Shown here: piece after piece, positions 1 to 64,000 of the stretch
How positions within the stretch are numbered: position 1 is the first letter of the stretch
Layout of the letters: each line of letters opens with the position of its first letter
Assembly (NCBI RefSeq): GCF_026427775.1
Contig: NZ_CP044532.1
Coordinates: 124,001-188,000 of the forward strand
Origin: Arthrobacter sp. CDRTa11
GTDB lineage: Bacteria > Actinomycetota > Actinomycetes > Actinomycetales > Micrococcaceae
Reading direction: 5' to 3'
Length of the DNA stretch: 64,000 bases
The notes under the pieces: generated by a model
Database searches by the model: none
What the model saw: the letters and a program-made list of their open reading frames with translations, nothing else
Told to the model about the DNA's origin: nothing
Program-made: the position numbers and the translations under genes

Positions 1-140
1 CGACCGCAAGGCCCATCTCATGCAAAGGGGCCTAGGAACCGCTCTGAGCAACAGAATCCCTTACGCATAGCACCGCCAGCTTTCACGCCTGCTTATGCAT
101 TGCTACGTTCTTCAGGAATCCCCGAACGGAAGGAACGAGC

Positions 141-1544
141 ATGTCTGTAATTGCAAACCTGGAAGTGGCAGCCACCCAGGCAGAAGACCTTATGGTGCTC
201 CCGGCATGGCAGGCTCTGAAGGCCGCCGTCATCGGGCTGCAGCAGGTTCAGGTCCAGGACGGTTCCGTTCCGGAACCAGCGGACCATAGTCAGGCGCGCC
301 GGCATGTCGGCATCATCACTGACTCCCTCAACGAACTGCGCGCTCATCTTCCCCACGACAGCGACTACCTGGAACTGCTCGTGCAGGACTTCCAGCGGTG
401 GGAGTCTGAGGGCTTCGCCGGGCCTGACTTCCTGGACTCGTTGGTAGCCTTCCATCCCGAGCAGTGGCGCATCGACGGGCTGCCGCACCTGGTTGTGTTC
501 CCCATGTACACGCAAAACGGCAGCACCAACCGCTACGTTGAGGCCGTCATCGTCGAGGTTATCTGGCCTTCTTTCGTCGCTGAACTGGAGGCGGGCAACT
601 ATTCGAACAAGCTGTTTGTCCCCATCAGGTTCGTGGATTTCACACCCGGTTACGACACGAACTCTGCAGTGCTCTTCCCCGAGAGCGTTGCGGTCCGAAG
701 CACCCCCTCGTTCACCTGGGGAGGCATATTTGCGGACCGCGAAGCTGCCCGGTTCCGCCGCGTCCTTAAAGCTGCTGCCGACGTTACTTCGTTGGACCTG
801 CCCGCGGACGCCGCGGAACTGATCGAAGACCACCACCTCACGGAGAAAACCTTCGTGATGTGGGATCTGATTCATGATCGGACCCACATGCGCGGTGACC
901 TGCCCTTTGACCCGTTCATGATCAAGCAGCGGATGCCCTATTTCCTTTACTCTCTGGAGGAGCTCCGCTGTGACCTGACCGCCTTCCGCGAATCAGTCCT
1001 CATCGAGCGGGATGAAACGGCGTCCGAGGACGCACGCAAGCACGCCAAGCTGGTCCAGTACGCCGTAATCTTCGACCGCATTTTCCGCTTCGCCATTACC
1101 GGGAACCGGGTCCGTAACTACGACGCCGTGGGCGGCCAGTTGCTGTTCGCCTGGATGCACCAACACCGGGTCCTGCACTGGACCGATGGAAAGTTGAGCA
1201 TCGACTGGAAGGACGTCGCTGACGTGGTCATAGAGCTGGGCCGGCGCATCGAAGAACTCTACTGGCGTTCGATCGACCGGCCCAAGACAGCACACTGGCT
1301 CGCTGCCTATGAGCTGGTCTCCGAAACCCTCACTCCCCACCCGGCATCTGTGTGGGCCAAGGGACCGGAGGCGCTTCCGCTGGACGGCCCGCCGCGGGGT
1401 CTGACGGATCAGATCCTTGATGACGAATTCCCCCTGTCGATGTTCTACGAGGCACTGGAGAAGAAGATGCGCCCTGTTATTGATTCAACTGAAGGAATCA
1501 CCGGTAAGAGCCCTGTGAAGACTGAGGGCGAGGCGGGCGCATGA
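141..1544 (+). CDS. DUF6421 family protein
   Basis: A 467-residue soluble protein without signal peptide or membrane segments. I recognise it as the DUF6421 family of actinobacteria, whose biochemical role is unknown to me. The best conserved-looking part is residues 241-282, with an HDRTH motif (His245, His249) followed by a Pro/Phe-rich stretch and an EELRCDL motif (Glu273, Glu274, Asp278). The order HxxxH then EE-x-R-x-D is reminiscent of metal sites in zinc hydrolases, but this is inference only. The ATG is preceded by a clear GGAAGGA ribosome site. The stop overlaps the start of the next gene by four bases (ATGA), so the three genes 141-3399 are one coupled operon. Partners (SDR oxidoreductase, threonine aldolase) suggest metabolism of a hydroxy-amino acid or related aldehyde. 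Confidence 0.85.
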   Translation: MSVIANLEVAATQAEDLMVLPAWQALKAAVIGLQQVQVQDGSVPEPADHSQARRHVGIITDSLNELRAHLPHDSDYLELLVQDFQRWESEGFAGPDFLDSLVAFHPEQWRIDGLPHLVVFPMYTQNGSTNRYVEAVIVEVIWPSFVAELEAGNYSNKLFVPIRFVDFTPGYDTNSAVLFPESVAVRSTPSFTWGGIFADREAARFRRVLKAAADVTSLDLPADAAELIEDHHLTEKTFVMWDLIHDRTHMRGDLPFDPFMIKQRMPYFLYSLEELRCDLTAFRESVLIERDETASEDARKHAKLVQYAVIFDRIFRFAITGNRVRNYDAVGGQLLFAWMHQHRVLHWTDGKLSIDWKDVADVVIELGRRIEELYWRSIDRPKTAHWLAAYELVSETLTPHPASVWAKGPEALPLDGPPRGLTDQILDDEFPLSMFYEALEKKMRPVIDSTEGITGKSPVKTEGEAGA

Positions 1545-2299
1545 GCCAGGATCTCTCGGGGCGTACGATCGTCGTCGCCGGTTCCACAAGCGCTGCCGGA
1601 GTGGCAGTAGTCCGCGCCCTTTCGCAGGCAGGGGCACGCGTAGCCGCAGTGGACATTCTTGAGGACCGGGTGCAGGAGCTCTCTGGTACGTACCCGAGCG
1701 TCGCCGGCTATGTCTGCAACCTCGCGGACCTGCAGGCCGTTGAGGACTTAGCGGCCTCGGTCCGGAACGATCTGGGTCCCGTGGACGGCCTTATCCACCT
1801 AGTAGGAGGGTGGCGGGGAGGTGCCGGCATCAGTGGCCAGGCGGATGAAGACTGGGACTTCCTGCATACCAGCGTCCTCACCACCCTGAGGAACACCAGC
1901 CGCGCGTTCTACGATGACCTGACTGTTTCCCCTGTGGGACGCCTGGCCATCGTGTCCGCGCAGTCCGCTTCCTCCCCAACAGCCGACGGCGCCGCTTACG
2001 CCGCCGTTAAGTCCGCGGCGGAGGCATGGACCCTGGCCGTGGCTGACGGCTTCCGGCACCCGCAAGGCGGAAAGGAAAGCCCTCTCTCCACCCAGCAGTC
2101 GGCCGCCGTGATCTTCGTCGTCAAAGCTTTGGTTGATGACCGGATGCGGGCAGCCCAGCCGGAACGGAAGTTCCCTGGTTTCACCGATGTCAGTGTCCTT
2201 GCCGACGCTGTTCAGCAGATCTTCGGCATAGAGGCAGAAAACATCAACGGGCAGCGCTTGCCCCTCACTGCCGGCCAGCTCGTGGGCCTACCGGCATGA
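1541..2299 (+). CDS. SDR family NAD(P)-dependent oxidoreductase
   Basis: A 252-residue classical short-chain dehydrogenase. The Rossmann glycine motif is at residues 14-20 (GSTSAAG), and the catalytic set is Ser139 or Ser142, Tyr153 and Lys157 in YAAVK. The acidic Asp38 after beta-2 (VDIL) suggests NAD preference. The start ATG overlaps the upstream DUF6421 stop and its own stop overlaps the threonine aldolase start (ATGA both times), so expression is tightly coupled. The substrate is not predictable from sequence; in this operon an oxidation or reduction of a beta-hydroxy compound is plausible. The divergent glycine motif (A in place of the usual central G) is unusual but still compatible with dinucleotide binding. 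Confidence 0.88.
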   Translation: MSQDLSGRTIVVAGSTSAAGVAVVRALSQAGARVAAVDILEDRVQELSGTYPSVAGYVCNLADLQAVEDLAASVRNDLGPVDGLIHLVGGWRGGAGISGQADEDWDFLHTSVLTTLRNTSRAFYDDLTVSPVGRLAIVSAQSASSPTADGAAYAAVKSAAEAWTLAVADGFRHPQGGKESPLSTQQSAAVIFVVKALVDDRMRAAQPERKFPGFTDVSVLADAVQQIFGIEAENINGQRLPLTAGQLVGLPA

Positions 2300-3399
2300 G
2301 CGTCAGCGTTGATTCCACAGCAGGCGTCGGGCAGCTGCTGCCGGCGCGCCTGCACGACCCGACCTACCGGGGCTTCGCCTCGGACAACTACGCCGGTGCT
2401 CACCCCGAAATCATCGAAGCAGTTCAGGCGGCCAACGAAGGCCACGTCACCGCATACGGCGAAGATGTCTACACGGCCTCGCTACAAGAGCTCGTCCAGT
2501 CCCACTTCGGGACAGCTGCCACCGCATATCCGGTCTTCAATGGCACCGGTGCCAACGTTCTTGCCCTGCAAGCGCTGCTCCCGCGCTGGGGCGCTGTCAT
2601 TTGCGCGGCGACAGCCCACATCAACACCGACGAAAACGGCGCCCCGGAACGCATCGGCGGAATAAAGCTCCTCCCGATCCCCACCCCCGATGGCAAACTC
2701 ACCCCAGAATTGATCGACGCCGAGGCCTGGGGGTGGGGAGACGAGCACCGGGCGCAGCCGCTGGTGGTATCGATCACCCAGACCACCGAGCTGGGGACCT
2801 GCTACACGCCAGGCGAGATCCAACGGATCGCTGAACACGTCCATGCCAGGGGCATGAAACTGCACCTGGACGGTGCAAGACTGGCCAACGCTGCAGCACA
2901 TCTCGGGCTTCCTCTGCGGGCGTTCACCACCGACGTCGGTGTGGACGTCCTGTCCTTCGGCGGCACCAAAAATGGGCTGCTGTTCGGCGAAGCGGTCATC
3001 TGGCTCAACCCCGAGTCCGACCCGGGCATGAGCTACCTGCGCAAGATGAACATGCAGCTTGCGTCAAAAATGCGGTTCGTCTCTGCGCAACTGATAGCCC
3101 TGCTGTCAGATGGGTTGTGGCTGCGCTCCGCCAGCCACGCCAATGAGACGGCGAAACGCCTCAGCGAAGGGATCTCCGCCATTGACGGTGTTTTCCTTAC
3201 GCAAGCCACCCAATCGAATGGTGTCTTTGCCGTCCTCCCACCCCACGCAGCCGCGAAAGTCAGGGAATCCTTTCGTTTCTATGACTGGGACCATGCACGC
3301 GGGGAAGTCCGGTGGATGTGCTCCTGGGACACCACCGAAACCGATGTCCAAGCTCTTCTGGCCGCAGTGAGGAACGCCGTAACCTCCCCGGCTAACTAA
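2296..3399 (+). CDS. ltaE: Low-specificity L-threonine aldolase family protein
   Basis: A 367-residue fold-type I PLP enzyme of the beta-eliminating lyase/threonine aldolase family, which cleaves beta-hydroxy-alpha-amino acids such as threonine to glycine plus an aldehyde. SDNYAG near residue 29, HLDGARLANA (190-199) and the PLP lysine Lys225 in SFGGTKNG fit the family. Length is typical. It is the last gene of the coupled operon and is followed at once by two hairpins. The true substrate may differ from threonine, because the partners DUF6421 and SDR are not part of known threonine pathways. Confidence 0.85.
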   Translation: MSVSVDSTAGVGQLLPARLHDPTYRGFASDNYAGAHPEIIEAVQAANEGHVTAYGEDVYTASLQELVQSHFGTAATAYPVFNGTGANVLALQALLPRWGAVICAATAHINTDENGAPERIGGIKLLPIPTPDGKLTPELIDAEAWGWGDEHRAQPLVVSITQTTELGTCYTPGEIQRIAEHVHARGMKLHLDGARLANAAAHLGLPLRAFTTDVGVDVLSFGGTKNGLLFGEAVIWLNPESDPGMSYLRKMNMQLASKMRFVSAQLIALLSDGLWLRSASHANETAKRLSEGISAIDGVFLTQATQSNGVFAVLPPHAAAKVRESFRFYDWDHARGEVRWMCSWDTTETDVQALLAAVRNAVTSPAN

Positions 3400-3422
3400 C
3401 AAACCACAATCAAGGAAACGTA

Positions 3423-3477
3423 CCCGCCACCAATGGCGGGACGCTCAGCGGGAGCGGTCTCACGGGGCCGCTCCCGC
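3423..3477 (+). terminator. Tandem hairpins after the threonine aldolase operon
   Basis: Two perfect stem-loops in a row: a 7-bp stem 3423-3429/3434-3440 with a 4-base loop, and a 10-bp stem 3448-3457/3468-3477 with a 10-base loop. There is no long T run, as is common in actinobacteria. Position right after the stop codon supports a terminator role. Confidence 0.65.
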
Positions 3478-3544
3478 ACCAGCATCCCAGCCGCGAGCCC
3501 ACCGTCCTGAGCCAACGCCACAGGGATCAGATGGCACAAATTAG

Positions 3545-3580
3545 TAAGCATACTTGCAAAAGGGATGGTAAGCATGCTTA
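3545..3580 (+). promoter_or_regulatory. Paired operator-like palindromes before marR
   Basis: TAAGCATACTTG at 3545-3556 and the perfect 12-bp palindrome TAAGCATGCTTA at 3569-3580 share the same half-site. Their centres are 24 bp apart. They lie 73-108 bases before the MarR gene and are the likely autoregulatory operators. Confidence 0.6.
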
Positions 3581-3652
3581 TGGTAGGGGCTGAAGCGACG
3601 CAAGAAATGGTGGTAGCTCCGCCGATTCGCCATCCACAGGAAGGCCGCGGCC

Positions 3653-4177
3653 ATGACAGGCAGTCTTGATCCAGATGCCCGGAACAGTTACCGCTTGCTC
3701 ACCGTGGCGGCGCGGCTGGTACAGCGCCGGCAGGACGATGCGCTGGCTCCGCTCGGGCTCACCCGCGCAGCGGTGATCGCGCTGGAAGGTCTTGCCGCAG
3801 GGCCTCTAAACCAGGAACAGCTCGCCGCGGTGATCCACGTCCAAAGCCAGACCCTTGGCAGGGTCCTGACCCGGCTGGAAGGCAGCGGACACATCACCCG
3901 GGCGCGGCAGGCCGCGGACCGCAGACAGTTTAAGGTGGAACTGACGGAGGCAGGAGAGGCGGCGCTGGTGGCAGCCAGGGCCGCCGAAGTCAACGCCTAT
4001 CCAAGCGATCCGGACATCAGTTGGAAGGCACTCCGGGAGGAACTTACAAAATTCGTCAGTTCCTTCCCCGCAACCCAGCCCGACTCCGGCGTTGTGCCGT
4101 TCACCGGCCTTGACCACAAGGGCCGGCGGCCCGGCTGGTACGGCTCCAAGCTCCATGGCGTCGACAACAGCGAATGA
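3653..4177 (+). CDS. MarR family transcriptional regulator
   Basis: A 174-residue winged-helix regulator. Residues about 30-110 carry the MarR pattern: recognition helix HVQSQTLGRVLTRLEGSGHITR followed by wing ADRRQFKVELTEAGEAAL. The C-terminal 45 residues form an extra tail (PFTGLDHKGRRPGWYGSKLHG) longer than in a minimal MarR. The ATG follows CAGGAAGGCC. No divergent target is adjacent, so it may act on itself and on distant genes; the paired TAAGCATGCTTA sites upstream support autoregulation. Ligand unknown. Confidence 0.85.
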   Translation: MTGSLDPDARNSYRLLTVAARLVQRRQDDALAPLGLTRAAVIALEGLAAGPLNQEQLAAVIHVQSQTLGRVLTRLEGSGHITRARQAADRRQFKVELTEAGEAALVAARAAEVNAYPSDPDISWKALREELTKFVSSFPATQPDSGVVPFTGLDHKGRRPGWYGSKLHGVDNSE

Positions 4178-4200
4178 GAGGTCCGGCCATCCGGCCATCC

Positions 4201-4220
4201 GGATCCGGCTATCCGGATCC
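4201..4220. terminator. Hairpin between convergent genes
   Basis: A perfect 8-bp stem GGATCCGG/CCGGATCC with loop CTAT lies between the MarR gene and the convergent lipoprotein gene. It follows a short run of CCGGCCAT repeats (4183-4198). It can end transcription in both directions. Confidence 0.5.
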
Positions 4221-4226
4221 AGCCGC

Positions 4227-4562
4227 TTAGGCCGTGCAGGCGTCCTTCAGTGCGGTGACTGACTCAGCCGGCACCTGGTCCCCGGCATCGGCGATCTGGC
4301 CCAACGGCGTCGTGATCTCTGCGGGAACTCCAGCTGTCTCCGCGGCGGAGACCAGCCCGCCCAGCAGGGCCTTGTCTTCAACGCTGACCAATCCGTCCTG
4401 CACCACCGCGCACACCTGTTTTTTTACTTCGTCAGCGGCGGCGGTGGCCACCTTCGATGACGCATCACTCGCGGCGGTTTCGGCGGCTTCCTGCACGGAG
4501 GCGCAGCTGGCAAGAAGCAGCATCAGGGGAAGGGCGGACAGGGTGGCAAGACGGCGATTCAT
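4227..4562 (-). CDS. Small putative lipoprotein
   Basis: A 111-residue protein with a basic start (MNRR), hydrophobic core and lipobox LASC with Cys20, so it is predicted to be exported and lipid-anchored. The mature part is Ala-rich with an amphipathic region (ASSKVATAAADEVKKQV) and two further cysteines (in KKQVCAVV and LKDACTA) that could form a disulphide. No known domain is recognised. It is a single-gene unit convergent with marR. Confidence 0.7.
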   Translation of the reverse strand: MNRRLATLSALPLMLLLASCASVQEAAETAASDASSKVATAAADEVKKQVCAVVQDGLVSVEDKALLGGLVSAAETAGVPAEITTPLGQIADAGDQVPAESVTALKDACTA

Positions 4563-4721
4563 CGTTCCAGCCTAACCGCTCGTCCAAATCGGCCGGTGGG
4601 CAGGGTGTTGCGGACGTGCCTGTAAATTAGTTCCGCGGGTTGCCGCCTGGCGTTAATTCAGCGTTCACCCGCCGGCTCTACGGTTTACCTCTAGCCATCA
4701 CCCGTTGGGAGGGGACCCATC

Positions 4722-4988
4722 ATGACCGATATAGCTGCTGTGCTTGGCAGGCTGTCGCCGGATGAGCTTGAAGAGCTGCGGACCATTGGGCCCCGGGGGC
4801 ATCTGCCAAGACATCTGGTTGCTGCGCTGGACAGGGCGGCCGGCGGACCTGGTGCCGGACGGGGGTACTACGTTCCCACCGGAAGTGTCAGTGAGACGGG
4901 CGGTCCCCATGTGGCGCTCCGCAGCGACGTTTCACGCTGGCTCTTCCCGCCGATCCTCCATGCCGGCCAGAGTCCTGAGGACCGGTAG
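4722..4988 (+). CDS. Hypothetical small protein
   Basis: An 88-residue soluble protein with no recognised domain. The start is chosen because GGGAGGGG lies 7-14 bases before the ATG; an overlapping alternative frame at 4744 has no such site. The N-terminal part (LGRLSPDELEELRTIGPRG) looks like a short amphipathic helix pair and the C-terminus is Pro/Gly-rich. It is convergent with the alditol oxidase gene. Function unknown. Confidence 0.55.
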   Translation: MTDIAAVLGRLSPDELEELRTIGPRGHLPRHLVAALDRAAGGPGAGRGYYVPTGSVSETGGPHVALRSDVSRWLFPPILHAGQSPEDR

Positions 4989-5024
4989 CCCGCGGCGCTC
5001 AGGGCGCTCGCGGCGCCCCGGGCG

Positions 5025-6281
5025 CTACCGGGCGCTCGCCGCGGGGACACCCAGGATGCTGTCCAGCAGGTCGTTGCGGAACTTGCCCTCCGGATCATGT
5101 GCCGCGGCCAGTGACCGGAAGTCACCGAACCTGGGGTAGAGCGCTTCCCAGTCGTGGCTGGCAGGGGTAAAGAGCTTGCCCCAGTGCGGCCGGGCGCCAA
5201 ACGGACGGAGCAGGTCCTCAAGCTCCGGAAGGACAGCTTCAACCTCAGCCTGCAGCGGCTTCCAGGTGAAATGCAGGGCCACGCTCTGTTGCCGGTAGAA
5301 CGGGCTCAGCCAGAACTCGTCAGCCGCGCCTGTGCGGATCTCGGACACAAACAGCAGCGGCGCCACCTTGGCCGCCAGGGTGCGTACCGCCTGCAGGGCC
5401 GCAGGCGCCTGCTCCAATGGCAGGATGAATTCGCTCTGCAGCTCTTCGCCGTTGCTGGGCGTGAACTCGTGCCGGAAATGCGGCAGGCGGTCCAGCCATG
5501 GCCCGGGTTCGTCCAGTTGGGGTGTGCACGTTTCCGCCGACATTCCGGGCAGGGGATGCCGCGCCTCTGTGGCCGCGGTGGCGCCAAAGAGCCCGGCCAG
5601 GGCAGGCTCGGAATCGAGGGCCTTCAGCCAGACCTGGTCGATGACGTCTCCCGCGTAGTCAGTGAACAGGCTGACGCTGTACGCGCTGGAGACCAGGGCG
5701 CCGAAATTTTCCAGGGCACTGTCCCACGGCAAATTTTCCAGGACGCGCTGCCGCATGTGGAAGCTCTGCCGGACGGACAGCTCCAGTCCGGTGACGATTC
5801 CCAGGGCGCCGAGGCCCACAACACTGCCCAGGAACTGGTCTCCATCCGCGGCGGACAGCGAGACCTGTTCACCCGAGGGACGCACCAGGTCGATGCGTTC
5901 GACGGCGCCGGCCAGGGAGGGGTTGTTGACTCCGGAGCCGTGGGTCCCGGTCTGGATGGCTCCCGCCACGGAAATGTGGGGCAGGGAGGCCAGGTTGTGG
6001 ATGGCGACGCCGGCCCGGTCCAGCCTCCGGCACAGCTCGCCATAGCTGACGCCACCGCTCACCCTGACAGTCCGAGCCTCGGAATCCAGCTCGATTTCCT
6101 GCGGCAGTCCATCGAGGAGCACGTGGACGCCGCTGGTGTCGCCCACCCGGTTGAAGGAGTGCCGGGACCCCAGGGCCTTAACCCGGCTGGCGCCCGCCAC
6201 CACCTCGGCGAGTTCCTCCACAGAGCGTGGACGGCGAATATCCGTAGAGGAGTATTCGAGGTTTCCTGCCCAGTTTTGCAT
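5025..6281 (-). CDS. FAD-dependent alditol/xylitol oxidase-like protein
   Basis: A 418-residue flavoprotein of the VAO/PCMH family closest to alditol oxidases, which oxidise sugar alcohols such as xylitol or sorbitol at C1 to the aldose with release of hydrogen peroxide. Key features: NWAGNLEYSS at the N-terminus, a GSRHSFN motif that in the family holds the histidine covalently bound to FAD, the TGTHGSG pyrophosphate motif, and a C-terminal HWGKLF region. Length matches alditol oxidase. I chose the ATG at 6281, since it is preceded by AGAGAG and begins directly with the conserved NWAGN; upstream TTG and ATG codons lack a ribosome site. It is divergent from the GH27 gene. D-arabinono-lactone oxidase is the main alternative. 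Confidence 0.8.
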   Translation of the reverse strand: MQNWAGNLEYSSTDIRRPRSVEELAEVVAGASRVKALGSRHSFNRVGDTSGVHVLLDGLPQEIELDSEARTVRVSGGVSYGELCRRLDRAGVAIHNLASLPHISVAGAIQTGTHGSGVNNPSLAGAVERIDLVRPSGEQVSLSAADGDQFLGSVVGLGALGIVTGLELSVRQSFHMRQRVLENLPWDSALENFGALVSSAYSVSLFTDYAGDVIDQVWLKALDSEPALAGLFGATAATEARHPLPGMSAETCTPQLDEPGPWLDRLPHFRHEFTPSNGEELQSEFILPLEQAPAALQAVRTLAAKVAPLLFVSEIRTGAADEFWLSPFYRQQSVALHFTWKPLQAEVEAVLPELEDLLRPFGARPHWGKLFTPASHDWEALYPRFGDFRSLAAAHDPEGKFRNDLLDSILGVPAASAR

Positions 6282-6411
6282 TGACTCGACTCTCTGTTGG
6301 GGTGGCGTTGGCTCCATCAACAGTCAACGCTAACAATCGCGGCTGTCAAGGCTGTTCCAGCCTTGGGACCTGGTTCTGAAAGCCTTTTCAAAGATGGGGT
6401 AGCGCACCATT

Positions 6412-6425
6412 CTATATCGTTGTAA
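6412..6425 (+). promoter_or_regulatory. Weak arabinan-type LacI operator before the GH27 gene
   Basis: CTATATCGTTGTAA matches the right half (CGTTGTAA) of the operator seen at 17023, 17144 and 25174 and is degenerate in the left half. It overlaps TAAATT (6423-6428), a possible -10 box only six bases before the ATG at 6435, which has no ribosome site. Confidence 0.45.
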
Positions 6426-6434
6426 ATTGTCCCG

Positions 6435-7715
6435 ATGACACTCGCTCAGACACCGCCCATGGGCTGGAACAGTTGGGACTGCTACGGCACCACGGTCACT
6501 GAGGAGGAGGTGCTGGCCAACGCTTCCTTTATGGCTGAACACCTGCTGCCCTATGGCTGGGAGACGGTGGTTGTGGACATCCAGTGGTACGAACCCGCAG
6601 CCCGCGTAGGCGGCTATAACGATGGTGCCGCCCTGGAACTCGACGCCTTCGGACGGCAGCTTCCTGCCGTGAACAGGTTCCCCTCAGCCGCTGACGGAGT
6701 TGGCTTTAAGGACCTTGCGGACAGGATCCACGGCCTGGGCCTCAAATTCGGCGTACACATCATGCGCGGCATTCCGCGGCAGGCAGTCAGGGACCGTCTT
6801 CCAGTGGAAGGCACTGATTTCACTGCTGACCAGGCTGCCGACCAATCCTCCGTCTGTGATTGGAATACGGACAACTTCGGGCTGAATCACCAGCACCCGG
6901 GTGCCCAGGCCTACTACGACTCCCAGCTGCGCCTCTTTGCCGCCTGGGGCGTGGACTTCGTCAAGGCTGACGACATGCTGGGTCCCTACTACGCGGACGA
7001 GATAGCGGCCTATCGGCTCGCCATCTCGCGTTCTGGGCGGGAAATCGCCCTGAGCCTGTCGCCAGGCCGCGCGCTGTCCCTGGCCCACCTGGAACACCTG
7101 CGCTCCAACTCCCAGATGTGGCGGGTGTCCGATGACCTCTGGGATGTCTGGGAGGACGTGGAGGCGCAGTTCGCCAGGATGGCCCGCTGGGCACCCCACC
7201 AGCGCGCAGGCGCCTGGGCAGATGCCGACATGCTGCCCGTGGGCAGGATTGCACTCAGGGCCGAGCGCGGTGCCGAGCGGCTGAGCCGGCTGACCATGGA
7301 TGAACAGCGGACCATGATGACCCTCTGGTGTGTGTCGCGGTCGCCGCTGATGCTGGGCTGCGACCTGCCGTCCTCGCCCCCGGAAACGCTTGAGCTCCTC
7401 ACCAACCGTGACCTCCTCGACGTCCTGAACGCCAGCCGCGCCAACCGCGAACTGCTGCGCGACGGCGATCTTGTCCTGTGGGCAGCGGAAGGCACGACGT
7501 CGGAGGACCGTTTTGTGGCGGTCTTCAACACCGGGACAGGGGACTTGGTCCGCTCGCTTCCGCTGGGTGACCTTGGTTTGGCCTCCGCATCATGGAAGGC
7601 GCGCGAGGCCTGGAGCGGCAACGATGCCGTGCTCGGCCTGAAGGATGACTTGCCGGCGCTGGACGTGAAGCTGCCCGGCCATGGCTCACAGCTCTTCCGC
7701 TTCACAGCGGAGTAG
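6435..7715 (+). CDS. Glycoside hydrolase family 27 (alpha-galactosidase or beta-L-arabinopyranosidase type)
   Basis: A 426-residue intracellular TIM-barrel glycosidase with C-terminal beta domain. Hallmarks are PPMGWNSWDCYG (7-18), VVVDIQWYE (46-53), the nucleophile region FVKADDM (Asp179) and the acid/base region WRVSDDLWD (Asp234, with Asp233 next to it). No signal peptide, so it would act on imported oligosaccharides. GH27 enzymes remove terminal alpha-D-galactose or beta-L-arabinopyranose; the second would fit the arabinan/arabinogalactan genes nearby and the shared operator half-site, but the sequence alone does not decide. A perfect 46-bp palindrome follows the stop directly. Confidence 0.85.
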   Translation: MTLAQTPPMGWNSWDCYGTTVTEEEVLANASFMAEHLLPYGWETVVVDIQWYEPAARVGGYNDGAALELDAFGRQLPAVNRFPSAADGVGFKDLADRIHGLGLKFGVHIMRGIPRQAVRDRLPVEGTDFTADQAADQSSVCDWNTDNFGLNHQHPGAQAYYDSQLRLFAAWGVDFVKADDMLGPYYADEIAAYRLAISRSGREIALSLSPGRALSLAHLEHLRSNSQMWRVSDDLWDVWEDVEAQFARMARWAPHQRAGAWADADMLPVGRIALRAERGAERLSRLTMDEQRTMMTLWCVSRSPLMLGCDLPSSPPETLELLTNRDLLDVLNASRANRELLRDGDLVLWAAEGTTSEDRFVAVFNTGTGDLVRSLPLGDLGLASASWKAREAWSGNDAVLGLKDDLPALDVKLPGHGSQLFRFTAE

Positions 7716-7761
7716 GCGCGAACGGACACTTAAGCCCCGGGGCTTAAGTGTCCGTTCGCGC
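7716..7761. terminator. Perfect 46-bp palindrome after the GH27 gene
   Basis: The two 23-base arms are perfectly complementary with no loop (centre between 7738 and 7739), beginning on the base after the TAG stop. It lies between convergent genes and probably terminates both. It could also be a member of a dispersed palindromic repeat family. Confidence 0.7.
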
Positions 7762-7790
7762 GTCACCCGGCGTTAGGGAGAGCTCCCGGT

Positions 7791-8660
7791 TTAGCCAACC
7801 AGCCAGTGCGACGGCGGCGAAAGGCGCGGCGGGAGGACTGTAGCACTGCTGCCCATGGCTGAGTTGAGTTGCGGCTGGGTGAGGAACAGCGCTGCGGAGA
7901 GGTCGGCGCCGTCGAGCCTTGCATCCCGCAGGTCGGCCCCCAACAGGTCCACGCCGGCGAGGTCGGCACCCCGGAGGTCGGCGCCAATCAGGTAAGCGCC
8001 ACGGAGATCCGCGCCGCAGAGCCGGCGCTGGCGGAGGTTGGCTCCCATCAGGTCCGCACCCGGCTGCAGGTCCGGATCAAGGTGCCCGCCGCCGTCGGCA
8101 AAGTAGGCCGCCCGCACCTCTTCGCTGATCTCCATCAGGGTTCCCCTGACTTCGCCGTGAAGGCCCTCAATATCGCAGCTGAGGAGCCCGGGGACGGTAC
8201 CCCCGGCAATCGCATCGATCCTCCCGGCCAGTTCCTTCGCGTCCTCCGCGGCGTAGGAGTCGAACGTTCTTGCCTGGGCCTCGGCAAGGTGCCACAGCAT
8301 TTCGTGCAGCTGCCTCATGGATTTGAACGCGGCGAACATGACATGTTGCGAGTCCGGGTTATCCCGCCAGCTGATGCCGCCGAAAAGCCGCTGCGAGACG
8401 GCCTGCCCCGCCCCAAAGCAGTCAAAGACCGTGCAGCCGGAAAAACCCCTGGGCCGGAGGCGGTCGTGAATGGTGCACGAAAAGTCCTGGCCCAGGTTCC
8501 GGCAGGGTGTGCCCGCGGGCTTGTCGATGGCGAAGTCCGCGGAGCGGGTGAAGCCGAAGGCTGTGCAGCACAGCGCGAAGCAATTGCCACAGTCAGGGCG
8601 CAGCTGGCCCAGGTCAAGGGTGGGGGTGATGCGGTTCTGGGGTGTAGGTGTGATGTTCAA
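7791..8660 (-). CDS. YkgJ-like cysteine-rich domain plus pentapeptide repeats
   Basis: A 289-residue protein with two parts. Residues 24-81 hold eight cysteines (24, 27, 31, 32, 53, 62, 76, 81), starting with CxxCxxxCC, like the putative zinc- or iron-chelating YkgJ/CxxCxxCC family. Residues about 201-260 hold ten or more pentapeptide repeats of A(D/N)LxG type (GADLMGANL, GADLRGAYLIGADL), which form a right-handed beta-helix. The middle is helical and unassigned. The start is TTG, with GGGAGA five to six bases upstream. Pentapeptide proteins can mimic DNA or scaffold complexes; a metal-binding head on such a helix is unusual. Function unknown. Confidence 0.75.
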   Translation of the reverse strand: MNITPTPQNRITPTLDLGQLRPDCGNCFALCCTAFGFTRSADFAIDKPAGTPCRNLGQDFSCTIHDRLRPRGFSGCTVFDCFGAGQAVSQRLFGGISWRDNPDSQHVMFAAFKSMRQLHEMLWHLAEAQARTFDSYAAEDAKELAGRIDAIAGGTVPGLLSCDIEGLHGEVRGTLMEISEEVRAAYFADGGGHLDPDLQPGADLMGANLRQRRLCGADLRGAYLIGADLRGADLAGVDLLGADLRDARLDGADLSAALFLTQPQLNSAMGSSATVLPPRLSPPSHWLVG

Positions 8661-8702
8661 GGATTCTCCCGAAGATGATTTCCGTCAGTGTGCTGGGGAG
8701 GA

Positions 8703-8724
8703 GGGAACTCGTGGACGAGTTCCC
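8703..8724. promoter_or_regulatory. 22-bp palindrome in a divergent intergenic region
   Basis: GGGAACTCGT and its complement ACGAGTTCCC are separated by GG. No gene ends here, since the flanking genes diverge, so an operator or a 5' leader hairpin is more likely than a terminator. The rest of 8661-8892 shows nothing I recognise. Confidence 0.4.
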
Positions 8725-8892
8725 CTTTCGGGCACACGGAATCACCGCTCCAGCGAGCGTCCGGCAAAGGCTGCGGAGGCTCTGGGTCACGGAAAACGGG
8801 TCACAGAGAAGAAATAAGAATCACTGAAACTGAGAATACCCCTTCAACGGGCAGGTGTGGATCTGCCAGTCAGCAGGACGTTCGAACAAGTC

Positions 8893-8922
8893 TTGCCCGG
8901 AGTGCAAGTTTGCACGTAGTGT
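8893..8922 (+). promoter_or_regulatory. TetR promoter with embedded operator
   Basis: TTGCCC (8893-8898) and TAGTGT (8917-8922) form a -35/-10 pair with an 18-bp spacer. The spacer holds the inverted repeat GTGCAAGTTTGCAC (8902-8915). The -10 box ends seven bases before the GTG start at 8930, which predicts a leaderless transcript repressed by its own product. Confidence 0.6.
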
Positions 8923-8929
8923 AGCTATC

Positions 8930-9652
8930 GTGACTTCTGATACAACCACACCAGCCGAGGCGGCAGTTCCCCAGCTGTCCCGGCGGGAACTCAACAAGGC
9001 AGCAACCCGCCAGGCAATTACAGATGCCACCATGGATCTTGTCCGGCAAAAAGGCCTGGGCAACTTCACGGTGGAGGACATCGCCGATGCCGCCGGCGTC
9101 TCCCGCCGCACCTTCTTCAACTACTACGCCAGCACCGAGGCGGCGATCGGAAACGTCACCCACGGTTTCCTGGACGTAGCGCTCCAGCAGTTCCGGCTGC
9201 GCCCGGCGGGTGAACCGGTGATCGTCTCGGCCAGGGAAGCCCTGATGGCCCTTGCCGATCCCATGGCCGTGGCGCCCGTTGCCGAGCTCTTCAGCCTGAT
9301 TCAGCAGAACCAGCAGCTCGCCCGTACGGAGCTCGAAGCGTGGGACCACTGCGCCGGGCAGATTATTGAGGCGGCGCGTGAGCGCATTGCCGGGGACACC
9401 GGCGTCGAACTGGATGAGCTGTACCTCCGGGCGCTGGCAGGCTCGGTGATTTCCTGCGGCAAGGCCGCCGTGGAAGTCTGGTTTGCCCGCTGCGGCGCTG
9501 ACCTCTCCGAGGCCTCCATGGCCACGCTTCGGCAGCTGATGATCGATTCCATGGATCTGCTGGCCTGCGGCTTCGGCACCACGCCAGACACCTCACAGAC
9601 TCCCCAGGCTGCTGAAACCCCGGCATCCGCACTTCCCACAGATCGGCACTGA
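8930..9652 (+). CDS. TetR family transcriptional regulator
   Basis: A 240-residue repressor. The N-terminal helix-turn-helix covers about residues 25-70 (ATRQAITDATMDLVRQKGLGNFTVEDIADAAGVSRRTFFNYYAS), followed by a helical ligand domain. The GTG at 8930 is chosen because a -10 box lies seven bases upstream and a palindromic operator precedes it; the longer frame from 8855 would start inside the promoter. The MMPL exporter gene begins one base after the stop, the standard arrangement for a TetR that controls a lipid or drug exporter. The inducing ligand is unknown. Confidence 0.85.
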   Translation: MTSDTTTPAEAAVPQLSRRELNKAATRQAITDATMDLVRQKGLGNFTVEDIADAAGVSRRTFFNYYASTEAAIGNVTHGFLDVALQQFRLRPAGEPVIVSAREALMALADPMAVAPVAELFSLIQQNQQLARTELEAWDHCAGQIIEAARERIAGDTGVELDELYLRALAGSVISCGKAAVEVWFARCGADLSEASMATLRQLMIDSMDLLACGFGTTPDTSQTPQAAETPASALPTDRH

Positions 9653-9653
9653 C

Positions 9654-12185
9654 ATGGCCTTACTCCTTTACCGCCTGGGCAAGTTTTCCTACCGCCACCG
9701 CTGGCTGGTGGTCTCGGCGTGGCTCGCCGTCCTCGTCGCCGTCGGCGGCTCGGCAGCCGCCTTCCACGGCACCATGTCCAACAACTTCCAGATCCCCGGG
9801 ACTGAAACCCAGCAGATGCTGGACAAGCTGAAGGCGGACCTTCCGGCTTCCTCGGGCGGCACCGCCGGAATCGTTTTCGAGGCCGACGGCGATGGGTTCA
9901 GCCAGGAGGGCAAGGCCGCCGTGACGGCCGCGCTGGCCAAGCTCGGCACCCTGCCCGACGTCCAGGGAACAGTGGATCCGTTCGCCACCCAGGCCCAGCT
10001 TGACCAGGGAGCAGCGGACCTGGCCGCGGGCGAGCAGAAAGCTGCGGCCGGGAAGGCGCAGCTGGACAAGTCCGCCGCAGATCTCGCTGCGGGAGCTGCC
10101 CAGCTGGCCCAGGCTGAACAGCAGATGAAGGCTGCCGGGCTTCCCGACGCTGCCATCGAGGCCCAGCTGGGCCAGCAGAAAGCGGCGATTGCCGCCGGCC
10201 AGCAGCAGCTCGACGCCGGGCGGAAGGAGCTCGAGGCGGGCACCGCTGAGCTGGAACTCGGCAAACGCCGGATCGCGGCTTCCGAAGGCATGCGCTTTGT
10301 CTCCGAGGATGGGAAGGCAGCACTCGCCCAGGTGCAGTTCAAGACGTCCATCAATGCGATCGATCCGGCTGTCCGTAAAGAAGTCCAGGAGATCGCCCAG
10401 GAAGTATCGTCGGCAGGCGTCACGTCCTACGCCAGCAAAGAGATCACCGAGGATGTTTCCGACTTGTTCGGAATTTCCGAGATCCTCGGCATCGCCATTG
10501 CAGCCCTGGTGCTGATCGTCATGCTGGGCACCCTGATTGCCGCCGGCTTGCCGCTCCTGATGGCAGTGGTGGGAGTCGCCGTGGGCGTGGGCGGCACGTT
10601 CGCCCTCACCAGCGTGGTGGACATGAGTTCCATTTCACCCATGTTGGCCCTCATGCTGGGCCTTGCCGTGGGCATCGATTACTCCCTCTTCATCGTGAAC
10701 CGGCACCGGAACCAGCTGCTGGCGGGGATGGATGCGGAGGAGTCCGCCGCCCTGGCCACCGGCACGTCCGGCAACGCCGTACTGTTCGCCGGACTCACCG
10801 TCATCATCGCGCTCGCGGCCCTGGTGGTGCCCGGCCTCCCCTTCCTGGCGGTGATGGGCCTTTCTGCCGCGGCCACAGTGGCAGTCGCCGTCGTGGTTGC
10901 CCTGACCCTCACGCCGGCGGTCCTGTCACTCGTGGGCCGGCGCCTGATTTCCCGGCGCAAATGGGCGAAGGCCGAAGCGCACAATGCTGCACCCGGCCAC
11001 GAAGAAGCAGACCGTACCAAGGAAGAGCGCCGGAGCAGCCATGGCTGGGGTGGCCTGGTCACCCGCCATCCCATCCTGGCCCTCCTGGCCGGCGTGGTGC
11101 TGCTGGGTGTGCTGGCCCTGCCGGCCAGCCAGCTCCGGCTGGCACTGCCCGACGGCGGCTCGGAACCCGTGGACTCCCAGGCCTACAAGGCGTACGACGC
11201 CACCAAGCGCAGCTTCGGCGAGGGCATGACCGGCCCCATCGTGGTGGTGGGGGAGTTCCCTGCCGGCCTGAGCGAAGCCGAAGCGGTGTCAAAACAGTAC
11301 GACGTGGCCGACATCCTGCGGGGTGTGGACAACGTCACTGCGGCCGTCCCGGTTGCCCTCAGCGAGGACCGACGCACGGCCGTCTTCCAGGTCATCCCCC
11401 GGGAAGGCCCCGCCAGCGCGAGCACCGTCCAGGTGGTCTCCGAACTGCGTGCCAGGAACGCCGAAATCAAGGACTCCACGGGCGTTACCGTCGGCCTCAC
11501 CGGGCAGACCGCCGGCAACATCGACGTCTCCACAAAACTGGGCGACGCCCTGCCCCCCTACCTGGCGATCGTCGTCGGGCTCTCCCTGATCCTCCTGCTC
11601 CTGGTGTTCCGCTCTATCGTGGTGCCGCTGCTGGCCACGGGCGGATTCCTGCTGTCCCTGGCGGCTGCGTTCGGCGCCGTCGTGGCCGTCTACCAGTGGG
11701 GCTGGCTGGGTACGGTGTTTGACGTTCCCAACCCCGGCGCGGTGCTCAGCTTCCTGCCCATCATCCTGATCGGCGTGCTGTTCGGCCTGGCCATGGACTA
11801 CCAGGTGTTCATCACCTCGGGCATGCGGGAGTCCTACATGCACGGCGAAACCGCCAAACACGCCGTGCGGACAGGTTTCAGCCACGCCGCCGCAGTGGTC
11901 ACCGCCGCGGCCATCATCATGGTCAGCGTCTTTTCCGGGTTCGTCTTCAGCCACCTGACCATGGTGCGACCGCTCGGTTTTGCCATGGCGTTCGGCGTCC
12001 TGGTGGATGCCTTTGTGGTTCGCATGACCATTGTTCCTGCCGTCATGTACCTGCTCGGCGAAAAGGCCTGGTGGCTGCCCGCGTGGCTGGACCGCATCCT
12101 GCCCGATGTTGACGTGGAGGGCGCGAAACTCCGGGCGGACGAACCAGCCGCGAACCTGAGGGAAAAAGAGGGTTCAGTACATTAG
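9654..12185 (+). CDS. MMPL/RND family transporter
   Basis: An 843-residue membrane exporter of the MMPL branch of RND proteins, which use the proton gradient to move lipids or drugs across the membrane. The layout is TM1 near residue 20, a large extracytoplasmic loop with an Ala/Gln-rich coiled-coil stretch (about 105-205), a TM cluster, a second loop (about 510-620), and a second TM cluster. Both TM clusters carry family motifs (GLAVGIDYSLF and GLAMDYQVFI, with the Asp residues of the proton path). It is cotranscribed with the TetR gene. Lipid or antibiotic export is inferred from family only. Confidence 0.88.
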   Translation: MALLLYRLGKFSYRHRWLVVSAWLAVLVAVGGSAAAFHGTMSNNFQIPGTETQQMLDKLKADLPASSGGTAGIVFEADGDGFSQEGKAAVTAALAKLGTLPDVQGTVDPFATQAQLDQGAADLAAGEQKAAAGKAQLDKSAADLAAGAAQLAQAEQQMKAAGLPDAAIEAQLGQQKAAIAAGQQQLDAGRKELEAGTAELELGKRRIAASEGMRFVSEDGKAALAQVQFKTSINAIDPAVRKEVQEIAQEVSSAGVTSYASKEITEDVSDLFGISEILGIAIAALVLIVMLGTLIAAGLPLLMAVVGVAVGVGGTFALTSVVDMSSISPMLALMLGLAVGIDYSLFIVNRHRNQLLAGMDAEESAALATGTSGNAVLFAGLTVIIALAALVVPGLPFLAVMGLSAAATVAVAVVVALTLTPAVLSLVGRRLISRRKWAKAEAHNAAPGHEEADRTKEERRSSHGWGGLVTRHPILALLAGVVLLGVLALPASQLRLALPDGGSEPVDSQAYKAYDATKRSFGEGMTGPIVVVGEFPAGLSEAEAVSKQYDVADILRGVDNVTAAVPVALSEDRRTAVFQVIPREGPASASTVQVVSELRARNAEIKDSTGVTVGLTGQTAGNIDVSTKLGDALPPYLAIVVGLSLILLLLVFRSIVVPLLATGGFLLSLAAAFGAVVAVYQWGWLGTVFDVPNPGAVLSFLPIILIGVLFGLAMDYQVFITSGMRESYMHGETAKHAVRTGFSHAAAVVTAAAIIMVSVFSGFVFSHLTMVRPLGFAMAFGVLVDAFVVRMTIVPAVMYLLGEKAWWLPAWLDRILPDVDVEGAKLRADEPAANLREKEGSVH

Positions 12186-12271
12186 GCTGGCGCCGGGATG
12201 CCCGTTGGCCGTACTCAGCCCTGCGTACCCGCATGATTACCCGCCGGAGTGCATAACAGGATGGATTCTTG

Positions 12272-12658
12272 ATGCCGTTGGATCAGCTTGCCGCGATGGT
12301 TGCGTGTGTTGTCCTGGGTGGCCTGGCAGTCTTCCAGGCCGCCCTGGTTGCAGGGGCTCCGCTGGGGAGAATGGCATGGGGAGGGCAGCACGAAGTGCTC
12401 CCCGTCCGGCTCAGGGCAGGCAGCGCGGTGTCCATTGGGCTGTACGCACTTTTTGCCTACGCGGCCCTGGCCAAAGCCGGCCTGGGCCCGCCCCTGGTCA
12501 ACGAATCCTTCACCTCGGTTTTTTCCTGGGTGCTGACGGGCTACTTCGCCCTGGGCGTGGTGATGAACGGCATCTCCCGGAGCAAGCCGGAACGCCTCGT
12601 CATGACCCCGACGGCACTGTTGCTCGCAGCGTTGTACCTGGCGCTTTCGCTTAACTGA
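12272..12658 (+). CDS. Small integral membrane protein
   Basis: A 128-residue hydrophobic protein with about four predicted membrane helices and no recognised domain. ATG at 12272 is preferred over the overlapping TTG at 12269; AGGATGG lies just upstream. It follows the MMPL gene in the same direction with an 86-base gap, so it may be part of the same transcript, but it has no known link to MMPL function. Confidence 0.65.
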   Translation: MPLDQLAAMVACVVLGGLAVFQAALVAGAPLGRMAWGGQHEVLPVRLRAGSAVSIGLYALFAYAALAKAGLGPPLVNESFTSVFSWVLTGYFALGVVMNGISRSKPERLVMTPTALLLAALYLALSLN

Positions 12659-12716
12659 CGCTTTCCCAACACCGACGCCGCATTGGTGACCTGCTTTCCC
12701 TGAGTGGGCAACCCTT

Positions 12717-14636
12717 CTAGGACTGTTGCCAGTTCACCGGCACCACTCGGAGCCAGGTGTACTCCAGCCCCCGGAGGACTATTCCGTTATTGAGGTTTAC
12801 GGTGTTACCGGAAAGAATGTCCACGGCCTCCGGTGCGAAGCCTGAGAGTGTTCCGGCCTGGATGATCTGGGGATGTTCACTGAAGTTGGCAAGGGCGAGT
12901 ATCAGCGTTCCCTCGCCGGGCCGCTGGTAGCCCAGCACGGCCGGCGTCTTTGTGTCGAACGGAATAAGGCGGGTGCCTGCCAGTTCGGGGGCACTGGCCC
13001 GGGCATCCGTCATTCTGCGGAGGCCTGCGAAGATGGCGCCCTCGGGGGTGGACGGGTCATGGCGGCGTGCGTAGCGTTCCGCCGGAAAGTGGGGCCGGTG
13101 TACCCAGCGGCTGTCGGCTTCGTGACCTTCCTCCGCGGCGTATTCGTAGTCGTTGAGCTGGCCCACCTCGTCGCCCAGGTACAGCAGGGGTATGCCGCCG
13201 GTGCTGAACGCCACCGAGTGGGCCAGCAGGATCCTGTCCACCGCCTGGACCGAATCATCCTCCAGGCCGCAGAGCGAGGCAGTTGTTCCCGAGATGCGGC
13301 AGTCGCCGGTGTTGGGGTTGTCCTGGAACGGCACACCGCGCGCGAAGCTGCCCGGAAAGCGGTTGACGTAGAAGGAGTTCAGGAACCGGCGATGGTCGAA
13401 GCCGTTGATCCCGAGCTCTGCAGCGTCCTCATCGCCGAACGTCCAGCCGATGTCGTCGTGGCTCCGGACATAATTCACCCAGGACGTCCCCGGCGGAATG
13501 TTGTGGCGGCGCTCCAGGGCCTGGGACAGCAGCGAGACGTTCCGGGTGGCCATCGACTCCCAGATGAGCGCCATTTGAAGGGGGTTGTAGGAGAGCTGGC
13601 ATTCGGCCGGATCGATGTACAGGGCCACCTCGTCCGGATGGACAATGGCTTCGGATTTGAAGAGCAGTGACGGGGCGGCCAGCCGGCAGACTGCGTTGAA
13701 GGCCCGCAGCAGGGTATGTGCCTCCGGCTGGTTTTCGCAGGGTGTCCCCAGCTTCTTCCAGATGAAGGCGACGGCGTCCATCCGCAGGATACTGATGCCC
13801 TGGTTGGCGAGGAAAAGCATCTCGGCTGCCATCGCCCGGAACACTTCAGGGTTCGAATAGTTCAGGTCCCATTGGTAGGTGTGGAACGTGGCCCAGACCC
13901 ACCTGCCGTCCGGCATCTGCACGAACGAGCCAGGGTGGTCTTCCGGGAAGATCTCCCGCACATTCTGCTCGAAGGCGTCCGGCATTCTCCGGTCAGGGAA
14001 AATCCAGTAGTAGTCGCTGAAGTCCGTATCGCCGTCGGCAGCCTTTCGGGCCCACTCGTGCTCGTTTGACGTGTGGTTGAAGACGAAGTCGACAACCAGC
14101 CTGATGCCGTTGGCACGCAGTTCGGCGGCAAGCCCGCGCAGCTGTTGCATGGTTCCGAGCCGCGGATTGACCTGCCGGTAACTGGACACCGCGTAGCCGC
14201 CGTCGGACAGCGGTTCGGGTGCCAGGAAAAGCGGCATGAGGTGCAGGTAGGTAAGGCCCAGTTCCTTGAAGTAGGGGATGCGGGCACGGACGCCCTCAAG
14301 GTCGGCGGCGTACCGGTCCACGTAGCAGACCCCGCCGAGCACGCGGTTGGACTCGAACCAGCCGCCGTCGCTTTCGGCGTCCTGGATCTTCAGTTCTGCC
14401 GCCCTTTCCTGCCAGGACCGGGCTGCCTCAACCGCAAGGGAAATTAGCTGGTCCTGGAAGTCAGGCCGTGAGCCGTAGAGTGCGTGGAACAGGCGCGCCA
14501 GGTTGGGGAAATGGACGTGGAAGCGCCGTTCGAAATCAGCCCAGTCCCTGTCGCCTGGACGGATGCCGGCCTTCTCTGCGACGGCGGTGAGCACCTTCGC
14601 GCTGTCGAAGTGATCTGCGGTTGCCGGTTCAGGCAT
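12717..14636 (-). CDS. Amylosucrase (GH13)
   Basis: A 639-residue GH13 enzyme that transfers glucose from sucrose to a growing alpha-1,4-glucan and releases fructose. The catalytic residues are Asp287 (ILRMDAV), Glu329 (LFKSEAI) and Asp394 (VRSHDDIGW), within one position of the classical Neisseria enzyme numbering (286, 328, 393), and the beta-strand motif is VVDFVFNHTS (181-190). The N-terminal helical domain typical of amylosucrase is present. The start ATG at 14636 has GAAGGAG before it; a longer frame runs into the upstream gene. It follows an alpha/beta hydrolase gene by 14 bases on the same strand. No signal peptide, so probably cytoplasmic; sucrose hydrolase is the alternative. Confidence 0.88.
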   Translation of the reverse strand: MPEPATADHFDSAKVLTAVAEKAGIRPGDRDWADFERRFHVHFPNLARLFHALYGSRPDFQDQLISLAVEAARSWQERAAELKIQDAESDGGWFESNRVLGGVCYVDRYAADLEGVRARIPYFKELGLTYLHLMPLFLAPEPLSDGGYAVSSYRQVNPRLGTMQQLRGLAAELRANGIRLVVDFVFNHTSNEHEWARKAADGDTDFSDYYWIFPDRRMPDAFEQNVREIFPEDHPGSFVQMPDGRWVWATFHTYQWDLNYSNPEVFRAMAAEMLFLANQGISILRMDAVAFIWKKLGTPCENQPEAHTLLRAFNAVCRLAAPSLLFKSEAIVHPDEVALYIDPAECQLSYNPLQMALIWESMATRNVSLLSQALERRHNIPPGTSWVNYVRSHDDIGWTFGDEDAAELGINGFDHRRFLNSFYVNRFPGSFARGVPFQDNPNTGDCRISGTTASLCGLEDDSVQAVDRILLAHSVAFSTGGIPLLYLGDEVGQLNDYEYAAEEGHEADSRWVHRPHFPAERYARRHDPSTPEGAIFAGLRRMTDARASAPELAGTRLIPFDTKTPAVLGYQRPGEGTLILALANFSEHPQIIQAGTLSGFAPEAVDILSGNTVNLNNGIVLRGLEYTWLRVVPVNWQQS

Positions 14637-14650
14637 GGGTTTTTGCTCCT

Positions 14651-15355
14651 TCACGCTCTGCGGTCCACCGCTGCCAGGATTGCCTGGCCCAGTTCCGCAG
14701 GTTTGGTGAACTGGGGCCAGTGCCCGGTGGGAAGGTCCACGTACTCCACGTCCCGGATACGGGCCAGCTCCGCCACGTAGGGATGGCCGGCGTCGATCCA
14801 CTCCTGAAGCAGTGAGGAAGGAAACTCGCAGGCGATCACGGTGGCGGGGACGTCATACCGGCGGACGTCGTGCAGGTGCTGCTGATCGAACGCCACGCCC
14901 TTGGGCTGCGGGATGGCGCGGGCCCGGAATTGGGCACGAAGGTCCTCGGTGAGGTCCGTGAGATCGGCGTCTTCGAAACCTTCCCAGGGCGGCAGGGGAA
15001 TCTGGTCGCCCTCCGCCGGCAGCTCATCGTTGATGACGCCGCCCTCGCCCAGGGGGCCGCTGTCCACGTAGATGGCGCGCTCCACCCGGTCCGGCCGCGC
15101 ATCAACCACCCCGTGGATGATGGCGCCGCCGCCGGAGTGGCCCACCAGCACCACTTTTCCTTCCAGCCCGTCCACGGCCCTCACGACGGCGTCGATGTGG
15201 TCACGCAGGCCAATTCCGGCGCGCGGGGCGTCTGCAGACTCGAGGCCGGGGAGGGTGAGCGGATGGGGCGTGTGCCCTACCGCCTCCAAGGGCGGCGTCA
15301 CCTCCGCCCACGACGAGGCGTCCAACCAGAAACCGGGTACCAGGATGATGTCCAT
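14651..15355 (-). CDS. Alpha/beta fold hydrolase
   Basis: A 234-residue small alpha/beta hydrolase. The oxyanion-hole region is LVPGFWLDASSW (5-16), the nucleophile is Ser74 in VGHSGGGAI, and the catalytic histidine is in PTGHWPQF near residue 217. This form (GFWLD, TGHWP) is common in uncharacterised actinobacterial esterase-like proteins. It sits 14 bases before the amylosucrase gene, so the two are likely cotranscribed, though no functional link is known. Substrate unknown. Confidence 0.8.
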   Translation of the reverse strand: MDIILVPGFWLDASSWAEVTPPLEAVGHTPHPLTLPGLESADAPRAGIGLRDHIDAVVRAVDGLEGKVVLVGHSGGGAIIHGVVDARPDRVERAIYVDSGPLGEGGVINDELPAEGDQIPLPPWEGFEDADLTDLTEDLRAQFRARAIPQPKGVAFDQQHLHDVRRYDVPATVIACEFPSSLLQEWIDAGHPYVAELARIRDVEYVDLPTGHWPQFTKPAELGQAILAAVDRRA

Positions 15356-15379
15356 GACGAAAAACCCTACCCGGCCCCC

Positions 15380-15408
15380 GGCACAGCGTTAAGCCCCCAC
15401 GCTGTGCC
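15380..15408 (-). terminator. Hairpin after the secreted arabinanase gene
   Basis: A perfect 10-bp stem 15380-15389/15399-15408 with a 9-base loop between the GH43 stop and the next gene on the same strand. It would separate the arabinanase transcript from the hydrolase-amylosucrase unit. Confidence 0.6.
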
Positions 15409-15440
15409 GCCCCAGGGACTAAACCCGGAGGTTAAGGGCT

Positions 15441-16949
15441 TTACCGCACGGAAAGTCCGACGGCGTCGGTGGTCACCGAGCCGTGGGCGTTGCGGAAAAC
15501 GGCGCGCACCAGAAGATCCGGCTTTAGGGAGTCGTCCTCCGTGGAAGCGGCCGCCAACTCGAGGGTGGAACTGTACGTGCCCTCGTCCGTCCGCTTGGTG
15601 ATGGGCTGGGATTCAAGCTGCGCCCAGGTGGCCCCGCCGTCGGAGGACGTCTCCCAGACAGCTACCGGGCCCGGCGTCCCGGTGGCTGTGGCGGCGAACA
15701 CGGCCTTCTTCCCGGCGTCCACGGATACCGGCTTCGGCTGCTTCTGTACCGCCGGGAGCTCCACGGTCTGGTCAAAAGCGGGCCAGCCGTCCACCCAGTT
15801 GATCTTCTGCAGTCCCAGTGTGGGAAAGTACGGGATGTCCTGGTTGGACCCGTCGTAGTAGTGGAACGCCAGGTAGTCGCCAAAAACCGACTGTCCGCCC
15901 GGGCCCGTGATTGCACCGTGCGAATCCAGCACCACGGACCCGCCGCCGCCGAACATGTCGCGGCCGTCCTTGTCCAGGTAGGGGCCCTTCACCGACGTGG
16001 AGCGGCCCACCGCCACTTTGTAGGTGGAGTCCGCGCCCCGGCAGCAGGAATCGAAGGAGACAATCAGGTAGTAGTAGCCGCCGTGCCGGGTGATGTACGG
16101 GGCCTCCACGGGGTTGCCCGGCATAAAGCGGTCCGCGATATTGACGGTCTTGGACTGCCAGTCGGCCACAGGCTTGCCGGTGGGCCACTCGATGGGCACC
16201 AGGAAGATCCCGTACCAGAACGAGCCGATGGCCATATAGGGGGTGCCGTCCGCATCTTCGATGATGCCGGCGTCGATCGCGTTGAACGTCTTGCCGGGGT
16301 TGTTCGGATCCAGCCCCATGGCGGGGGAGGAGACCACCAGGCCCTGGTCCACCCACTCGTAGCTGGGGTCGTTGGGGTCAAGAGTGGTGTTGGTGGCCAG
16401 GGCGGTCAAAGAGTTGTTCCCGCCAAAGCGCGACGCCGAGTAGTACAGGTAGTAGGTTCCGTTGTGTTCGGTGATTTCCGGCGCCCACAGGTTGCCCGGC
16501 AGCTCGCCGTCGGCGAAGTGCTCATCAATCCACGCCGGAATCTTGTCCCAGACCGTGCCGCTGTACTCCCACGTGGTTCCCTGGTCCGAGGAGGACCAGA
16601 TCTGGATGGTCCCGCCGTTCTCCCTGTTCAGCAGTCCGGTGGAATAGACGTACCACGTGCCGTCGTCGGCGATGATCAGCGCGGGATCGTGGATTGGCGA
16701 GGTCTGGCCCACCACCGTTTTGCCGCCTGGCAGGTCGGCCTGCTGCTTCTGCGCTCCAGCCTGCTTCTGCGCCCCGGCCTGCTTCTGCTCAGCAGCCAGC
16801 AGCTGTTCTATTGCCGGCCTCTGTTCTATCGCTGGTCTGTGTTCAATGGCTGCGCCCGCGGCCGGCGGCAGTGCCGCCGCTGTCAGCGCGATGCCAAAAG
16901 CCGCTGCCAATCCCGCTGCGCGCGTTGTCCAAGATCGTGACTTCGTCAT
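15441..16949 (-). CDS. Secreted arabinan endo-1,5-alpha-L-arabinanase (GH43)
   Basis: A 502-residue exported enzyme. Residues 1-34 form a signal peptide (RAAGLAAAFGIALTAAALPPAAGA). Residues about 35-72 are a low-complexity linker of IEQRPA and KQAGAQ repeats. The five-bladed GH43 domain follows with the general base Asp88 (SPIHDPAL), Asp226 (NAIDAGI) and the acid Glu282 (VEAPYI). A C-terminal Ig-like domain occupies about 400-502. It cuts internal alpha-1,5 bonds of arabinan outside the cell. The ATG at 16949 has GGAAGGACC upstream and gives a normal signal peptide. It is divergent from the ABC transporter operon, and an operator-like palindrome lies at 17023. Confidence 0.88.
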   Translation of the reverse strand: MTKSRSWTTRAAGLAAAFGIALTAAALPPAAGAAIEHRPAIEQRPAIEQLLAAEQKQAGAQKQAGAQKQQADLPGGKTVVGQTSPIHDPALIIADDGTWYVYSTGLLNRENGGTIQIWSSSDQGTTWEYSGTVWDKIPAWIDEHFADGELPGNLWAPEITEHNGTYYLYYSASRFGGNNSLTALATNTTLDPNDPSYEWVDQGLVVSSPAMGLDPNNPGKTFNAIDAGIIEDADGTPYMAIGSFWYGIFLVPIEWPTGKPVADWQSKTVNIADRFMPGNPVEAPYITRHGGYYYLIVSFDSCCRGADSTYKVAVGRSTSVKGPYLDKDGRDMFGGGGSVVLDSHGAITGPGGQSVFGDYLAFHYYDGSNQDIPYFPTLGLQKINWVDGWPAFDQTVELPAVQKQPKPVSVDAGKKAVFAATATGTPGPVAVWETSSDGGATWAQLESQPITKRTDEGTYSSTLELAAASTEDDSLKPDLLVRAVFRNAHGSVTTDAVGLSVR

Positions 16950-16963
16950 CACGTGGTCCTTCC
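16936..16963 (-). repeat. Inverted copy A of a 28-bp start-region repeat
   Basis: These 28 bases, read on the minus strand, are identical to 17246-17273 on the plus strand. They cover ribosome site, start codon and first four to five codons of the GH43 gene. Confidence 0.85.
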
Positions 16964-17022
16964 AAAAAGGGTGGTTGGGGGATAAGTCGACGACGGTAGC
17001 GGGGATGCGCCCGACCGAAAAG

Positions 17023-17036
17023 TTGCAACGTTGTAA
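17023..17036. promoter_or_regulatory. LacI operator for the GH43 arabinanase
   Basis: TTGCAACGTTGTAA is a 14-bp near-perfect palindrome (one mismatched pair) 74-87 bases before the GH43 start. It matches the sites at 17144 and 25174. Confidence 0.7.
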
Positions 17037-17111
17037 CGAGAAATATGGCACGCGCCGGCAGGGGCGTCAAGGGAACGGGCCGCACGGTCAAAAAGAAAAC
17101 GCCGCGCCCCC

Positions 17112-17157
17112 TTGACGTTCTTTACATCGTTGTGTGAAAGTTCTTACAACGTTGCAA
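17112..17157 (+). promoter_or_regulatory. Promoter region and tandem operators of the arabinan ABC operon
   Basis: TTGACG (17112-17117) may be the -35 box. A degenerate site TTACATCGTTGTGT (17122-17135) and a strong site TTACAACGTTGCAA (17144-17157) follow with centres 22 bp apart. No clear -10 box could be fixed. The remaining part of the 310-base divergent region 16950-17259 shows nothing else recognised. Confidence 0.6.
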
Positions 17158-17245
17158 AAACAGTCCCGGATGCCTGTCCGCCGCCTCACCGCTGCCAGCG
17201 GGACTGAGTCTGACCAGCAAGCATTCTTGATCCATTTACCCAACC

Positions 17246-17273
17246 GGAAGGACCACGTGATGACGAAGTCACG
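17246..17273 (+). repeat. Copy B of the 28-bp start-region repeat
   Basis: Identical to the reverse complement of 16936-16963. It covers the ribosome site, ATG (17260) and first codons (MTKS) of the solute-binding protein gene. Confidence 0.85.
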
Positions 17274-18591
17274 TCCCATGGCCGCTGCCTTGGCGCTTTT
17301 GACCGCAACAGGCCTGATGCTCGGCGGATGCTCTGCCCCAACAGGCGGGGATGCCGGCGAAAAGAAACTGACCTTTATGTTCCGTGGGGGTGAGGACGAA
17401 AAGAAGGCCTACGAAAAGGCCGTAGCGCAGTTTGAAACGGACAACAACGTGGACGTGGACATCATCGTCACCACCGCGGACCAGTACGCCACCAAACTGA
17501 AGGCTGCCATCGCCGGCAAGCAGGTCCCGGATGTCTTCTACATCGGCCCCGGCGACGTTCAGGCGTACGTGCAGAACGGCATCGTCAAGGACATCACCGA
17601 GTACGTGGAGAAGTCCGACACCATCGACCTGGAGAACATCTGGGAGTACGGCGTCGACAGCTACCGCTACGACGGAAAGCGGGTGGGCGAAGGCGCTATC
17701 TACGCCCTCCCCAAGGATGTTGGACCGTTCTCCTTCGGCTACAACAAGACCATGCTGGAAAAGGCGGGCATCCCGCTTCCGGACAAGGACAAGCCGTACA
17801 CCTTCGACGAATTCGTGGCCGCGGCCAAGAAGCTGACCGCGGACACCAACGGGGACGGCGCCATGGACCAGTGGGGCACCGGCCTGAACGTCCAGTGGAA
17901 CCTGCAGCCTTTTGTCTGGTCCAACGGCGGCGACTGGCTCAACGAGGACCGCACCAAGGTCACGGTGGACACGCCGGAGTTCGCCGAATCCCTCCAGTGG
18001 TTTGCTGACCTGCAGAACGTCCACGGCGTGACGCCGTCCGTTGCCGAGGCACAGACCCTGGACACGTACCAGCGCTGGATGAAGGGCGAAATCGGCTTCT
18101 TCCCGATCGCTCCGTGGGACCTCTCCACCTACCAGAAGCTGGGCTTTGAATGGGATGTCATCCCGTACCCGGCCGGCGACACCGGCAAGACCGCCAGCTG
18201 GATCGGAACGCTGGGCGTGGCTGTGTCTGAGAGCACCAAGCACCCGGAGGAGGCCGTCAAGCTGGTGGAATACCTGACGGCCAACAAGGAAGCCCAGCAG
18301 AGCCTGGTGGATGCCGGTATCCAGATCCCCAACCTGAAGGACATGGCTGAGACCTGGGCCGCCGACACCACCACCAAGCCCGCCAACAAGGCCGAGTTCC
18401 TGCAGATCGTGAAGGACTATGGGCGGGCCCTGCCGGGCGGCAACACCTTCAACGCCGAGTGGTACGACGAACTCTTCACCAACATCCAGCCCGTGCTGGA
18501 CGGCAAGCAGACCGCTGCCGACTACCTGAAGGAAGCCCAGCCGCGGATGCAGGAATTCCTGGACGCAGCCAACCAGCAGGCCGGCAGCTAA
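17260..18591 (+). CDS. ABC transporter solute-binding lipoprotein (arabino-oligosaccharide type)
   Basis: A 443-residue family 1 sugar-binding protein. The signal sequence ends in lipobox LGGC with Cys24, so it is anchored to the membrane outside the cell. The mature part shows the usual two-lobe pattern ([53 protein letters not shown]). It would deliver arabino-oligosaccharides to the permeases at 18725 and 19639; the sugar is inferred from the GH43 and GH51 neighbours. The ATG at 17260 is the one giving a clean lipoprotein signal. No ATP-binding subunit is encoded here, so a shared MsiK-type ATPase elsewhere in the genome is likely. Confidence 0.85.
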
Positions 18592-18602
18592 CCCCCACAC
18601 CA

Positions 18603-18638
18603 GGTGTCGCGGCTGCACCGGAAGGCAGCCGCGGCACC
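18603..18638 (+). terminator. Intercistronic hairpin after the binding-protein gene
   Basis: A 14-bp stem (one T-G wobble) 18603-18616/18625-18638 with an 8-base loop. It lies inside the operon, 12 bases after the binding-protein stop. It probably protects the upstream message or stops part of transcription, so that binding protein exceeds permease. Confidence 0.6.
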
Positions 18639-18724
18639 GTTCCACCCGTCTTTTGAAGTGCTGCCCTTTTACCGGGCAGCACCGTCCCGAATCAAAGCAG
18701 TCCCGAATCAAAGAGGATCCAGCG

Positions 18725-19627
18725 ATGTCATCAACCATCACGCGCCGCTCGCGGCTTCACCGGAAGGAACACCAGGCCGCGCTTGTCTTTGTTGCCATAC
18801 CGGTGATCGGGTTCCTCCTCTTTACGCTTTTCCCCTTGCTTTTCTCCGTCTATGCCTCCTTCACGAACTGGAACGGGATCTCCGCGCCGGTGTTCAAGGG
18901 CCTGGACAACTACACCAAGATGTTTGGTGACCGGTACTTCCTGAAGTCGCTGTGGAACACCGTCTTTATGATGATCGGCATCCCCGTTGGCCTGGTCATT
19001 TCGCTGGCGCTGGCACTGGCCATGAACCGAAAAATGCGCGGCACCACGATCTTCCGCACGGTCTACTACCTGCCGGTGATCTCCTCCATCGCGGCCGTGG
19101 CCATCCTGTGGCAGTGGGCCTTCAATGGCGATTTCGGCCTCATCAACCAGGGGCTGGGCCTGCTGGGGATCGACGGCCCCAACTGGCTGCAGGACACCGC
19201 CACCGTGAAGCCTGCCCTGATCATCATGGCGGTGTGGAAGGGGCTGGGGTATTCGATGCTGCTTTACCTGGCCGCCCTCCAATCGGTGCCCCGCTACCTG
19301 TATGAGGCCGCCGCCCTGGACGGCGCCTCCGCCTGGCAGCAGTTCCGCCACATCACCATTCCCATGGTCCGGCCGGTCACTTTCTTCCTTATCGTCACCA
19401 GCATCATTGGCGGTTCCCAGATCTTCGTGGAAATCAACATCATGACCCCCACCGGCGGCCCGGAGTTCGAGTCCGCTTCCATCGTCTGGTACATCTGGCA
19501 AAAAGCGTTCGACAACCTCCAGATGGGCTACGCCTCGGCCATGTCCGTGGTCCTGGGGCTGCTGGTCTTCATCATCACCTTTATCCAGTTCCGGCTTAAC
19601 CGCCGCAACCAGTTTTCGATCGATTGA
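18725..19627 (+). CDS. Sugar ABC transporter permease (MalF type)
   Basis: A 300-residue inner-membrane permease with six predicted membrane helices and the EAA loop (YEAAALDGASAWQQFRHITIPMV) that contacts the ATPase. The ATG at 18725 has AGAGGATCC upstream; longer frames run back into the intercistronic hairpin. It pairs with the MalG-type permease 11 bases downstream and the binding protein upstream to import, by inference, arabino-oligosaccharides. Confidence 0.88.
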   Translation: MSSTITRRSRLHRKEHQAALVFVAIPVIGFLLFTLFPLLFSVYASFTNWNGISAPVFKGLDNYTKMFGDRYFLKSLWNTVFMMIGIPVGLVISLALALAMNRKMRGTTIFRTVYYLPVISSIAAVAILWQWAFNGDFGLINQGLGLLGIDGPNWLQDTATVKPALIIMAVWKGLGYSMLLYLAALQSVPRYLYEAAALDGASAWQQFRHITIPMVRPVTFFLIVTSIIGGSQIFVEINIMTPTGGPEFESASIVWYIWQKAFDNLQMGYASAMSVVLGLLVFIITFIQFRLNRRNQFSID

Positions 19628-19638
19628 GGCAGGCAGCC

Positions 19639-20592
19639 ATGTCCGCGCAGAATGTCATCACCACCCCTCCACTGGAAACCACCGAGCCGATCCCCGGCCA
19701 CCGGCGGGACAGAACCGGCAACCAGCCGCACCGTGCAAAAGATGGCCAGCATTCGACCAAAAACGGGCTCAGGCTGGGCAACATCCTGACCACCCTGATC
19801 CTCAGCGTGGGCGCCATCATCATGATCGCGCCGCTCGCCTGGACCTTTTCCACGTCGCTGAAAACCAAAGATGGCGTGTTCGAGCTTCCGCCGCAGTGGA
19901 TTCCGGACCCGTTCGTCTGGGAAAACTACGCGCGCATCTGGACGGCCGGGCCGCTCCTCACCGGCATCCAGAACAGCCTGATCGTGGCATGCTCAGTCAC
20001 CATCATCGGTTCCCTGACCTCCGCGCTTGCGGCCTTCGCGTTCGCCAAGATGCGGATGCCCTTTAAGAACGTCCTTTTCCTGGGCCTGCTGTCCGGCCTG
20101 ATGATCCCGTTCCCCACACTGATGATTCCGCAGTTCACCATCTTCGCCAGCATCGGCTGGGTGGACACCCTGCTGCCGCTGATCGTGCCCGGGCTGTTCG
20201 GCAACATCATCATGATCTTCTTCCTGCGGCAGTTCCTGAACAGCGTGCCGGATTCCATCGTGGAGGCGGCAAGGATCGACGGCGCCTCCTACCTGCAGAT
20301 CTTCTGGACCCTGATCATGCCCGCCATCCGTCCTGCGCTGGCGGCCCAGTTCATCCTCTGGTTCATGGCCATGTGGAATGACTACCTGGCGCCGATCATC
20401 TACCTCAACTCACCGGGCACGCAGACCCTCCAGTTGGTGATCGCCAACTTCAATGCCCAGTACGCCATCCAGACCGACTACCCCCTGATCATGGCGGCAT
20501 CGTTCATCGCACTGCTGCCAGTCCTGATCGTTTTCATCGTCTTCCAGCGCCAGATCATCGAATCAATCGCCCTCTCGGGATCCAAGGGCTGA
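19639..20592 (+). CDS. Sugar ABC transporter permease (MalG type)
   Basis: A 317-residue permease with six membrane helices after a hydrophilic N-terminal tail of about 50 residues. The EAA loop is VEAARIDGASYLQIFWTLIMPAI. ATG 19639 is preferred, as GAGGCAGGC precedes it; the TTG at 19624 overlaps the previous stop. It is the second membrane subunit of the arabinan-island transporter. Confidence 0.88.
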   Translation: MSAQNVITTPPLETTEPIPGHRRDRTGNQPHRAKDGQHSTKNGLRLGNILTTLILSVGAIIMIAPLAWTFSTSLKTKDGVFELPPQWIPDPFVWENYARIWTAGPLLTGIQNSLIVACSVTIIGSLTSALAAFAFAKMRMPFKNVLFLGLLSGLMIPFPTLMIPQFTIFASIGWVDTLLPLIVPGLFGNIIMIFFLRQFLNSVPDSIVEAARIDGASYLQIFWTLIMPAIRPALAAQFILWFMAMWNDYLAPIIYLNSPGTQTLQLVIANFNAQYAIQTDYPLIMAASFIALLPVLIVFIVFQRQIIESIALSGSKG

Positions 20593-20594
20593 CC

Positions 20595-21275
20595 ATGCCG
20601 GCCAATAACCTCGCCGTTTTACCGAACGAACTGCATCTGGGCTGGGCCGGCCGGGTGATGCAGTGGCTGGGCTTCGCCACCCGGCTGGTGCTGGTGAACC
20701 TGCTGTTCGTGGCCGGGGCCCTGGCCGGCCTGTTGGTCTTGGGGCTGTTCCCCGCCGCCGTCGCGGCCACCACCATCCTGGCCAGGCTGCGCGCAGGGCT
20801 TGCCGGCGAGCACCTGGTGCGTGACTTCATCAGCGTGTACCGCTTCCAGTTTTGGCACGCCAACCGGGTGGGCAGCATATTCTGGCTGGCCGGCGTCGTA
20901 CTTGGCCTTAATGTCCTCAGCGTGCTGGGACCGGAGGGCGCCGTGTTGCTGTCCTCGCCCGTCCACGCCGTCCTTCTTCTCCTGGCGGCGCTGGCAGGCA
21001 CTGCCACCTTCATGGCGGCCGCGACGGCGGTGGCCATCTGCAGCCGTTGCCGTGACTCGGTGGCAGGGACCTGGCGGACGGCGTTTGTGCTTCCGCTTGT
21101 GTCGCCCATGATGAGCATTTCGCTGTTGCTGAGCCTGGTGGCATGCGCCGTCATCTTCTCCGGAATGACCGTCCTCCTGCCGCTGGCAGGGGCATCGGTT
21201 CCCCTGCTGCTTTCCGGTTGGCTGGTGGAACGCCGGCTCTCCGCCCTCCAACAGGGGCACACCGTCCCCGCCTGA
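20595..21275 (+). CDS. DUF624 (YesL-like) membrane protein
   Basis: A 226-residue protein with about five to six membrane helices, of the DUF624 family often found next to sugar ABC transporters. The family signature region is near the N-terminus (GLFPAAVAATTILARLRAG, then a segment with FWHANR). It starts two bases after the permease stop, so it is cotranscribed. Its role is unknown; the constant link with sugar permeases suggests an accessory role in uptake or its control. Confidence 0.8.
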   Translation: MPANNLAVLPNELHLGWAGRVMQWLGFATRLVLVNLLFVAGALAGLLVLGLFPAAVAATTILARLRAGLAGEHLVRDFISVYRFQFWHANRVGSIFWLAGVVLGLNVLSVLGPEGAVLLSSPVHAVLLLLAALAGTATFMAAATAVAICSRCRDSVAGTWRTAFVLPLVSPMMSISLLLSLVACAVIFSGMTVLLPLAGASVPLLLSGWLVERRLSALQQGHTVPA

Positions 21276-21303
21276 CGCTTTCAATCCCTATCCACACGCT
21301 CTT

Positions 21304-21371
21304 GCCCAACTAGGTAGCGCCAACTGTCGTTTAGACAGCTCAAAACGACACTTAGAGCTACCCAGTTGGGC
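21304..21371. terminator. Large nested inverted repeat between DUF624 and GH51 genes
   Basis: Outer arms 21304-21318 and 21357-21371 pair over 14 of 15 positions (one A-C mismatch). An inner hairpin 21325-21332/21343-21350 pairs over 8 bp. It lies right after the ABC operon and just before the GH51 operator, so it likely isolates the two units. Confidence 0.6.
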
Positions 21372-21381
21372 CGGACTTTTA

Positions 21382-21395
21382 CTACAACGTTATAC
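21382..21395 (+). promoter_or_regulatory. LacI operator overlapping the GH51 promoter
   Basis: CTACAACGTTATAC shares the CAACGTT core of the arabinan operators. It overlaps TATACA (21391-21396), a possible -10 box with TTGGGC (21366-21371) as a weak -35 at 19 bp. Confidence 0.55.
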
Positions 21396-21410
21396 AGAAC
21401 AGGAAGAACC

Positions 21411-22961
21411 GTGACCATCACCTCCGCTGCTGCTGAACAGACCGACTTGGCTGTTGTGGCACCCACCGTCATCACCGTCGACAGGTCCGCCGTTGTTGCC
21501 CCCGTCAGCCGGCGCATCTTCGGCTCCTTCGTGGAGCACCTGGGCAGGTGCGTCTACGACGGCATCTACGAGCCCGGGCACCCCACCGCCAACGAGGACG
21601 GATTCCGGCTGGACGTCATCGAGCTGGTCAAGGAACTCGGCTCCAGCACCATCCGCTACCCCGGCGGCAACTTCGTTTCGGGCTACCGCTGGGAGGACGG
21701 CGTGGGACCACGGGATCAGCGCCCGGTCCGCCGCGACCTCGCCTGGCACTCACTGGAATCGAACCAGGTGGGCCTGGACGAGTTCGCCCGCTGGTGTGAG
21801 CTCACGGGCTCCGAGCTGATGATGGCCGTGAACCTGGGCACCCGCGGCATCGATGCCGCCCTTGACCTGCTGGAGTATGCCAACCACCCCTCCGGCACCG
21901 CCCTCAGTGAGCAGCGCATCGCCAACGGGGCCAAGGATCCCTACAACATCCGGATGTGGTGCCTCGGCAACGAAATGGACGGCCCGTGGCAGATCGGCCA
22001 CATGTCGGCCGACAGCTACGGCAGGCTTGCGGCCCGTACGGCGTCCGCCATGAAGACCGCGGACAAGGACCTGCAGCTGGTGGTATGCGGCTCCTCGAGC
22101 TCCTCCATGCCCACCTTCGGCGAATGGGAGCGCGTGGTCCTGGAGCACAGCTACGACTACGTGGATTACATTTCCTGCCACGCCTACTACCAGGAGCGCA
22201 ACGGGGACCTGGGCTCCTACCTCGCGTCCTCGCTGGACATGCAGTACTTCATCGAGACCGTGGTGGCCACCGCCGATCACGTCAAGCATAAGCTCAAGAG
22301 CAAAAAGACCATCCAGCTCTCCTTCGACGAGTGGAACATCTGGTACCTGGACGAGCACCAGGCCTCGGACGAGGTCAACGAGGAATGGACCCACGCACCG
22401 CGCCAGCTGGAGGATGTCTACTCCGTGGCCGACGCCGTGGTGTTCGGCAACCTGCTCATCACCCTGCTGAAGAACCACGACCGGGTGGCCGCGGCCTCGC
22501 TGGCCCAGCTGGTCAACGTGATTGCGCCCATCATGACGGAACCCGGCGGCGACTCCTGGCGGCAGACCACGTTCTTCCCGTTCTCCGTCACCTCGCGCCT
22601 GGCCCGGGGCGAGGTGCTCCGCCCGCGGATCGAGGCAGGGACGTACACGACGGCGGTTTACGGCGAAGCGCCGCTGGTGGACGCCGTGGCAACCGCCGAC
22701 GCCGCCACCGGCCAGTCGGCGCTGTTCCTGGTGAACCGCAGCCAGACGGAGGCGATCGACGTCAGCATCAACGTGTCAGAGCTGAACGCCACGGTGGTGA
22801 CCGAGGCCGTCACCCTCCACGACGAGGACGTATACGCCAAGAACACGCTCCAGGACCAGAACCGCGTGGGCCTGAAGCAGCTCAACGGTGCCGTCCTGGA
22901 GGAGGGCACCCTGACGGTGACACTCCCGCCGGTGTCCTGGTCCGCCGTCGCGCTTGGCTGA
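21411..22961 (+). CDS. Alpha-N-arabinofuranosidase (GH51)
   Basis: A 516-residue intracellular GH51 enzyme that removes terminal alpha-L-arabinofuranose from arabino-oligosaccharides. The acid/base is Glu188 in CLGNEMDGPW and the nucleophile is Glu307 in LSFDEWNIWY. The GSFVEHLGRCVYDGIYEPGH motif (38-57) is typical. The GTG at 21411 follows AGGAAGAACC; an upstream ATG at 21366 would lie within the inverted repeat and operator. It completes the degradation of oligosaccharides imported by the upstream transporter. The next GH43 gene starts immediately after. Confidence 0.92.
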   Translation: MTITSAAAEQTDLAVVAPTVITVDRSAVVAPVSRRIFGSFVEHLGRCVYDGIYEPGHPTANEDGFRLDVIELVKELGSSTIRYPGGNFVSGYRWEDGVGPRDQRPVRRDLAWHSLESNQVGLDEFARWCELTGSELMMAVNLGTRGIDAALDLLEYANHPSGTALSEQRIANGAKDPYNIRMWCLGNEMDGPWQIGHMSADSYGRLAARTASAMKTADKDLQLVVCGSSSSSMPTFGEWERVVLEHSYDYVDYISCHAYYQERNGDLGSYLASSLDMQYFIETVVATADHVKHKLKSKKTIQLSFDEWNIWYLDEHQASDEVNEEWTHAPRQLEDVYSVADAVVFGNLLITLLKNHDRVAAASLAQLVNVIAPIMTEPGGDSWRQTTFFPFSVTSRLARGEVLRPRIEAGTYTTAVYGEAPLVDAVATADAATGQSALFLVNRSQTEAIDVSINVSELNATVVTEAVTLHDEDVYAKNTLQDQNRVGLKQLNGAVLEEGTLTVTLPPVSWSAVALG

Positions 22962-22962
22962 C

Positions 22963-24036
22963 GTGCGCCCCCGGAACGTTAGCCCTGCAGCCGGCCGCCG
23001 GCCGGGCCGTTCGTCATCAGCGGTCCTTCACCTCAGAGCGGTGGGGCTGGCTGCGGCGCTGGCCGCCGTCGTCCTGGTCCTGTCAGCCTGTGCCGCCGTT
23101 CCCGGCGCCACGGCCGAACAGGAACCAGCGGAGGCCGGGCTGAGCGGGGATATTTTCACCCACGATCCTGCCCTGGTGAAGGGCGGGGACGGCGAATCCT
23201 GGTTCATCTACTCCACCGGCAACGGCCAGGTGGCGGACGGAAACATCCAGATCCGCCGCTCCACCGACGGCAGGAACTGGGAACACGCCGGCGAGGTGTG
23301 GCAGCAGAAACCGGCCTGGCTTGCGGCGGCGGTTCCCGGTGTGGACAACCTCTGGGCGCCGGAGCTGTACCAGCACAACGGCACCTGGTACCTCTACTAC
23401 TCCGCCTCCACCTTCGGCAAGAACCTGTCCGTGATTGCACTGGCCACCAACACCACGCTTGACCCGCAGGACCCGGGCTATGAATGGGTGGACCGGGGGC
23501 AGGTGATGTCCTCGAAGGGGGAGCGGTTCAACGCCATTGATCCCGGCATTGCCGAGGACGCGGACGGCACGCCGTGGATGTCCTTCGGTTCGTTCTGGAC
23601 CGGGCTGCAGCTGGTGGAGCTCGAGTGGCCCAGCGGCCTGCCCGCCGCGGGTGCGGAGCCGGTGACAATAGCTGACCGGAAGGCGCCGCCGAATGCCATC
23701 GAGGCGCCGTACATCCTGCCGCACGACGGTGCCTTCTACCTCTTCTTCTCCCGCGATTTCTGTTGCCAGGGGCTGGAGAGCACCTACAACATTGCCGTCG
23801 GGAAATCCGACAGCATCAACGGTCCCTATGTGGATGCCGAGGGCAAGGCACTGCTCGACGGCGGCGGCACACCGCTGCTGGGCACCGACGGCGGGCGCGT
23901 GGGGCCGGGCGGCCAATCCGTTTCCGGGGGCACCCTCGCGTTCCACTACTACGCCGAGGAACTCGACGGCGCCTTCCGGCTGGGCCTGGCCGAGCTGGAG
24001 TGGAAGGACGGCTGGCCCACTGTCCGGTGGGACTAA
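22963..24036 (+). CDS. Lipoprotein GH43 arabinanase-like enzyme
   Basis: A 357-residue GH43 protein with N-terminal signal (RAVGLAAALAAVVLVLSAC, lipobox Cys43), so it is probably lipid-anchored at the cell surface. Active-site motifs match the secreted paralog at 15441: FTHDPALV (Asp68), NAIDPGI and IEAPYI, plus the FCCQGLESTYNIAVGKS segment. The start is uncertain: GTG 22963 directly after the GH51 stop, or TTG 22954 overlapping it; neither has a clear ribosome site, so translation coupling is likely. It lacks the Ig-like C-terminus of the paralog. It probably trims arabinan near the transporter. Confidence 0.85.
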   Translation: MRPRNVSPAAGRRPGRSSSAVLHLRAVGLAAALAAVVLVLSACAAVPGATAEQEPAEAGLSGDIFTHDPALVKGGDGESWFIYSTGNGQVADGNIQIRRSTDGRNWEHAGEVWQQKPAWLAAAVPGVDNLWAPELYQHNGTWYLYYSASTFGKNLSVIALATNTTLDPQDPGYEWVDRGQVMSSKGERFNAIDPGIAEDADGTPWMSFGSFWTGLQLVELEWPSGLPAAGAEPVTIADRKAPPNAIEAPYILPHDGAFYLFFSRDFCCQGLESTYNIAVGKSDSINGPYVDAEGKALLDGGGTPLLGTDGGRVGPGGQSVSGGTLAFHYYAEELDGAFRLGLAELEWKDGWPTVRWD

Positions 24037-24042
24037 CCACCC

Positions 24043-24105
24043 GAGTTTTTGTCCAGTTACGGCGACTTCCGGTCGGTTTATCTCGCCGTAGCTGGACAAA
24101 AACTC
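24043..24105. terminator. Long inverted repeat between convergent GH43 and lacI genes
   Basis: Two 23-base arms, 24043-24065 and 24083-24105, pair throughout with a single G-T wobble around a 17-base loop. Position between convergent genes supports a bidirectional terminator. Confidence 0.7.
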
Positions 24106-24115
24106 TGAGGGGGCG

Positions 24116-25123
24116 TTAGCCCACCGTTGATTCCCGCGGCACCACGCGGAAAGCAGCTTCGATCTGACGCGGCGCACCGCCATCCGGATTCTTAATCCGC
24201 TCCATGAGCATCCGGATGGCGGTCTCCGCAATCTCCACCCGCCCCGGGTCCACGGTGCTGAGCGTGGGCAGCGAATAGCGCGTTTCGTCCAGGTCATCGA
24301 AGCCGATTACGGCGACGTCGTCCGGCACACGGAAGCCCGCTTCCTGCAATACCCGCACGGCGCCCTGGGCCAAGGTGTCATTGAGCCCGAACACGGCGTC
24401 GAATGATGCGCCACGGTCCAGGAGATCGTGCATTGCTGCCGCGCCGTTGGAGCGGTGCCAGTCCCGGACGTAGGCGATGATGCCGTCGTCGTACGGGATG
24501 CCCCGGGCCTCAAGCGCCTCGCGGTAACCGCGGAGCCGGAGCCCGGCAGAGCCAATGACTTCCCCCTGGTGGGCGCCCACCACGGCGATTCGCTTCCGGC
24601 CGAGATCCAGCAGGTGTTCGGTGGCTGCCCGCGCGGCGGTGACGTTCTGCATGGTGACGTGGTCCGAGCCGCTGCCGAAGATGCGTTCACCCAGCAGGAC
24701 AATCGGCACCTCTGCCTTAACGAGGTCAGCGTCTTCCTGGCCCATGGCGAGCGGGCTGAAAATCAGGCCGTCCGACATCTTGAGCCGCGGGCTGGACATC
24801 ACTTCGAGCTCCCGGGCGCGGTCAGCGCCTGTCTGCTCAATCAGCACCACCAGGCCATGCTTCGCGGCGGCTTCGATCACGGCGTCGGCCAACTCGGCGA
24901 AGTAGGGCAGGCTGAGCTGGGGGAGCGCCAGGGTGATGGCACCAGTCTGCCCGGAGCGCAGGCTGCGGGCCGTCAGGTTGGGACGGTATCCCAGCTCGGC
25001 AATGGCCTGCTCCACTTTGGCGCGGGTGGTGTCCCGGACATGCGGGTGGTTGTTGATGACATTGGAGACCGTCTTGAAGGACACGCCGGCGACCCGGGCC
25101 ACGTCGTGAAGAGTCGCTGCCAT
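24116..25123 (-). CDS. LacI family regulator of the arabinan island
   Basis: A 335-residue LacI/GalR repressor. The helix-turn-helix and hinge are at residues 3-55 (LHDVARVAGVSFKTVSNVINNH, YRPNLTARSLRSG), followed by the periplasmic-binding-like sugar domain ending in IGFDDLDETRYSLPTLSTVDP. An operator-like palindrome at 25174 lies 51 bases before its start. Similar sites lie before the GH43, ABC, GH51 and, weakly, GH27 genes, so it probably represses all of them and is released by arabinose or an arabino-oligosaccharide. The effector is inferred. Confidence 0.88.
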   Translation of the reverse strand: MAATLHDVARVAGVSFKTVSNVINNHPHVRDTTRAKVEQAIAELGYRPNLTARSLRSGQTGAITLALPQLSLPYFAELADAVIEAAAKHGLVVLIEQTGADRARELEVMSSPRLKMSDGLIFSPLAMGQEDADLVKAEVPIVLLGERIFGSGSDHVTMQNVTAARAATEHLLDLGRKRIAVVGAHQGEVIGSAGLRLRGYREALEARGIPYDDGIIAYVRDWHRSNGAAAMHDLLDRGASFDAVFGLNDTLAQGAVRVLQEAGFRVPDDVAVIGFDDLDETRYSLPTLSTVDPGRVEIAETAIRMLMERIKNPDGGAPRQIEAAFRVVPRESTVG

Positions 25124-25173
25124 GGTGGATCTCCTTGCTAAGGTTCCCGGCCGTTTGGCCAGCTAGGAAAATA

Positions 25174-25187
25174 TTACAACGTTGCAT
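25174..25187 (-). promoter_or_regulatory. LacI autoregulatory operator
   Basis: TTACAACGTTGCAT differs in one position from the strong site at 17144-17157. Confidence 0.7.
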
Positions 25188-25211
25188 GGAGCTGGTGCCG
25201 GATGGCAGCGG

Positions 25212-25245
25212 GAAGCCCTGCCGCGCAGCGCCGCGGCAGGGCTTC
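25212..25245 (-). terminator. Hairpin after rsgA
   Basis: A perfect 14-bp GC-rich stem 25212-25225/25232-25245 with a 6-base loop, eight bases past the rsgA stop. No T run follows. Confidence 0.65.
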
Positions 25246-25252
25246 GCGGTGT

Positions 25253-26437
25253 TTAGCGCCGCTTCCGTTTAGACCGCTGTTCCTCCTGCCGCTCCGACCT
25301 GGCCCGCTCCGCGGAACGCTGGGATGTCCCTCCGCCCACCACCTTTTGGTGCCACTCGCGCTGGTACGCCCGCGTGGCTGCGGCGTCCTTGCGGCGGGCA
25401 AGTGCCGCCAGTTCGCGCTGGAGTTTCAGGTAGTTGTTCCAGCGCCGGTCCTCAAGCGTGCCGTCGGCGAGGGCCTGCCGCACCGCGCAGCCGGGCTCCC
25501 GCTCATGGGCGCAGTCCGCAAACCGGCAGAGGCCGGCCAGCTCCTCCACGTCGCCGAACATCTGCTCCATTCCGTCGTCCGCGTCGAAAAGCCCAAACCC
25601 GCGGACGCCGGGAGTGTCCATCAGGACCGTGCCGTCCGCCAGTGGCACCAGCTCGCGGGAGGTGGTGGTGTGCTTGCCCCTGAAGTCGCCGGAGCGGACG
25701 GCGCCAGTGTCCTGGGCATTATGGCCCACCAGGGCGTTGATCAGAGTGGATTTGCCGGCGCCGGAAGGCCCCAGGAGAACCAGCGTGCTGCGCGCCGGCA
25801 GGCAGCCCAGCAGTTCGTCGATTCCGTCCCCGTGCTCGGCAGAGGTGGTGACCACCTCAACTCCCGCCGCCTGCAGGATGACCTGCCCGACGACGTCGTC
25901 CGCTACGTCCGCAAGGTCCGCTTTGGTGACAATCACCAGCGGAACGGCTCCCGAGTCCCACGCGGCAACCAGGGTGCGTTCGAGCCGGTTGTGGGTGAGC
26001 GGCCGGTCCACCGGGACCACCACGCCGATCACGTCCATGTTTGCGGCCAGCACCTGGGCGGCCGAGGAGGCCTCGAAGGCGCGCTTTCGGCTGAGTTCCG
26101 AGCGCCGGGGAAGGATCCCGACAATCTGCCGGTCACCGGCACGGTTGGGTCCGATCCACACCCAGTCGCCCGTGACCGGCACACCGGCATCGAGCGGGTA
26201 GGGCAGGTGCAGGAGTTCCGCGCCGACCGCCACCAGCACCAGGCTGCGGTCCACCCGGACCACACGGCCAGGCTCGCAGGCCGTGCTGCTGACCGAGGGC
26301 GGATGTTCGTTGAAGTGCCGTTCCACGGCGGGGTTAAAGCCGTACAGGCTGGGCCCGTTGTGGCCGGAAATGGGCCCGTTGTGGCCGGAGGTGGGTGCAA
26401 CAATGCTGTCCAGGCTGTTGCCTGAAGAATTTTTCAA
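25253..26437 (-). CDS. rsgA: Ribosome small-subunit-dependent GTPase A
   Basis: A 394-residue circularly permuted GTPase that helps 30S subunit maturation. In order: an N-terminal extension, an OB-fold region (GDWVWIGP), the permuted G4 (VTKADL), the P-loop GPSGAGKSTLINAL, G3 DTPGVRGFG, and a zinc site CRFADCAHEREPGC. A basic C-terminal tail (RSERQEEQRSKRKRR) fits rRNA binding. I chose TTG 26437, since GAGG lies seven bases upstream; no ATG lies between it and the conserved domain. The N-terminal extension carries two 7-residue repeats (SGHNGPI, SGHNGPS). A short threonine-rich peptide gene lies 83 bases upstream. Confidence 0.88.
   Translation of the reverse strand: MKNSSGNSLDSIVAPTSGHNGPISGHNGPSLYGFNPAVERHFNEHPPSVSSTACEPGRVVRVDRSLVLVAVGAELLHLPYPLDAGVPVTGDWVWIGPNRAGDRQIVGILPRRSELSRKRAFEASSAAQVLAANMDVIGVVVPVDRPLTHNRLERTLVAAWDSGAVPLVIVTKADLADVADDVVGQVILQAAGVEVVTTSAEHGDGIDELLGCLPARSTLVLLGPSGAGKSTLINALVGHNAQDTGAVRSGDFRGKHTTTSRELVPLADGTVLMDTPGVRGFGLFDADDGMEQMFGDVEELAGLCRFADCAHEREPGCAVRQALADGTLEDRRWNNYLKLQRELAALARRKDAAATRAYQREWHQKVVGGGTSQRSAERARSERQEEQRSKRKRR
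26350..26391. repeat. 21-bp tandem repeat inside rsgA
   Basis: Two 21-bp units (26350-26370 and 26371-26391) match at 19 of 21 positions or better. They encode SGHNGP repeats in frame, in the poorly conserved N-terminal extension. Confidence 0.8.
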
Positions 26438-26520
26438 TGTGATACCTCGGGGAAAAGTCCCCTGGCACCGGCCAGTCCCGGGCTTTGCCCAAGGGTGTTC
26501 TGGCGTGCGCGGGCAGTGCC

Positions 26521-26598
26521 CTACGCGGTGCGGCTGGAGACGGGGGTGGTTAAGGTGATGGTTGCAAAGCGCCCGGGGCGCACGGCAAGGACAGTCAT
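26521..26598 (-). CDS. Putative leader peptide upstream of rsgA
   Basis: A 25-codon reading frame starts at an ATG with a strong GGAGGTG site six bases upstream, and ends in TAG. The peptide begins MTVLAVRPGRF and continues ATITLTTPVSSRTA, rich in Thr, Val and Ile codons like amino-acid attenuator leaders. Its stop is 83 bases before the rsgA TTG start, and the spacer has GC-rich complementary segments (GGCAC near the peptide end and GTGCC before rsgA). It could be a translational attenuator. No homolog was checked, so this stays a prediction. Confidence 0.45.
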   Translation of the reverse strand: MTVLAVRPGRFATITLTTPVSSRTA

Positions 26599-26872
26599 CA
26601 AAAACACCTCCGCTCTCTCGTATGGTCCATCGAAGTGAAATACCGGACCGGTTCCCAACTTTAGCCTCCACCGGAGGGTTCCGCCAGAGCCGGCGTTCCA
26701 CGCTCCCATTCCAGGCCGGGCGGCCGCCGTCGGCCCTCCACTTTCCTGGATGAACTGGTGACCTCAGCCACTGAATATGGGACGATGGTTACCTGCTCCA
26801 GCAGTGGCGGCAATCGGCGCAACGATTCGAACGCCCGGCCGGGGGGCCGGCCTCAGCAACAAGGTACCCCTG

Positions 26873-27097
26873 ATGGAAGATCCACGACTGACAGCCCGAA
26901 GGCTTATTGAGCAGGATGCGCGGTACCTCCGGGATCTGTGGCTCAGCTACTGGTCCAACGGCGGTGAGGCACAACTGCTGGAGTTCGAGTCATACGTTCA
27001 CGGCGTATACGAGCGGAGCGAATCGGACCTGAAGATACTTTCCTGGGCCATCCACGACGTTCAACCATCGGGCAGACCGCCGGGGCGGCGCTACTGA
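26873..27097 (+). CDS. Hypothetical 74-residue protein
   Basis: A small soluble, acidic-aromatic protein (MEDPRLTARRLIEQDARYLRDLWLSYWSNGG, then an amphipathic C-terminal half). No known domain. The ATG at 26873 follows AAGGTACC; an upstream start at 26777 would add a low-complexity Gly/Arg segment and is less likely. It stands alone, 20 bases before the next small gene. Region 26599-26872 before it holds nothing recognised. Confidence 0.55.
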   Translation: MEDPRLTARRLIEQDARYLRDLWLSYWSNGGEAQLLEFESYVHGVYERSESDLKILSWAIHDVQPSGRPPGRRY

Positions 27098-27116
27098 CCC
27101 ATGATTAGCTGGGCGC

Positions 27117-27497
27117 ATGGAATTGACGTTCGTTCGCTATCAGGCAACTGCCCCCAACGCCCGTGGACGCTACCCGGGGATCTTCGCCCTGGCGAACGGT
27201 CTGGCAAAGGGCGGCAGGCTCAGAGATGATGACTGGGCTTCCTGGCGCACCGCGAACGATCACTACGACGCCGCCTACACAGACCCTTCGACAGTGGACG
27301 GATCCATCTACGACCCCCACATCAACCCGTCGGCGCAGTCCTGGTTCAAGGGCAGCGCCACACACCTGCTCGCTGGAGTGTCTTTTTACACGGATCTTCT
27401 GAGCCGGTATGACATTGGCTGGGAGGTGCTCCATTCCGCCAATCCAGGAAAAATCCTGTATGAAGACGACGTGCAGGTAGTTGTCGCACCGTATTGA
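27117..27497 (+). CDS. Hypothetical 126-residue protein
   Basis: A soluble protein with no recognised domain: MELTFVRYQATAPNARGRYPGIFALANGLAKGG, a central DDDWASWRTANDHYDAAYTDPS, and a C-terminal half with INPSAQSWFKGSATHL and EVLHSANPGKILYEDD. The many aromatic and Asp residues suggest a folded domain. Its base composition is visibly less GC-rich than its neighbours. It has no clear ribosome site (GGGCGC before ATG). Function unknown. Confidence 0.6.
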   Translation: MELTFVRYQATAPNARGRYPGIFALANGLAKGGRLRDDDWASWRTANDHYDAAYTDPSTVDGSIYDPHINPSAQSWFKGSATHLLAGVSFYTDLLSRYDIGWEVLHSANPGKILYEDDVQVVVAPY

Positions 27498-27564
27498 AGG
27501 ATGATGGATCAGCACCGTCATCAAAACAGTGCTTACGGCCATATCGTCCCGGGGGAATTCGAAT

Positions 27565-28248
27565 ATGAACAGAGCCAAAAGCAAGCTCCTGCCAGTTATT
27601 CTTCTCGTTTTCTATGCAGCAGTTTTGACTGGTTGTGGCCTGGTTCCGTTCGCCAAATCCAGCGACGGGGAATCCTCCTCCGTGATTAACGGCAACTCCC
27701 AGTTCACCGAAAAAGGCGTCGAGGAAATCAAGCGCAGCCTCAAAGCAGAATTTGACTTCACCACTGTGCCGCTGCCGATGTCGGCGCTAGGCTTCCCTGA
27801 CAAATCCGACGGTATTCTCATAGGAGTGGACCGGGGCAAGCTCATCACGGTTTCTATCACTACTCCGCGCGGGTTGGTGGAGATGAAAACGGACAAGATC
27901 CGAATCCGTCCTGACATTGATGGCACAGTGTCCCATCTGGATTTCTTTATCAACTACCCGGACGCGCAGGACGCCAATCCCGAAATCCGGCGGGCTGCCA
28001 ACGAACTCGGCTTTGTGATGATGGAGGGCTGGCCAGCCGTGGGCCCCGAGTTCAAGGACGGCTCCGGGAAAGAAGTGATTAACCCCGGATACGGCAATAA
28101 AACTGGCACGGTATTCTCCGTGGAAGTGTATTCGAACCGCACCACAGGCAGCAGGACTTTCATCTACTCAGCGTTGCTCCGAAAAGAGTTCTACACGCCG
28201 GAGGCTACCGAGAGCATTGCGGCTATGGGCAAGCGGCCGGGGAGGTAG
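27565..28248 (+). CDS. Putative lipoprotein of unknown function
   Basis: A 227-residue exported protein with lipobox LTGC (Cys24) after a basic and hydrophobic signal. The mature region has no recognised domain but has well-ordered features such as MSALGFPDKSDGILIGVDRGKLITVS and NELGFVMMEGWPAVGPEFKDGSG. The ATG 27565 is the start that gives a normal lipoprotein signal; GGGGGAATTC precedes it. GC content is lower than in the flanking catabolic genes. Function unknown. Confidence 0.65.
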   Translation: MNRAKSKLLPVILLVFYAAVLTGCGLVPFAKSSDGESSSVINGNSQFTEKGVEEIKRSLKAEFDFTTVPLPMSALGFPDKSDGILIGVDRGKLITVSITTPRGLVEMKTDKIRIRPDIDGTVSHLDFFINYPDAQDANPEIRRAANELGFVMMEGWPAVGPEFKDGSGKEVINPGYGNKTGTVFSVEVYSNRTTGSRTFIYSALLRKEFYTPEATESIAAMGKRPGR

Positions 28249-28316
28249 TCTGCGATTGGCAGCACCATCGCGTGGTGCCAGACCATGCACCCGTACGGGT
28301 GAACAGCGGAGGAAAA

Positions 28317-28718
28317 ATGGACGAAGGACGAATAAGCCTGCTGCAGGTTGCGCAGAGAGCCACCGACCTTCAACGTGCAGCCGGCTTCTACGCAGACCTT
28401 CTGGGCAGCCCACCCACAGCACTCTTTGAGCCTCCCGGCCTGCTGTTCTTCGATGTGGACGGTGTCAGGCTCCTGCTCGAAAAGGGCGCCCAATCCGCGG
28501 TGCTTTACCTCCGGGTGGCTGATGTCAGGGCCCAGGTGGAGCGCCTGAGGGGCCTGGGGGTGGAGATCGTGGCCGAGCCTCATGTCATCTTCAGCCATAC
28601 GGACAGCACCCTGGGCCCGGCCGGAACCGATGAGTGGCACGCTTTCATCCGTGACAGTGAAGGGAACACTGTTGGGCTGGTCAGCCACTTAACGCCCGAC
28701 GGCGGCACCCCGGCCTGA
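28317..28718 (+). CDS. VOC/glyoxalase superfamily protein
   Basis: A 133-residue single vicinal-oxygen-chelate domain: LQVAQRATDLQRAAGFYADLLGSPP at the N-terminus, FFDVDGVRLLLE in the middle, and FIRDSEGNTVGLVSH at the C-terminus. Such proteins bind metals and act as lyases, dioxygenases or antibiotic-binding proteins; the specific function is not predictable. The ATG has GGAGG eight bases upstream. Its 3' end overlaps the convergent oxidoreductase gene by 30 bases. Confidence 0.8.
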   Translation: MDEGRISLLQVAQRATDLQRAAGFYADLLGSPPTALFEPPGLLFFDVDGVRLLLEKGAQSAVLYLRVADVRAQVERLRGLGVEIVAEPHVIFSHTDSTLGPAGTDEWHAFIRDSEGNTVGLVSHLTPDGGTPA

Positions 28719-29717
28719 GTGCTCTATGTCAGGTGTGGCACTGGTGCCTGATATCTGCAAAACGACGCTTCCTTTCTTGCGTCCCGTATCGACAAAGCGA
28801 TGGGCCTTTACGACGTCGGCCAGTGCATAGGTGCGCTCGCTGACGGACCGAAAAAGCCCGGCTTCGGCCAGGTGGACGAGGTACTCGAGATCTTTGGCGG
28901 TGTACTGGACGTTGCCGGCGCTGACCAGCTTCCCGCTAATCCGGCTGTGCCACGACGACCAGATGATTCCCTTCAGATCGGCGACCACCAGCAGCAGCGA
29001 ACCGCCGGGCTTGACTGAGGCCTCCGCCCGCTCAAAAGGGGCGTTCCCCACACAGTCCATCACGGCGTCGTACTTGGTGGCCTCGGCGGTGAAATCAATC
29101 GTGGAGTAATCGATCACCCGGTCCGCCCCGAGCGAGGTAACAAGTTCCCGCCCGGCGTCACTGCAGACGGCGGTGACATGCGCGCCGGATTGTTTGGCGA
29201 GCTGCACCGCTGCCGTCCCCACAGCCCCGGACGCGCCGTTGATCAGGACTGTGTCGCCCGGCTTCAGTCCTGCGCGGTTGAGGAAAACGAGGGCTGTCAG
29301 TCCTCCGAAGACCGGGGTCACCGCCTCTTGGAAAGTCATGTTGGACGGCTTGGCCGCGATGGCAGCTTCAGCAGGGAGGCAGACGTACTCGGCGTGGCCG
29401 CCGAACCTGCTGCCCAGCATCGCAATCACCTCCGTACCCGGCCTGACTGATGTCACCCCCGCGCCCACAGCTTCAACAACGCCGGCAACATCCATGCCCA
29501 GGACGGCCCGGCGTGGTCTGAAGACGCCCAGGGCCAGCGCAGCAAACAAACCCAGCCCGCGCGGGACGTCGCGGCTGCGCGCGCGGCGGTCTGCGGCACT
29601 CACCGTGCTCGCATGGACTTTGATCAGCAGCTCCCCGCGCCTGGGTGACGGCGCAGGCACTTCTTGGACCCGGACCACGTCAGGCCCGTCAAAGCGGGAG
29701 TAGACGGCGGCCTTCAT
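28689..29717 (-). CDS. Zinc-independent MDR alcohol dehydrogenase/quinone oxidoreductase-like protein
   Basis: A 342-residue medium-chain reductase. It starts MKAAVYSRFDGPDVVRVQEVP, has a GMDVAGVVEAVG segment, the nucleotide motif GASGAVGTAAVQLAKQSGA, and GADRVIDYSTIDF; it lacks the catalytic zinc ligands of alcohol dehydrogenases. The ATG at 29717 overlaps the DUF2306 stop (ATGA), so both are in one operon facing a TetR gene. It likely reduces quinones or alpha,beta-unsaturated carbonyls with NADPH. The operon may be a stress or detoxification unit under TetR control. Confidence 0.85.
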   Translation of the reverse strand: MKAAVYSRFDGPDVVRVQEVPAPSPRRGELLIKVHASTVSAADRRARSRDVPRGLGLFAALALGVFRPRRAVLGMDVAGVVEAVGAGVTSVRPGTEVIAMLGSRFGGHAEYVCLPAEAAIAAKPSNMTFQEAVTPVFGGLTALVFLNRAGLKPGDTVLINGASGAVGTAAVQLAKQSGAHVTAVCSDAGRELVTSLGADRVIDYSTIDFTAEATKYDAVMDCVGNAPFERAEASVKPGGSLLLVVADLKGIIWSSWHSRISGKLVSAGNVQYTAKDLEYLVHLAEAGLFRSVSERTYALADVVKAHRFVDTGRKKGSVVLQISGTSATPDIEHSGRGAAVGR

Positions 29718-30364
29718 CGCGAAGCCCGCCGCTGGATGACGTACTCCGCCACCGCCACGTTGATCACCCACGCCGCCCCCATCAGCAGCGCCTTTGTCAG
29801 TACACTGGGCGGTCCAGCCAGGAGGATCCAAGGGCCGATCACCAGGGCCTGTGTACCCGCCGCGACGCCGATGGCGTAGCCGCGCGTCATCCATACGCTG
29901 TGCCCCACGTAGTCACGGCGCCGGACGGCCACCACTCCCAGGATGAGGCTGACCAGCATGGCCGAACCGAAAAGCAGCCGCAGCGGCACGTCCGTGTCGC
30001 CGTCGGGCAATGGGTAGAAGGCGGACATCCACAGGCCTGAGAGCGCGGCGAGCAGCCCGGCAGGTATAAGAATTCCGCCGGCCATGCGGTGCCAGCCCCG
30101 CCTGCCCCGAAGCGACGGGACGAACTGGAACGCCCCGAGGAAGCTGTACACAGTGACGCTGACAATATGGATCACCACGGGCACTGGCGAGGCAAAGAAG
30201 CGGGCGTTTTGCGGCGTGATGGCCGCGCCGCCGGTCAGCTCCGTAAGCCGTGCGGCCCCCGCGATGACCGGGATGAGACTGAGGAGAATCAGCCCGGCGG
30301 GAACGGGCCATTGTGGCCGTATGCGTTTTGCGGGCGGAGAGGCTGTGACTGTCAGCGGAGCCAT
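29714..30364 (-). CDS. DUF2306-like multi-span membrane protein
   Basis: A 216-residue protein with about six membrane helices and conserved-looking histidines (PVVIHIVSVTVYSFLGAFQF, RGWHRMAGG, YVGHSVWMTRGY), a pattern of the DUF2306 family and cytochrome b561-like membrane proteins. The ATG at 30364 follows AAAGGATAACG. It is the first gene of the unit with the MDR oxidoreductase and lies next to TetR operators. A redox role with the MDR enzyme is an inference. Confidence 0.75.
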   Translation of the reverse strand: MAPLTVTASPPAKRIRPQWPVPAGLILLSLIPVIAGAARLTELTGGAAITPQNARFFASPVPVVIHIVSVTVYSFLGAFQFVPSLRGRRGWHRMAGGILIPAGLLAALSGLWMSAFYPLPDGDTDVPLRLLFGSAMLVSLILGVVAVRRRDYVGHSVWMTRGYAIGVAAGTQALVIGPWILLAGPPSVLTKALLMGAAWVINVAVAEYVIQRRASR

Positions 30365-30385
30365 CGTTATCCTTTTGGGTTGGAG

Positions 30386-30435
30386 GTGTACGGTGTACAC
30401 CCTGCTGGCAGCAACGCTAGGTGTACGCAGTACAC
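30386..30435. promoter_or_regulatory. Twin TetR operators between divergent genes
   Basis: GTGTACGGTGTACAC (30386-30400) and GTGTACGCAGTACAC (30421-30435) are inverted repeats with identical arms GTGTAC/GTACAC and 3-base spacers, centres 35 bp apart. One lies near each divergent start, so the TetR product probably represses both directions. Confidence 0.7.
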
Positions 30436-30471
30436 TTGTCAAGGGAAAGCCGGTAAGGAAAGGTGTGCCAG

Positions 30472-31272
30472 ATGACTGAGCAGCTGGAAACGACGCGCCG
30501 CATTCCGCTGAACAGGGACCGAGTCCTGGGGGCCGCCGTCGTCCTGGCAGACGAAACGGGCATCAACTCACTGAGCATGCGAAGGCTCGCCCAGGAACTC
30601 GGTGTGGTGCCCATGGCGCTCTATAAGCACGTGGCCAACAAGGACGAGCTGTTCAACGGGATGGTGGACGCCGTCATTGCCGAGATCGGAGCGCCTGCCC
30701 CGGCTGCCGACTGGAAAGCCGGGGTGCGGGCGCGGGTCCTCGCCGCACGCCAGGCACTCCTGCGGCACCCTTGGGCGCGCCAGGTGATCGAGTCCCGCAC
30801 CACCAAGTCCCCTGCGGTGCTTGGGTATATGGACGATTTCATCGGGCTGTTCCTGGCCGGCGGATTCTCGGTTGACCTCACCCATCACGTGATGCACGCC
30901 CTGGGCAGCCGCATGTGGGGGTTCACGCAGGAGCTGTTCGACGACCAGGCGGGCCCCGCCGCCGAAAGCCCCGCCGCCGAAGGCGGAGCCACCGAAAGCA
31001 ATGAGGTCACCCCGGAGCATGCAGCGATGTTGCAGGAGATGGCCGCCCGGTATCCGAACATCCTGCAGGTGGCCATGGCTGCCGGGCATGAGGAGGACTC
31101 TGTGGTGGGCCGCGGCTGCGACGACCAGTTCGAATTCGAGTTTGCCCTTGATCTCCTGCTGGATGGATTTGAGCGGCTGCACGCCCAAAGCTGGACATCG
31201 CGGCGGGCAAACCCCTCCGGTCCGGGAGAGACGCACCCGGGGACGTTCTCAACTGTTAATCTTCTGGCGTAG
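30472..31272 (+). CDS. TetR family regulator with TetR_C domain
   Basis: A 266-residue regulator, longer than average. The helix-turn-helix covers about residues 15-60 (RDRVLGAAVVLADETGINSLSMRRLAQELGVVPMALYKHVANKDEL), with the ALYKHV motif of the tetracycline-repressor branch. An Ala/Glu-rich insertion (PAAESPAAEGGATES) interrupts the ligand domain. ATG 30472 has AAGGAAAGG upstream; GTG 30463 is an alternative. It likely controls itself and the divergent DUF2306-MDR operon through the GTGTAC palindromes. Confidence 0.85.
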   Translation: MTEQLETTRRIPLNRDRVLGAAVVLADETGINSLSMRRLAQELGVVPMALYKHVANKDELFNGMVDAVIAEIGAPAPAADWKAGVRARVLAARQALLRHPWARQVIESRTTKSPAVLGYMDDFIGLFLAGGFSVDLTHHVMHALGSRMWGFTQELFDDQAGPAAESPAAEGGATESNEVTPEHAAMLQEMAARYPNILQVAMAAGHEEDSVVGRGCDDQFEFEFALDLLLDGFERLHAQSWTSRRANPSGPGETHPGTFSTVNLLA

Positions 31273-31305
31273 CCCCGGGCTGCCGCTGTGTCAGAGGATG
31301 AATCC

Positions 31306-31920
31306 ATGGATGGAGACACGAAGACAGGCAGGCGCCGGAGGCTGATGGCGATCGCGGCGGCGGTAGCTGTGGCAGGGTTCGTTATCGGGCTGGTGGTGTT
31401 CAAACCCTGGCTATTGTTTGTGGATGTCCGCGTTGACGAACAGCTCCCCGCCGTAGCGGCACCAGCCGTAACGGAACCCACCGCCACTGCATCGGCCCCC
31501 GTGGCCTCTCCCCAGACTTCCGCTCTTTCAACCGGCCCAACTCCTGCCCCGCCAACTCCAGCGGGCCCGGTAGAAGTGGCGGCAGGCAAGCTGATCAGCC
31601 ACGAACACGGCACTACCGGGACCGTCAGAATCTTTCAGCAGCCCGACGGTTCACGGGTGCTGACCCTGGAGAACCTGGACACCTCAAACGGTCCTGATGT
31701 GCACGTGTGGCTGAGCGCTGCGGACGTGGTGGAGGGAACCGCTGGCTGGTATACCGCCGGATCCGCCGAACACTACGATCTCGGCCTGATCAAGGGAAAC
31801 CAGGGGAACCAGGTCTACGCCATCCCTGCGGACGTCGATCTCTCGAAATACAGGTCCGTTGACCTCTGGTGCGTCCAATTCAGCGTTTCCTTTGGGGCGG
31901 CACAACTAATTCATAACTGA
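31306..31920 (+). CDS. Membrane-anchored DM13 domain protein
   Basis: A 204-residue protein with an N-terminal membrane anchor (about residues 14-38), a Pro/Ala/Thr-rich linker (about 48-90) and a DM13 domain (about 95-204). DM13 features are GTVRIFQQPDGSRVLTLENLDTSNGPDVHVWLS, and the C-terminal VDLWCVQFSVSFGAAQL with the family's nearly invariant cysteine. DM13 domains are proposed to act in electron transfer or redox sensing outside the cell. ATG 31306 has AGAGGATG upstream and is preferred over GTG 31288. Confidence 0.8.
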   Translation: MDGDTKTGRRRRLMAIAAAVAVAGFVIGLVVFKPWLLFVDVRVDEQLPAVAAPAVTEPTATASAPVASPQTSALSTGPTPAPPTPAGPVEVAAGKLISHEHGTTGTVRIFQQPDGSRVLTLENLDTSNGPDVHVWLSAADVVEGTAGWYTAGSAEHYDLGLIKGNQGNQVYAIPADVDLSKYRSVDLWCVQFSVSFGAAQLIHN

Positions 31921-32024
31921 AATGCCGGATAACGGGCGCGCCGTGGGGGAGCGGTGCCATACTGGGCGTGCGGCACTTGGCGACTGGGCGTGCCGCACTT
32001 CGCGTTCGGGGGGACATTCGGAAA

Positions 32025-33176
32025 ATGGTTCTGGATACAGCGACGCTGAGGTTTGCCTTCGGGCTGATGGCGTTGGCGCTTGGAGTTTTGTTCTACTTCT
32101 CGGCGTACCGGACCACACGATCCCCGTACAGCGGCTGGTGGTGCCTGGCCCTGCTGTTTTTTCTCAGCGGTTCCGGCGCCTTCCTCCTCGACGGCACCCC
32201 GCACCAATGGTGGGCCAACCCGCTGGGAAACGTGCTGCTGGTCCACGGCGGGGTGGCTGTCTGGGCGGGGGCCCGTTCACTCCGGACGGTGCCGCCGCCC
32301 CGATGGGCCTTCACCGGACTTCCCCTGGTCACCCTGATTGCCTCCGCCCTGGACAATCCCGCCACCAATGTCTGGGCCGGCGGTCCCGTTTTCCTCGGCG
32401 CGATGGGGCTTTCGATCGGGCTGGGGTCCCGCGAGCTGTGGCGGCTGGAACCCGGGTACTCGCGGGTCAGGATCCCCATGGCCGCCGCGGCTGGTGCAGT
32501 CTCCATCTTCTACTTCTGCCGGCTGATTGCCTTCCTCCTCGACGGGCCTGGCGGGGACACCTTCGATACGTTTTTTGGCTCCGAGGTCACCACGCTGGTC
32601 ACCATGGTGATGCTGGTGGTGGTGTCCTTCAGCATGGCCGGGCTCAGCAGCGAGCAGCAGACCCGGGCGCTGCGAATGGTGGCCAGCAGGGATGACCTCA
32701 CCGGCCTCCTCAACCGCAAAGCGTTCCTGGACCTGGCCGCAGAGCAGATGGCGGACACTGCTGTCACCAAGCCATCGGGGGTCCTGATCCTTGCCGACCT
32801 AGACCACTTCAAGGCTGTTAACGACACGTACGGCCACGCCGCCGGGGACGAGGTCCTGCAGGCCTTCGCGCTGGCCTGCCAGGACACCATCCGCTCCACC
32901 GACCTGGCCGGACGATACGGCGGCGAGGAGTTTGTCCTCCTCATCCCGGGCGGAACCGCCGACCGCGCAGAAAGTGTGGCAGACGCGATCAGCTTTCGGC
33001 TGACCCAGGCGTCAAAGCCGGACGGGCCACAGATGCCCACGGTCAGTTATGGGATTGCCCTGTACGACGCCGAGACCCCCGGCCTGGAGGCGGTGATCGC
33101 CGCGGCCGATACTGCCCTTTATGCTGCCAAGTCATCGGGGCGGAACCGTACCGCGCGGAGCGACAGGGCTGGGTAG
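32025..33176 (+). CDS. Membrane-bound diguanylate cyclase (GGDEF)
   Basis: A 383-residue protein with about six to seven membrane helices (residues 1-205) followed by a GGDEF domain that makes cyclic di-GMP from two GTP. The domain shows DDLTGLLNRKAFLD, LADLDHFKAVNDTYGHAAGD and an active GGEEF motif at about 299-303. An RSTD sequence five residues before it matches the RxxD inhibitory site, so product feedback is expected. The signal sensed by the membrane part is unknown. ATG 32025 is chosen because the preceding bases contain a GGGGGGAC site and the first helix starts shortly after. Confidence 0.88.
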   Translation: MVLDTATLRFAFGLMALALGVLFYFSAYRTTRSPYSGWWCLALLFFLSGSGAFLLDGTPHQWWANPLGNVLLVHGGVAVWAGARSLRTVPPPRWAFTGLPLVTLIASALDNPATNVWAGGPVFLGAMGLSIGLGSRELWRLEPGYSRVRIPMAAAAGAVSIFYFCRLIAFLLDGPGGDTFDTFFGSEVTTLVTMVMLVVVSFSMAGLSSEQQTRALRMVASRDDLTGLLNRKAFLDLAAEQMADTAVTKPSGVLILADLDHFKAVNDTYGHAAGDEVLQAFALACQDTIRSTDLAGRYGGEEFVLLIPGGTADRAESVADAISFRLTQASKPDGPQMPTVSYGIALYDAETPGLEAVIAAADTALYAAKSSGRNRTARSDRAG

Positions 33177-33290
33177 CCCGTTCCCGCCCGGGGCTGCCCA
33201 GTTCGGAGGCATCCGTCCCACGAATACCTGCTATGCCAAAGGCGCTATTCCCCGATACCCCAAGCCTTGCCACAGTGAGGGAAGTCACTG

Positions 33291-33310
33291 CCCGCGTCCA
33301 GCGACGCGGG
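33291..33310 (+). promoter_or_regulatory. Hairpin in the leader of the MFS gene
   Basis: A perfect 8-bp stem CCCGCGTC/GACGCGGG with loop CAGC, 35 bases before the MFS start. It may end the cyclase message or shape the leader. The region 33177-33290 shows nothing else recognised. Confidence 0.4.
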
Positions 33311-33345
33311 CCCCTCCGTGACCATCATGAGGCGAAGGAAATTCA

Positions 33346-34641
33346 ATGGAGAATATTCATCTCACGGGTACCGAGTCCCGTGCTGCCGCATCAAGTACTG
33401 CCGCATCAAGTGCAGCCGCATTAAGCACTGCCGCACCCACTACCGCCACACCCAGCCCTTCAGCACCCCGCACCGCCACTCCCCGCACCGCCGGGCGGCT
33501 CCACGCAGCCCTTCTGGTTGCCGGCAGCTGCATGCCGGTGCTGGGCGCTGTCCTCCTGGCGCCGGTGCTGCCCACCCTCAGCCAGGCCTTTGCCGGCACC
33601 CCCGGTGTTGCCATCCTGGTACCGCTGACCCTGACACTGCCGGCGCTCTTCGTAGCCTTGTTCTCACCGCTGGCGGGGTATGTCGCGGACCGGGTGGGAC
33701 GCAAGCAGCTGCTGATCTTCGCCATGCTTGCCTATGCGCTTTTCGGGACGGCACCGCTGTGGCTTGAAACCCTGGAGTCGATCGCGCTCTCCAGGGTGGG
33801 CGTCGGCATCGCGGAGGCAGCCATCATGACCTGCTGCACCACCCTGATCACCGACTACTACGCCGGGGAGCAGCGCAACAAGTACCTGGGGCTGCAGACC
33901 ATGGTCAGTGCGCTCGCGGCCACCGCCTTCTTCGCCCTGGGAGGCGCCCTGGGCAGCATCAGCTGGCGCACACCGTTCTGGCTCTACGCCGTCAGCGCGG
34001 TCATCGTCATTCCGATGATCTTCAAGCTCTGGGAACCGGCCAAGACCCAACGCACGACGGCGGCAAGGACATCGGTGCCGTGGCGGCAGATCGGCGCACC
34101 CGCCGCCGTGACGCTGTTCGGCGGCATCGTCTTCTATGCACTCATCGTCCACCTGCCCTACGTCATCACGGGCCTGGGCGTGGCTGATGCCGCCCTGATC
34201 GGGCTCGCGGCGGCCATCGCTTCCCTCGCCACCGCGGCAGGGGCCATCTCCTTCCGCTTCCTGGCGAAACTGGGCACACGCAGCCTGCTGGCGCTTGCCT
34301 TCGGACTCGCCGCCGTCGGACTTTCCATGGTTTCCCTGGCCGGCAACGTGCCGCTTGCCATGGCCGGAGCCGTGGTGGCCAGCGCCGGAACCGGTGTGCT
34401 GCTGCCAACGCTCCTGACGTGGGCTGTCAGCGGCCTGGAATTCCGGCAGCGCGGGCGCGGCACAGGCATCTGGACCGGGACGCTGTTCGTGGGGCAGTTC
34501 CTGACGCCCATTGTCCTGGGAACTGCCGCCGCGGCCCTGGGCAGCCTCAGCTTCGCCTTGGGGGCGCTGGGCATCGCTTGTGCTGTTGCCTTGCTGGCCG
34601 TGCTGGTCCGCGGACCGCGGATGGTGCCGGCCAGCCATTAG
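33346..34641 (+). CDS. MFS transporter
   Basis: A 431-residue major facilitator with about 12 membrane helices. The loop 2-3 signature is YVADRVGRKQ. An unusual N-terminal tail of about 45 residues is made of Ala/Ser/Thr/Pro repeats encoded by a tandem DNA repeat. The ATG follows GAAGGAAATTC. A LysR gene follows in the same direction 30 bases on. The substrate is unknown; similar proteins export drugs or sugars. Confidence 0.85.
   Translation: MENIHLTGTESRAAASSTAASSAAALSTAAPTTATPSPSAPRTATPRTAGRLHAALLVAGSCMPVLGAVLLAPVLPTLSQAFAGTPGVAILVPLTLTLPALFVALFSPLAGYVADRVGRKQLLIFAMLAYALFGTAPLWLETLESIALSRVGVGIAEAAIMTCCTTLITDYYAGEQRNKYLGLQTMVSALAATAFFALGGALGSISWRTPFWLYAVSAVIVIPMIFKLWEPAKTQRTTAARTSVPWRQIGAPAAVTLFGGIVFYALIVHLPYVITGLGVADAALIGLAAAIASLATAAGAISFRFLAKLGTRSLLALAFGLAAVGLSMVSLAGNVPLAMAGAVVASAGTGVLLPTLLTWAVSGLEFRQRGRGTGIWTGTLFVGQFLTPIVLGTAAAALGSLSFALGALGIACAVALLAVLVRGPRMVPASH
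33385..33459 (+). repeat. 15-bp tandem repeat in the MFS N-terminus
   Basis: Five 15-base units begin at 33385, 33400, 33415, 33430 and 33445, each starting GCCGCA or GCCACA. They encode five-residue units such as AASST, AASSA, ALST-like. The first three are nearly identical and later ones decay. Confidence 0.8.
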
Positions 34642-34671
34642 GACCGGTCCGGAGCCCTGGGTGGATAACCT

Positions 34672-35634
34672 ATGGGTATGAAGAACCTGGACCTGAATCT
34701 GCTGCCGCAACTGCAGGTCCTGCTGGAACTGCGGAACGTGTCCAGGGCGGCGGAACGGCTTCAGCTCAGCCAGCCCGCCACCAGCGCGGCCATGGCCCGG
34801 CTGCGGCGGCATTTCGACGACGAACTCCTGGTCCGGAACGGCCGCACCTACGATCTCACGCCGTTCGCGCAGGCACTGGTCCCGCTGGTGGATGAAGCCA
34901 TGCTTCACGTCCGGCGGGCCACGCGCGTCCGCTCCGGTTTTGACGCGGCCACGAGTGAGCGGGAGTTCGTCATTGCGGCGTCAGATTATGCGTCCGCGCT
35001 GATGGTTGGCCCGCTGCGGGGAATCCTTCAGCAGGAGGCGCCAAACGTGGCTGTCGACTTTGTGCCCACCTCCGGCATCCAGGGCAAGCTGGCGGATTAC
35101 TCCAGGCTGGATCTGCTGGTGGGGCCCACCGGTTACCACATGCAGGGCACCAGCAAACAGCTCTTCCGGGACAGTTTTGTGGCGGTTCTGGACGCCGGCA
35201 ACCAGCTTCTTCGGCAGCCCCGGCTGACATTGGAGGACCTGACCCGGGTTCCCCACGCCGTCGGCTATTTCGGTGAGGGGATCAGTACCCCCGCGGACAG
35301 GCTTTTTGAATCACGCGGCCTCCAGCGCCGGGCCGCTGCGGTAGTGGCTGGCTTCCTGTCCCTGCCGCTGCTGGTGGAAGGGACGGACCTTGCGGCGCTG
35401 GTGCCGCGGATGCTGGCGGCACGTGCCCAGCGGGGCGCGAACATCGCGGTGCTGGAGTTTTCCGAAGAAGACGAGGCGTCCCTTGTGGAGGCGATGTACT
35501 GGCACCCGTCCCAGACGGAGGATCCGGCGAGCATCTGGCTGCGTTCGGTGGTGCAGCGGGCGTGTTCACGGCTGCATGAACTTTTCCCAGCCAGCGTTCA
35601 TCCGGTCACGGTGACGGTGGGACCTTCCAGCTAG
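34672..35634 (+). CDS. LysR family transcriptional regulator
   Basis: A 320-residue LysR regulator of the NodD-like branch. The helix-turn-helix lies at about residues 8-65 (LDLNLLPQLQVLLELRNVSRAAERLQLSQPATSAAMARLRRHF), followed by a two-lobe effector domain. ATG 34672 and ATG 34678 are both possible. It lies just after the MFS gene and may control it, although LysR genes more often face their targets. Effector unknown. Confidence 0.85.
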   Translation: MGMKNLDLNLLPQLQVLLELRNVSRAAERLQLSQPATSAAMARLRRHFDDELLVRNGRTYDLTPFAQALVPLVDEAMLHVRRATRVRSGFDAATSEREFVIAASDYASALMVGPLRGILQQEAPNVAVDFVPTSGIQGKLADYSRLDLLVGPTGYHMQGTSKQLFRDSFVAVLDAGNQLLRQPRLTLEDLTRVPHAVGYFGEGISTPADRLFESRGLQRRAAAVVAGFLSLPLLVEGTDLAALVPRMLAARAQRGANIAVLEFSEEDEASLVEAMYWHPSQTEDPASIWLRSVVQRACSRLHELFPASVHPVTVTVGPSS

Positions 35635-35657
35635 CAGACCGCACGCAGAAAAACAGG

Positions 35658-35715
35658 CAGGCAAAACAGGCCAGACAAAAGCAGACCAGGCAAAACAGGC
35701 CAGACAAAAGCAGGC
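35658..35715. repeat. 29-bp tandem duplication
   Basis: Two 29-base units (35658-35686, 35687-35715) differ at one position. The A-rich pattern CAGGCAAAACAGGCCAGAC also echoes in the preceding bases. It lies between a LysR gene and a terminator and overlaps no gene. Confidence 0.85.
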
Positions 35716-35747
35716 CGGGGCGCGGCTTTCGCCACGCCCCCGGCCTG
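35711..35747. terminator. Strong hairpin between lysR and GH30 genes
   Basis: A GC-rich stem of about 15 bp with one bulge and loop CTTTC, arms CAGGCCGGGG and CCCCGGCCTG at the base. It lies between two convergent genes and should terminate both. Confidence 0.7.
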
Positions 35748-35762
35748 TGATGTTGGACCTGG

Positions 35763-38700
35763 CTAGCGTCCGATTCCTACCTCATACGTCCGGGACTGGC
35801 TGCCGTCCTCGCTGGTCACGGTGACCACGGCCTTCCGCGTCTGCTGGTCGGGCTGTTGGACCGCTACCGTGGCGTACGGGTCCGCCGCCGTGGCAGTTAC
35901 CTGTGGCAGCGCGCCGCCCCATTCCACGTTGTACGTGCTGGTAGCCGGGTCGAAGCCGGGCACAGCCTGGCCGTCGACGGCGATCCCAACGGCGGAGGCG
36001 TCAGAGGACTTGCCCGCCGACAGGGCCATCACCTGGATCTCGCTGACGGTCATGTGGGTGTTGGGCCGGGCGGTGAGTATGGCGCGGACCTCCTTCGTGT
36101 CCACGTTGGCCACCGGCACGGACACCACGGGCGCCGGGCTGCCGCCGGGTACGGAGACCGCCGGACCGGCGTTCACCCAACTCCCGCTGGCTGTCCTGGT
36201 CTGGACCTGGACGGTCTGCGCATAGCTGTCCGTGGACCCGTCGCGGTAGAAGTGCACCTTCAGTTCCTTGACAGTCCTGGTGACCGGAAGGGCCACCGTC
36301 AGGGTGTCGGAGACGTTCTTGCTGCTGGACTTCCAGTTGGACCACGCCTTGTCCGTCAGGTTGCCGTTGCGGAGGCCGGCGGTGCCGTAGCCCGGCTCCG
36401 TGAAGGTGGCGTTGATGGAGGCGCCGTCGTCGTCAGCTGCATTGTCAACAGCGGGCTCGGTGACCTGGACGCGGACAGTTGCCGGAAGAGTGGTGCCGTC
36501 CCCGGCATCAGCGGCTCCATTGACTGTCAGGACCCCCGCCGCAGCGGCAGGCCCGACGGCGTCCCACGCCACGGTGCGTTCAACTGTTCCGCCGTGTTCG
36601 GCCACCGCAGTGACGGTGGACGGGAGAACCGGCGTGCCGCCCACATAGGTCTTGGCACGGGCAGGCAGTGTGGAGACGAGCGTGTCCACGGTGACCTCGG
36701 CGCGGACCTCATGCACGGCGCCCAGGGCGTCCGTCGCGGTTCCCTTGACCGCCACCGTTGTCCCCGGAGTCTTCCAGAGGCTGTCCGGAGGCATCTTCCA
36801 CGTCACGGCCAGCTCGCCGCGGGCACCGCCCGGGTAGAGCGGAGTGGCGGTTGCCGGAAGCTGCGGAACGGATCCCGGGACGGTGAAGACGTTGATCTCC
36901 CGGAAGCCCTGGATGGTTTCATCCACAATGGTCCAGCGCTGGTTGTCGGCGGAGTTGGCCATCCACATGGTGACTGCGGATCCCTCGGCGGTGGCGTTTC
37001 CGCCCACCTCAAGGAGCCTGCCGCTGGCAGCGTTCACCAGCGTGTAGGTGCCGTCGCCGGTGGTGGACAGGATCCACTGCGCGTTCTCGGCCGGAAGCTC
37101 GGCGGCGTCCACAAGGGTCACCGCGTTCTCCACCGATGCCAGTTCCCGCGTGCCGTCTGCAGTTCCTACGGCATAACGGGCCTGGTTGCTGTTTTCGCCG
37201 CTGAGCAACCGGATGTTCCACATCTGCTCTGCGGCAGCGCCGGAGCGGATGACGGCGGACGTTCCGTTCGGGGCAATCGCGATGGATTTGCCGCTTTGGA
37301 CGCCCTGGAGCCGGTAAACGTGGCCTGCCTGGACCAGGGATGCGTCCTTGGACACGCCCTGGACGCCCTCAACGATGAAGGTGGTGACGGATTCCTTGGG
37401 CACTGTCAGGGTGGCTGTGGCATTGCGTCCGACGGCGACGGGCTGGCCCTTGACCAATGCCCCGGTGACGTCGCTGACCACCGGCGTGACTGTCGCGTTG
37501 CCCTGGATCGCTCCGAAACCTGACAGGTCCAGGACCACCGGGTGCTCCTGCGCGCTGTCGTTGACGTGGACCACGGTTGCGCCGGTATCGGAAACGGCGG
37601 CAGCGCTCTTCGGATCGTTGACCTTCACCAGGCGGTCGCCGGGCTCGATGAACTGGGTGAAGTTCCGGGCGGTGTTGTACTTGGTGTTGGTGTAGATGGG
37701 ACAGGTTTCCAGGGTGTCCTCGGCCGTGCAGTCAAAGGGAAGCTGGATTTCGCCCCAGTTTGACCCGGCTTCGCTCTCCCCGCCTGGCTTCATGTTGTTG
37801 TAGTCCTCCACCGGCTGCCAGAACACCCAGGCCTTGGGTTCAAGTTCGCGCAGGTCATCCACCATCTGCTTTGCCAGGCCCAGGCCGGGCTGCATGCTGA
37901 CGAAGTTCTGCCCGGACATCCAGGCGCCGCCCACTTCGCTCATCCAGAGGGGTTTGCCCTCGCCCTTGGCGATGTCGCGGGCCGAGGTGCGCTGGCCGGT
38001 GCCGTAGGTGTGGACGTTGAGCTGGTCAACCAGTGCCCGGCTCTCCTCGGAGTAGCTGTTCCAGTTGTTGGTGAAGATGGACGGGTTGGTCTCATCCATG
38101 GCGGAGATGACAGCATCGGTGTCAGCTTCGGCGAGCTGGCCAGCAAGGGACTTCAGGACCTTCTGCTGCAGTTCGGGGCCAATGTGGGCTCCCTCTTGCC
38201 GGCCTCCGACTGGCTGCCCGTCGGCACCCAGCTTGGTGCCCCAGTAGGGTGTGTTGGGCTCGTTGAAGGGGTCCAGGGTATCGATCTTGATGCCGTGGGC
38301 GTCCTCGAGCTCCTCCACAACGCGCAGGAGATAGGTGTTGAATTCATCGATGCTTTCGGTGCGAAGCTGGTCCTCCGAAGAGTTGAAGCCGCCGGAGACG
38401 TAGCCGCTGACGGTCTGGAACCAGGGCGGGGAGTTGCTGAAGGCTTCCCATTTGGTGACGTCGGCCTTGATGCGGTCGATCCACCAGCGCTGGGTCTGGT
38501 CCGCGTCCAGGTTCCAGTGTTCCGGGTTCTCCGGGTCCCACCAGTCCTTGTCCGCCCGAGTGGTTCCTTCCGGCGCCTTCCACCATCCCTCGACGGCGCC
38601 GCCGGCCCGAAGGTAATCCTTGACGTCCGGTGCGTTCCCGCCGCCGATGTTGTACCTGGCAATGTTCAGGTTCAGGCCTTCATCGCCGAACACCATCTCG

Positions 38701-38963
38701 GCAAGCCTTTCCCGCACTTCATCCGGGTAGTCACCGGTGGCGTTGGCGAACCAGACCAGGCTGGTTCCCCAACCCTCAAAAGGGTCACCCTGGTACGAGG
38801 GATCCGGCTTCACCGTCACCGCGCCGGCCGGGACGGGCTCCGTGACTGCAGGGGCAAGCGCAGGAACGGCCATCGCAGGGCCGGCCAGGAGGCCGGCGGC
38901 CATGACGGCCGTTGTTGCCCCGAAGGCGGTGGTGGCCCAGAGGCGTCTGCATCGATTCGTCAT
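35763..38963 (-). CDS. Secreted modular GH30 glycosidase (endo-beta-1,6-galactanase type)
   Basis: A 1066-residue exported enzyme. Signal peptide 1-32. GH30 catalytic domain about 50-440 with acid/base Glu235 (DPFNEPNTPYW) and nucleophile Glu343 (LWMSEVGGAW), plus a C-terminal beta-domain to about 535. A ricin-type beta-trefoil lectin domain covers about 548-682 (repeats with GKSIAI, NQRWTI). Ig-like domains follow to about 860, then a discoidin-like domain (about 870-985) and a C-terminal Ig/cadherin-like module. The pattern matches endo-beta-1,6-galactanases that cut side chains of plant arabinogalactan; glucosylceramidase or xylanase activity are less likely alternatives. ATG 38963 follows AGAAAGG. 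It is the last gene of the ABC operon behind it. Confidence 0.82.
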   Translation of the reverse strand: MTNRCRRLWATTAFGATTAVMAAGLLAGPAMAVPALAPAVTEPVPAGAVTVKPDPSYQGDPFEGWGTSLVWFANATGDYPDEVRERLAEMVFGDEGLNLNIARYNIGGGNAPDVKDYLRAGGAVEGWWKAPEGTTRADKDWWDPENPEHWNLDADQTQRWWIDRIKADVTKWEAFSNSPPWFQTVSGYVSGGFNSSEDQLRTESIDEFNTYLLRVVEELEDAHGIKIDTLDPFNEPNTPYWGTKLGADGQPVGGRQEGAHIGPELQQKVLKSLAGQLAEADTDAVISAMDETNPSIFTNNWNSYSEESRALVDQLNVHTYGTGQRTSARDIAKGEGKPLWMSEVGGAWMSGQNFVSMQPGLGLAKQMVDDLRELEPKAWVFWQPVEDYNNMKPGGESEAGSNWGEIQLPFDCTAEDTLETCPIYTNTKYNTARNFTQFIEPGDRLVKVNDPKSAAAVSDTGATVVHVNDSAQEHPVVLDLSGFGAIQGNATVTPVVSDVTGALVKGQPVAVGRNATATLTVPKESVTTFIVEGVQGVSKDASLVQAGHVYRLQGVQSGKSIAIAPNGTSAVIRSGAAAEQMWNIRLLSGENSNQARYAVGTADGTRELASVENAVTLVDAAELPAENAQWILSTTGDGTYTLVNAASGRLLEVGGNATAEGSAVTMWMANSADNQRWTIVDETIQGFREINVFTVPGSVPQLPATATPLYPGGARGELAVTWKMPPDSLWKTPGTTVAVKGTATDALGAVHEVRAEVTVDTLVSTLPARAKTYVGGTPVLPSTVTAVAEHGGTVERTVAWDAVGPAAAAGVLTVNGAADAGDGTTLPATVRVQVTEPAVDNAADDDGASINATFTEPGYGTAGLRNGNLTDKAWSNWKSSSKNVSDTLTVALPVTRTVKELKVHFYRDGSTDSYAQTVQVQTRTASGSWVNAGPAVSVPGGSPAPVVSVPVANVDTKEVRAILTARPNTHMTVSEIQVMALSAGKSSDASAVGIAVDGQAVPGFDPATSTYNVEWGGALPQVTATAADPYATVAVQQPDQQTRKAVVTVTSEDGSQSRTYEVGIGR

Positions 38964-39034
38964 TGAATGCCTTTCTGTAGGTTCGCCTTTTCGGCGGGAA
39001 ATCTGAGCGCGAAAATCTGAGCGGAAAATCCGAA

Positions 39035-39070
39035 CTGCCTCCCGGTGTCCTGCTGCCCCCGGGGAGGCAG
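39035..39070 (-). terminator. Intercistronic hairpin between binding-protein and GH30 genes
   Basis: Arms 39035-39045 and 39059-39070 pair over 11 bp with one bulged G. It lies after the solute-binding-protein stop and before GH30 in the same operon. Just downstream, 39001-39030 contains a short AAATCTGAGCG direct repeat. Confidence 0.55.
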
Positions 39071-39163
39071 GAGGAGGGGAAGCGAAGGGCGCGGCCACAG
39101 CGGGCCGCCCCCCGGCGCCGTCGGCCACTCATTAAGAGCTATTCCGCTGCTATTCCTTGACGG

Positions 39164-40510
39164 TTATTCCTTGACCGTGAAGCCCTGCTCGGTGCCGTAC
39201 TTGGCGGATGCCTTCTGCCAGTCGGCCAGTCCGTCCACAAGCTTGGTGTCAGAGACATAGGCCTGGCCGACGGTGTCGTTGAAGATGCTGTTGGCGTACA
39301 CCTGGAAGGGCAGGTAGGACCAACCCTGGACCACGTTCTGGGCTGACTCCGCGAAGATCTTGTTGGCCTGCTGGCCGCCGAAGTACGCGAATTCAGCGTT
39401 CAGGAACTCGGGGGAGGAGATTTCCTTGGCAGTGGCCGGGAAGGAACCGCCGTCGATGCGGGTCTTGACGCCGTCCTCGACGTTGGAGTACTTCAGGAAT
39501 CCATACGCGAGGGCGGCCTGGCTGCTGGCGGCGGGAATGGCAAGTGAGCTTCCGCCGTTTTCGGAGCTGCTCTTGCCGCCTTCCTTCCACTGGGGAAGGG
39601 GCGCCACGCTCCACTTGCCCGCGCCTTCGGCGACACCGGAGGAGAGGTTGCCCGGCATCCATGCCCCGGTGGAAAGTGTGGCGATGGTTCCGTTGCCCAG
39701 GCCCTTGTACCACTCATCGCTCCAGGAACTGATGGGGGCAAGGAGGTCCTCGTCGATGAGCTTTTGCCAGGTCTCGGCGAACTTCTTTGACCCGTCGTCG
39801 GAGAAATTGACGGTTACGTCGTTGCCGCTGACCTTGTATGGCTTTCCGCCGGCCTGCCAGATCATGCTGGTGGTGAAGCCTGCGTCGCCGGTGTCGTTGG
39901 CAATGTAGGCGTTCGGATCGGCTTTCTTCAGTGCGCGGCCGGCTTCCAGGAACTCGTCCCAGGTCTTGGGTACTTCGATGCCGTGCTTGGCGAACAGTTC
40001 CTTGTTGTAGAACATGGCCATGGGGCCGGAGTCCATGGGCAGGCCGTAGACCCCGCCTGCCGCCTGGACCGATGCCCACGGTCCCGGCGTGAACGTGTCC
40101 TTCAGGTCCGAGGCGCCGAACTGGCCAAGATCGGCGACGGACTTGGCCAGGGAGAACTGCGGCAGTGCGTAGTACTCCACCTGGGCAACATCGGGAACAC
40201 CGGAACCGGCCGAAATCGCGTTCTGCAGGGCCGTGTACTGGTCGTTTCCGGTGCCGGCGTTGACCAGTTCCACGTCCACATTGGGGTATTTCGCTTCGAA
40301 GCCTTCAACGACCTTCTTCAGCGTTGGCTCCCACGCCCATACGGTCAGCTTTCCTCCTTTTTGCAGGGCTTCCTCGACGGCGTCGCTGGTCACCGTCTGC
40401 TGGGCGGCGGGGGCGGCGGCGCCACAACCGCTCAGGCCCAGGGCGAGTGCGGCGGCAACTCCCACGGCCGAGCTCTGCAGCAGGCCGCGCCGGGTCAGGG
40501 TTTTGTTCAT
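39164..40510 (-). CDS. ABC transporter solute-binding lipoprotein (galactan island)
   Basis: A 448-residue sugar-binding protein. The signal has twin arginines (TRRGLLQSS) and ends in lipobox LSGC (Cys29), so export may use the Tat route. The mature part has TVWAWEPTLKKVVEGFEAKYP, DVAQVEYYALPQF and GGVYGLPMDSGPMAMFYNKELF, as in family 1 proteins. It follows two permease genes and precedes GH30. The sugar is inferred as galactan or arabinogalactan oligosaccharide from GH30. Start ATG has GAAGGAAAACC upstream. Confidence 0.86.
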   Translation of the reverse strand: MNKTLTRRGLLQSSAVGVAAALALGLSGCGAAAPAAQQTVTSDAVEEALQKGGKLTVWAWEPTLKKVVEGFEAKYPNVDVELVNAGTGNDQYTALQNAISAGSGVPDVAQVEYYALPQFSLAKSVADLGQFGASDLKDTFTPGPWASVQAAGGVYGLPMDSGPMAMFYNKELFAKHGIEVPKTWDEFLEAGRALKKADPNAYIANDTGDAGFTTSMIWQAGGKPYKVSGNDVTVNFSDDGSKKFAETWQKLIDEDLLAPISSWSDEWYKGLGNGTIATLSTGAWMPGNLSSGVAEGAGKWSVAPLPQWKEGGKSSSENGGSSLAIPAASSQAALAYGFLKYSNVEDGVKTRIDGGSFPATAKEISSPEFLNAEFAYFGGQQANKIFAESAQNVVQGWSYLPFQVYANSIFNDTVGQAYVSDTKLVDGLADWQKASAKYGTEQGFTVKE

Positions 40511-40556
40511 GGTTTTCCTTCTGATTGCCTCGTTGATACGGGTGGGGGAGTGCGGG

Positions 40557-41507
40557 TTATTCTTTGACGCTTCCGGCCGCCAGGCCTGATTGCCAGTACC
40601 GCTGCAGGAGCAGGAACGCGGCGATGAGGGGCAGGATGGTGAGCATTGATCCGGTGATGACCAGGTTGAAGATGGCCTCGCCGCCGGCGGTGGCCGCCTG
40701 GGCGTTCCAGGCGTTCAGCCCCAGGGTCAGCGGGTACCAGTCCGGGTTCTTGAGCATGATCAGTGGCAGGAAATAGTTGTTCCAGGTGGCCACCATGGTG
40801 AAGAGGAGCACTGTGACGATGCCCGGCGTCAGCAGCGGCAGGCAGACCTGGAAGAACGTCCGGGCCTCGCTGGCTCCGTCGATTCGGGCTGACTCCAGAA
40901 TCTCGGTGGGGATCGCCTCGGAGGCGAAGGTCCACATGAGGTACAGGCCGAAGGGCGAGATGAGCGAGGGGATGATGACAGCCCACGGTGTGTTGGTCAG
41001 GCCCATCTGGCTGAACATCAGGAAGGTGGGCACGGCCAGGGCTGTTCCGGGAACGGCCACCGCGCCGATCACCACGGCAAAGACCCCCTTCTTTCCCGGG
41101 AAGTCGAACTTGGCGAGGGCGTAGCCGCCGAGGACCGCCAGGAAGGTGGCACCGCCGGCGCCAAGCACGACGTACAGCACGGTGTTGCCCAGCCAGCGGA
41201 GGAAGATGCCGCCGTCGTAGGTGAATGTCCGGGCAATGTTTTCCCACAGGACAAAATCGCCGGCGAACCACAGTCCAAAGGAGCTGAAGAGCCCTTCCTG
41301 GGTTTTGGTGGCGTTGATCAGCAGCCACACCAGCGGCGCCAGGCTGTAAAGGAGGACCACCCCGGTCACAAGGGTGAGCATGACGCTGCGGCGGGACCGG
41401 CGCTTGGAGGAGACCCGTTGGGGGCGCAGCCTGGCAGGCGTGGTGCCCTTTTCACCGGTACGGGCGGCGGCGCGGGTGGCGGGGCGGGAGGCAGTGGGGA
41501 CGCTCAT
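40557..41507 (-). CDS. Sugar ABC transporter permease (MalG type, galactan island)
   Basis: A 316-residue permease with a basic cytoplasmic tail of about 38 residues, six membrane helices and the EAA loop (LESARIDGASEARTFFQVCLPLL). It starts three bases after the stop of the MalF-type gene, so translation is coupled. The EAA loop begins LESA, a mild departure from consensus. Confidence 0.88.
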   Translation of the reverse strand: MSVPTASRPATRAAARTGEKGTTPARLRPQRVSSKRRSRRSVMLTLVTGVVLLYSLAPLVWLLINATKTQEGLFSSFGLWFAGDFVLWENIARTFTYDGGIFLRWLGNTVLYVVLGAGGATFLAVLGGYALAKFDFPGKKGVFAVVIGAVAVPGTALAVPTFLMFSQMGLTNTPWAVIIPSLISPFGLYLMWTFASEAIPTEILESARIDGASEARTFFQVCLPLLTPGIVTVLLFTMVATWNNYFLPLIMLKNPDWYPLTLGLNAWNAQAATAGGEAIFNLVITGSMLTILPLIAAFLLLQRYWQSGLAAGSVKE

Positions 41508-41510
41508 GGT

Positions 41511-42437
41511 TTAGCGTTCCTTTCGCATGCCGCGGGCCTGGACTGCGAAGGCGATAGCCATCGTGAGCAGGCCCATCATGATCGCCACCGTGGCGGAGTA
41601 GTTGTACTGCTGGCCTGAGAAGGAGAGGGAGTAGGCGTACAGGTTGGGCGTGAAGAACGTTGAGATGGTGTTCGGCGAAAGGCTCTTGAGGATGCTCGGC
41701 TCATTGAAGAGCTGGAAGCTCCCGATGACCGAGAAGATCGTTGCCACCACGATCGCGCCGCGGATGGCCGGGATCTTGATGGCCGAAATGACCCTCAACT
41801 GCCCGGCGCCGTCGATCTCCGCCGCCTCGTACAGCGACTTGGGGATGACTGTCAGCGCGGAGTAGAAGATGAGCATGTTGTAGCCGATGAATTCCCAGGT
41901 CACGATGTTCCCGATCGAGACCAGGACCAGTTCGGCGGAGAGGGGGCTGGGCAGCTGCAGCCCGAAGGCCTGGTTGATGTTTCCCACCAGCCCGAAGCGG
42001 GTGCCGTACATAAACCCCCACATCAGGGCGGCCACCACCGCAGGCACTGCATACGGCAGGAAGATCGAGATCCGGAAAAAGGCCTTCCCGTACAGCCGGC
42101 CGCTGTCCAGCGCGAGGGCAACCAGCAGGGCGATAAAAAGCATCACCGGTACCTGGACGGCCAGGAACATGGAAACCCGGCCCAAGGCGGACCAGAACTG
42201 CGGATCGGACAGTGCCCGCGTGTAGTTGTCCAGGCCAACGAAGGCTGTTCCGCCAATGAGCTGGGTGCGGAAGACACTGAGGTAGATCGAGTAGGCAATG
42301 GGTGCGAGGAACACCAGGGCGAAGACTGCCATGAACGGGCCGATAAACCACCACCCTGCCCAGGAGCGCCGGCGGGGTTTCCGCTGGACGGCAGCGGAAG
42401 CAGCAGGGGCTGCAACCGGTGGGGACACCATTGTCAT
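41511..42437 (-). CDS. Sugar ABC transporter permease (MalF type, galactan island)
   Basis: A 308-residue permease, first gene of the operon. Six membrane helices, EAA loop YEAAEIDGAGQLRVISAIKIPAI. The ATG at 42437 follows AAAGGAC; longer frames would reach into the operators at 42479-42525. Gene order is permease, permease, binding protein, GH30, the reverse of the arabinan island, where the binding protein comes first. Confidence 0.88.
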   Translation of the reverse strand: MTMVSPPVAAPAASAAVQRKPRRRSWAGWWFIGPFMAVFALVFLAPIAYSIYLSVFRTQLIGGTAFVGLDNYTRALSDPQFWSALGRVSMFLAVQVPVMLFIALLVALALDSGRLYGKAFFRISIFLPYAVPAVVAALMWGFMYGTRFGLVGNINQAFGLQLPSPLSAELVLVSIGNIVTWEFIGYNMLIFYSALTVIPKSLYEAAEIDGAGQLRVISAIKIPAIRGAIVVATIFSVIGSFQLFNEPSILKSLSPNTISTFFTPNLYAYSLSFSGQQYNYSATVAIMMGLLTMAIAFAVQARGMRKER

Positions 42438-42478
42438 GAAAAAGTCCTTTGGGGCTGGGATTACGGGGAAAGCAGCGA

Positions 42479-42525
42479 TGGTTGCGCAAACATTTACGAC
42501 CCAGGTGGTCTTGTTTGCGCAAACA
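42479..42525. promoter_or_regulatory. Twin LacI operators of the galactan island
   Basis: TGGTTGCGCAAACA (42479-42492) and the perfect palindrome TGTTTGCGCAAACA (42512-42525) differ at one position. Their centres are 33 bp apart, about three helix turns. They lie between the divergent permease and lacI genes, and the second is 20 bases before the lacI start. Confidence 0.75.
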
Positions 42526-42544
42526 TGATTGCTAAGATGTTGGC

Positions 42545-43603
42545 ATGTCCCCACAGCCCGGTCAACCCCCCGTCGAGGAAGCGGCCGCTTCCCTGGCCCG
42601 TCGGCGCGTCTCCATGGCCGACGTCGCCAAGCTTGCAGGCGTCTCCTCCCAGACCGTTTCGCGGGTCTCCAACGGCAGCCCCGATGTGGTGCGGGAGACC
42701 CGGCAGCAGGTTATTGCGGCGATGGACCAGCTGGGCTACCGGCCTAACAGCGCGGCGCGGGCCCTGAAGCGTGGTAGCTTCCGAACCATTGGCGTCATAC
42801 TCTTTTCGCTGTCGTCCTTCGGGAACGTCCGCACGCTGGAGGCCATTGCCCTGCATGCCGCCAAAGAGGACTTTGCCATCACGCTGATTCCGGTCACGGC
42901 ACCCACCCAGGCCGGAGTGCAGGGCGCGTTTTCCCGGATGGGCGAACTGGCCGTGGACGCGGTCATCGCCATTATGGAGGTCCAGCTCCTCGATGCTGCC
43001 ACCGTGACAGTGCCGCCGGGAGTGAAGGTTGTAGTGGTGGATTCGAACGCCGGTTCTGACTACAGCGTGGTTGACACTGACCAGGCGGACGGCGCCAGGC
43101 AGGCAGTGGAGCACCTCCTTGGGCTGGGCCACGAAACGGTGTGGCATGTGGCGGGGCCGGAGAAATCCTTCGCCAGCGAGCGGCGGCGGGAGGCGTGGCG
43201 GAACACGCTGCTTGCCCAGGGCAAAAAGGTGCCGCCCATTGTGCGGGGCGACTGGTCGGCCGGGTCTGGCTATGAAGCCGGCCTGTGGCTTGCTGAGCAG
43301 GAGGGGTGCACGGCTGTGTTCACGGCCAATGACCACATGGCCCTGGGGGTGCTTCGCGCTTTCCGCGAAAAGGGCATTTCCGTTCCCGGGGACATCAGCC
43401 TGGTGGGTTTCGACGACGTACCCGAGGCGTCCTCGTACACCCCGCCGCTCACCACGGTCCACCAGGATTTCACGGAGGTGGGCCACCGGTGCGTGGACAA
43501 CGTCCTCCATCAGATCCGCAGCAACACCGCTGATCCCGGCATGGTCCTGGTGCCCACACGCCTGATCGTCCGCGAGAGCACGGCACCGCCTCTCCGTCCC
43601 TGA
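42545..43603 (+). CDS. LacI family regulator of the galactan island
   Basis: A 352-residue LacI repressor with a 20-residue N-terminal extension before the helix-turn-helix (VSMADVAKLAGVSSQTVSRVSNGSPDV). The hinge is YRPNSAARALKRG and the sugar domain ends VGFDDVPEASSYTPPLTTVHQDF. It is divergent from the ABC-GH30 operon and two matching palindromes lie between, so it probably represses that operon and itself. The effector is likely a galacto-oligosaccharide breakdown product (inference). Confidence 0.88.
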   Translation: MSPQPGQPPVEEAAASLARRRVSMADVAKLAGVSSQTVSRVSNGSPDVVRETRQQVIAAMDQLGYRPNSAARALKRGSFRTIGVILFSLSSFGNVRTLEAIALHAAKEDFAITLIPVTAPTQAGVQGAFSRMGELAVDAVIAIMEVQLLDAATVTVPPGVKVVVVDSNAGSDYSVVDTDQADGARQAVEHLLGLGHETVWHVAGPEKSFASERRREAWRNTLLAQGKKVPPIVRGDWSAGSGYEAGLWLAEQEGCTAVFTANDHMALGVLRAFREKGISVPGDISLVGFDDVPEASSYTPPLTTVHQDFTEVGHRCVDNVLHQIRSNTADPGMVLVPTRLIVRESTAPPLRP

Positions 43604-43865
43604 CCTGCTGCTTTGCTGCCGGGTTGCGGCGGCCGGTGACGTGCTGCCGCCGGAGGCATTCCGGATATGCCGCCAAAAGAGTAGAGTGATCGGCACCCCT
43701 CGTGTAGCAGGACGCGAGGAAGCGTATCGAAGCTCCGCCGGGATACTTCGCCGGGATGGCGGGCGGTACACCCGACGGTGGACACCTAGAGAACTTAAGA
43801 CTGAGCCGGGGGCAGGTCACAAAACCTGGGGGCGGGCCGGCCACGACGTGAATGCGGGAAGCGTG
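43604..43865 (+). other. Structured untranslated region before a zinc-ribbon gene
   Basis: A 262-base gene-free region. It contains short complementary arms, such as CCTCG/CGAGG around 43698-43720 and CGAAG/CTTCG around 43728-43750, and a possible -10 box TAGAGT near 43682. It may be the leader of the gene at 43866. No known riboswitch was recognised. Confidence 0.35.
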
Positions 43866-44126
43866 ATGCTGACAGCACCTGGACGACACGAGCACAACCT
43901 CCGGCAATCCGGGCCGGCGCCGGCAGCGCCGTCGTTACCCCACTGCCGTCACTGCGGCACTGATGCCCATGTGAAAATTACGGGCTATGTGCCCGCTTCC
44001 TACGCCTTGGACAGGGAAAGTCTGTTGCCGCCTGTGGTCAGTTATGACTGCGGACGCTGCGGCTCTCACTACGCCCACAGGGCGCCGGAAGACTGGGCGC
44101 CGCCCGGTTGGGAATGGTACGCCTAA
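43866..44126 (+). CDS. Small zinc-ribbon-like protein
   Basis: An 86-residue protein with two CxxC pairs: CRHCG in the first half and CGRCG near the C-terminus, about 40 residues apart, as in a zinc ribbon. The C-terminal part is SHYAHRAPEDWAPPGWEWYA, with three tryptophans. ATG 43866 follows GCGGGAAGCG; a longer reading frame from 43641 would be Arg-rich and is probably untranslated leader. Nothing is known of its function; zinc ribbons bind nucleic acid or proteins. Confidence 0.6.
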   Translation: MLTAPGRHEHNLRQSGPAPAAPSLPHCRHCGTDAHVKITGYVPASYALDRESLLPPVVSYDCGRCGSHYAHRAPEDWAPPGWEWYA

Positions 44127-44220
44127 GCGCTTCCTGTCTTAGAGTGTCCCGTCCCTGGATGGAGCTTCCAGGCTGCCCTTTTTGCCGTGCGCGCGCTATT
44201 TTTCAGGTGCCTGGGTGCTG

Positions 44221-45297
44221 TCAGGCGGGGGCCAGCGCCCGGACGGAGTTCCGTTCCACGGTGGGGCAGTAAATTTTCCCGGGGCCGCTGGACTGTGCTT
44301 CGTCAAGGCCCAGCAGCACTCTCACGCCGGCTGCGCCCAGTTCGTAGTGGGGGAGGGAGACGGTGGAAAGCGGGGGCCGGAGGTGGGCGGCAATGACTTC
44401 CTGGTTGTCGAATCCCACCACGGCTATGTCGTCCGGGATGGAGAGCCCATGCTCGCGCAGCCCGTCGTACAGTCCCATCGCCATTCGGTCGTTGTAGCAA
44501 TACACGGCCGTGACGCCGAGTTTGAGGAGTGCCTCGGTTGCTCCAAACCCGCCTTCCTGGTCCGGATAGGCTTCAAGGACCAGTCCGTCGTCGAAGGCAA
44601 CGCCTTCGGCTTCCAACGCTTCCCTGTAGCCCTGGAGCCGTCCGTCCTTCGCCGGGGCGGGGATGGTGGCGTTGATGAAGGCGATCCGGCGGTGGCCATG
44701 CCGGAGCAGGATTTCTGTGGCTGAACGGCCGCCCTGGACTTCGTCCGGGACCACAGCCCGGGCACCGGGTTCCTCGGCAAAGCAGTTGACGAGGACGAAA
44801 TCCGATTCGCGGAGGGAATCCGGCACGTCCGTGGCCCGGTGGAACCAGGTGGAGTAGAGGATGCCGCGGACCTTGTATTCGAGCATCATGGCGATGGCGT
44901 CCGTCTCAAGCTCCCGGTTGCCTTCGGTGTTGGCTATGAGGAGGGCGAAGCCATGTTTCCAGGCTTCATCCTGGGCGCCGTGGATGATCTGGCCGGCGAA
45001 CGGGGTGGTGGCGATGGCGTCGGCGACGAGGCCGATGAACCTGGAACTGCCGCTGACCAGGGTTTGGGCCATGGCGTTGGGCCGGTAGCCGAGATCCTGT
45101 ATCGCCTCGTGTACCCGCTTGCGGGTCTCATCGGAGATCCGGGCTGCCTTTTTCTTGTTCACTACCAGGGAAACAGTGGCTGTGGAAACGCCTGCGGCTT
45201 CGGCTACCTGACGCAGGGTGACCGGCTGGGCGCGGCGGGCCTGCTTCAAGGGGGCAGCCGCCGAGGGCGTACCCGAACTGTTCTCCTGCGAATCCAT
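44221..45297 (-). CDS. LacI family regulator of the GH32-like island
   Basis: A 358-residue LacI repressor with a 25-residue N-terminal extension. Helix-turn-helix VTLRQVAEAAGVSTATVSLVVNKKK, hinge YRPNAMAQTLVSGSS, and sugar domain ending VVGFDNQEVIAAHLRPPLSTVSLPHYE. It lies at the end of the operon that begins with the GH32-like gene, 29 bases after the last permease, with AAGGAGGG before its ATG. The likely operators are at 49986-50049, ahead of the first gene, so it would control its own transcription through the whole operon. Confidence 0.87.
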   Translation of the reverse strand: MDSQENSSGTPSAAAPLKQARRAQPVTLRQVAEAAGVSTATVSLVVNKKKAARISDETRKRVHEAIQDLGYRPNAMAQTLVSGSSRFIGLVADAIATTPFAGQIIHGAQDEAWKHGFALLIANTEGNRELETDAIAMMLEYKVRGILYSTWFHRATDVPDSLRESDFVLVNCFAEEPGARAVVPDEVQGGRSATEILLRHGHRRIAFINATIPAPAKDGRLQGYREALEAEGVAFDDGLVLEAYPDQEGGFGATEALLKLGVTAVYCYNDRMAMGLYDGLREHGLSIPDDIAVVGFDNQEVIAAHLRPPLSTVSLPHYELGAAGVRVLLGLDEAQSSGPGKIYCPTVERNSVRALAPA

Positions 45298-45326
45298 GTG
45301 CCCTCCTTCAGGAGTATATCGGCCGG

Positions 45327-46232
45327 TCATCCCTTGCTCGCCCCGCTCTCCAGGCCCTGGATCATCGCCTTGTTGAGCACGAGGAAGACAAGGAGCAGGG
45401 GCGTGATGGTGACGCAGACGGCGGCGAACGTGGCTGTCCAGTCCGTTTTCCCCATCGCGCCGATGTAGTTCTGCAGGCCCAGCGGGATGGTTTTCAGCTC
45501 CTCGGAAAGGACAAAGGTGTTGGCGAAGATGAAGTCGTTCCAAATGAAGATGCTGTTGACCAGCACCACCGTCACAACGGTATTGACCGAAAGGGGGAGG
45601 GTGATGAGTCCGAAGATGCGGTACGGCCCGGCCCCGTCCAATGACGCGGCCTCGTAGGTTTCCCGGGGGATGTATTCAAAGAAGGAGCAGAAGAGGTAGA
45701 TGGACATCGGCAGGGCGAAGCCGGCCAGCGGGATGATCATCGACGGGTAGGTGTCGAGCAGGTTGATTGAGGCGTAGTCGATGAAGAGCGGGACGAGGGC
45801 GATCTGCACGGGAACGATGATGCCGATCAGGAAAAGGCTCCGGACAAACTTGCTGAAGCGGAAGCCGAGGACCTGCAGGGCATAGGCGGCCATCATTCCC
45901 AGGAGCACAATCAGCACGTTGGCGCCCATGGTGACAATGAAACTGTTAAGGATGTTCATTCCGAGGTTGCCGGTCTCGAAAGCACGGGCGTAGTTCTCGA
46001 AAGTGACCGCCTTGGGCAGCGCGAACGGGTCGCCGGTGGCGAAGTCGTGTTCGGTGCGGAGGCTGGTGATGAAAAGCCAGGCCAGGGGGTAGACCTGCAC
46101 GATGACGATGAGGGCGATGATGACCCTCGACAGGGTGCCGTGCAGGCTGGGCGGCCGCCGTCTGCGGAGCGGCGGCCGGCTCTCTGGCGGTGCTGTGACA
46201 GGCCGGGTGACTGGGGCTGCTGGCGCGGTCAT
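45327..46232 (-). CDS. Sugar ABC transporter permease (MalG type, GH32-like island)
   Basis: A 301-residue permease with an N-terminal Pro/Arg-rich tail, six membrane helices and EAA loop (YEAASLDGAGPYRIFGLITLPLS). Its ATG overlaps the stop of the MalF-type gene (ATGA), so the two are coupled. Confidence 0.88.
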   Translation of the reverse strand: MTAPAAPVTRPVTAPPESRPPLRRRRPPSLHGTLSRVIIALIVIVQVYPLAWLFITSLRTEHDFATGDPFALPKAVTFENYARAFETGNLGMNILNSFIVTMGANVLIVLLGMMAAYALQVLGFRFSKFVRSLFLIGIIVPVQIALVPLFIDYASINLLDTYPSMIIPLAGFALPMSIYLFCSFFEYIPRETYEAASLDGAGPYRIFGLITLPLSVNTVVTVVLVNSIFIWNDFIFANTFVLSEELKTIPLGLQNYIGAMGKTDWTATFAAVCVTITPLLLVFLVLNKAMIQGLESGASKG

Positions 46233-47110
46233 GCGTCCGCCTTTCGCTTGAGCATAAAGAGGATCAGTCCGACGGCGACCAGGCATTCGACGACGATGAA
46301 GACGGCGATGGTGCTGGCGTATCCGAAATCGGTGCTGATGAATGCTGTCTTGTACATGTACGTGGTCAGCAGCTCCGAGGACTGCCCTGGGCCGCCGTTG
46401 GTCATGAGGTACGGGATGTCGAAGCCGCGCAGGCCGTAGGTTGTTGCCATGATCGTGGTGGTGATCCAGACGGGCATGATGTGGGGGAAGCGGATCTTGG
46501 TGAACAGTTGCCACCGCGATGCGCCGTCGAGCCGGGCGGCCTCCTCCAATTCCTTCGGAACGGACAGCAGCGCCGCGTAGATGATGAGCATGTAAAGTCC
46601 CGTGAACCGCCAGCCTTCCGGGGCGGAGACGGCGGTGAGGACGGTGTTGATGTCCGAGAGCCAGGGCCGTTCAAGGGCGCCGAGGCCGATCCAGTGCAGG
46701 AGCTGGTTGAGCAGGCCCACGGGTTCGACGGAGTAGATCCGCACGAACAGGAACGCGATGGCCACCGTAGAGATAACAGCAGGCAGCAGGTAGAGGGTTT
46801 TGATGAGCTCGCGGCCGCGGCTCATGGAGGTCAGGAGGCTGGCGACGAGCAGTGCGCCGCCGAGCTGCAGGACCAGGCAGATGGCCAGATAGCCGAGGGC
46901 GTTGAAGAACGAGCGCCAGAAGATGTCGTCCGCGGTGAGCATCCGCACGTAGTTGGCGAGCCCCACGAACTCCATGTCACTGATGCCGTTCCAGGAGAAG
47001 AAGCTCAGGAACAGCGACTGCATGATGGGGAACAGCACTGCGACGCCATAAAGCAGCAGGGGCGGGAGCAGGAAGACCAGGACGGAGAGTCGTGACCGGT
47101 TGGGAAGCAT
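46229..47110 (-). CDS. Sugar ABC transporter permease (MalF type, GH32-like island)
   Basis: A 293-residue permease, six membrane helices, EAA loop (LEEAARLDGASRWQLFTKIRFPHI). It follows the binding-protein gene after a stable hairpin. Its substrate is that of the island, inferred as a fructan or related oligosaccharide from the GH32-like enzyme. Confidence 0.88.
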   Translation of the reverse strand: MLPNRSRLSVLVFLLPPLLLYGVAVLFPIMQSLFLSFFSWNGISDMEFVGLANYVRMLTADDIFWRSFFNALGYLAICLVLQLGGALLVASLLTSMSRGRELIKTLYLLPAVISTVAIAFLFVRIYSVEPVGLLNQLLHWIGLGALERPWLSDINTVLTAVSAPEGWRFTGLYMLIIYAALLSVPKELEEAARLDGASRWQLFTKIRFPHIMPVWITTTIMATTYGLRGFDIPYLMTNGGPGQSSELLTTYMYKTAFISTDFGYASTIAVFIVVECLVAVGLILFMLKRKADA

Positions 47111-47124
47111 GGCTGGGCCTTTCG

Positions 47125-47146
47125 GGTGGGGGCCGGAGCCCCCACC
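47125..47146 (-). terminator. Intercistronic hairpin with UNCG-type loop
   Basis: A perfect 9-bp stem GGTGGGGGC/GCCCCCACC. Read on the minus strand, the loop is TCCG, closed by C-G, which as RNA is a stable UNCG-type tetraloop. It lies directly between the binding-protein stop and the permease start. Confidence 0.65.
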
Positions 47147-47153
47147 GCCGTTA

Positions 47154-48488
47154 TTACTTGAAGAACTTCGGGGCGTTCTGCGCGACGGCGTTATCCATCG
47201 TGCTGGTGAACTGTTCGGGCGTGATGTTGCCCTGGACCAGGAGCACGAGCTCCTGCTGCAGCCTGCCGTTGGTGGTCGGATCGAGCTGGGTATCCCACGG
47301 CATCGCCTGCTCGTCCCCGAGGTCGTTGGCCTTCTCCAGGGCCTTCTTGTACAGGGGAGTTGCGTTGGCCGGAACTATGGTCTCCACGTTGGTCGTGGGG
47401 GACAGAGCGCCGGTGGCCGCGTATTCGGACGGGTATTTTGTCAGGGCGAACTTCAGGAAGTCGCTCACCAGCGGGTCGTAGGTCTTGGCGTTGACCGCCA
47501 TACCGATACCGGACGGAGAGACGAACTCGTTGCCCGCTGTGACTGATCCTTCAGTGGTGGGGAGGGTGAAGAAGTCGATGTCATCCCGCACTGCCGGGTT
47601 CAGCTTGTCCGTTGCAAGGCTGGGCAGTTCCCAGGTGCCGATGTTGTACATGGCTGCCTGTCCGGAGGTGAACTGGTTCTGCGCGTCTGAGTAGCCCTGT
47701 GAGGAAAACCCATCCTGGAAGCACTTGGCCTTGCCGAGCGATGCCAGCCATTGGACGGTCTTTTGGCCTGCGGGGTCAGAGAACTTCGCTTCGCCCTTTT
47801 TGAGCTTCTGGATAAAATCGGGGCCGGCTTCGCGGAACGGCTGGTACGCGACGTACCGTTCCAGGGGCCACTGGTCCTGGCCATCGATGGCGATCGGGGT
47901 GATGCCGGCTTCACGCAGGGCCGTGCACATGGCGGGGATGTCGTCGAGGGATTTCGGGGCGGACACTCCTGCCTTCTGCAGCAGGGCCTTGTTGTACCAG
48001 ATGAATTCCAGCTCGAACTGGAACGGAATCATGTGCAGGGATCCGTCGTCGAACCGCTGGTAGTCCAGTGCGCTGGGCCGATAGTCGTCATAAACGTCCA
48101 GGGACTTGAGCAGCTTTTCCGCGTCCACCATTTTTCCCTGTTTGGCCAGCTGCTGGGCAAAAGGTGTGGCGTCGGTGTCGAAGAGCTCTGGAAGCTTGTT
48201 CGCGGCGGCCAGGGTTTCGAGCTTCTGGATGTAGGAGGGCCTGTCCGGGGTGGTGATCAGGTTGAGCGAGAAGCCCGGGTGGTCCTTGGCGTAGTCGTCC
48301 GCGAGTTTCTTCATGATGTTGATGACAGCCCCGTCGGCCGGCCGGGACAGCAGCCACGAGATTTCGCGGGCCTTGACCTCCCCGGTGGGACTGACATTGG
48401 AAGGGTCTGTGGTTCCTCCGCCGCCGCATCCGGCGAGGGCGAGTGCTGCTGCCGTCGCCACGGCCGCCGTTCGGAATAACTTCTTCAT
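47154..48488 (-). CDS. ABC transporter solute-binding lipoprotein (GH32-like island)
   Basis: A 444-residue binding protein with lipobox LAGC (Cys21). Mature features include EISWLLSRPADGAVINIMKKLADDYAKDHPGF, ELEFIWYNKALLQKAGV and SGQAAMYNIGTWELPSL, as in family 1 sugar-binding proteins. Follows the GH32-like gene by 42 bases. ATG 48488 has GGAG 9-12 bases upstream. Confidence 0.86.
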   Translation of the reverse strand: MKKLFRTAAVATAAALALAGCGGGGTTDPSNVSPTGEVKAREISWLLSRPADGAVINIMKKLADDYAKDHPGFSLNLITTPDRPSYIQKLETLAAANKLPELFDTDATPFAQQLAKQGKMVDAEKLLKSLDVYDDYRPSALDYQRFDDGSLHMIPFQFELEFIWYNKALLQKAGVSAPKSLDDIPAMCTALREAGITPIAIDGQDQWPLERYVAYQPFREAGPDFIQKLKKGEAKFSDPAGQKTVQWLASLGKAKCFQDGFSSQGYSDAQNQFTSGQAAMYNIGTWELPSLATDKLNPAVRDDIDFFTLPTTEGSVTAGNEFVSPSGIGMAVNAKTYDPLVSDFLKFALTKYPSEYAATGALSPTTNVETIVPANATPLYKKALEKANDLGDEQAMPWDTQLDPTTNGRLQQELVLLVQGNITPEQFTSTMDNAVAQNAPKFFK

Positions 48489-48530
48489 GGGACAATCTCC
48501 TTTGATTTAAGCCGAAAATGGTGTGCGTAT

Positions 48531-49967
48531 TTAGTTGTCTGTGCGCTGACGTATCTGAAATTCAGTCAGGGTCGCGGACCCTTCCCCGGTGAAGACGCCG
48601 ATCCGCCCCGCTGCCAGGTCGTAAATCCTGGTGCTGAGAGCCACCTGCCGATCCAGGACGGCAACACACAGGTCCCCGTCCACAACGACTTCGAGCGTGT
48701 GCTGCCCGGGAGCAAGGTCGCAGGGGCGTTCCAGTTCGATGGCGAACGGAACGTCCCCGGAGACGTGCCATTGGGCGTCACCGGTGACTTTCCGCGGCCA
48801 ACGGTCGAACACCATGCGGCCGCGCTTCGGTTCCAGGCGCAGAACATAGGATTGGTCCCCGTCCTGGCTGGAGCGCAGCAACAACCCACATTCGGTGGTG
48901 TTGGGTTCGATGTCCAGGACTGCCTTGGCATAGAACTGGCCGGGCAGTTCTTCGTCAGAGACGACGGCCGTGTACGCGTCCGGCACATGCAGCCGCGCCG
49001 GCAGCCCGTTAGCCAGGGATACCGGGACGTCCTCCCAGAAGCTGTCCACGAGTTCGTCGGCGAAAGCGAATCCCAGGGTTCCGTCCGGGTTTTGCCGGGC
49101 TTCCAGGACGGACATCGTGCCCGCCCACTGCCAGGGACCGTCGTCGGCGTTGCCTTCCTTGCTGGCGATCCATCCGAAAAAGAACCGGCGTCCGTCGCGT
49201 TCGGCAGTCTTGGAGGCGTAGAAGGCGCGCCCGTCCACGCTGTCCAGGTCCGGTACGCTCCATGGACCGTCGGGGCTCTTGGCCATGCGGTACCGGGTGG
49301 TGAATGATTCGGAGAACTCCGAGTAGACCATGTACCACCAGTCGCCCCAAGAGAAGACGTCCGGGCATTCATGGGTGATGTAGCGGCGCGGATCCCAGAA
49401 CGGTTCAGTGTCCTGCCATGTCACCAGGTCGGTGGAGACGCACTGGGCTATGACACCTCGCCGGCGTTCCGGTCCTGCGGAGTGCCGCGCCGCCAGAAGC
49501 ATCCTCCACTGCCCTGAGGCCTCGTCCCGGAAGACGAAAGGATCCCGCCAGTCGCCTGACTCATAGCCGTCCGGGGCGCCGAAGGTGAGTTCCGGGTGCT
49601 TCACCCAGGTCTGCATGCCGTCGATGCTCGTGGCGTGCATAACCAGCTGAAGAGGGGCGCCGTCCGGTCCGAGGTTTTGCGGGTTTTGGCCCGTGTAGAA
49701 CAGGTGGTGGCTACCGGTTCCGTCGACGACGACGCTTCCTGTGTAGGCGTTGAAATCAAGGTCGGCTTCGCCCCCGTGTTGGAGGGCAACACCATGGTCC
49801 TCAAACTGCGTGAGGTCTTTAGTGGTTACCAGGTGCCACGAGGTTCCCGGCTTCGGGTCGGCGCGGACCTCATGAAGGTAGAAGAGCCAGAACTCTCCGT
49901 CCTTCTGGAAGGGGATAAGATCTCCAACCCATCCATCGGAGGGCTGAAAGAAGACTGAGTGTTTCAT
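48531..49967 (-). CDS. Atypical GH32-like (clan GH-J) glycosidase
   Basis: A 478-residue intracellular protein with a five-bladed propeller and a C-terminal beta-sandwich (about 305-478). GH32 hallmarks are the FTGS-like box (YTGSVVV), WRDPFVF (Asp142) and HECPDVF (Glu200, probable acid/base). The nucleophile motif is not the usual WMNDPNG; the equivalent place reads GWVGDLIPF with Asp16. Family enzymes hydrolyse beta-fructosides, but this change at the fructose-binding subsite leaves the sugar open. Start choice is ATG 49967; GTG 49973 is an alternative and neither has a strong ribosome site. It is first in the operon with its transporter and LacI. Confidence 0.75.
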   Translation of the reverse strand: MKHSVFFQPSDGWVGDLIPFQKDGEFWLFYLHEVRADPKPGTSWHLVTTKDLTQFEDHGVALQHGGEADLDFNAYTGSVVVDGTGSHHLFYTGQNPQNLGPDGAPLQLVMHATSIDGMQTWVKHPELTFGAPDGYESGDWRDPFVFRDEASGQWRMLLAARHSAGPERRRGVIAQCVSTDLVTWQDTEPFWDPRRYITHECPDVFSWGDWWYMVYSEFSESFTTRYRMAKSPDGPWSVPDLDSVDGRAFYASKTAERDGRRFFFGWIASKEGNADDGPWQWAGTMSVLEARQNPDGTLGFAFADELVDSFWEDVPVSLANGLPARLHVPDAYTAVVSDEELPGQFYAKAVLDIEPNTTECGLLLRSSQDGDQSYVLRLEPKRGRMVFDRWPRKVTGDAQWHVSGDVPFAIELERPCDLAPGQHTLEVVVDGDLCVAVLDRQVALSTRIYDLAAGRIGVFTGEGSATLTEFQIRQRTDN

Positions 49968-49985
49968 CGGCACTGATGTCCATTC

Positions 49986-50049
49986 TGCTAAAGCGTTTTA
50001 CCAAGTTCAATGTAAGGGTCGCTGGTGTATGTGGTCAAGCGTTTTAGCA
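49986..50049 (-). promoter_or_regulatory. Twin LacI operators of the GH32-like island
   Basis: TGCTAAAGCGTTTTACCA (49986-50003) and TGGTCAAGCGTTTTAGCA (50032-50049) are imperfect palindromes around a central CG, 46 bp apart. They lie directly upstream of the operon's first gene. The rest of 50050-50233 shows nothing recognised. Confidence 0.65.
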
Positions 50050-50245
50050 AAATTCAGTTCATTCTTTCGTTTGGTTTTATGACGGGGGTGATTCCTCTCG
50101 TAGCCCGCTCCGCCGTCGCGATGCTGTTCTTGCTTTGACAAGGACGCGACGACGGCGCCTCCGGCCGTCTGGGCAGGGCGCTGGCGTCGGCCACTGCCCT
50201 GATGGCGGGATGCGCCAGCATGGCGTTTGCCCATAGTCTGGCCAG

Positions 50246-50830
50246 GTGGATACAAAGACCGTGAAAAACGGCGAACAGGTTGACAGGCAGTCGCGCATTC
50301 TCGAAGCGGCGCTGGACCTGCTGTCGCGCCACGGCATTTCAGGAGTCAATATGCGGGCGGTGGCACGCGAAGCGGGCGTGGCGCTCGGATTGGTGAACTA
50401 TTACTACGAAGACAAGATGAGCCTGATCCGTGCGGCCCTGCACCGGATAGACCAGCATGATCTGATGCTGGTCACGCCGGACCCGGACTCGCCCCCCGAC
50501 GAGCAGCTGAAGAAGGCCCTCCAGCGCGTCGCGGGCCCGGAGTTGCTGACCACACAATATCTGTCCCTGCGGCTCCACCTGTGGGCGCTGGCACAAGCCC
50601 ATGAAGACTTCGCCTCCATCAATGCGGCAGCGTTCGAGCGCTACCTCCAAGGGCTCGCCACGCTGATCCGAAATGCCAGGCCCGAGCTTTCCAATGAACA
50701 ATGCAGGGAGCGCGCGGCTGACATCGTCGTCGTGCAAAACGGGATGTGGCTAACGGCGCTCCTTGGTGTTGACAAGGAATCCATCCGGCGGAGCATTGCC
50801 CGCACTGAAGAGATCGCTTTCGCCAGCTAG
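50246..50830 (+). CDS. BetI-like TetR regulator
   Basis: A 194-residue TetR repressor. Helix-turn-helix at about residues 15-62 (QSRILEAALDLLSRHGISGVNMRAVAREAGVALGLVNYYYEDKMSL); the GLVNYYY segment resembles BetI, the choline-responsive repressor. The GTG start is six bases after TAGTCT (50234-50239), a possible -10 box, so the message may be leaderless. It precedes a choline dehydrogenase operon with two matching operators. Control by choline is inferred. Confidence 0.82.
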   Translation: MDTKTVKNGEQVDRQSRILEAALDLLSRHGISGVNMRAVAREAGVALGLVNYYYEDKMSLIRAALHRIDQHDLMLVTPDPDSPPDEQLKKALQRVAGPELLTTQYLSLRLHLWALAQAHEDFASINAAAFERYLQGLATLIRNARPELSNEQCRERAADIVVVQNGMWLTALLGVDKESIRRSIARTEEIAFAS

Positions 50831-50985
50831 CCCTTGCTCGAATACTCCTCCACCGACATCGAAACTGTCCGCCCTTGCGTCGCCGTGCTCCAGTCTTTTC
50901 GTGACTGGCGCCCGTCACAATAAGCGCCCAAAGGCAGTGATTAGGGGTCCATTTCACGCCGCGATGTTTCGTACCCGTTAAATCT

Positions 50986-51025
50986 TGAACACTTGTTCAG
51001 TCAAACTATTGAACACTTGTTCAAG
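50986..51025 (+). promoter_or_regulatory. Tandem BetI-type operators
   Basis: TTGAACACTTGTTCAG (50986-51001) and TTGAACACTTGTTCAA (51010-51025) are near-identical inverted repeats with centres 24 bp apart, in front of the choline operon. Confidence 0.75.
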
Positions 51026-51038
51026 GTGCACTAGTCTG
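51010..51038 (+). promoter_or_regulatory. Promoter of the choline oxidation operon
   Basis: TTGAAC (51010-51015) and TAGTCT (51033-51038) with a 17-bp spacer. The -35 box is part of the second operator, so repressor binding would block polymerase. Transcription would start near 51045 and leave a leader of about 240 bases before 51284, in which I see no clear gene or riboswitch. The upstream part of the gap, 50831-50985, also shows nothing recognised. Confidence 0.65.
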
Positions 51039-51283
51039 CATGAGTATGACCTACACCACACCATGTGGCCGCAAGTCCAACAGCATGGCCCGCGGCCCCG
51101 GCAGCGCAGCCGGCCCCGGCGCACGCAGACCGGCACCGGCCCATCGCCGGTAACGGTGCGCATCAAGTAACGCAGGAATTTTCAAGGCTTTTCCGGGACA
51201 CGGCGATGTATTGCCAGCCCTCCGCATGAAGGACCACCAGCCCCAGCGGCTGTTCTGCACCAGGTAGAAGGAGAGTTTTCAGC

Positions 51284-53017
51284 ATGACAAAAACCCACTA
51301 TGACTACGTCATCGTCGGCGGCGGAAGCGCGGGTTCCGTGCTCGCCAACCGGCTGAGCGAAGGAGGCCAGAGCAGCGTCCTGGTTCTCGAGGCCGGACGC
51401 AGCGACTACCCCTGGGACCTGTTCATCCAGATGCCCGCCGCGCTAACGTTCCCCAGCGGCAACCCGCTCTATGACTGGCGGTACCAGTCGGACCCCGAGC
51501 CCTTTATGGGCGGCCGCCGCGTGGCACATGCCCGCGGCAAGGTCCTGGGCGGTTCCAGCTCCATCAACGGCATGATCTTCCAGCGCGGCAATCCCCTCGA
51601 CTATGAGCGGTGGGGCGCTGACGCCGGCATGGACACCTGGGACTTCGCCCACTGCCTGCCCTACTTCAACAAGATGGAAAACGCGCTGGCAGCGGATCCG
51701 GACGACGAACTCCGCGGCCACGACGGCCCGCTGGTCCTGGAACGCGGTCCGGCCACCAACCCGCTTTTCCAGGCGTTCTTCAAGGCCGCGCAGGAAGCTG
51801 GCTACCCGCTGACCGATGACGTCAACGGCTACCGTCAGGAAGGCTTTGCAGCTTTCGACCGCAACGTGCACAAGGGCCAGCGCCTCTCGGCTTCAAGGGC
51901 CCACATCCGCCCCAATGCAGGCCGGCAGAACCTTACCGTGCTGACCCGGGCGATGGTCACCAAGGTCAACTTCAAGGGCACCACGGCCACCGGCGTCACC
52001 TACCGCCGCAACGGACAGACCCACGTGGTCAATGCAGGCGAGGTCATCCTGTCCGGCGGTGCCATCAACACCCCGCAGCTGCTGCAGCTCTCCGGCGTGG
52101 GCGAAGCCGGACACCTGGGCTCCCTGGGCATCAAGCCCGTGGTCAACCTTCCCGGCGTCGGCGAGAACCTGCAGGACCACCTGGAGGTCTACATCCAGCA
52201 CGCGTGCACCCAGCCGGTGTCCATGCAACCAAACCTGGACCTCTGGCGCTACCCCCTCATCGGCCTGCAGTGGCTGCTGGGACGCAAGGGCCCGGCGGCC
52301 ACGAACCACTTCGAGGGCGGCGGGTTCGTCCGCTCCAACGACGACGTGGCCTACCCCAACCTGATGTTCCACTTCCTGCCCGTGGCCGTGCGTTACGACG
52401 GCCAGAAGGCGGATGCCAAGCACGGCTACCAGGTGCACATCGGCCCCATGTACTCCGATGCCCGGGGCACCCTGAAGATCAAGTCCACCGACCCCACCGT
52501 CCACCCGTCCATGCTCTTCAACTACCTCTCCACCGAGCAGGACCGGCGCGAATGGGTGGAGGCCATCCACGTGGCCCGCGACATCCTGGGCCAGTCCGCC
52601 ATGATGCCCTTCAGCGGCGGGGAGCTCTCACCCGGGCAAAGCGTCCGGACCGACGCCGAAATCCTGGACTGGGTGGCCCGGGACGCCGAGACGGCCCTGC
52701 ACCCCTCCTGCACCGCCAAGATGGGCCCGGAGTCCGATCCGATGGCCGTGGTCAACCCGCTGGACATGTCCGTCCACGGCACCAAGGGCCTGCGCGTTGT
52801 TGATGCCTCGGCCATGCCGTACGTGACCAACGGCAACATCTACGCCCCGGTGATGATGCTGGCCGAACGGGCCTCTGACCTCATCCTCGGCAAGGCGCCG
52901 CTGGCCCCGCAGCACGCGGAGTTCTACCGCCACGGGATCTCTCCACTTGAAAAGGACGGCACAGAGCGTCACGGCGCCGGTACTGCAACTGCACCTGCGC
53001 CCAAGGCAAGGGCCTAG
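51284..53017 (+). CDS. betA: Choline dehydrogenase (GMC oxidoreductase)
   Basis: A 577-residue FAD enzyme that oxidises choline to betaine aldehyde. FAD-binding motif [19 protein letters not shown] (9-27), GMC signature [19 protein letters not shown], second signature [15 protein letters not shown], and the C-terminal [18 protein letters not shown] plus [26 protein letters not shown] active-site region. Length and motifs fit BetA. RBS AAGGAGAG. It is followed by the betaine aldehyde dehydrogenase gene, which confirms the pathway. Other alcohols as substrates cannot be excluded. Confidence 0.88.
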
Positions 53018-53048
53018 GCATGAGCGATCGACTGGAGAAGGAGAAACA

Positions 53049-54602
53049 ATGACCGCCACCGTTGAACAAATCCACAACGCCGGGAAAGCGCAGGACGCCA
53101 TCAAGGGCCTGTACATTGAAGGCGCCTGGCACCAGGCATCCGACGGCGGGACAACAGTTGTGCGCTGCCCGGCGGACGGGCGCGAGGTGGCGGTTGTCGC
53201 CTCATCCACCGTCGAGGACGCTGAGCGGGCGATCGCCAGTGCCCGAGCAGCGTTCGACGGCGGTGCGTGGCGCCGACTGACGGACATCGAACGCGGCGAA
53301 GTCCTGCTGCGCATCGCAGGCCTGCTTGAGCGGGACAAGGCGGCTTACGCCCGGGCCGAGGCGCTGGACACAGGCAAGCGCCTCGTCGAGGCCGAATACG
53401 ACATTGACGACATTGCCGCATGCTTCCGCTACTACGGCAAGATAGCGGGCCTCGATGCCGGCAGGGTCATCGACACGGGCCGGCCGAATGCCATCAGCCG
53501 CGTGGTCTACGAACCGCTCGGCGTCTGCTCCCTCATCGCGCCATGGAACTACCCGCTCCTCCAGGCGGCTTGGAAAGTGGCACCGGCACTCGTCGCGGGA
53601 AACTCGTTTGTGCTCAAGCCCAGCGAGCTCACGCCGTCCACCTCCATCCTGCTGATGGAAACGCTGGCAGAAGCCGGGGTTCCCGCCGGCGTCGCAAACC
53701 TGGTCACGGGACGCGGATCGAGGGTAGGTCCTTCGCTGAGTTCGGACCCGCGGGTGGATCTCGTCTCCCTGACCGGAAGCCTGGCAACGGGCCAGACCAT
53801 CATGGCGGCCGCCTCGGAGACCGTGAAGCGCGTCGCCTTCGAGCTCGGCGGAAAGAACCCCAACGTGGTTTTCGCGGACGCGGACTGGGACGCCGCCGTC
53901 GACAATGCCCTGACAGCTGTGTTCCTGCACTCCGGCCAGGTCTGCTCGGCCGGGGCCCGGCTCGTCGTCGAGGAGACCATTGCGGAGCGCTTCGTGGCCG
54001 AGGTGGTGGAACGGGCGAAAAAGATCCGGATGGGTGGACCCTTTGATCCCGACGCAGAAACGGGCCCGCTGATTTCGGCCAAGCACCGCGAGCAGGTTCA
54101 CGCCTACGTCCAGGCCGGCATCGCGGAGGGCGCCGAGCTTTTGTGCGGCGGCTACATCCCCGACGACGGGGCGCTTGCCGACGGCTTTTTCTACCCGCCT
54201 ACCGTGCTGGGCAACTGCCGCTCGGGTATGAGCGTGCTGCGGGAGGAGTCCTTCGGCCCGGTGCTGACCGTGGAGACGTTCCGGACCGAAGCGGAGGCCG
54301 TTGCCATAGCCAACGACACGGAGTACGGCCTGGCGGGGGCGGTCTGGACGTCGGATGCGTCGAAAGCGCAGCGTGTTGCGGGCGCCCTCCGGCACGGAAC
54401 AGTATGGATCAATGACTACCACCCGTACGTCCCGCAGGCGGAGTGGGGCGGTTTCGGCAAGTCCGGCATTGGCCGTGAACTTGGCAGCGCGGGCCTGAAC
54501 GAATACCGCGAGGCAAAACATATCTGGCAGAACATCCAGCCCGCACCCAGCGGCTGGTTCGGCGCATCTTCGGACGGAACGGGGGCGGGTCCGGCCGAAT
54601 AG
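53049..54602 (+). CDS. betB: Betaine-aldehyde dehydrogenase
   Basis: A 517-residue NAD(P)-dependent aldehyde dehydrogenase. Catalytic Cys299 (HSGQVCSAG), general base Glu265 (FELGGKN) and Asn167 (PWNYPL) are all present. It oxidises betaine aldehyde to glycine betaine after BetA. ATG 53049 is chosen because GGAGAAGGAG stands directly before it; a longer frame overlaps betA. Spacing to betA is 31 bases. Confidence 0.87.
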   Translation: MTATVEQIHNAGKAQDAIKGLYIEGAWHQASDGGTTVVRCPADGREVAVVASSTVEDAERAIASARAAFDGGAWRRLTDIERGEVLLRIAGLLERDKAAYARAEALDTGKRLVEAEYDIDDIAACFRYYGKIAGLDAGRVIDTGRPNAISRVVYEPLGVCSLIAPWNYPLLQAAWKVAPALVAGNSFVLKPSELTPSTSILLMETLAEAGVPAGVANLVTGRGSRVGPSLSSDPRVDLVSLTGSLATGQTIMAAASETVKRVAFELGGKNPNVVFADADWDAAVDNALTAVFLHSGQVCSAGARLVVEETIAERFVAEVVERAKKIRMGGPFDPDAETGPLISAKHREQVHAYVQAGIAEGAELLCGGYIPDDGALADGFFYPPTVLGNCRSGMSVLREESFGPVLTVETFRTEAEAVAIANDTEYGLAGAVWTSDASKAQRVAGALRHGTVWINDYHPYVPQAEWGGFGKSGIGRELGSAGLNEYREAKHIWQNIQPAPSGWFGASSDGTGAGPAE

Positions 54603-54722
54603 GCAATGGCAATGGGGGAACGGCCGGGCGCTGCCCAGTGCGGTGCCCGGCCCTGATATAACCCCGCGTCCAATGGCGGCCGCGGGTCATCACCATCGTG
54701 CTTTTCTCACTTAGGAGCTCAG

Positions 54723-56414
54723 ATGTTAGAACCCACAAAGCGTGCAGACGCAAGTGGCATGGACGAATTCGGCTACGCCCAGACCCTGGACCGCAGTATT
54801 GGCAAGTTCGCCAGCTTCGCGGCAGGAGTCAGTTACATCTCCATCCTCACCGGCGTTTTCCAGCTCTTCTACTTTGGCTTTTCCATGGCCGGCCCCGCCT
54901 ACGCGTGGTCCTGGCCCCTCGTTTTCGCCGGCCAGCTGATGGTGGCGCTCTGCTTTGCTGAGCTGGCCGGCCGCTACCCGGTGGCCGGCTCGGTGTACAA
55001 CTGGGCCAAGCGGCTCTCGTCCGGGACGTTCGCCTGGCTGGCCGGCTGGCTGCTGCTCATCTCCTCGATTGTGGCGCTCGGAGCCGTGGCCCTTGCACTT
55101 CAGCTCACCCTGCCCCAGATCTGGTCCGGTTTCCAGATCATCGGCGACGGCACGGGGACCTATGATTTCGCCCTCAACGGCGTGCTGCTCGCCAGCATCA
55201 TGATCTCCATCTCCACCATGATCAACGCCTTCGGCGTGAAGCTGATGACCAAAATCAACAGCATCGGCGTCTTCGTGGAACTCGCTGCCGCCGTGCTCCT
55301 CATCCTGGCCCTTGCCTGGCATGTGGTGCGGGGGCCGGAAGTCCTTTTCAGCACCGCAGGTTACGGCATGGACCACGACCTTGGCTTCTTCGGGGTGTTC
55401 CTCATCGGCGCCATGGCCTCCGGTTACGTCATGTATGGCTTTGACACCGCCAGTTCCCTCGGCGAGGAGACGAAGGACCCGAAAAAGACAGCCCCCAAGG
55501 CCATCCTCCGTGCAGTCACGGCGTCCTTCATCCTGGGCGGCCTGATTCTCCTTGGCGGGCTCCTGGCCGCACCCGACCTCAACGACCCCAAGCTGGGCGC
55601 TGCCGACGGCGGCTTGCAATACATCGTGCTCTCCGTATTGGGAGGCCCCTTCGGCAAGGCGTTCCTGGTGTGCATCGTCGTGGCCGTGACCGTCTGTACC
55701 CTGGCCGTTCACGCCGCCGCCATCCGCATGATGTTCGCTATGGCCCGGGACAACAACCTGCCCTTTAGCCGCCAGCTCAGCAAGGTGCATCCGGAACGGA
55801 AGACGCCCACGGTGGCGGCCATCGTCATCGGAGTCATCGCCATCATTCCACTGATCGTCAACGTCTCCCAGCCCGCGATCTTCACTATCCTTTCGAGCAT
55901 CAGCATCGTTCTGATCTACCTGTCCTACCTGCTGGTCACCGTTCCGCTGCTCCGCAAGCGGTTCCAGAAGAAGTGGCCTCTGGCCGACGACGATACCGAA
56001 CCGGGTTTCAGCCTGGGTAAATGGGGGCTGCCCGTGAACATTGTGGCGGTGCTGTGGGGCGGCGCCATGACCCTGAACCTGATCTGGCCCCGCCCGGAAA
56101 TCTACAACTCGGTGCCCCCGTTTGAGTGGTACCTGCAGTGGGGCGGCGTCCTGTTCGTTGGCGCCGTCACCGGCGGCGGCGCGCTCCTCTACCGGTTGAA
56201 GATCAGGCACCAGACGGGTGTGCTGGCCGCCCACGCGGCGCACGCCCCGGCAAACCCCGCACAGGGCTCCGCCCCCACAGGGTCCCTTGCCCCCGAACTG
56301 GCCCTGGCCCCTGTCCATGCCATGGCGGCACAGTCCTTTCCGGACACGGACGGGCAGGTTCCTGACTCACTGGCAGCCGAGGGTGCAACGTCAGGGAAAA
56401 ATCCGGTGTCGTAG
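54723..56414 (+). CDS. APC superfamily amino acid/amine permease
   Basis: A 563-residue transporter of the amino acid-polyamine-organocation superfamily with about 12 membrane helices. N-terminal consensus SFAAGVSYISILTGVFQLF and a cytoplasmic GYVMYGFDTASSLGEETKDPKKTAPKAI segment are typical. The C-terminal tail (about 505-563) is Ala/Pro-rich and probably disordered. RBS AGGAGCT. As third gene of the choline operon it may import choline or another quaternary amine; choline carriers are more often BCCT proteins, so this is uncertain. Confidence 0.82.
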   Translation: MLEPTKRADASGMDEFGYAQTLDRSIGKFASFAAGVSYISILTGVFQLFYFGFSMAGPAYAWSWPLVFAGQLMVALCFAELAGRYPVAGSVYNWAKRLSSGTFAWLAGWLLLISSIVALGAVALALQLTLPQIWSGFQIIGDGTGTYDFALNGVLLASIMISISTMINAFGVKLMTKINSIGVFVELAAAVLLILALAWHVVRGPEVLFSTAGYGMDHDLGFFGVFLIGAMASGYVMYGFDTASSLGEETKDPKKTAPKAILRAVTASFILGGLILLGGLLAAPDLNDPKLGAADGGLQYIVLSVLGGPFGKAFLVCIVVAVTVCTLAVHAAAIRMMFAMARDNNLPFSRQLSKVHPERKTPTVAAIVIGVIAIIPLIVNVSQPAIFTILSSISIVLIYLSYLLVTVPLLRKRFQKKWPLADDDTEPGFSLGKWGLPVNIVAVLWGGAMTLNLIWPRPEIYNSVPPFEWYLQWGGVLFVGAVTGGGALLYRLKIRHQTGVLAAHAAHAPANPAQGSAPTGSLAPELALAPVHAMAAQSFPDTDGQVPDSLAAEGATSGKNPVS

Positions 56415-56489
56415 CCGGGTCCCGTTTCAGGATTGAGCACGACGGCGGGGCTGCGCCGGCCACGTACGAGCATTGGGCGCACGCGTGAA

Positions 56490-56525
56490 CCGAAGTCCCG
56501 GCTGGATCGCCAGCCGGGACTTCGG
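56490..56525 (+). terminator. Terminator of the choline operon
   Basis: A perfect 16-bp stem 56490-56505/56510-56525 with loop ATCG, 75 bases after the permease stop. No T run. The rest of 56415-56675 shows nothing recognised. Confidence 0.7.
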
Positions 56526-56675
56526 CGTCCGGGCAAAGTCCCCGCTCCGAAACGGGGCACTTCGACACGGACACGCCGGCCGCCGTCACAATTTACGACG
56601 TTGGCACCCCCAAAGTGCCCCACGACGGTTCGCCAGACCGATGAATAGGGAAAATCGGCGGCCTAAACTACAAGG

Positions 56676-57602
56676 ATGAGTCACCCACCGCTGGCTCCGT
56701 GGAAACAGCACGTCGCCGCTTCGGCCGTCCTGCTTTTGCTGCTGGCTTCACTTCAAGGCTGCAGCAACGATGGCGCGCAGCCAGGGCCCGAAGCGAGCGC
56801 CACTCCTGCACTTTCGGCCTCCATCAACCAGTTCAGGGACAACTACAGCAAGCGGATCATCGAAATCCAGCTCACCAACAACACCGCGGATCCTGTGACA
56901 GTGATGGACGCAGAGCTGGACAGCGCACTGTTCAGCTCTGGCATCAGCTGGCACACTCCCGCCGACGGTACCGTGCTGCCCCCCAAGCAGCCAAAGAGCC
57001 TGCCCGCCCAGCTGCCGGAGCCCAAGTGCACGGAAACAATCGGGGGCACCGGGAAAGGCAGCAGCAGTGCTGATGTCCGCCCCACCGTACGGGTCAGCAC
57101 CCGCCCGGACAGCCACGGCTCCGGGCCGCTCACGGCTGAAGACCCGTTTGGAGTCCTGGCCCGGAACAACAGCGAGATGTGCCTCGACAAGGCTGTTCGG
57201 GAGATTGCCGCCATCCAACCGTCTCCGGAGCTGACGGTCTCAGGCGACGGGGCAACCGCCGTCGTGCATGTCCTTATCGTCCCCGGACCAGCTGTTGGAG
57301 GGCAGCAGATGCTGACCATTGACCGGATCGACGGCACAACGCTGATTGCGGAAGACGCGGCCCAGCCCTGGCCGCGCAGCGTTCAGGTATCCGCCGGCGG
57401 CCCTCCGGTGGAGCTGCGTCTGGCCATCCGCCCGGCACGCTGTGATCCGCACGCCGTGGCAGAGGACAAGATAGGAACCCTGCTGCCGTTCCGCGTCACG
57501 GCAGGCGGACGGAACGGCGTCCTCAAGATAGACACCGGTGACGTGCTCAGGCACCGCATTTATGAATTCGTCACTGCAGCCTGCGCTACCTCGCGATCAT
57601 GA
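56676..57602 (+). CDS. Putative lipoprotein of unknown function
   Basis: A 308-residue exported protein with lipobox LQGC (Cys29). No domain recognised. The mature part reads like a beta-rich fold (RIIEIQLTNNTADPVTVMDAELD, PVELRLAIRPARCDPHAVAEDKIGTLLPFRV) and has three further cysteines. Its 3' end overlaps the convergent universal stress gene by 17 bases. Function unknown. Confidence 0.65.
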   Translation: MSHPPLAPWKQHVAASAVLLLLLASLQGCSNDGAQPGPEASATPALSASINQFRDNYSKRIIEIQLTNNTADPVTVMDAELDSALFSSGISWHTPADGTVLPPKQPKSLPAQLPEPKCTETIGGTGKGSSSADVRPTVRVSTRPDSHGSGPLTAEDPFGVLARNNSEMCLDKAVREIAAIQPSPELTVSGDGATAVVHVLIVPGPAVGGQQMLTIDRIDGTTLIAEDAAQPWPRSVQVSAGGPPVELRLAIRPARCDPHAVAEDKIGTLLPFRVTAGGRNGVLKIDTGDVLRHRIYEFVTAACATSRS

Positions 57603-58401
57603 CGTTGCACCGCGCGTGGGTCAGCACGTAGGTCAGCGTTCCACGATGTCCTTCGCGCCCGTGGGCACCCAGAAATAGAAGCGCCGCGTCCGCTCCGGCG
57701 TGGGCAAGCATGGCGGCAACGTGCTGGCCGGAGAGAAGCTCCTCCGATACCGCCAGGTCAGGGCTGAGTTCCTGCGCACGGTGCACGGCGTTGTGCAGGA
57801 CGTCGCGGCCATGGAACTGCGAGGGAGCATGCCGCCCCTTCGGCAACTGCGGCTCAACGTGGACAATCCGCAGCTTCGTTTGCAGGATCTGCGCCACCGT
57901 AACGGCCTGGTCCACAACTTTGCTGCTCCTCACCCGGCCGTCCAGGCAGGCGACCACCGGTTTTCCTTCCTCAGGCGCGGCCCGGACCACCAGCACAGGG
58001 CAGGGGCACGTCCCGGCCAGGTCAACGGAGACTGAGCCCACCAGTTTGCCGAGGAAGCTGCCCAGGCCGCGGCTGCCAACCACCAGCAGGTCCGCATCAA
58101 GGGATTCCTGGCGCAGGACGTCGGCGGGCAGGCCGGCCACCATGCGCGGTTCGAGCTCCAATTTGGGTGAGATCCCGCGCGCAAGCTCCACGCCCTCGGC
58201 CAGAAGATCCTCTGCCGCGCGTCGAAGGCCGCTGTCCGCCACGCCCTTCACAGGACCCACGTGGTGGGTGAACATGGGCCAGATCCAGGCATGGATGATA
58301 CGCAGCACCGCCTGGGACGCCGCGGCGTATTCCGCAGCCCAGTGAAGGGCCAGCTTGGACGCATCCGAGCCGTCATACCCGACCGCCACCGTGGTTCGCA
58401 T
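57586..58401 (-). CDS. Universal stress protein (two Usp domains)
   Basis: A 271-residue tandem Usp protein. Domain 1 (about 1-142) starts VAVGYDGSDASKLALHWA and has the ATP-binding pattern VGSRGLGSFLGKLVGSVS. Domain 2 (about 147-271) has a degenerate equivalent, LGAHGREGHRGTLTYVLTHA. Such proteins bind ATP and help survival under hypoxia or starvation in actinobacteria. It stands alone between a lipoprotein and the catabolic operon. Confidence 0.87.
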   Translation of the reverse strand: MRTTVAVGYDGSDASKLALHWAAEYAAASQAVLRIIHAWIWPMFTHHVGPVKGVADSGLRRAAEDLLAEGVELARGISPKLELEPRMVAGLPADVLRQESLDADLLVVGSRGLGSFLGKLVGSVSVDLAGTCPCPVLVVRAAPEEGKPVVACLDGRVRSSKVVDQAVTVAQILQTKLRIVHVEPQLPKGRHAPSQFHGRDVLHNAVHRAQELSPDLAVSEELLSGQHVAAMLAHAGADAALLFLGAHGREGHRGTLTYVLTHARCNVMIAR

Positions 58402-58450
58402 GGTCCGAAACTCCTTCCCTGAAGCTATCCGGTACCCATTTACTAAAACA

Positions 58451-59281
58451 TCACGGCACCGCTGAAACTTCCCGAAAAGGTGCGTCGCGCAGGGCGTCGG
58501 AGACGGACTTTGCTCCGCCGTGGCCTGACTGTCCGCCGTCCACCGGGATCTCGGCTCCTGTCACGTAGGAGGACAGCGGGCTGAGCAGGAAGAGCACGAC
58601 GCCGGCCACCTCCTCCGTTGAGCCCGTCCGGCCCAGCGGGGTCTCGGCAAGTGTGGCTTCCCGGAATTGCGGCGTGGCTCCGGCCGTCATGGGAGTCCCA
58701 ATAAAGCCCGGGTGGACAGTGTTGACGCGGATCCCGCGCGGGCCAAGTTCCATCGCCGCCACCTGCGAGAGGCCGCGCAGCGCCCACTTGCTGGCCGTGT
58801 ACGCCACGGGATAGTGCGCAGTCAGGCCCGCCACGGAGCCAACGTTCACAATCGAGGCGCCGCTGCCCATGAGCGGACTCAGGACCTGGATTCCGAGCAG
58901 GGCTCCGGCGACGTTGACGTCATACACCTTCTGAAGATCAGCGATGGAAACATCCAGGAGCCGGCTCCGCTGCGTGATCCCGGCGTTGTTGACCAGCCCG
59001 TCCACAGTCCAGCCCTGCGACCGGATCCACTCAGCCAGACGTTCCCAGCCCGCCTCATCCGTCACATCCAGCTGCCTGTACACCAGCTCACCTGGCGCCG
59101 ATTCACCTGGCGCCGACGCGGCAGCGATGGCGGCTGCCAGTTCCCCGGGCATTGCCCCGCCAAGGTCGGCAGCAACGACGCGGGCTCCGGCCTCCACCAG
59201 GAGCCGGGCTTCGGCCGCGCCCTGGCCCTGGCCGGCACCCGTAACCACCACGGTCCGCCCCTGAAGCTGGACGGAGACCAT
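58451..59281 (-). CDS. SDR family oxidoreductase of the terminal catabolic operon
   Basis: A 276-residue classical SDR: TGAGQGQG cofactor motif, NNAG, Ser in NVGSVAG and YTASK active site. It has Asp in AADLGG after beta-2, favouring NAD. Its ATG overlaps the stop of the fumarylacetoacetate-type gene (TGATG), and it is the last gene of the operon 58451-64000+. The substrate is unknown; it may oxidise a cyclic alcohol intermediate of an aromatic pathway. Confidence 0.87.
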   Translation of the reverse strand: MVSVQLQGRTVVVTGAGQGQGAAEARLLVEAGARVVAADLGGAMPGELAAAIAAASAPGESAPGELVYRQLDVTDEAGWERLAEWIRSQGWTVDGLVNNAGITQRSRLLDVSIADLQKVYDVNVAGALLGIQVLSPLMGSGASIVNVGSVAGLTAHYPVAYTASKWALRGLSQVAAMELGPRGIRVNTVHPGFIGTPMTAGATPQFREATLAETPLGRTGSTEEVAGVVLFLLSPLSSYVTGAEIPVDGGQSGHGGAKSVSDALRDAPFREVSAVP

Positions 59282-60279
59282 CAGGCCCCGGAAGGAGCCG
59301 CAGATGCAATCCGGTTGCGCGGCCGCTGCCAGGCAGGAACCCGAGTCACCGCCTCCCGCCGGGCACCCACGGTGTTCTCGATGGTCCCAATACCTTCTAC
59401 CGTCATGCGCACCACGTCGCCGGTTTTCAGCGGCGGGGGAGTCTTCGAGCCGTTCCGGCCCCAGAGCTCTGCAAGGCAGCCGCTGCCGCAGGTGCCGGAG
59501 CCCAGGACGTCACCGGGCCGCACCACCGAGTCCTGCGACGCGTACGCCACCAGTTCCGCGAACGGCCAGCCCATGTTGGACAGCAGGTCCTGCCCGATGG
59601 CTTGGCCGTTGACCTCGACGGCCATGGAGATGGGCAGGAAACCTTCGGCGTCGTGCCGGTCCTCGAACTCGTCCGCCGTGACGATCCAGGGGCCCAGCGT
59701 GTTGGCGAAATCCTTGCCCTTGCAGGGTCCCAGACTGACTTTCATCTCGCGGCGCTGGAGGTCCCGCGCGGACCAGTCGTTAAGCACGGTGTAGCCGAAG
59801 ATATGGCGATGCGCCTCCGCGGCGGTCAGGTTGCGGCCGTCACTCCCGGGAACGCGTCCGACGACGGCGGCCACTTCGGTCTCAAAGTCGAGGTCCTCGC
59901 ATCCAGCCGGAATACCGATCACTTCGCCGGTGCCGGTCACCGTGTGCGGATTCGTGAAGTAAAAGGTGGGTGCCTCGTACCACTCCGGGACCACGCCGGC
60001 CACGCCGTCGATGCTCTTCCGCACCCCTTCAACATGCTCCTCGAAGGCCACGAAGTCCCGGATGGTGGCCGGTACCAGCGGGGCGAGCAGCTGCACATCT
60101 GCCAGCGGAACGGCCGGGGCGGAACCAAGGGTTTGCCTGGCAATGTCCAGGGTTTCCGCGAGTCCTGCCTCCAACAGGGTCTGGATACCCTGGCCCGCGG
60201 GCAGGGCGTAGCAGCTGCCGCCGTCCACGAAGCCGGACTGCGTCCCGCCGTCGTTCTTCCAGCGTGCGATCTTGACCAT
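59281..60279 (-). CDS. Fumarylacetoacetate hydrolase family protein
   Basis: A 332-residue FAH-fold enzyme that would hydrolyse or decarboxylate a beta-diketo acid. The metal site is visible in DFETEVAAVVGR and GYTVLNDWSARDLQ, with GSGTCGSGCLAEL near the C-terminus. It is close to the two-domain FAH form. In the operon it probably cleaves the carbon bond after ring opening. A second FAH-type gene begins the visible operon at 64000. Confidence 0.85.
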   Translation of the reverse strand: MVKIARWKNDGGTQSGFVDGGSCYALPAGQGIQTLLEAGLAETLDIARQTLGSAPAVPLADVQLLAPLVPATIRDFVAFEEHVEGVRKSIDGVAGVVPEWYEAPTFYFTNPHTVTGTGEVIGIPAGCEDLDFETEVAAVVGRVPGSDGRNLTAAEAHRHIFGYTVLNDWSARDLQRREMKVSLGPCKGKDFANTLGPWIVTADEFEDRHDAEGFLPISMAVEVNGQAIGQDLLSNMGWPFAELVAYASQDSVVRPGDVLGSGTCGSGCLAELWGRNGSKTPPPLKTGDVVRMTVEGIGTIENTVGARREAVTRVPAWQRPRNRIASAAPSGA

Positions 60280-60291
60280 GGCGAAGGTTCC

Positions 60292-61377
60292 TTAGGCTGT
60301 GCGGCGGGCAGGGATGGAGGCGGCCGTGATGCCCAGCGCCGCGGCGTTTCCGGCCAGGACCTGGGCTTCGTCCACCGCTGGCAAACCGGCGTCACGCACT
60401 TCCTGTACCGGCTGGTCGGAGCCCATGTCGAAGGGGTAGTCCGAGCCGAGCAGTACCCGTTCCCCGCCCGCGGCGGCCACCAGCGCGCGCAGCTCGGCGG
60501 CACTGTGGACCAGCGAGTCGAAGTACAGCTTCTTGAGGTATGACGACGGCGGCTGGGCGCAGCCGTGTGCCTCCGGCCGGACCCTCCACGCGTGGTCCGA
60601 GCGGCCCAGGCTGGTGGGAAGGTAGCCGCCGCCGTGCGCGGCCAGGACTTTCAGTTCCGGGTGCCGGTCCAGGACCCCGCAGAAGACCAGGTGGGACAGT
60701 GCCACCGCGTTTTCCGCAGGCTGGGAAACCGTGTTGGCGAGGTAAAAACGGTCCAGCCGCTCATCCAGCGAGCAGCCGAACGGGTGCAGGAACACCAGTG
60801 CGCCCAGTTCCTCCGCGCGGCTCCAGAACGGTTCCAGCCGCTCGTCGGAAAGCTCTACGGTGGTGCGTTCCGGGTTGTCAGGGGTCGCCGCAAAGGAGCC
60901 GATTTCCACCCCGAGCAGCCCGCATTCCAGCACGGCGTGTTCGAGGGCTTCCACCATCAGCGCCGGGTGCTGGAGCGGAACCAGGCCCAGCCCGTTGAGC
61001 CGCTCCGGCGCCCGGCCAACGAACTCGCGGACAGCCTGGTTGGCGGCCTTCGCCACCTGCAGGGCCAGTTCTTCGCCGGCGAAGTAGTAGAAGTGCGACG
61101 GCGACGGCGAGACCAGCTGCACGTCCACGCCCTGGACATCCATGTCAGCAAGCCGGCGGTCGAGGTCCGTCAGCTGCGGCCAGCGCTCTTGGATCATCCG
61201 GCCCGACGCGGCCATGGATTCCGGTCCGTTGCGCCGTACCTCCAAGGCCTGCTGCGCGCCGAAGCCTTCGGGATCGGCCTCAGCCACCAGCTGCTGCAGG
61301 GCCGGAAGCAGGATGTGGGCGTGGACGTCCACCGTGGTTGCTTCTTCCAGAGGTTCTTCCAGAGGACGGGTGCTCAT
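60292..61377 (-). CDS. Amidohydrolase 2 family protein (ACMSD-like)
   Basis: A 361-residue metal-dependent TIM-barrel protein: TVDVHAHILLP metal motif, then HPFGCSLDERLD, LAAHGGGYLPTS and LLGSDYPFDMG. The family includes aminocarboxymuconate-semialdehyde decarboxylase and related decarboxylases of aromatic breakdown. ATG 61377 overlaps the monooxygenase stop (ATGA). The specific reaction is not certain, though decarboxylation of a ring-cleavage product or a hydroxybenzoate fits. Confidence 0.83.
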   Translation of the reverse strand: MSTRPLEEPLEEATTVDVHAHILLPALQQLVAEADPEGFGAQQALEVRRNGPESMAASGRMIQERWPQLTDLDRRLADMDVQGVDVQLVSPSPSHFYYFAGEELALQVAKAANQAVREFVGRAPERLNGLGLVPLQHPALMVEALEHAVLECGLLGVEIGSFAATPDNPERTTVELSDERLEPFWSRAEELGALVFLHPFGCSLDERLDRFYLANTVSQPAENAVALSHLVFCGVLDRHPELKVLAAHGGGYLPTSLGRSDHAWRVRPEAHGCAQPPSSYLKKLYFDSLVHSAAELRALVAAAGGERVLLGSDYPFDMGSDQPVQEVRDAGLPAVDEAQVLAGNAAALGITAASIPARRTA

Positions 61378-62498
61378 GCGGGCTGCTTCAGCATCGTGGA
61401 GAGGGAGTGCATCAGGCCCGGCACATCGGCGTCCCGGACGCCGTCGAGCATCCACTGGCCCAGCTGGACGGAAGCCTGCACCACGGTGCGTGCCCGGTCC
61501 AGGCGCCGGTCAGAGAACTCCTTCCAGAGCGTCTCGGTGATGTGGTCGGCGCCGATCAGCAGCTCGGCCAGGACGGCGGCGTCCTCCACAGCCATGGCAG
61601 CACCCTGCGCCACCGTGGGCGGGCAGCTGTGCGCGGCGTCCCCGATGATGACCGTCCGTCCCCTGTTCCACGGTCCATCCACGATGTGGCTCGTGAACCT
61701 CGTGTAGTTGATGTTTGCCGTGTGGTCCAGGTTTTCGCGGATTTCGTTCCAGGGGCCGCCGTAGGCTGCGGCGAGGTCAGCCATGATGCGGGGGCCGTCC
61801 TCGTGCCGGCGCTCCTGGGCCTTTTCCACGAGGAAGGCGTAGATGGTGTCCGGGCCGGTGGGGGTGTAGCCGGCAATAAAGCAGGGCCCGCCGTAGGTGA
61901 GGTCGGTGCGGACTACCTCCTCCGGCCGTTCCACGAACGCGCGCCAGATCCCCATGCCGGTGCCGACGGGTTCCACGTCGATGCCGATGGCCTTGCGGAC
62001 TGCGGAGTGCAGGCCGTCGGCGCCGATGAGGACGTCATAGGTGGCAGATTCGCCGTCGGCGGTGCTGACGGTGACGCTGCCGCCGTCGTCCGTTATCCCG
62101 GTGACCGTCTTTCCGTAGCTGATCACGGCGCCGGCCTGCAGCGCGCGCTCGCGGAGGATGGCGGTGAGGTCAGGGCGGTACATGCCCAGGGTGGCGGGCA
62201 GGTCGTCGCCGCCGGTCCGGATGTCCTCGAGGACCGCGATGACGGTCCCGGCCGGATCCGGGGCGCGCAGGCCCAAGGTGCTGAACGCGTAGCCCTTCGC
62301 CTCGACCTGCTCCCATACGCCGAGCTGCTTGAAGACGCGCAGGGCGTTCCCCTGCAGGGTGATTCCTGAACCAACCCGCTGCGGCTCGCTCGCCTTTTCC
62401 AGGATTTCGACGCGGACCCCCGCATCTGCCAGGAGGATGGCAGCGGTCAGTCCCGCGGCTCCCGCTCCGACGATTCCGACATTCTGTACTGCTGCCAT
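61374..62498 (-). CDS. FAD-dependent aromatic monooxygenase
   Basis: A 374-residue flavoprotein hydroxylase of the p-hydroxybenzoate hydroxylase class. GxGxxG-type motif VGAGAAGLTAAILL (8-22), DG motif LIGADGLHSAVR, and GD motif IIGDAAHSCPP. It would add a hydroxyl group to an aromatic ring with NAD(P)H and oxygen. Candidates include salicylate, hydroxybenzoate or kynurenine-type substrates. It is the third visible gene of the operon. Confidence 0.87.
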   Translation of the reverse strand: MAAVQNVGIVGAGAAGLTAAILLADAGVRVEILEKASEPQRVGSGITLQGNALRVFKQLGVWEQVEAKGYAFSTLGLRAPDPAGTVIAVLEDIRTGGDDLPATLGMYRPDLTAILRERALQAGAVISYGKTVTGITDDGGSVTVSTADGESATYDVLIGADGLHSAVRKAIGIDVEPVGTGMGIWRAFVERPEEVVRTDLTYGGPCFIAGYTPTGPDTIYAFLVEKAQERRHEDGPRIMADLAAAYGGPWNEIRENLDHTANINYTRFTSHIVDGPWNRGRTVIIGDAAHSCPPTVAQGAAMAVEDAAVLAELLIGADHITETLWKEFSDRRLDRARTVVQASVQLGQWMLDGVRDADVPGLMHSLSTMLKQPA

Positions 62499-62557
62499 CG
62501 CTGACTCCTTTGTAATGACGGCTTACTGCTGATGATGACGCTGTTGGCTGCTGGACG

Positions 62558-63601
62558 CTACCTGAGGGCGATGGGGTTCACGGGCGAGCCCACGGCACCG
62601 GTGATGGGAAGGGGCGCTGCGGTGAGCAGGAAGTCGTATCTGCCGTCCGCTGTGCATGCTTCCGCCAGGCCGTCCGGGTCCCACATCTCGCCCAGGAACA
62701 GCCCGAGGTTGGGGATGGCGATCTGGTGCAGGGGCTGGAAGGCGCCGTCGAACTCGTTCGGGCGGACTTCGAAGCCCCACGTATCGGTGGCGATCCCGGC
62801 GATTTCGCTTTCGTGCAGCCAGGGCGCCGTGGTGAAGGACAGCCCAGGCGCCGCGCCGCCGGCGTAGTCACCCCAGCCGTCGCGGCGGACCCTGGTGTGC
62901 TGTCCGGTGCGGATCACTACGATGTCGCCCCGGCCTACTGCCGAACTGGGTCCCTGCAGTTCGATGGTGCGCTCCAGGTGCTCCGGCATGATGGCGAAAC
63001 CATCCGGAAGCTCGCCGTCGTTCCGTCCAAGTTCCGGCCCCAACGCACGGCCGACGTCCAGCAGGACGCCGCGGGTGACGATCTTGGCCGCGGCGGTTTC
63101 GATGCCGGTCACCAGGTCGCCTTCGGAGGTGACCACGTCGCCGGCTGCCCTGCCGTTCCAGGCCTTGCCCTGGTCAAAGATGTGGCCCAGGCCGTCCCAT
63201 TGCGTGGAGCACTGCAGCGGCATGGCGATCACGTCGTCCGCACCGCCAAAGCCGTGCGGGAAGCCCTGGTTGCCGCGTTCTGCGTCCACTCCCGTGTCCG
63301 TCATGGTGTGGACGGGGTTGGTGCGGCGGCGCCAGCCCTTCTGCGGCCCGTTGGTGTCAAACGGCTGGGACAGCGAGAACGCTTCACCGGTCTTCACCAA
63401 TGCTGCGGCTTCGATGCGCTTGGCCGCGTCGATGAAGTTCATGGTTCCCAGGACGTCGTCCTCGCCCCAGCGGCCCCAGTTGTTGTGGGCCTTGGCCATG
63501 GCGCGGATGCTGCCCAGCGGGTCCTCACGCCGGATCACCGGGATATTGGTTGATTCCCCGGTGGCGACGTTGCTCGCCTGAGCAACCTTCTGCGTGGTCA
63601 C
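62558..63601 (-). CDS. Cyclase family protein (kynurenine formamidase-like fold)
   Basis: A 347-residue metal hydrolase of the cyclase family. The metal-binding segment is LQCSTQWDGLGHIFDQGKAWNG, the longer variant of the HxGTHxD motif. A second histidine-rich segment follows at the C-terminal half (PWLHESEIAGIATDTWGFE). Members hydrolyse amides or cyclic compounds, such as N-formylkynurenine or isatin. Its ATG overlaps the stop of the upstream FAH-type gene (ATGA). It probably opens a ring or removes a group early in the pathway. Confidence 0.83.
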   Translation of the reverse strand: MTTQKVAQASNVATGESTNIPVIRREDPLGSIRAMAKAHNNWGRWGEDDVLGTMNFIDAAKRIEAAALVKTGEAFSLSQPFDTNGPQKGWRRRTNPVHTMTDTGVDAERGNQGFPHGFGGADDVIAMPLQCSTQWDGLGHIFDQGKAWNGRAAGDVVTSEGDLVTGIETAAAKIVTRGVLLDVGRALGPELGRNDGELPDGFAIMPEHLERTIELQGPSSAVGRGDIVVIRTGQHTRVRRDGWGDYAGGAAPGLSFTTAPWLHESEIAGIATDTWGFEVRPNEFDGAFQPLHQIAIPNLGLFLGEMWDPDGLAEACTADGRYDFLLTAAPLPITGAVGSPVNPIALR

Positions 63602-64000
63602 TGGACTTCGTCCTTGCAGTGGATCAGCTGGGTGCCGAGCCCCGTGATGGTGCCTTCCATCACATCGCCGTCCTGGAGCAGCCGGCCCCAGTGCTGGCCG
63701 TTGCCGGCCGGGCTTCCGGTGAGCACCAGGTCGCCGGGCCGCAGCGGCATGATCTGGGAGGCTTCGCTGACCAGCTTGGCCACCCCGAAGATCATGTCCT
63801 GCGTGGACTCGTCCTGCATGGCCTTGCCGTTGAGCTTCAGCGTCACCTGGACGTCCTGCGGGTCGCCGAAGAACTTGGCGGGCACCAGCAGGGGGCCGGT
63901 GGGCAGGAAGCCGGGCGCGTTCTTGGCGCGGTACCAGTCCGAGCCGATCGCGGGCATGTCCTTGCGGAAGACGTATTCCCGGGTGGTGATGTCGTTGACC
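63598..64000 (-). CDS. Fumarylacetoacetate hydrolase family protein (5' part outside window)
   Basis: The window ends inside this gene; 133 complete C-terminal codons are visible and it reads on past the edge. The visible part contains VNDITTREYVFRKDMPAIGSDWYRAKNAPGFLPTGP and DLVLTGSPAGNGQHWGR, typical of the FAH/2-hydroxyhepta-2,4-diene-1,7-dioate isomerase family. Its stop overlaps the start of the cyclase gene. It differs clearly from the other FAH-type protein in this operon, so the two probably act at different steps. Confidence 0.85.
   Translation of the reverse strand, partial: VNDITTREYVFRKDMPAIGSDWYRAKNAPGFLPTGPLLVPAKFFGDPQDVQVTLKLNGKAMQDESTQDMIFGVAKLVSEASQIMPLRPGDLVLTGSPAGNGQHWGRLLQDGDVMEGTITGLGTQLIHCKDEVQ

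Follow-up and report, generated by a model that had tools for sequence, protein, structure and literature searches.

Gene content of the locus

The window, the whole stretch of 64,000 nucleotides from Arthrobacter sp. CDRTa11 that was analysed here, contains an arabinan cluster with a leftward GH43 gene, an ABC operon encoding a solute-binding protein (SBP), two permeases and a DUF624 protein, a GH51 gene, a second GH43 gene and the gene of a LacI-type protein, LacI-1, which has an HTH and a sugar-binding domain and is encoded among its own candidate targets (Table 1). A GH27 gene with a divergent neighbour encoding an ALO-family oxidase lies apart from this cluster. Both GH43 proteins score under the NCBIfam AbnA cut-off of 480. 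The first GH43 gene probably starts at about 16950, and the start of the GH51 gene was taken as the GTG at 21411.

Table 1. Genes, predicted operators and promoter elements of the window (scores of sites from the motif A weight matrix).
Feature	Position	Strand	Basis
Motif B, AraQ-like palindrome CAGTCAACGCTAACAA	6321..6336		Between GH27 and divergent oxidase
GH27 operator (predicted) CTATATCGTTGTAA	6412..6425		18.9 bits, matrix from other genera
GH27, probable beta-L-arabinopyranosidase	6435..7715	+	Pfam Melibiase_2; nearest solved structure 4nx0
GH43, arabinanase-like, signal-like N terminus	15441..16950	-	Pfam GH43; NCBIfam AbnA 222.5 bits
GH43 operator (predicted) TTGCAACGTTGTAA	17023..17036		21.9 bits; alignment of 9 relatives
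ABC promoter -35, TTGACG	17112..17117	+	17 bp before TGAAAG; read by eye
Weak match TTACATCGTTGTGT	17122..17135		13.5 bits; -35/-10 spacer of ABC promoter
ABC operon operator (predicted) TTACAACGTTGCAA	17144..17157		21.9 bits; alignment of relatives
Solute-binding lipoprotein, arabino-oligosaccharide type	17260..18591	+	6rjy arabino-oligosaccharide-binding protein, 594 bits
Two ABC permeases	18653..19627, 19624..20592	+	Pfam BPD_transp_1
DUF624 protein, ABC operon member	20595..21275	+	
GH51 operator (predicted) CTACAACGTTATAC	21382..21395		18.4 bits
GH51 alpha-L-arabinofuranosidase (ArfA)	21411..22961	+	NCBIfam ArfA 702.5 bits, cut-off 625
GH43, endo-arabinanase-like	22954..24036	+	About 290 bits to 1wl7 and other solved arabinanases; NCBIfam AbnA 253 bits
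LacI-1, candidate repressor	24116..25123	-	Pfam LacI and Peripla_BP; recognition helix SFKTVSNV
lacI operator (predicted autoregulation) TTACAACGTTGCAT	25174..25187		19.2 bits

Motif A in the window

Six sites of one palindromic motif had been claimed for this region in an earlier note, and all six are present exactly where it had placed them. Their consensus, here called motif A, is approximately TTACAACGTTGTAA, of which YTRYAWCGWTRYAR is a better form; mismatches to TTACAACGTTGTAA number one at 17023 and 17144, two at 25174, and three at 6412, 17122 and 21382. At no more than three mismatches the window was found to contain seven matches versus 0.35 expected, a number reached in none of 100 shuffles. 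On its own, the 8-mer CAACGTTG does not reach significance (three matches versus 1.19 expected, with three reached in 10 of 100 shuffles) and was dropped as evidence. A weight matrix was trained on 70 site occurrences from loci of other genera; these had been preselected for likeness to the window consensus, so that the matrix is not wholly blind in ranking the six named sites as the window's top six, with the next best match at 10.7 bits. Among 30 first-order Markov windows the highest score was 16.2 and the mean best score 10.1. The seventh match, at 56593, falls outside the 14 best matrix scores and was left out of the finding. All six sites are 14-bp near-palindromes with a central CG, in agreement with the even palindrome and central CG described for LacI-family operators in PMC4052901.

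In an alignment with nine relatives, the predicted operators of the ABC operon and GH43 were observed to lie just 3' of the aligned -35/-10 elements. As read by eye, the 17023 site directly follows the CATATT -10 element of the leftward GH43 promoter (-35 at 17070-17065), and the TTGACG -35 element of the ABC promoter is shared by all ten aligned sequences. The match at 17122, which had also been counted as a site of the ABC operon, scores weakly and has no counterpart in any of the nine aligned relatives (0/9); it was rejected as a second ABC operator and is probably fortuitous.

Conservation among relatives

Conservation upstream of orthologues, one of two tests named beforehand as able to refute the regulon, was run on 80 LacI-1 loci and left the proposal standing; related species are not independent samples. 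Sites were found to be kept before LacI (40/80), SBP (26/29), GH51 (8/12) and GH27 (16/17), counts that no permuted palindrome matched, and none occurred before internal operon genes (0/30, 0/24 and 0/13). The LacI sites are distributed over 14 of 17 Arthrobacter-type loci and 26 of 63 others, a site with at most three mismatches within 250 bp upstream being missing in 40 of the 80 (37 of the 63 outside the Arthrobacter type). Only 4 of 38 GH43 upstream regions of relatives contain a site. Conservation and site scores together support the proposal that one motif links a candidate arabinan regulon.

Further motif A sites in the genome

Genome-wide, 55 matches at up to three mismatches were counted versus 36 in the control; because this excess is modest, that threshold alone does not define the regulon. 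At up to two mismatches there are seven places, six of which have arabinose-related genes downstream, and the exact pattern YTRYAWCGWTRYAR, composed after the sites had been seen, occurs six times, always ahead of arabinose-related genes. Outside the window, in genome coordinates, motif A precedes a GH43 gene at 307 kb and, at 400 kb, one that is GH43-like; it also precedes a second GH51 gene (GH51-2) and the gene of a second LacI protein (LacI-2) at 465-468 kb, and a second ABC operon at 4.77 Mb. The site at 307132 was found in its own genome only (1/6 loci). All 30 GH51-2 orthologues carry motif A (29 at up to three mismatches), as do 20 of 25 GH43-like homologues, 19 within 150 bp and one (L198) at 162 bp upstream. 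LacI-2 has its own upstream site in 15 of 30 loci, L247 included.

Ten selected weak matches were inspected, and nine lie inside predicted coding sequence. The tenth, between a gene with a GH65N_2 domain and a GH43-like gene, is a weak lead. Also set aside were the matches at 28096, within an open reading frame, and at 2387012, where the gene that follows encodes SBD_N and NBD_C domains. The TGACAACGWTGTCA sites at 486813 and 491105 were ascribed by judgement to a different LacI protein (IKTVSRV).

Candidate regulators

LacI-2 is a paralogue of LacI-1, 52% identical and with nearly the same recognition helix. It is encoded beside araBDA and GH51-2, and its gene is preceded by the same type of site as lacI-1. 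The KTVSN helix is present in all 80 LacI-1 homologues. The genome has 35 LacI-family matches; in the 30 that were compared, lysine at the second variable helix position was found only in LacI-1, LacI-2 and L038, and these same three alone have an ACAACG-type upstream site (up to four mismatches). Since a paralogue with a near-identical helix exists, and since genomes for which just one of these paralogues is listed still keep the GH27 site, LacI-1 is not the sole candidate regulator; LacI-2 is another. Very probably, a single repressor or two related ones act at the motif A sites and keep the genes off until sugar arrives.

A division of labour, with GH27 and other outlying targets belonging to LacI-2 and the two repressors having separate target sets that merely look similar, is rather unlikely. 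It would account for four genomes (G037, G048, G051 and G054) that have GH27 with its site and LacI-2 but no LacI-1 among the matches listed (35 candidates scored per genome), for the roughly 1 kb between GH27 and LacI-2 in G048, and for the position of LacI-2 next to araBDA and GH51-2. Against it, G057 has GH27, the site and LacI-1 but no LacI-2 among the matches listed, and outside the genus GH27 near a LacI-1 homologue almost always has the site. Offered tentatively, and less likely than not, is the idea that one operator is common to paralogous repressors (LacI-1, LacI-2 and, in relatives, LacI-3) with a shared KTVSN helix and diverged sensors, such that promoters like that of GH27 would stay silent until each repressor senses its own sugar. 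The second ABC operon was found without LacI-3 in three genomes. If this idea were true, an operator would be kept after loss of one paralogue and served by another, as with the GH27 site in G057 and in the four genomes listed with LacI-2 alone, operators would outlive regulators, and multi-sugar AND logic would arise simply from paralogues not altering their DNA-reading helix; the paralogous repressors that appear to share one operator here may be a natural case.

GH27 and its site

The site at 6412, previously called half-matching, is in fact full-scoring. It lies 10-23 nt 5' of the GH27 start codon and overlaps a TAAATT -10-like element. Motif A precedes all nine full-length GH27 orthologues found among 61 genomes of the genus, and in eight of the nine a TANNNT stands 6 nt ahead of the start codon. 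The closest solved relative of the protein is 4nx0 (Abp; 431 bits, aligned over residues 4-402), with GH27 Ile49 aligned to Abp Ile67 at the specificity position. All 26 GH27 proteins examined have isoleucine instead of aspartate there, the replacement that marks the group VI beta-L-arabinopyranosidases (PMC4598101), a group also characterised by loop insertions L6, L7 and L8. In other genera, 17 loci have GH27 close to a LacI-1 homologue, and in many of these GH27 adjoins the ABC operon. GH27 is thus a probable beta-L-arabinopyranosidase, as predicted from its sequence, and its proposed assignment to arabinan or arabinogalactan use is backed by the likeness to Abp, the diagnostic isoleucine and the proximity to LacI-1 homologues.

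That the site is instead a -10 element resembling half an operator by chance, and GH27 an unrelated alpha-galactosidase, is already disfavoured and highly improbable: the Pfam name Melibiase_2, a third best solved relative named as a putative alpha-N-acetylgalactosaminidase (404 bits), and three mismatches in a site whose TAAATT might be kept for itself are outweighed by its 18.9 bits, its retention within and beyond the genus (9/9 and 16/17), and the isoleucine in 26 of 26 proteins.

Motif B

A second palindrome, motif B, lies between GH27 and the divergent oxidase gene and was found in seven of eight orthologous GH27 regions having the divergent gene; in L141 the apparent motif B overlies the beginning of the GH27 coding sequence and was not counted. 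CGCTAACAAT precedes GH27, GH51-2 and araFGH/araBDA, with two motif B sites between araF and araB. Motif B resembles the Bifidobacterium AraQ consensus TGTGAGCGCTCACA, as given in PMC4746261, and stands before ara genes. A candidate AraQ-like regulator, L029 (helix SHQTVSRV), is encoded at the end of araFGH; neither motif occurs in the 300 bp upstream of it. As a general second operator, motif B held for the second ABC operon, where both motifs occur together in 28 of 28 orthologues, and failed at GH51-2 (3/30 at up to four mismatches), where the shared AACAAT is probably a -10 element.

Control by motif B and an arabinose regulator, with motif A only secondary or local, would suit the sites at araF/araB, the second ABC operon and GH27, but it is very unlikely given that the window's arabinan cluster lacks motif B at up to three mismatches and that GH51-2 orthologues favour motif A (30/30).

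Proposed mechanism

The preferred reading, to which we assign a probability of roughly 0.8, is that motif A is the operator of a LacI-family repressor whose regulon serves the use of plant arabinan, arabino-oligosaccharides and glycans that end in beta-L-arabinopyranosyl groups. Speaking against it are the LacI and GH43 upstream regions that lack a site, the modest genome-wide excess, the restriction of the 307132 site to one genome and the AbnA scores of the two GH43 proteins. Sites, conservation, promoter geometry and protein families were computed; from them we infer which repressor acts at which site, that it represses, and what the effector is. Without sugar, LacI-1 dimers would sit on sites at the -10 element or transcription start of GH43, the ABC operon, GH51, GH27 and lacI, and would obstruct RNA polymerase. 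Once imported by the basally expressed ABC transporter, arabinose or an arabino-oligosaccharide would free LacI-1 from these sites. GH43 would then cleave arabinan, the ABC system take up the pieces, GH51 and the GH43 enzymes release arabinose, and GH27 remove beta-L-arabinopyranosyl caps such as those of arabinogalactan. LacI-2 may recognise nearly the same operator and have some targets in common, probably including GH27.

This candidate regulon offers a testable basis for arabinan and arabinogalactan use by soil Micrococcales. It predicts a substrate class for a GH27 protein that Pfam calls an alpha-galactosidase, and indicates targets beyond the window (GH43, GH51-2, LacI-2, the GH43-like gene and the ABC operon).

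Relation to known systems

Literature on the operator strings, covered as titles and beginnings of abstracts with subscription papers mostly outside, did not yield the motif A regulon, nor did the papers listed on LacI regulons for arabinan or arabino-oligosaccharides in Actinobacteria, the nearest being PMC5928203; the Corynebacterium AraR literature held nothing comparable. Abp, the GH27 enzyme of Geobacillus stearothermophilus, has the same specificity isoleucine as the window GH27; it comes from another phylum than the host of the window enzyme, whose activity is predicted.

According to PMC5928203, AauR (BL0185) of Bifidobacterium belongs to the LacI family and locally controls its own gene together with those of an ABC transporter and of GH43 arabinofuranosidases or arabinanases, and its regulon in some species also takes in GH51 and a putative alpha-galactosidase. 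The window cluster is likened to it by gene content (LacI, ABC transporter, GH43), and differs in belonging to Micrococcales and in having a GH27 of the beta-L-arabinopyranosidase type. The AbfR (BL0543) regulon of Bifidobacterium, as described in PMC5928203 and PMC4746261, comprises LacI, GH51 and the ABC system araNtPtQt, with AraQ sites as well in some species, which resembles the joint occurrence of motifs A and B before the second ABC operon. For other Actinomycetales, no distant AraQ sites are reported in PMC4746261; if an AraQ-like protein binds motif B ahead of the second ABC operon, this would be such a site. The motif A regulon looks like a Micrococcales counterpart of the bifidobacterial AauR, AbfR and AraQ regulons.

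Distribution of motif A in the window and the genome

The six motif A sites claimed in the earlier note were all found in the window (G000:C1:124001-188000; see table), in which seven matches to TTACAACGTTGTAA at ≤3 mismatches were counted versus 0.35 expected; a count of seven was reached by 0 of 100 shuffles. The core CAACGTTG by itself showed no significant excess in the window. Over the whole genome (5.16 Mb, a single contig), TTACAACGTTGTAA at ≤3 mismatches was in modest excess (55 versus 36 in the control). A test with less circularity used a weight matrix derived from 70 occurrences of the site upstream of the genes for LacI, the ABC operon solute-binding protein (SBP), GH27 and GH51 in other genera (loci L070-L132); these occurrences had been prefiltered to differ from the consensus by ≤3 mismatches, so the test is not wholly independent. 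The six highest scores in the window are those of the six sites, the seventh being 10.7 bits, and the maximum across 30 Markov windows was 16.2 bits. The GH27 site, earlier described as half-matching, is instead a full site. The pattern YTRYAWCGWTRYAR, composed after the sites had been seen, has six exact genome-wide matches, every one preceding arabinose-related genes, and 54 matches at ≤1 mismatch versus 17 in the control; sites 21382, 25174 and 400043 depart from it by one letter.

Motif A sites and neighboring features (window coordinates up to 25174; genome coordinates, G000:C1, from 307132)
Feature	Position	Other-genus matrix score (bits)	Occurrence in relatives
ALO-family (D-arabinono-1,4-lactone oxidase domain) FAD oxidase, divergent from GH27	5025-6284 (-)
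Motif B between GH27 and the oxidase	6321-6336		7/8 orthologous regions
Site at GH27	6412	18.9
Exact 28-bp inverted repeat over ribosome-binding site and first codons of divergent GH43 and SBP genes	16936-16963, 17246-17273
Site at GH43	17023	21.9
Site at ABC operon	17122	13.5
Site at ABC operon	17144	21.9
Imperfect ~70-nt inverted repeat between DUF624 gene and GH51 operator	~21302-21373
Site at GH51	21382	18.4
Site at lacI	25174	19.2
Site, GH43 like 3akf, putative secreted alpha-L-arabinofuranosidase	307132		own genome only, 1/6 loci
Site, GH43-like gene	400043		20/25 homologues (identities 38-51%, excluding the gene itself)
Site, second GH51 (GH51-2), adjoining araBDA	465315		30/30 orthologues, 29 at ≤3 mismatches
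Site, LacI-2 (52% identity to LacI-1)	467643		15/30 at ≤4 mismatches
Weak match CTACAACGATGGAG between divergent GH65N_2-domain and GH43-like protein genes	657606 (L268:607)
Two genes duplicated ~5 kb apart in inverted order, same N-terminal sequences	~2381000-2389100 (L022)
Site, second ABC operon	4768956		28/28 loci (66-100% identity)
Motifs A and B, ~33 bases apart start to start, LacI-3 missing in the own genome	4768956-4769004 (L018 ~7957-8005)

The window SBP matches the solved arabino-oligosaccharide-binding protein 6rjy (594 bits), the second window GH43 matches solved arabinanases, and the GH51 lies above the ArfA cut-off; neither window GH43 reached the AbnA cut-off. Site 400043 would be upstream of its gene if translation starts at the GTG near 7005 of its locus (L020); the longest ORF takes in the site. 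The 657606 neighborhood is a possible further regulon member.

Conservation across relatives

The window's candidate repressor, LacI-1, shares 87-93% identity with its homologues in the first twelve relatives named, each an Arthrobacter or a Pseudarthrobacter. Conservation of motif A upstream of orthologues, the check proposed in the earlier note, was examined in 80 named loci (17 Arthrobacter-type, 63 others) at ≤3 mismatches and ≤250 bp upstream, the denominators being loci with the gene placed by tblastn above an author-set identity threshold and at least 150 upstream bases. Motif A was found before LacI in 40/80 (Arthrobacter type 14/17, others 26/63), and is thus missing within that distance before half of these genes; before SBP in 26/29 (9/9 and 17/20), before GH27 in 16/17, all in other genera, before GH51 in 8/12 and before GH43 in 4/38. 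It was absent before the internal operon genes (permeases MSD1, 0/30, and MSD2, 0/24; DUF624, 0/13). None of 48 permuted half-site palindromes retaining the central CG reached any of the five counts (before LacI, SBP, GH27, GH51 and GH43); their means were 0.02-0.23. Related species are non-independent samples, so these counts are not probabilities.

Promoter architecture

When the divergent GH43/ABC region is aligned with its counterparts in nine relatives, 10/10 sequences keep TTGACG reading towards the ABC operon and TTGAC reading towards GH43. In the window, -10-like elements lie 17 bp past each (TGAAAG and CATATT, respectively), with the operator, by eye, a few bases beyond. A repressor bound to the GH43 and ABC operators would bar polymerase. 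Site 17122 lies in the -35/-10 spacer of the ABC promoter; it is probably not, as proposed, an operator of the ABC operon, since none of the nine relatives has a corresponding site, and its score is one that noise can reach. In GH27 orthologues, TANNNT lies 6 nt ahead of the start codon in 8/9, overlapped by the operator at constant offset, and this position suggests that GH27 may be transcribed without a leader.

The 28-bp inverted repeat is, by eye, partly retained in relatives, with co-changed bases in loci L059 and L061 and not in L062 and L064. The ~70-nt repeat (GCCCAACTAGGTAGC ... GCTACCCAGTTGGGC) may be a terminator or a repeat element.

GH27 as a probable regulon member

The closest solved relative of the window GH27 is Abp, the GH27 beta-L-arabinopyranosidase of Geobacillus stearothermophilus (431 bits); a putative alpha-N-acetylgalactosaminidase ranks third (404 bits), whereas no structure entry named alpha-galactosidase scores above 92 bits. 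Arabinose and galactose specificities are described as set apart by Ile67 of Abp (PMC4598101), which corresponds to Ile49 in the window protein; isoleucine occupies this position in 26/26 GH27s examined. A GH27 match was found in 10/61 genus genomes, full length in nine, and all nine carry motif A (≤3 mismatches). Cellulomonas, Demequina, Sanguibacter, Isoptericola, Oerskovia, Antribacter and Krasilnikoviella together supply 17 loci in which GH27 has a LacI-1 homologue in its neighborhood; GH27 often adjoins the ABC operon there, and it has a motif A site in 16 of the 17. Likeness to Abp, Ile49, site conservation and gene neighborhood thus support well the earlier assignment of GH27 to arabinan or arabinogalactan use, and beta-L-arabinopyranosyl residues, as in arabinogalactan, would be the likelier substrate.

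Candidate repressors

Among 30 LacI-family loci surveyed (of 35 genome matches), lysine in the second variable position of the helix is confined to LacI-1 (FKTVSN), LacI-2 (LKTVSN) and the protein of L038 (IKTVSR); the same three, and no others of the 30, have motif A (≤4 mismatches) in ~300 bp upstream. KTVSN is present in 80/80 LacI-1 homologues and LKTVSN in 29/29 LacI-2 proteins (30 loci). In the tree, the named LacI-1 homologues form one clade (81 members, support 0.95) with LacI-2 outside, in its own clade (1.0); the clade uniting the two is supported at 0.66. Among the matches listed, genome G057 has GH27 and its site with LacI-1 and without LacI-2, and G037, G048, G051 and G054 have them with LacI-2 and without LacI-1. 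Most simply, the operator could be used by either paralogue.

A third paralogue, LacI-3 (PKTVSN), adjoins the second ABC operon in 25/28 loci, and was not found within 1.5 kb of it in the own genome, G058 and G019. The operon site is TTACATCGATGTAA in 20 of the 25 loci with LacI-3 and mixed in five, and mixed in 3/3 without it; this difference is suggestive, if small.

Motif B

Motif B, a TTGTTAGCGCTAACAA-like palindrome, resembles the consensus of the bifidobacterial regulator AraQ, TGTGAGCGCTCACA (PMC4746261). Two copies lie between araF and araB. Upstream of the second ABC operon it adjoins motif A in 28/28 loci, the starts of the two lying ~33 bases apart. The natural candidate for its regulator would be a LacI protein encoded at the end of araFGH, which carries SHQTVSRV; motif B is absent from the 300 bp upstream of that gene, and is present upstream of two other LacI genes. 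In the GH51-2 promoter motif B is not conserved (3/30 orthologues).

Comparison with bifidobacterial regulons

LacI-family catabolic regulons, those of AauR, AbfR and AraQ, have been reconstructed in bifidobacteria (PMC5928203). Judged from sequence, the system described here appears to be a regulon of this kind in Micrococcales, and would work in the way that those do. New here are a probable beta-L-arabinopyranosidase as a member and one operator that appears to be common to paralogous repressors.
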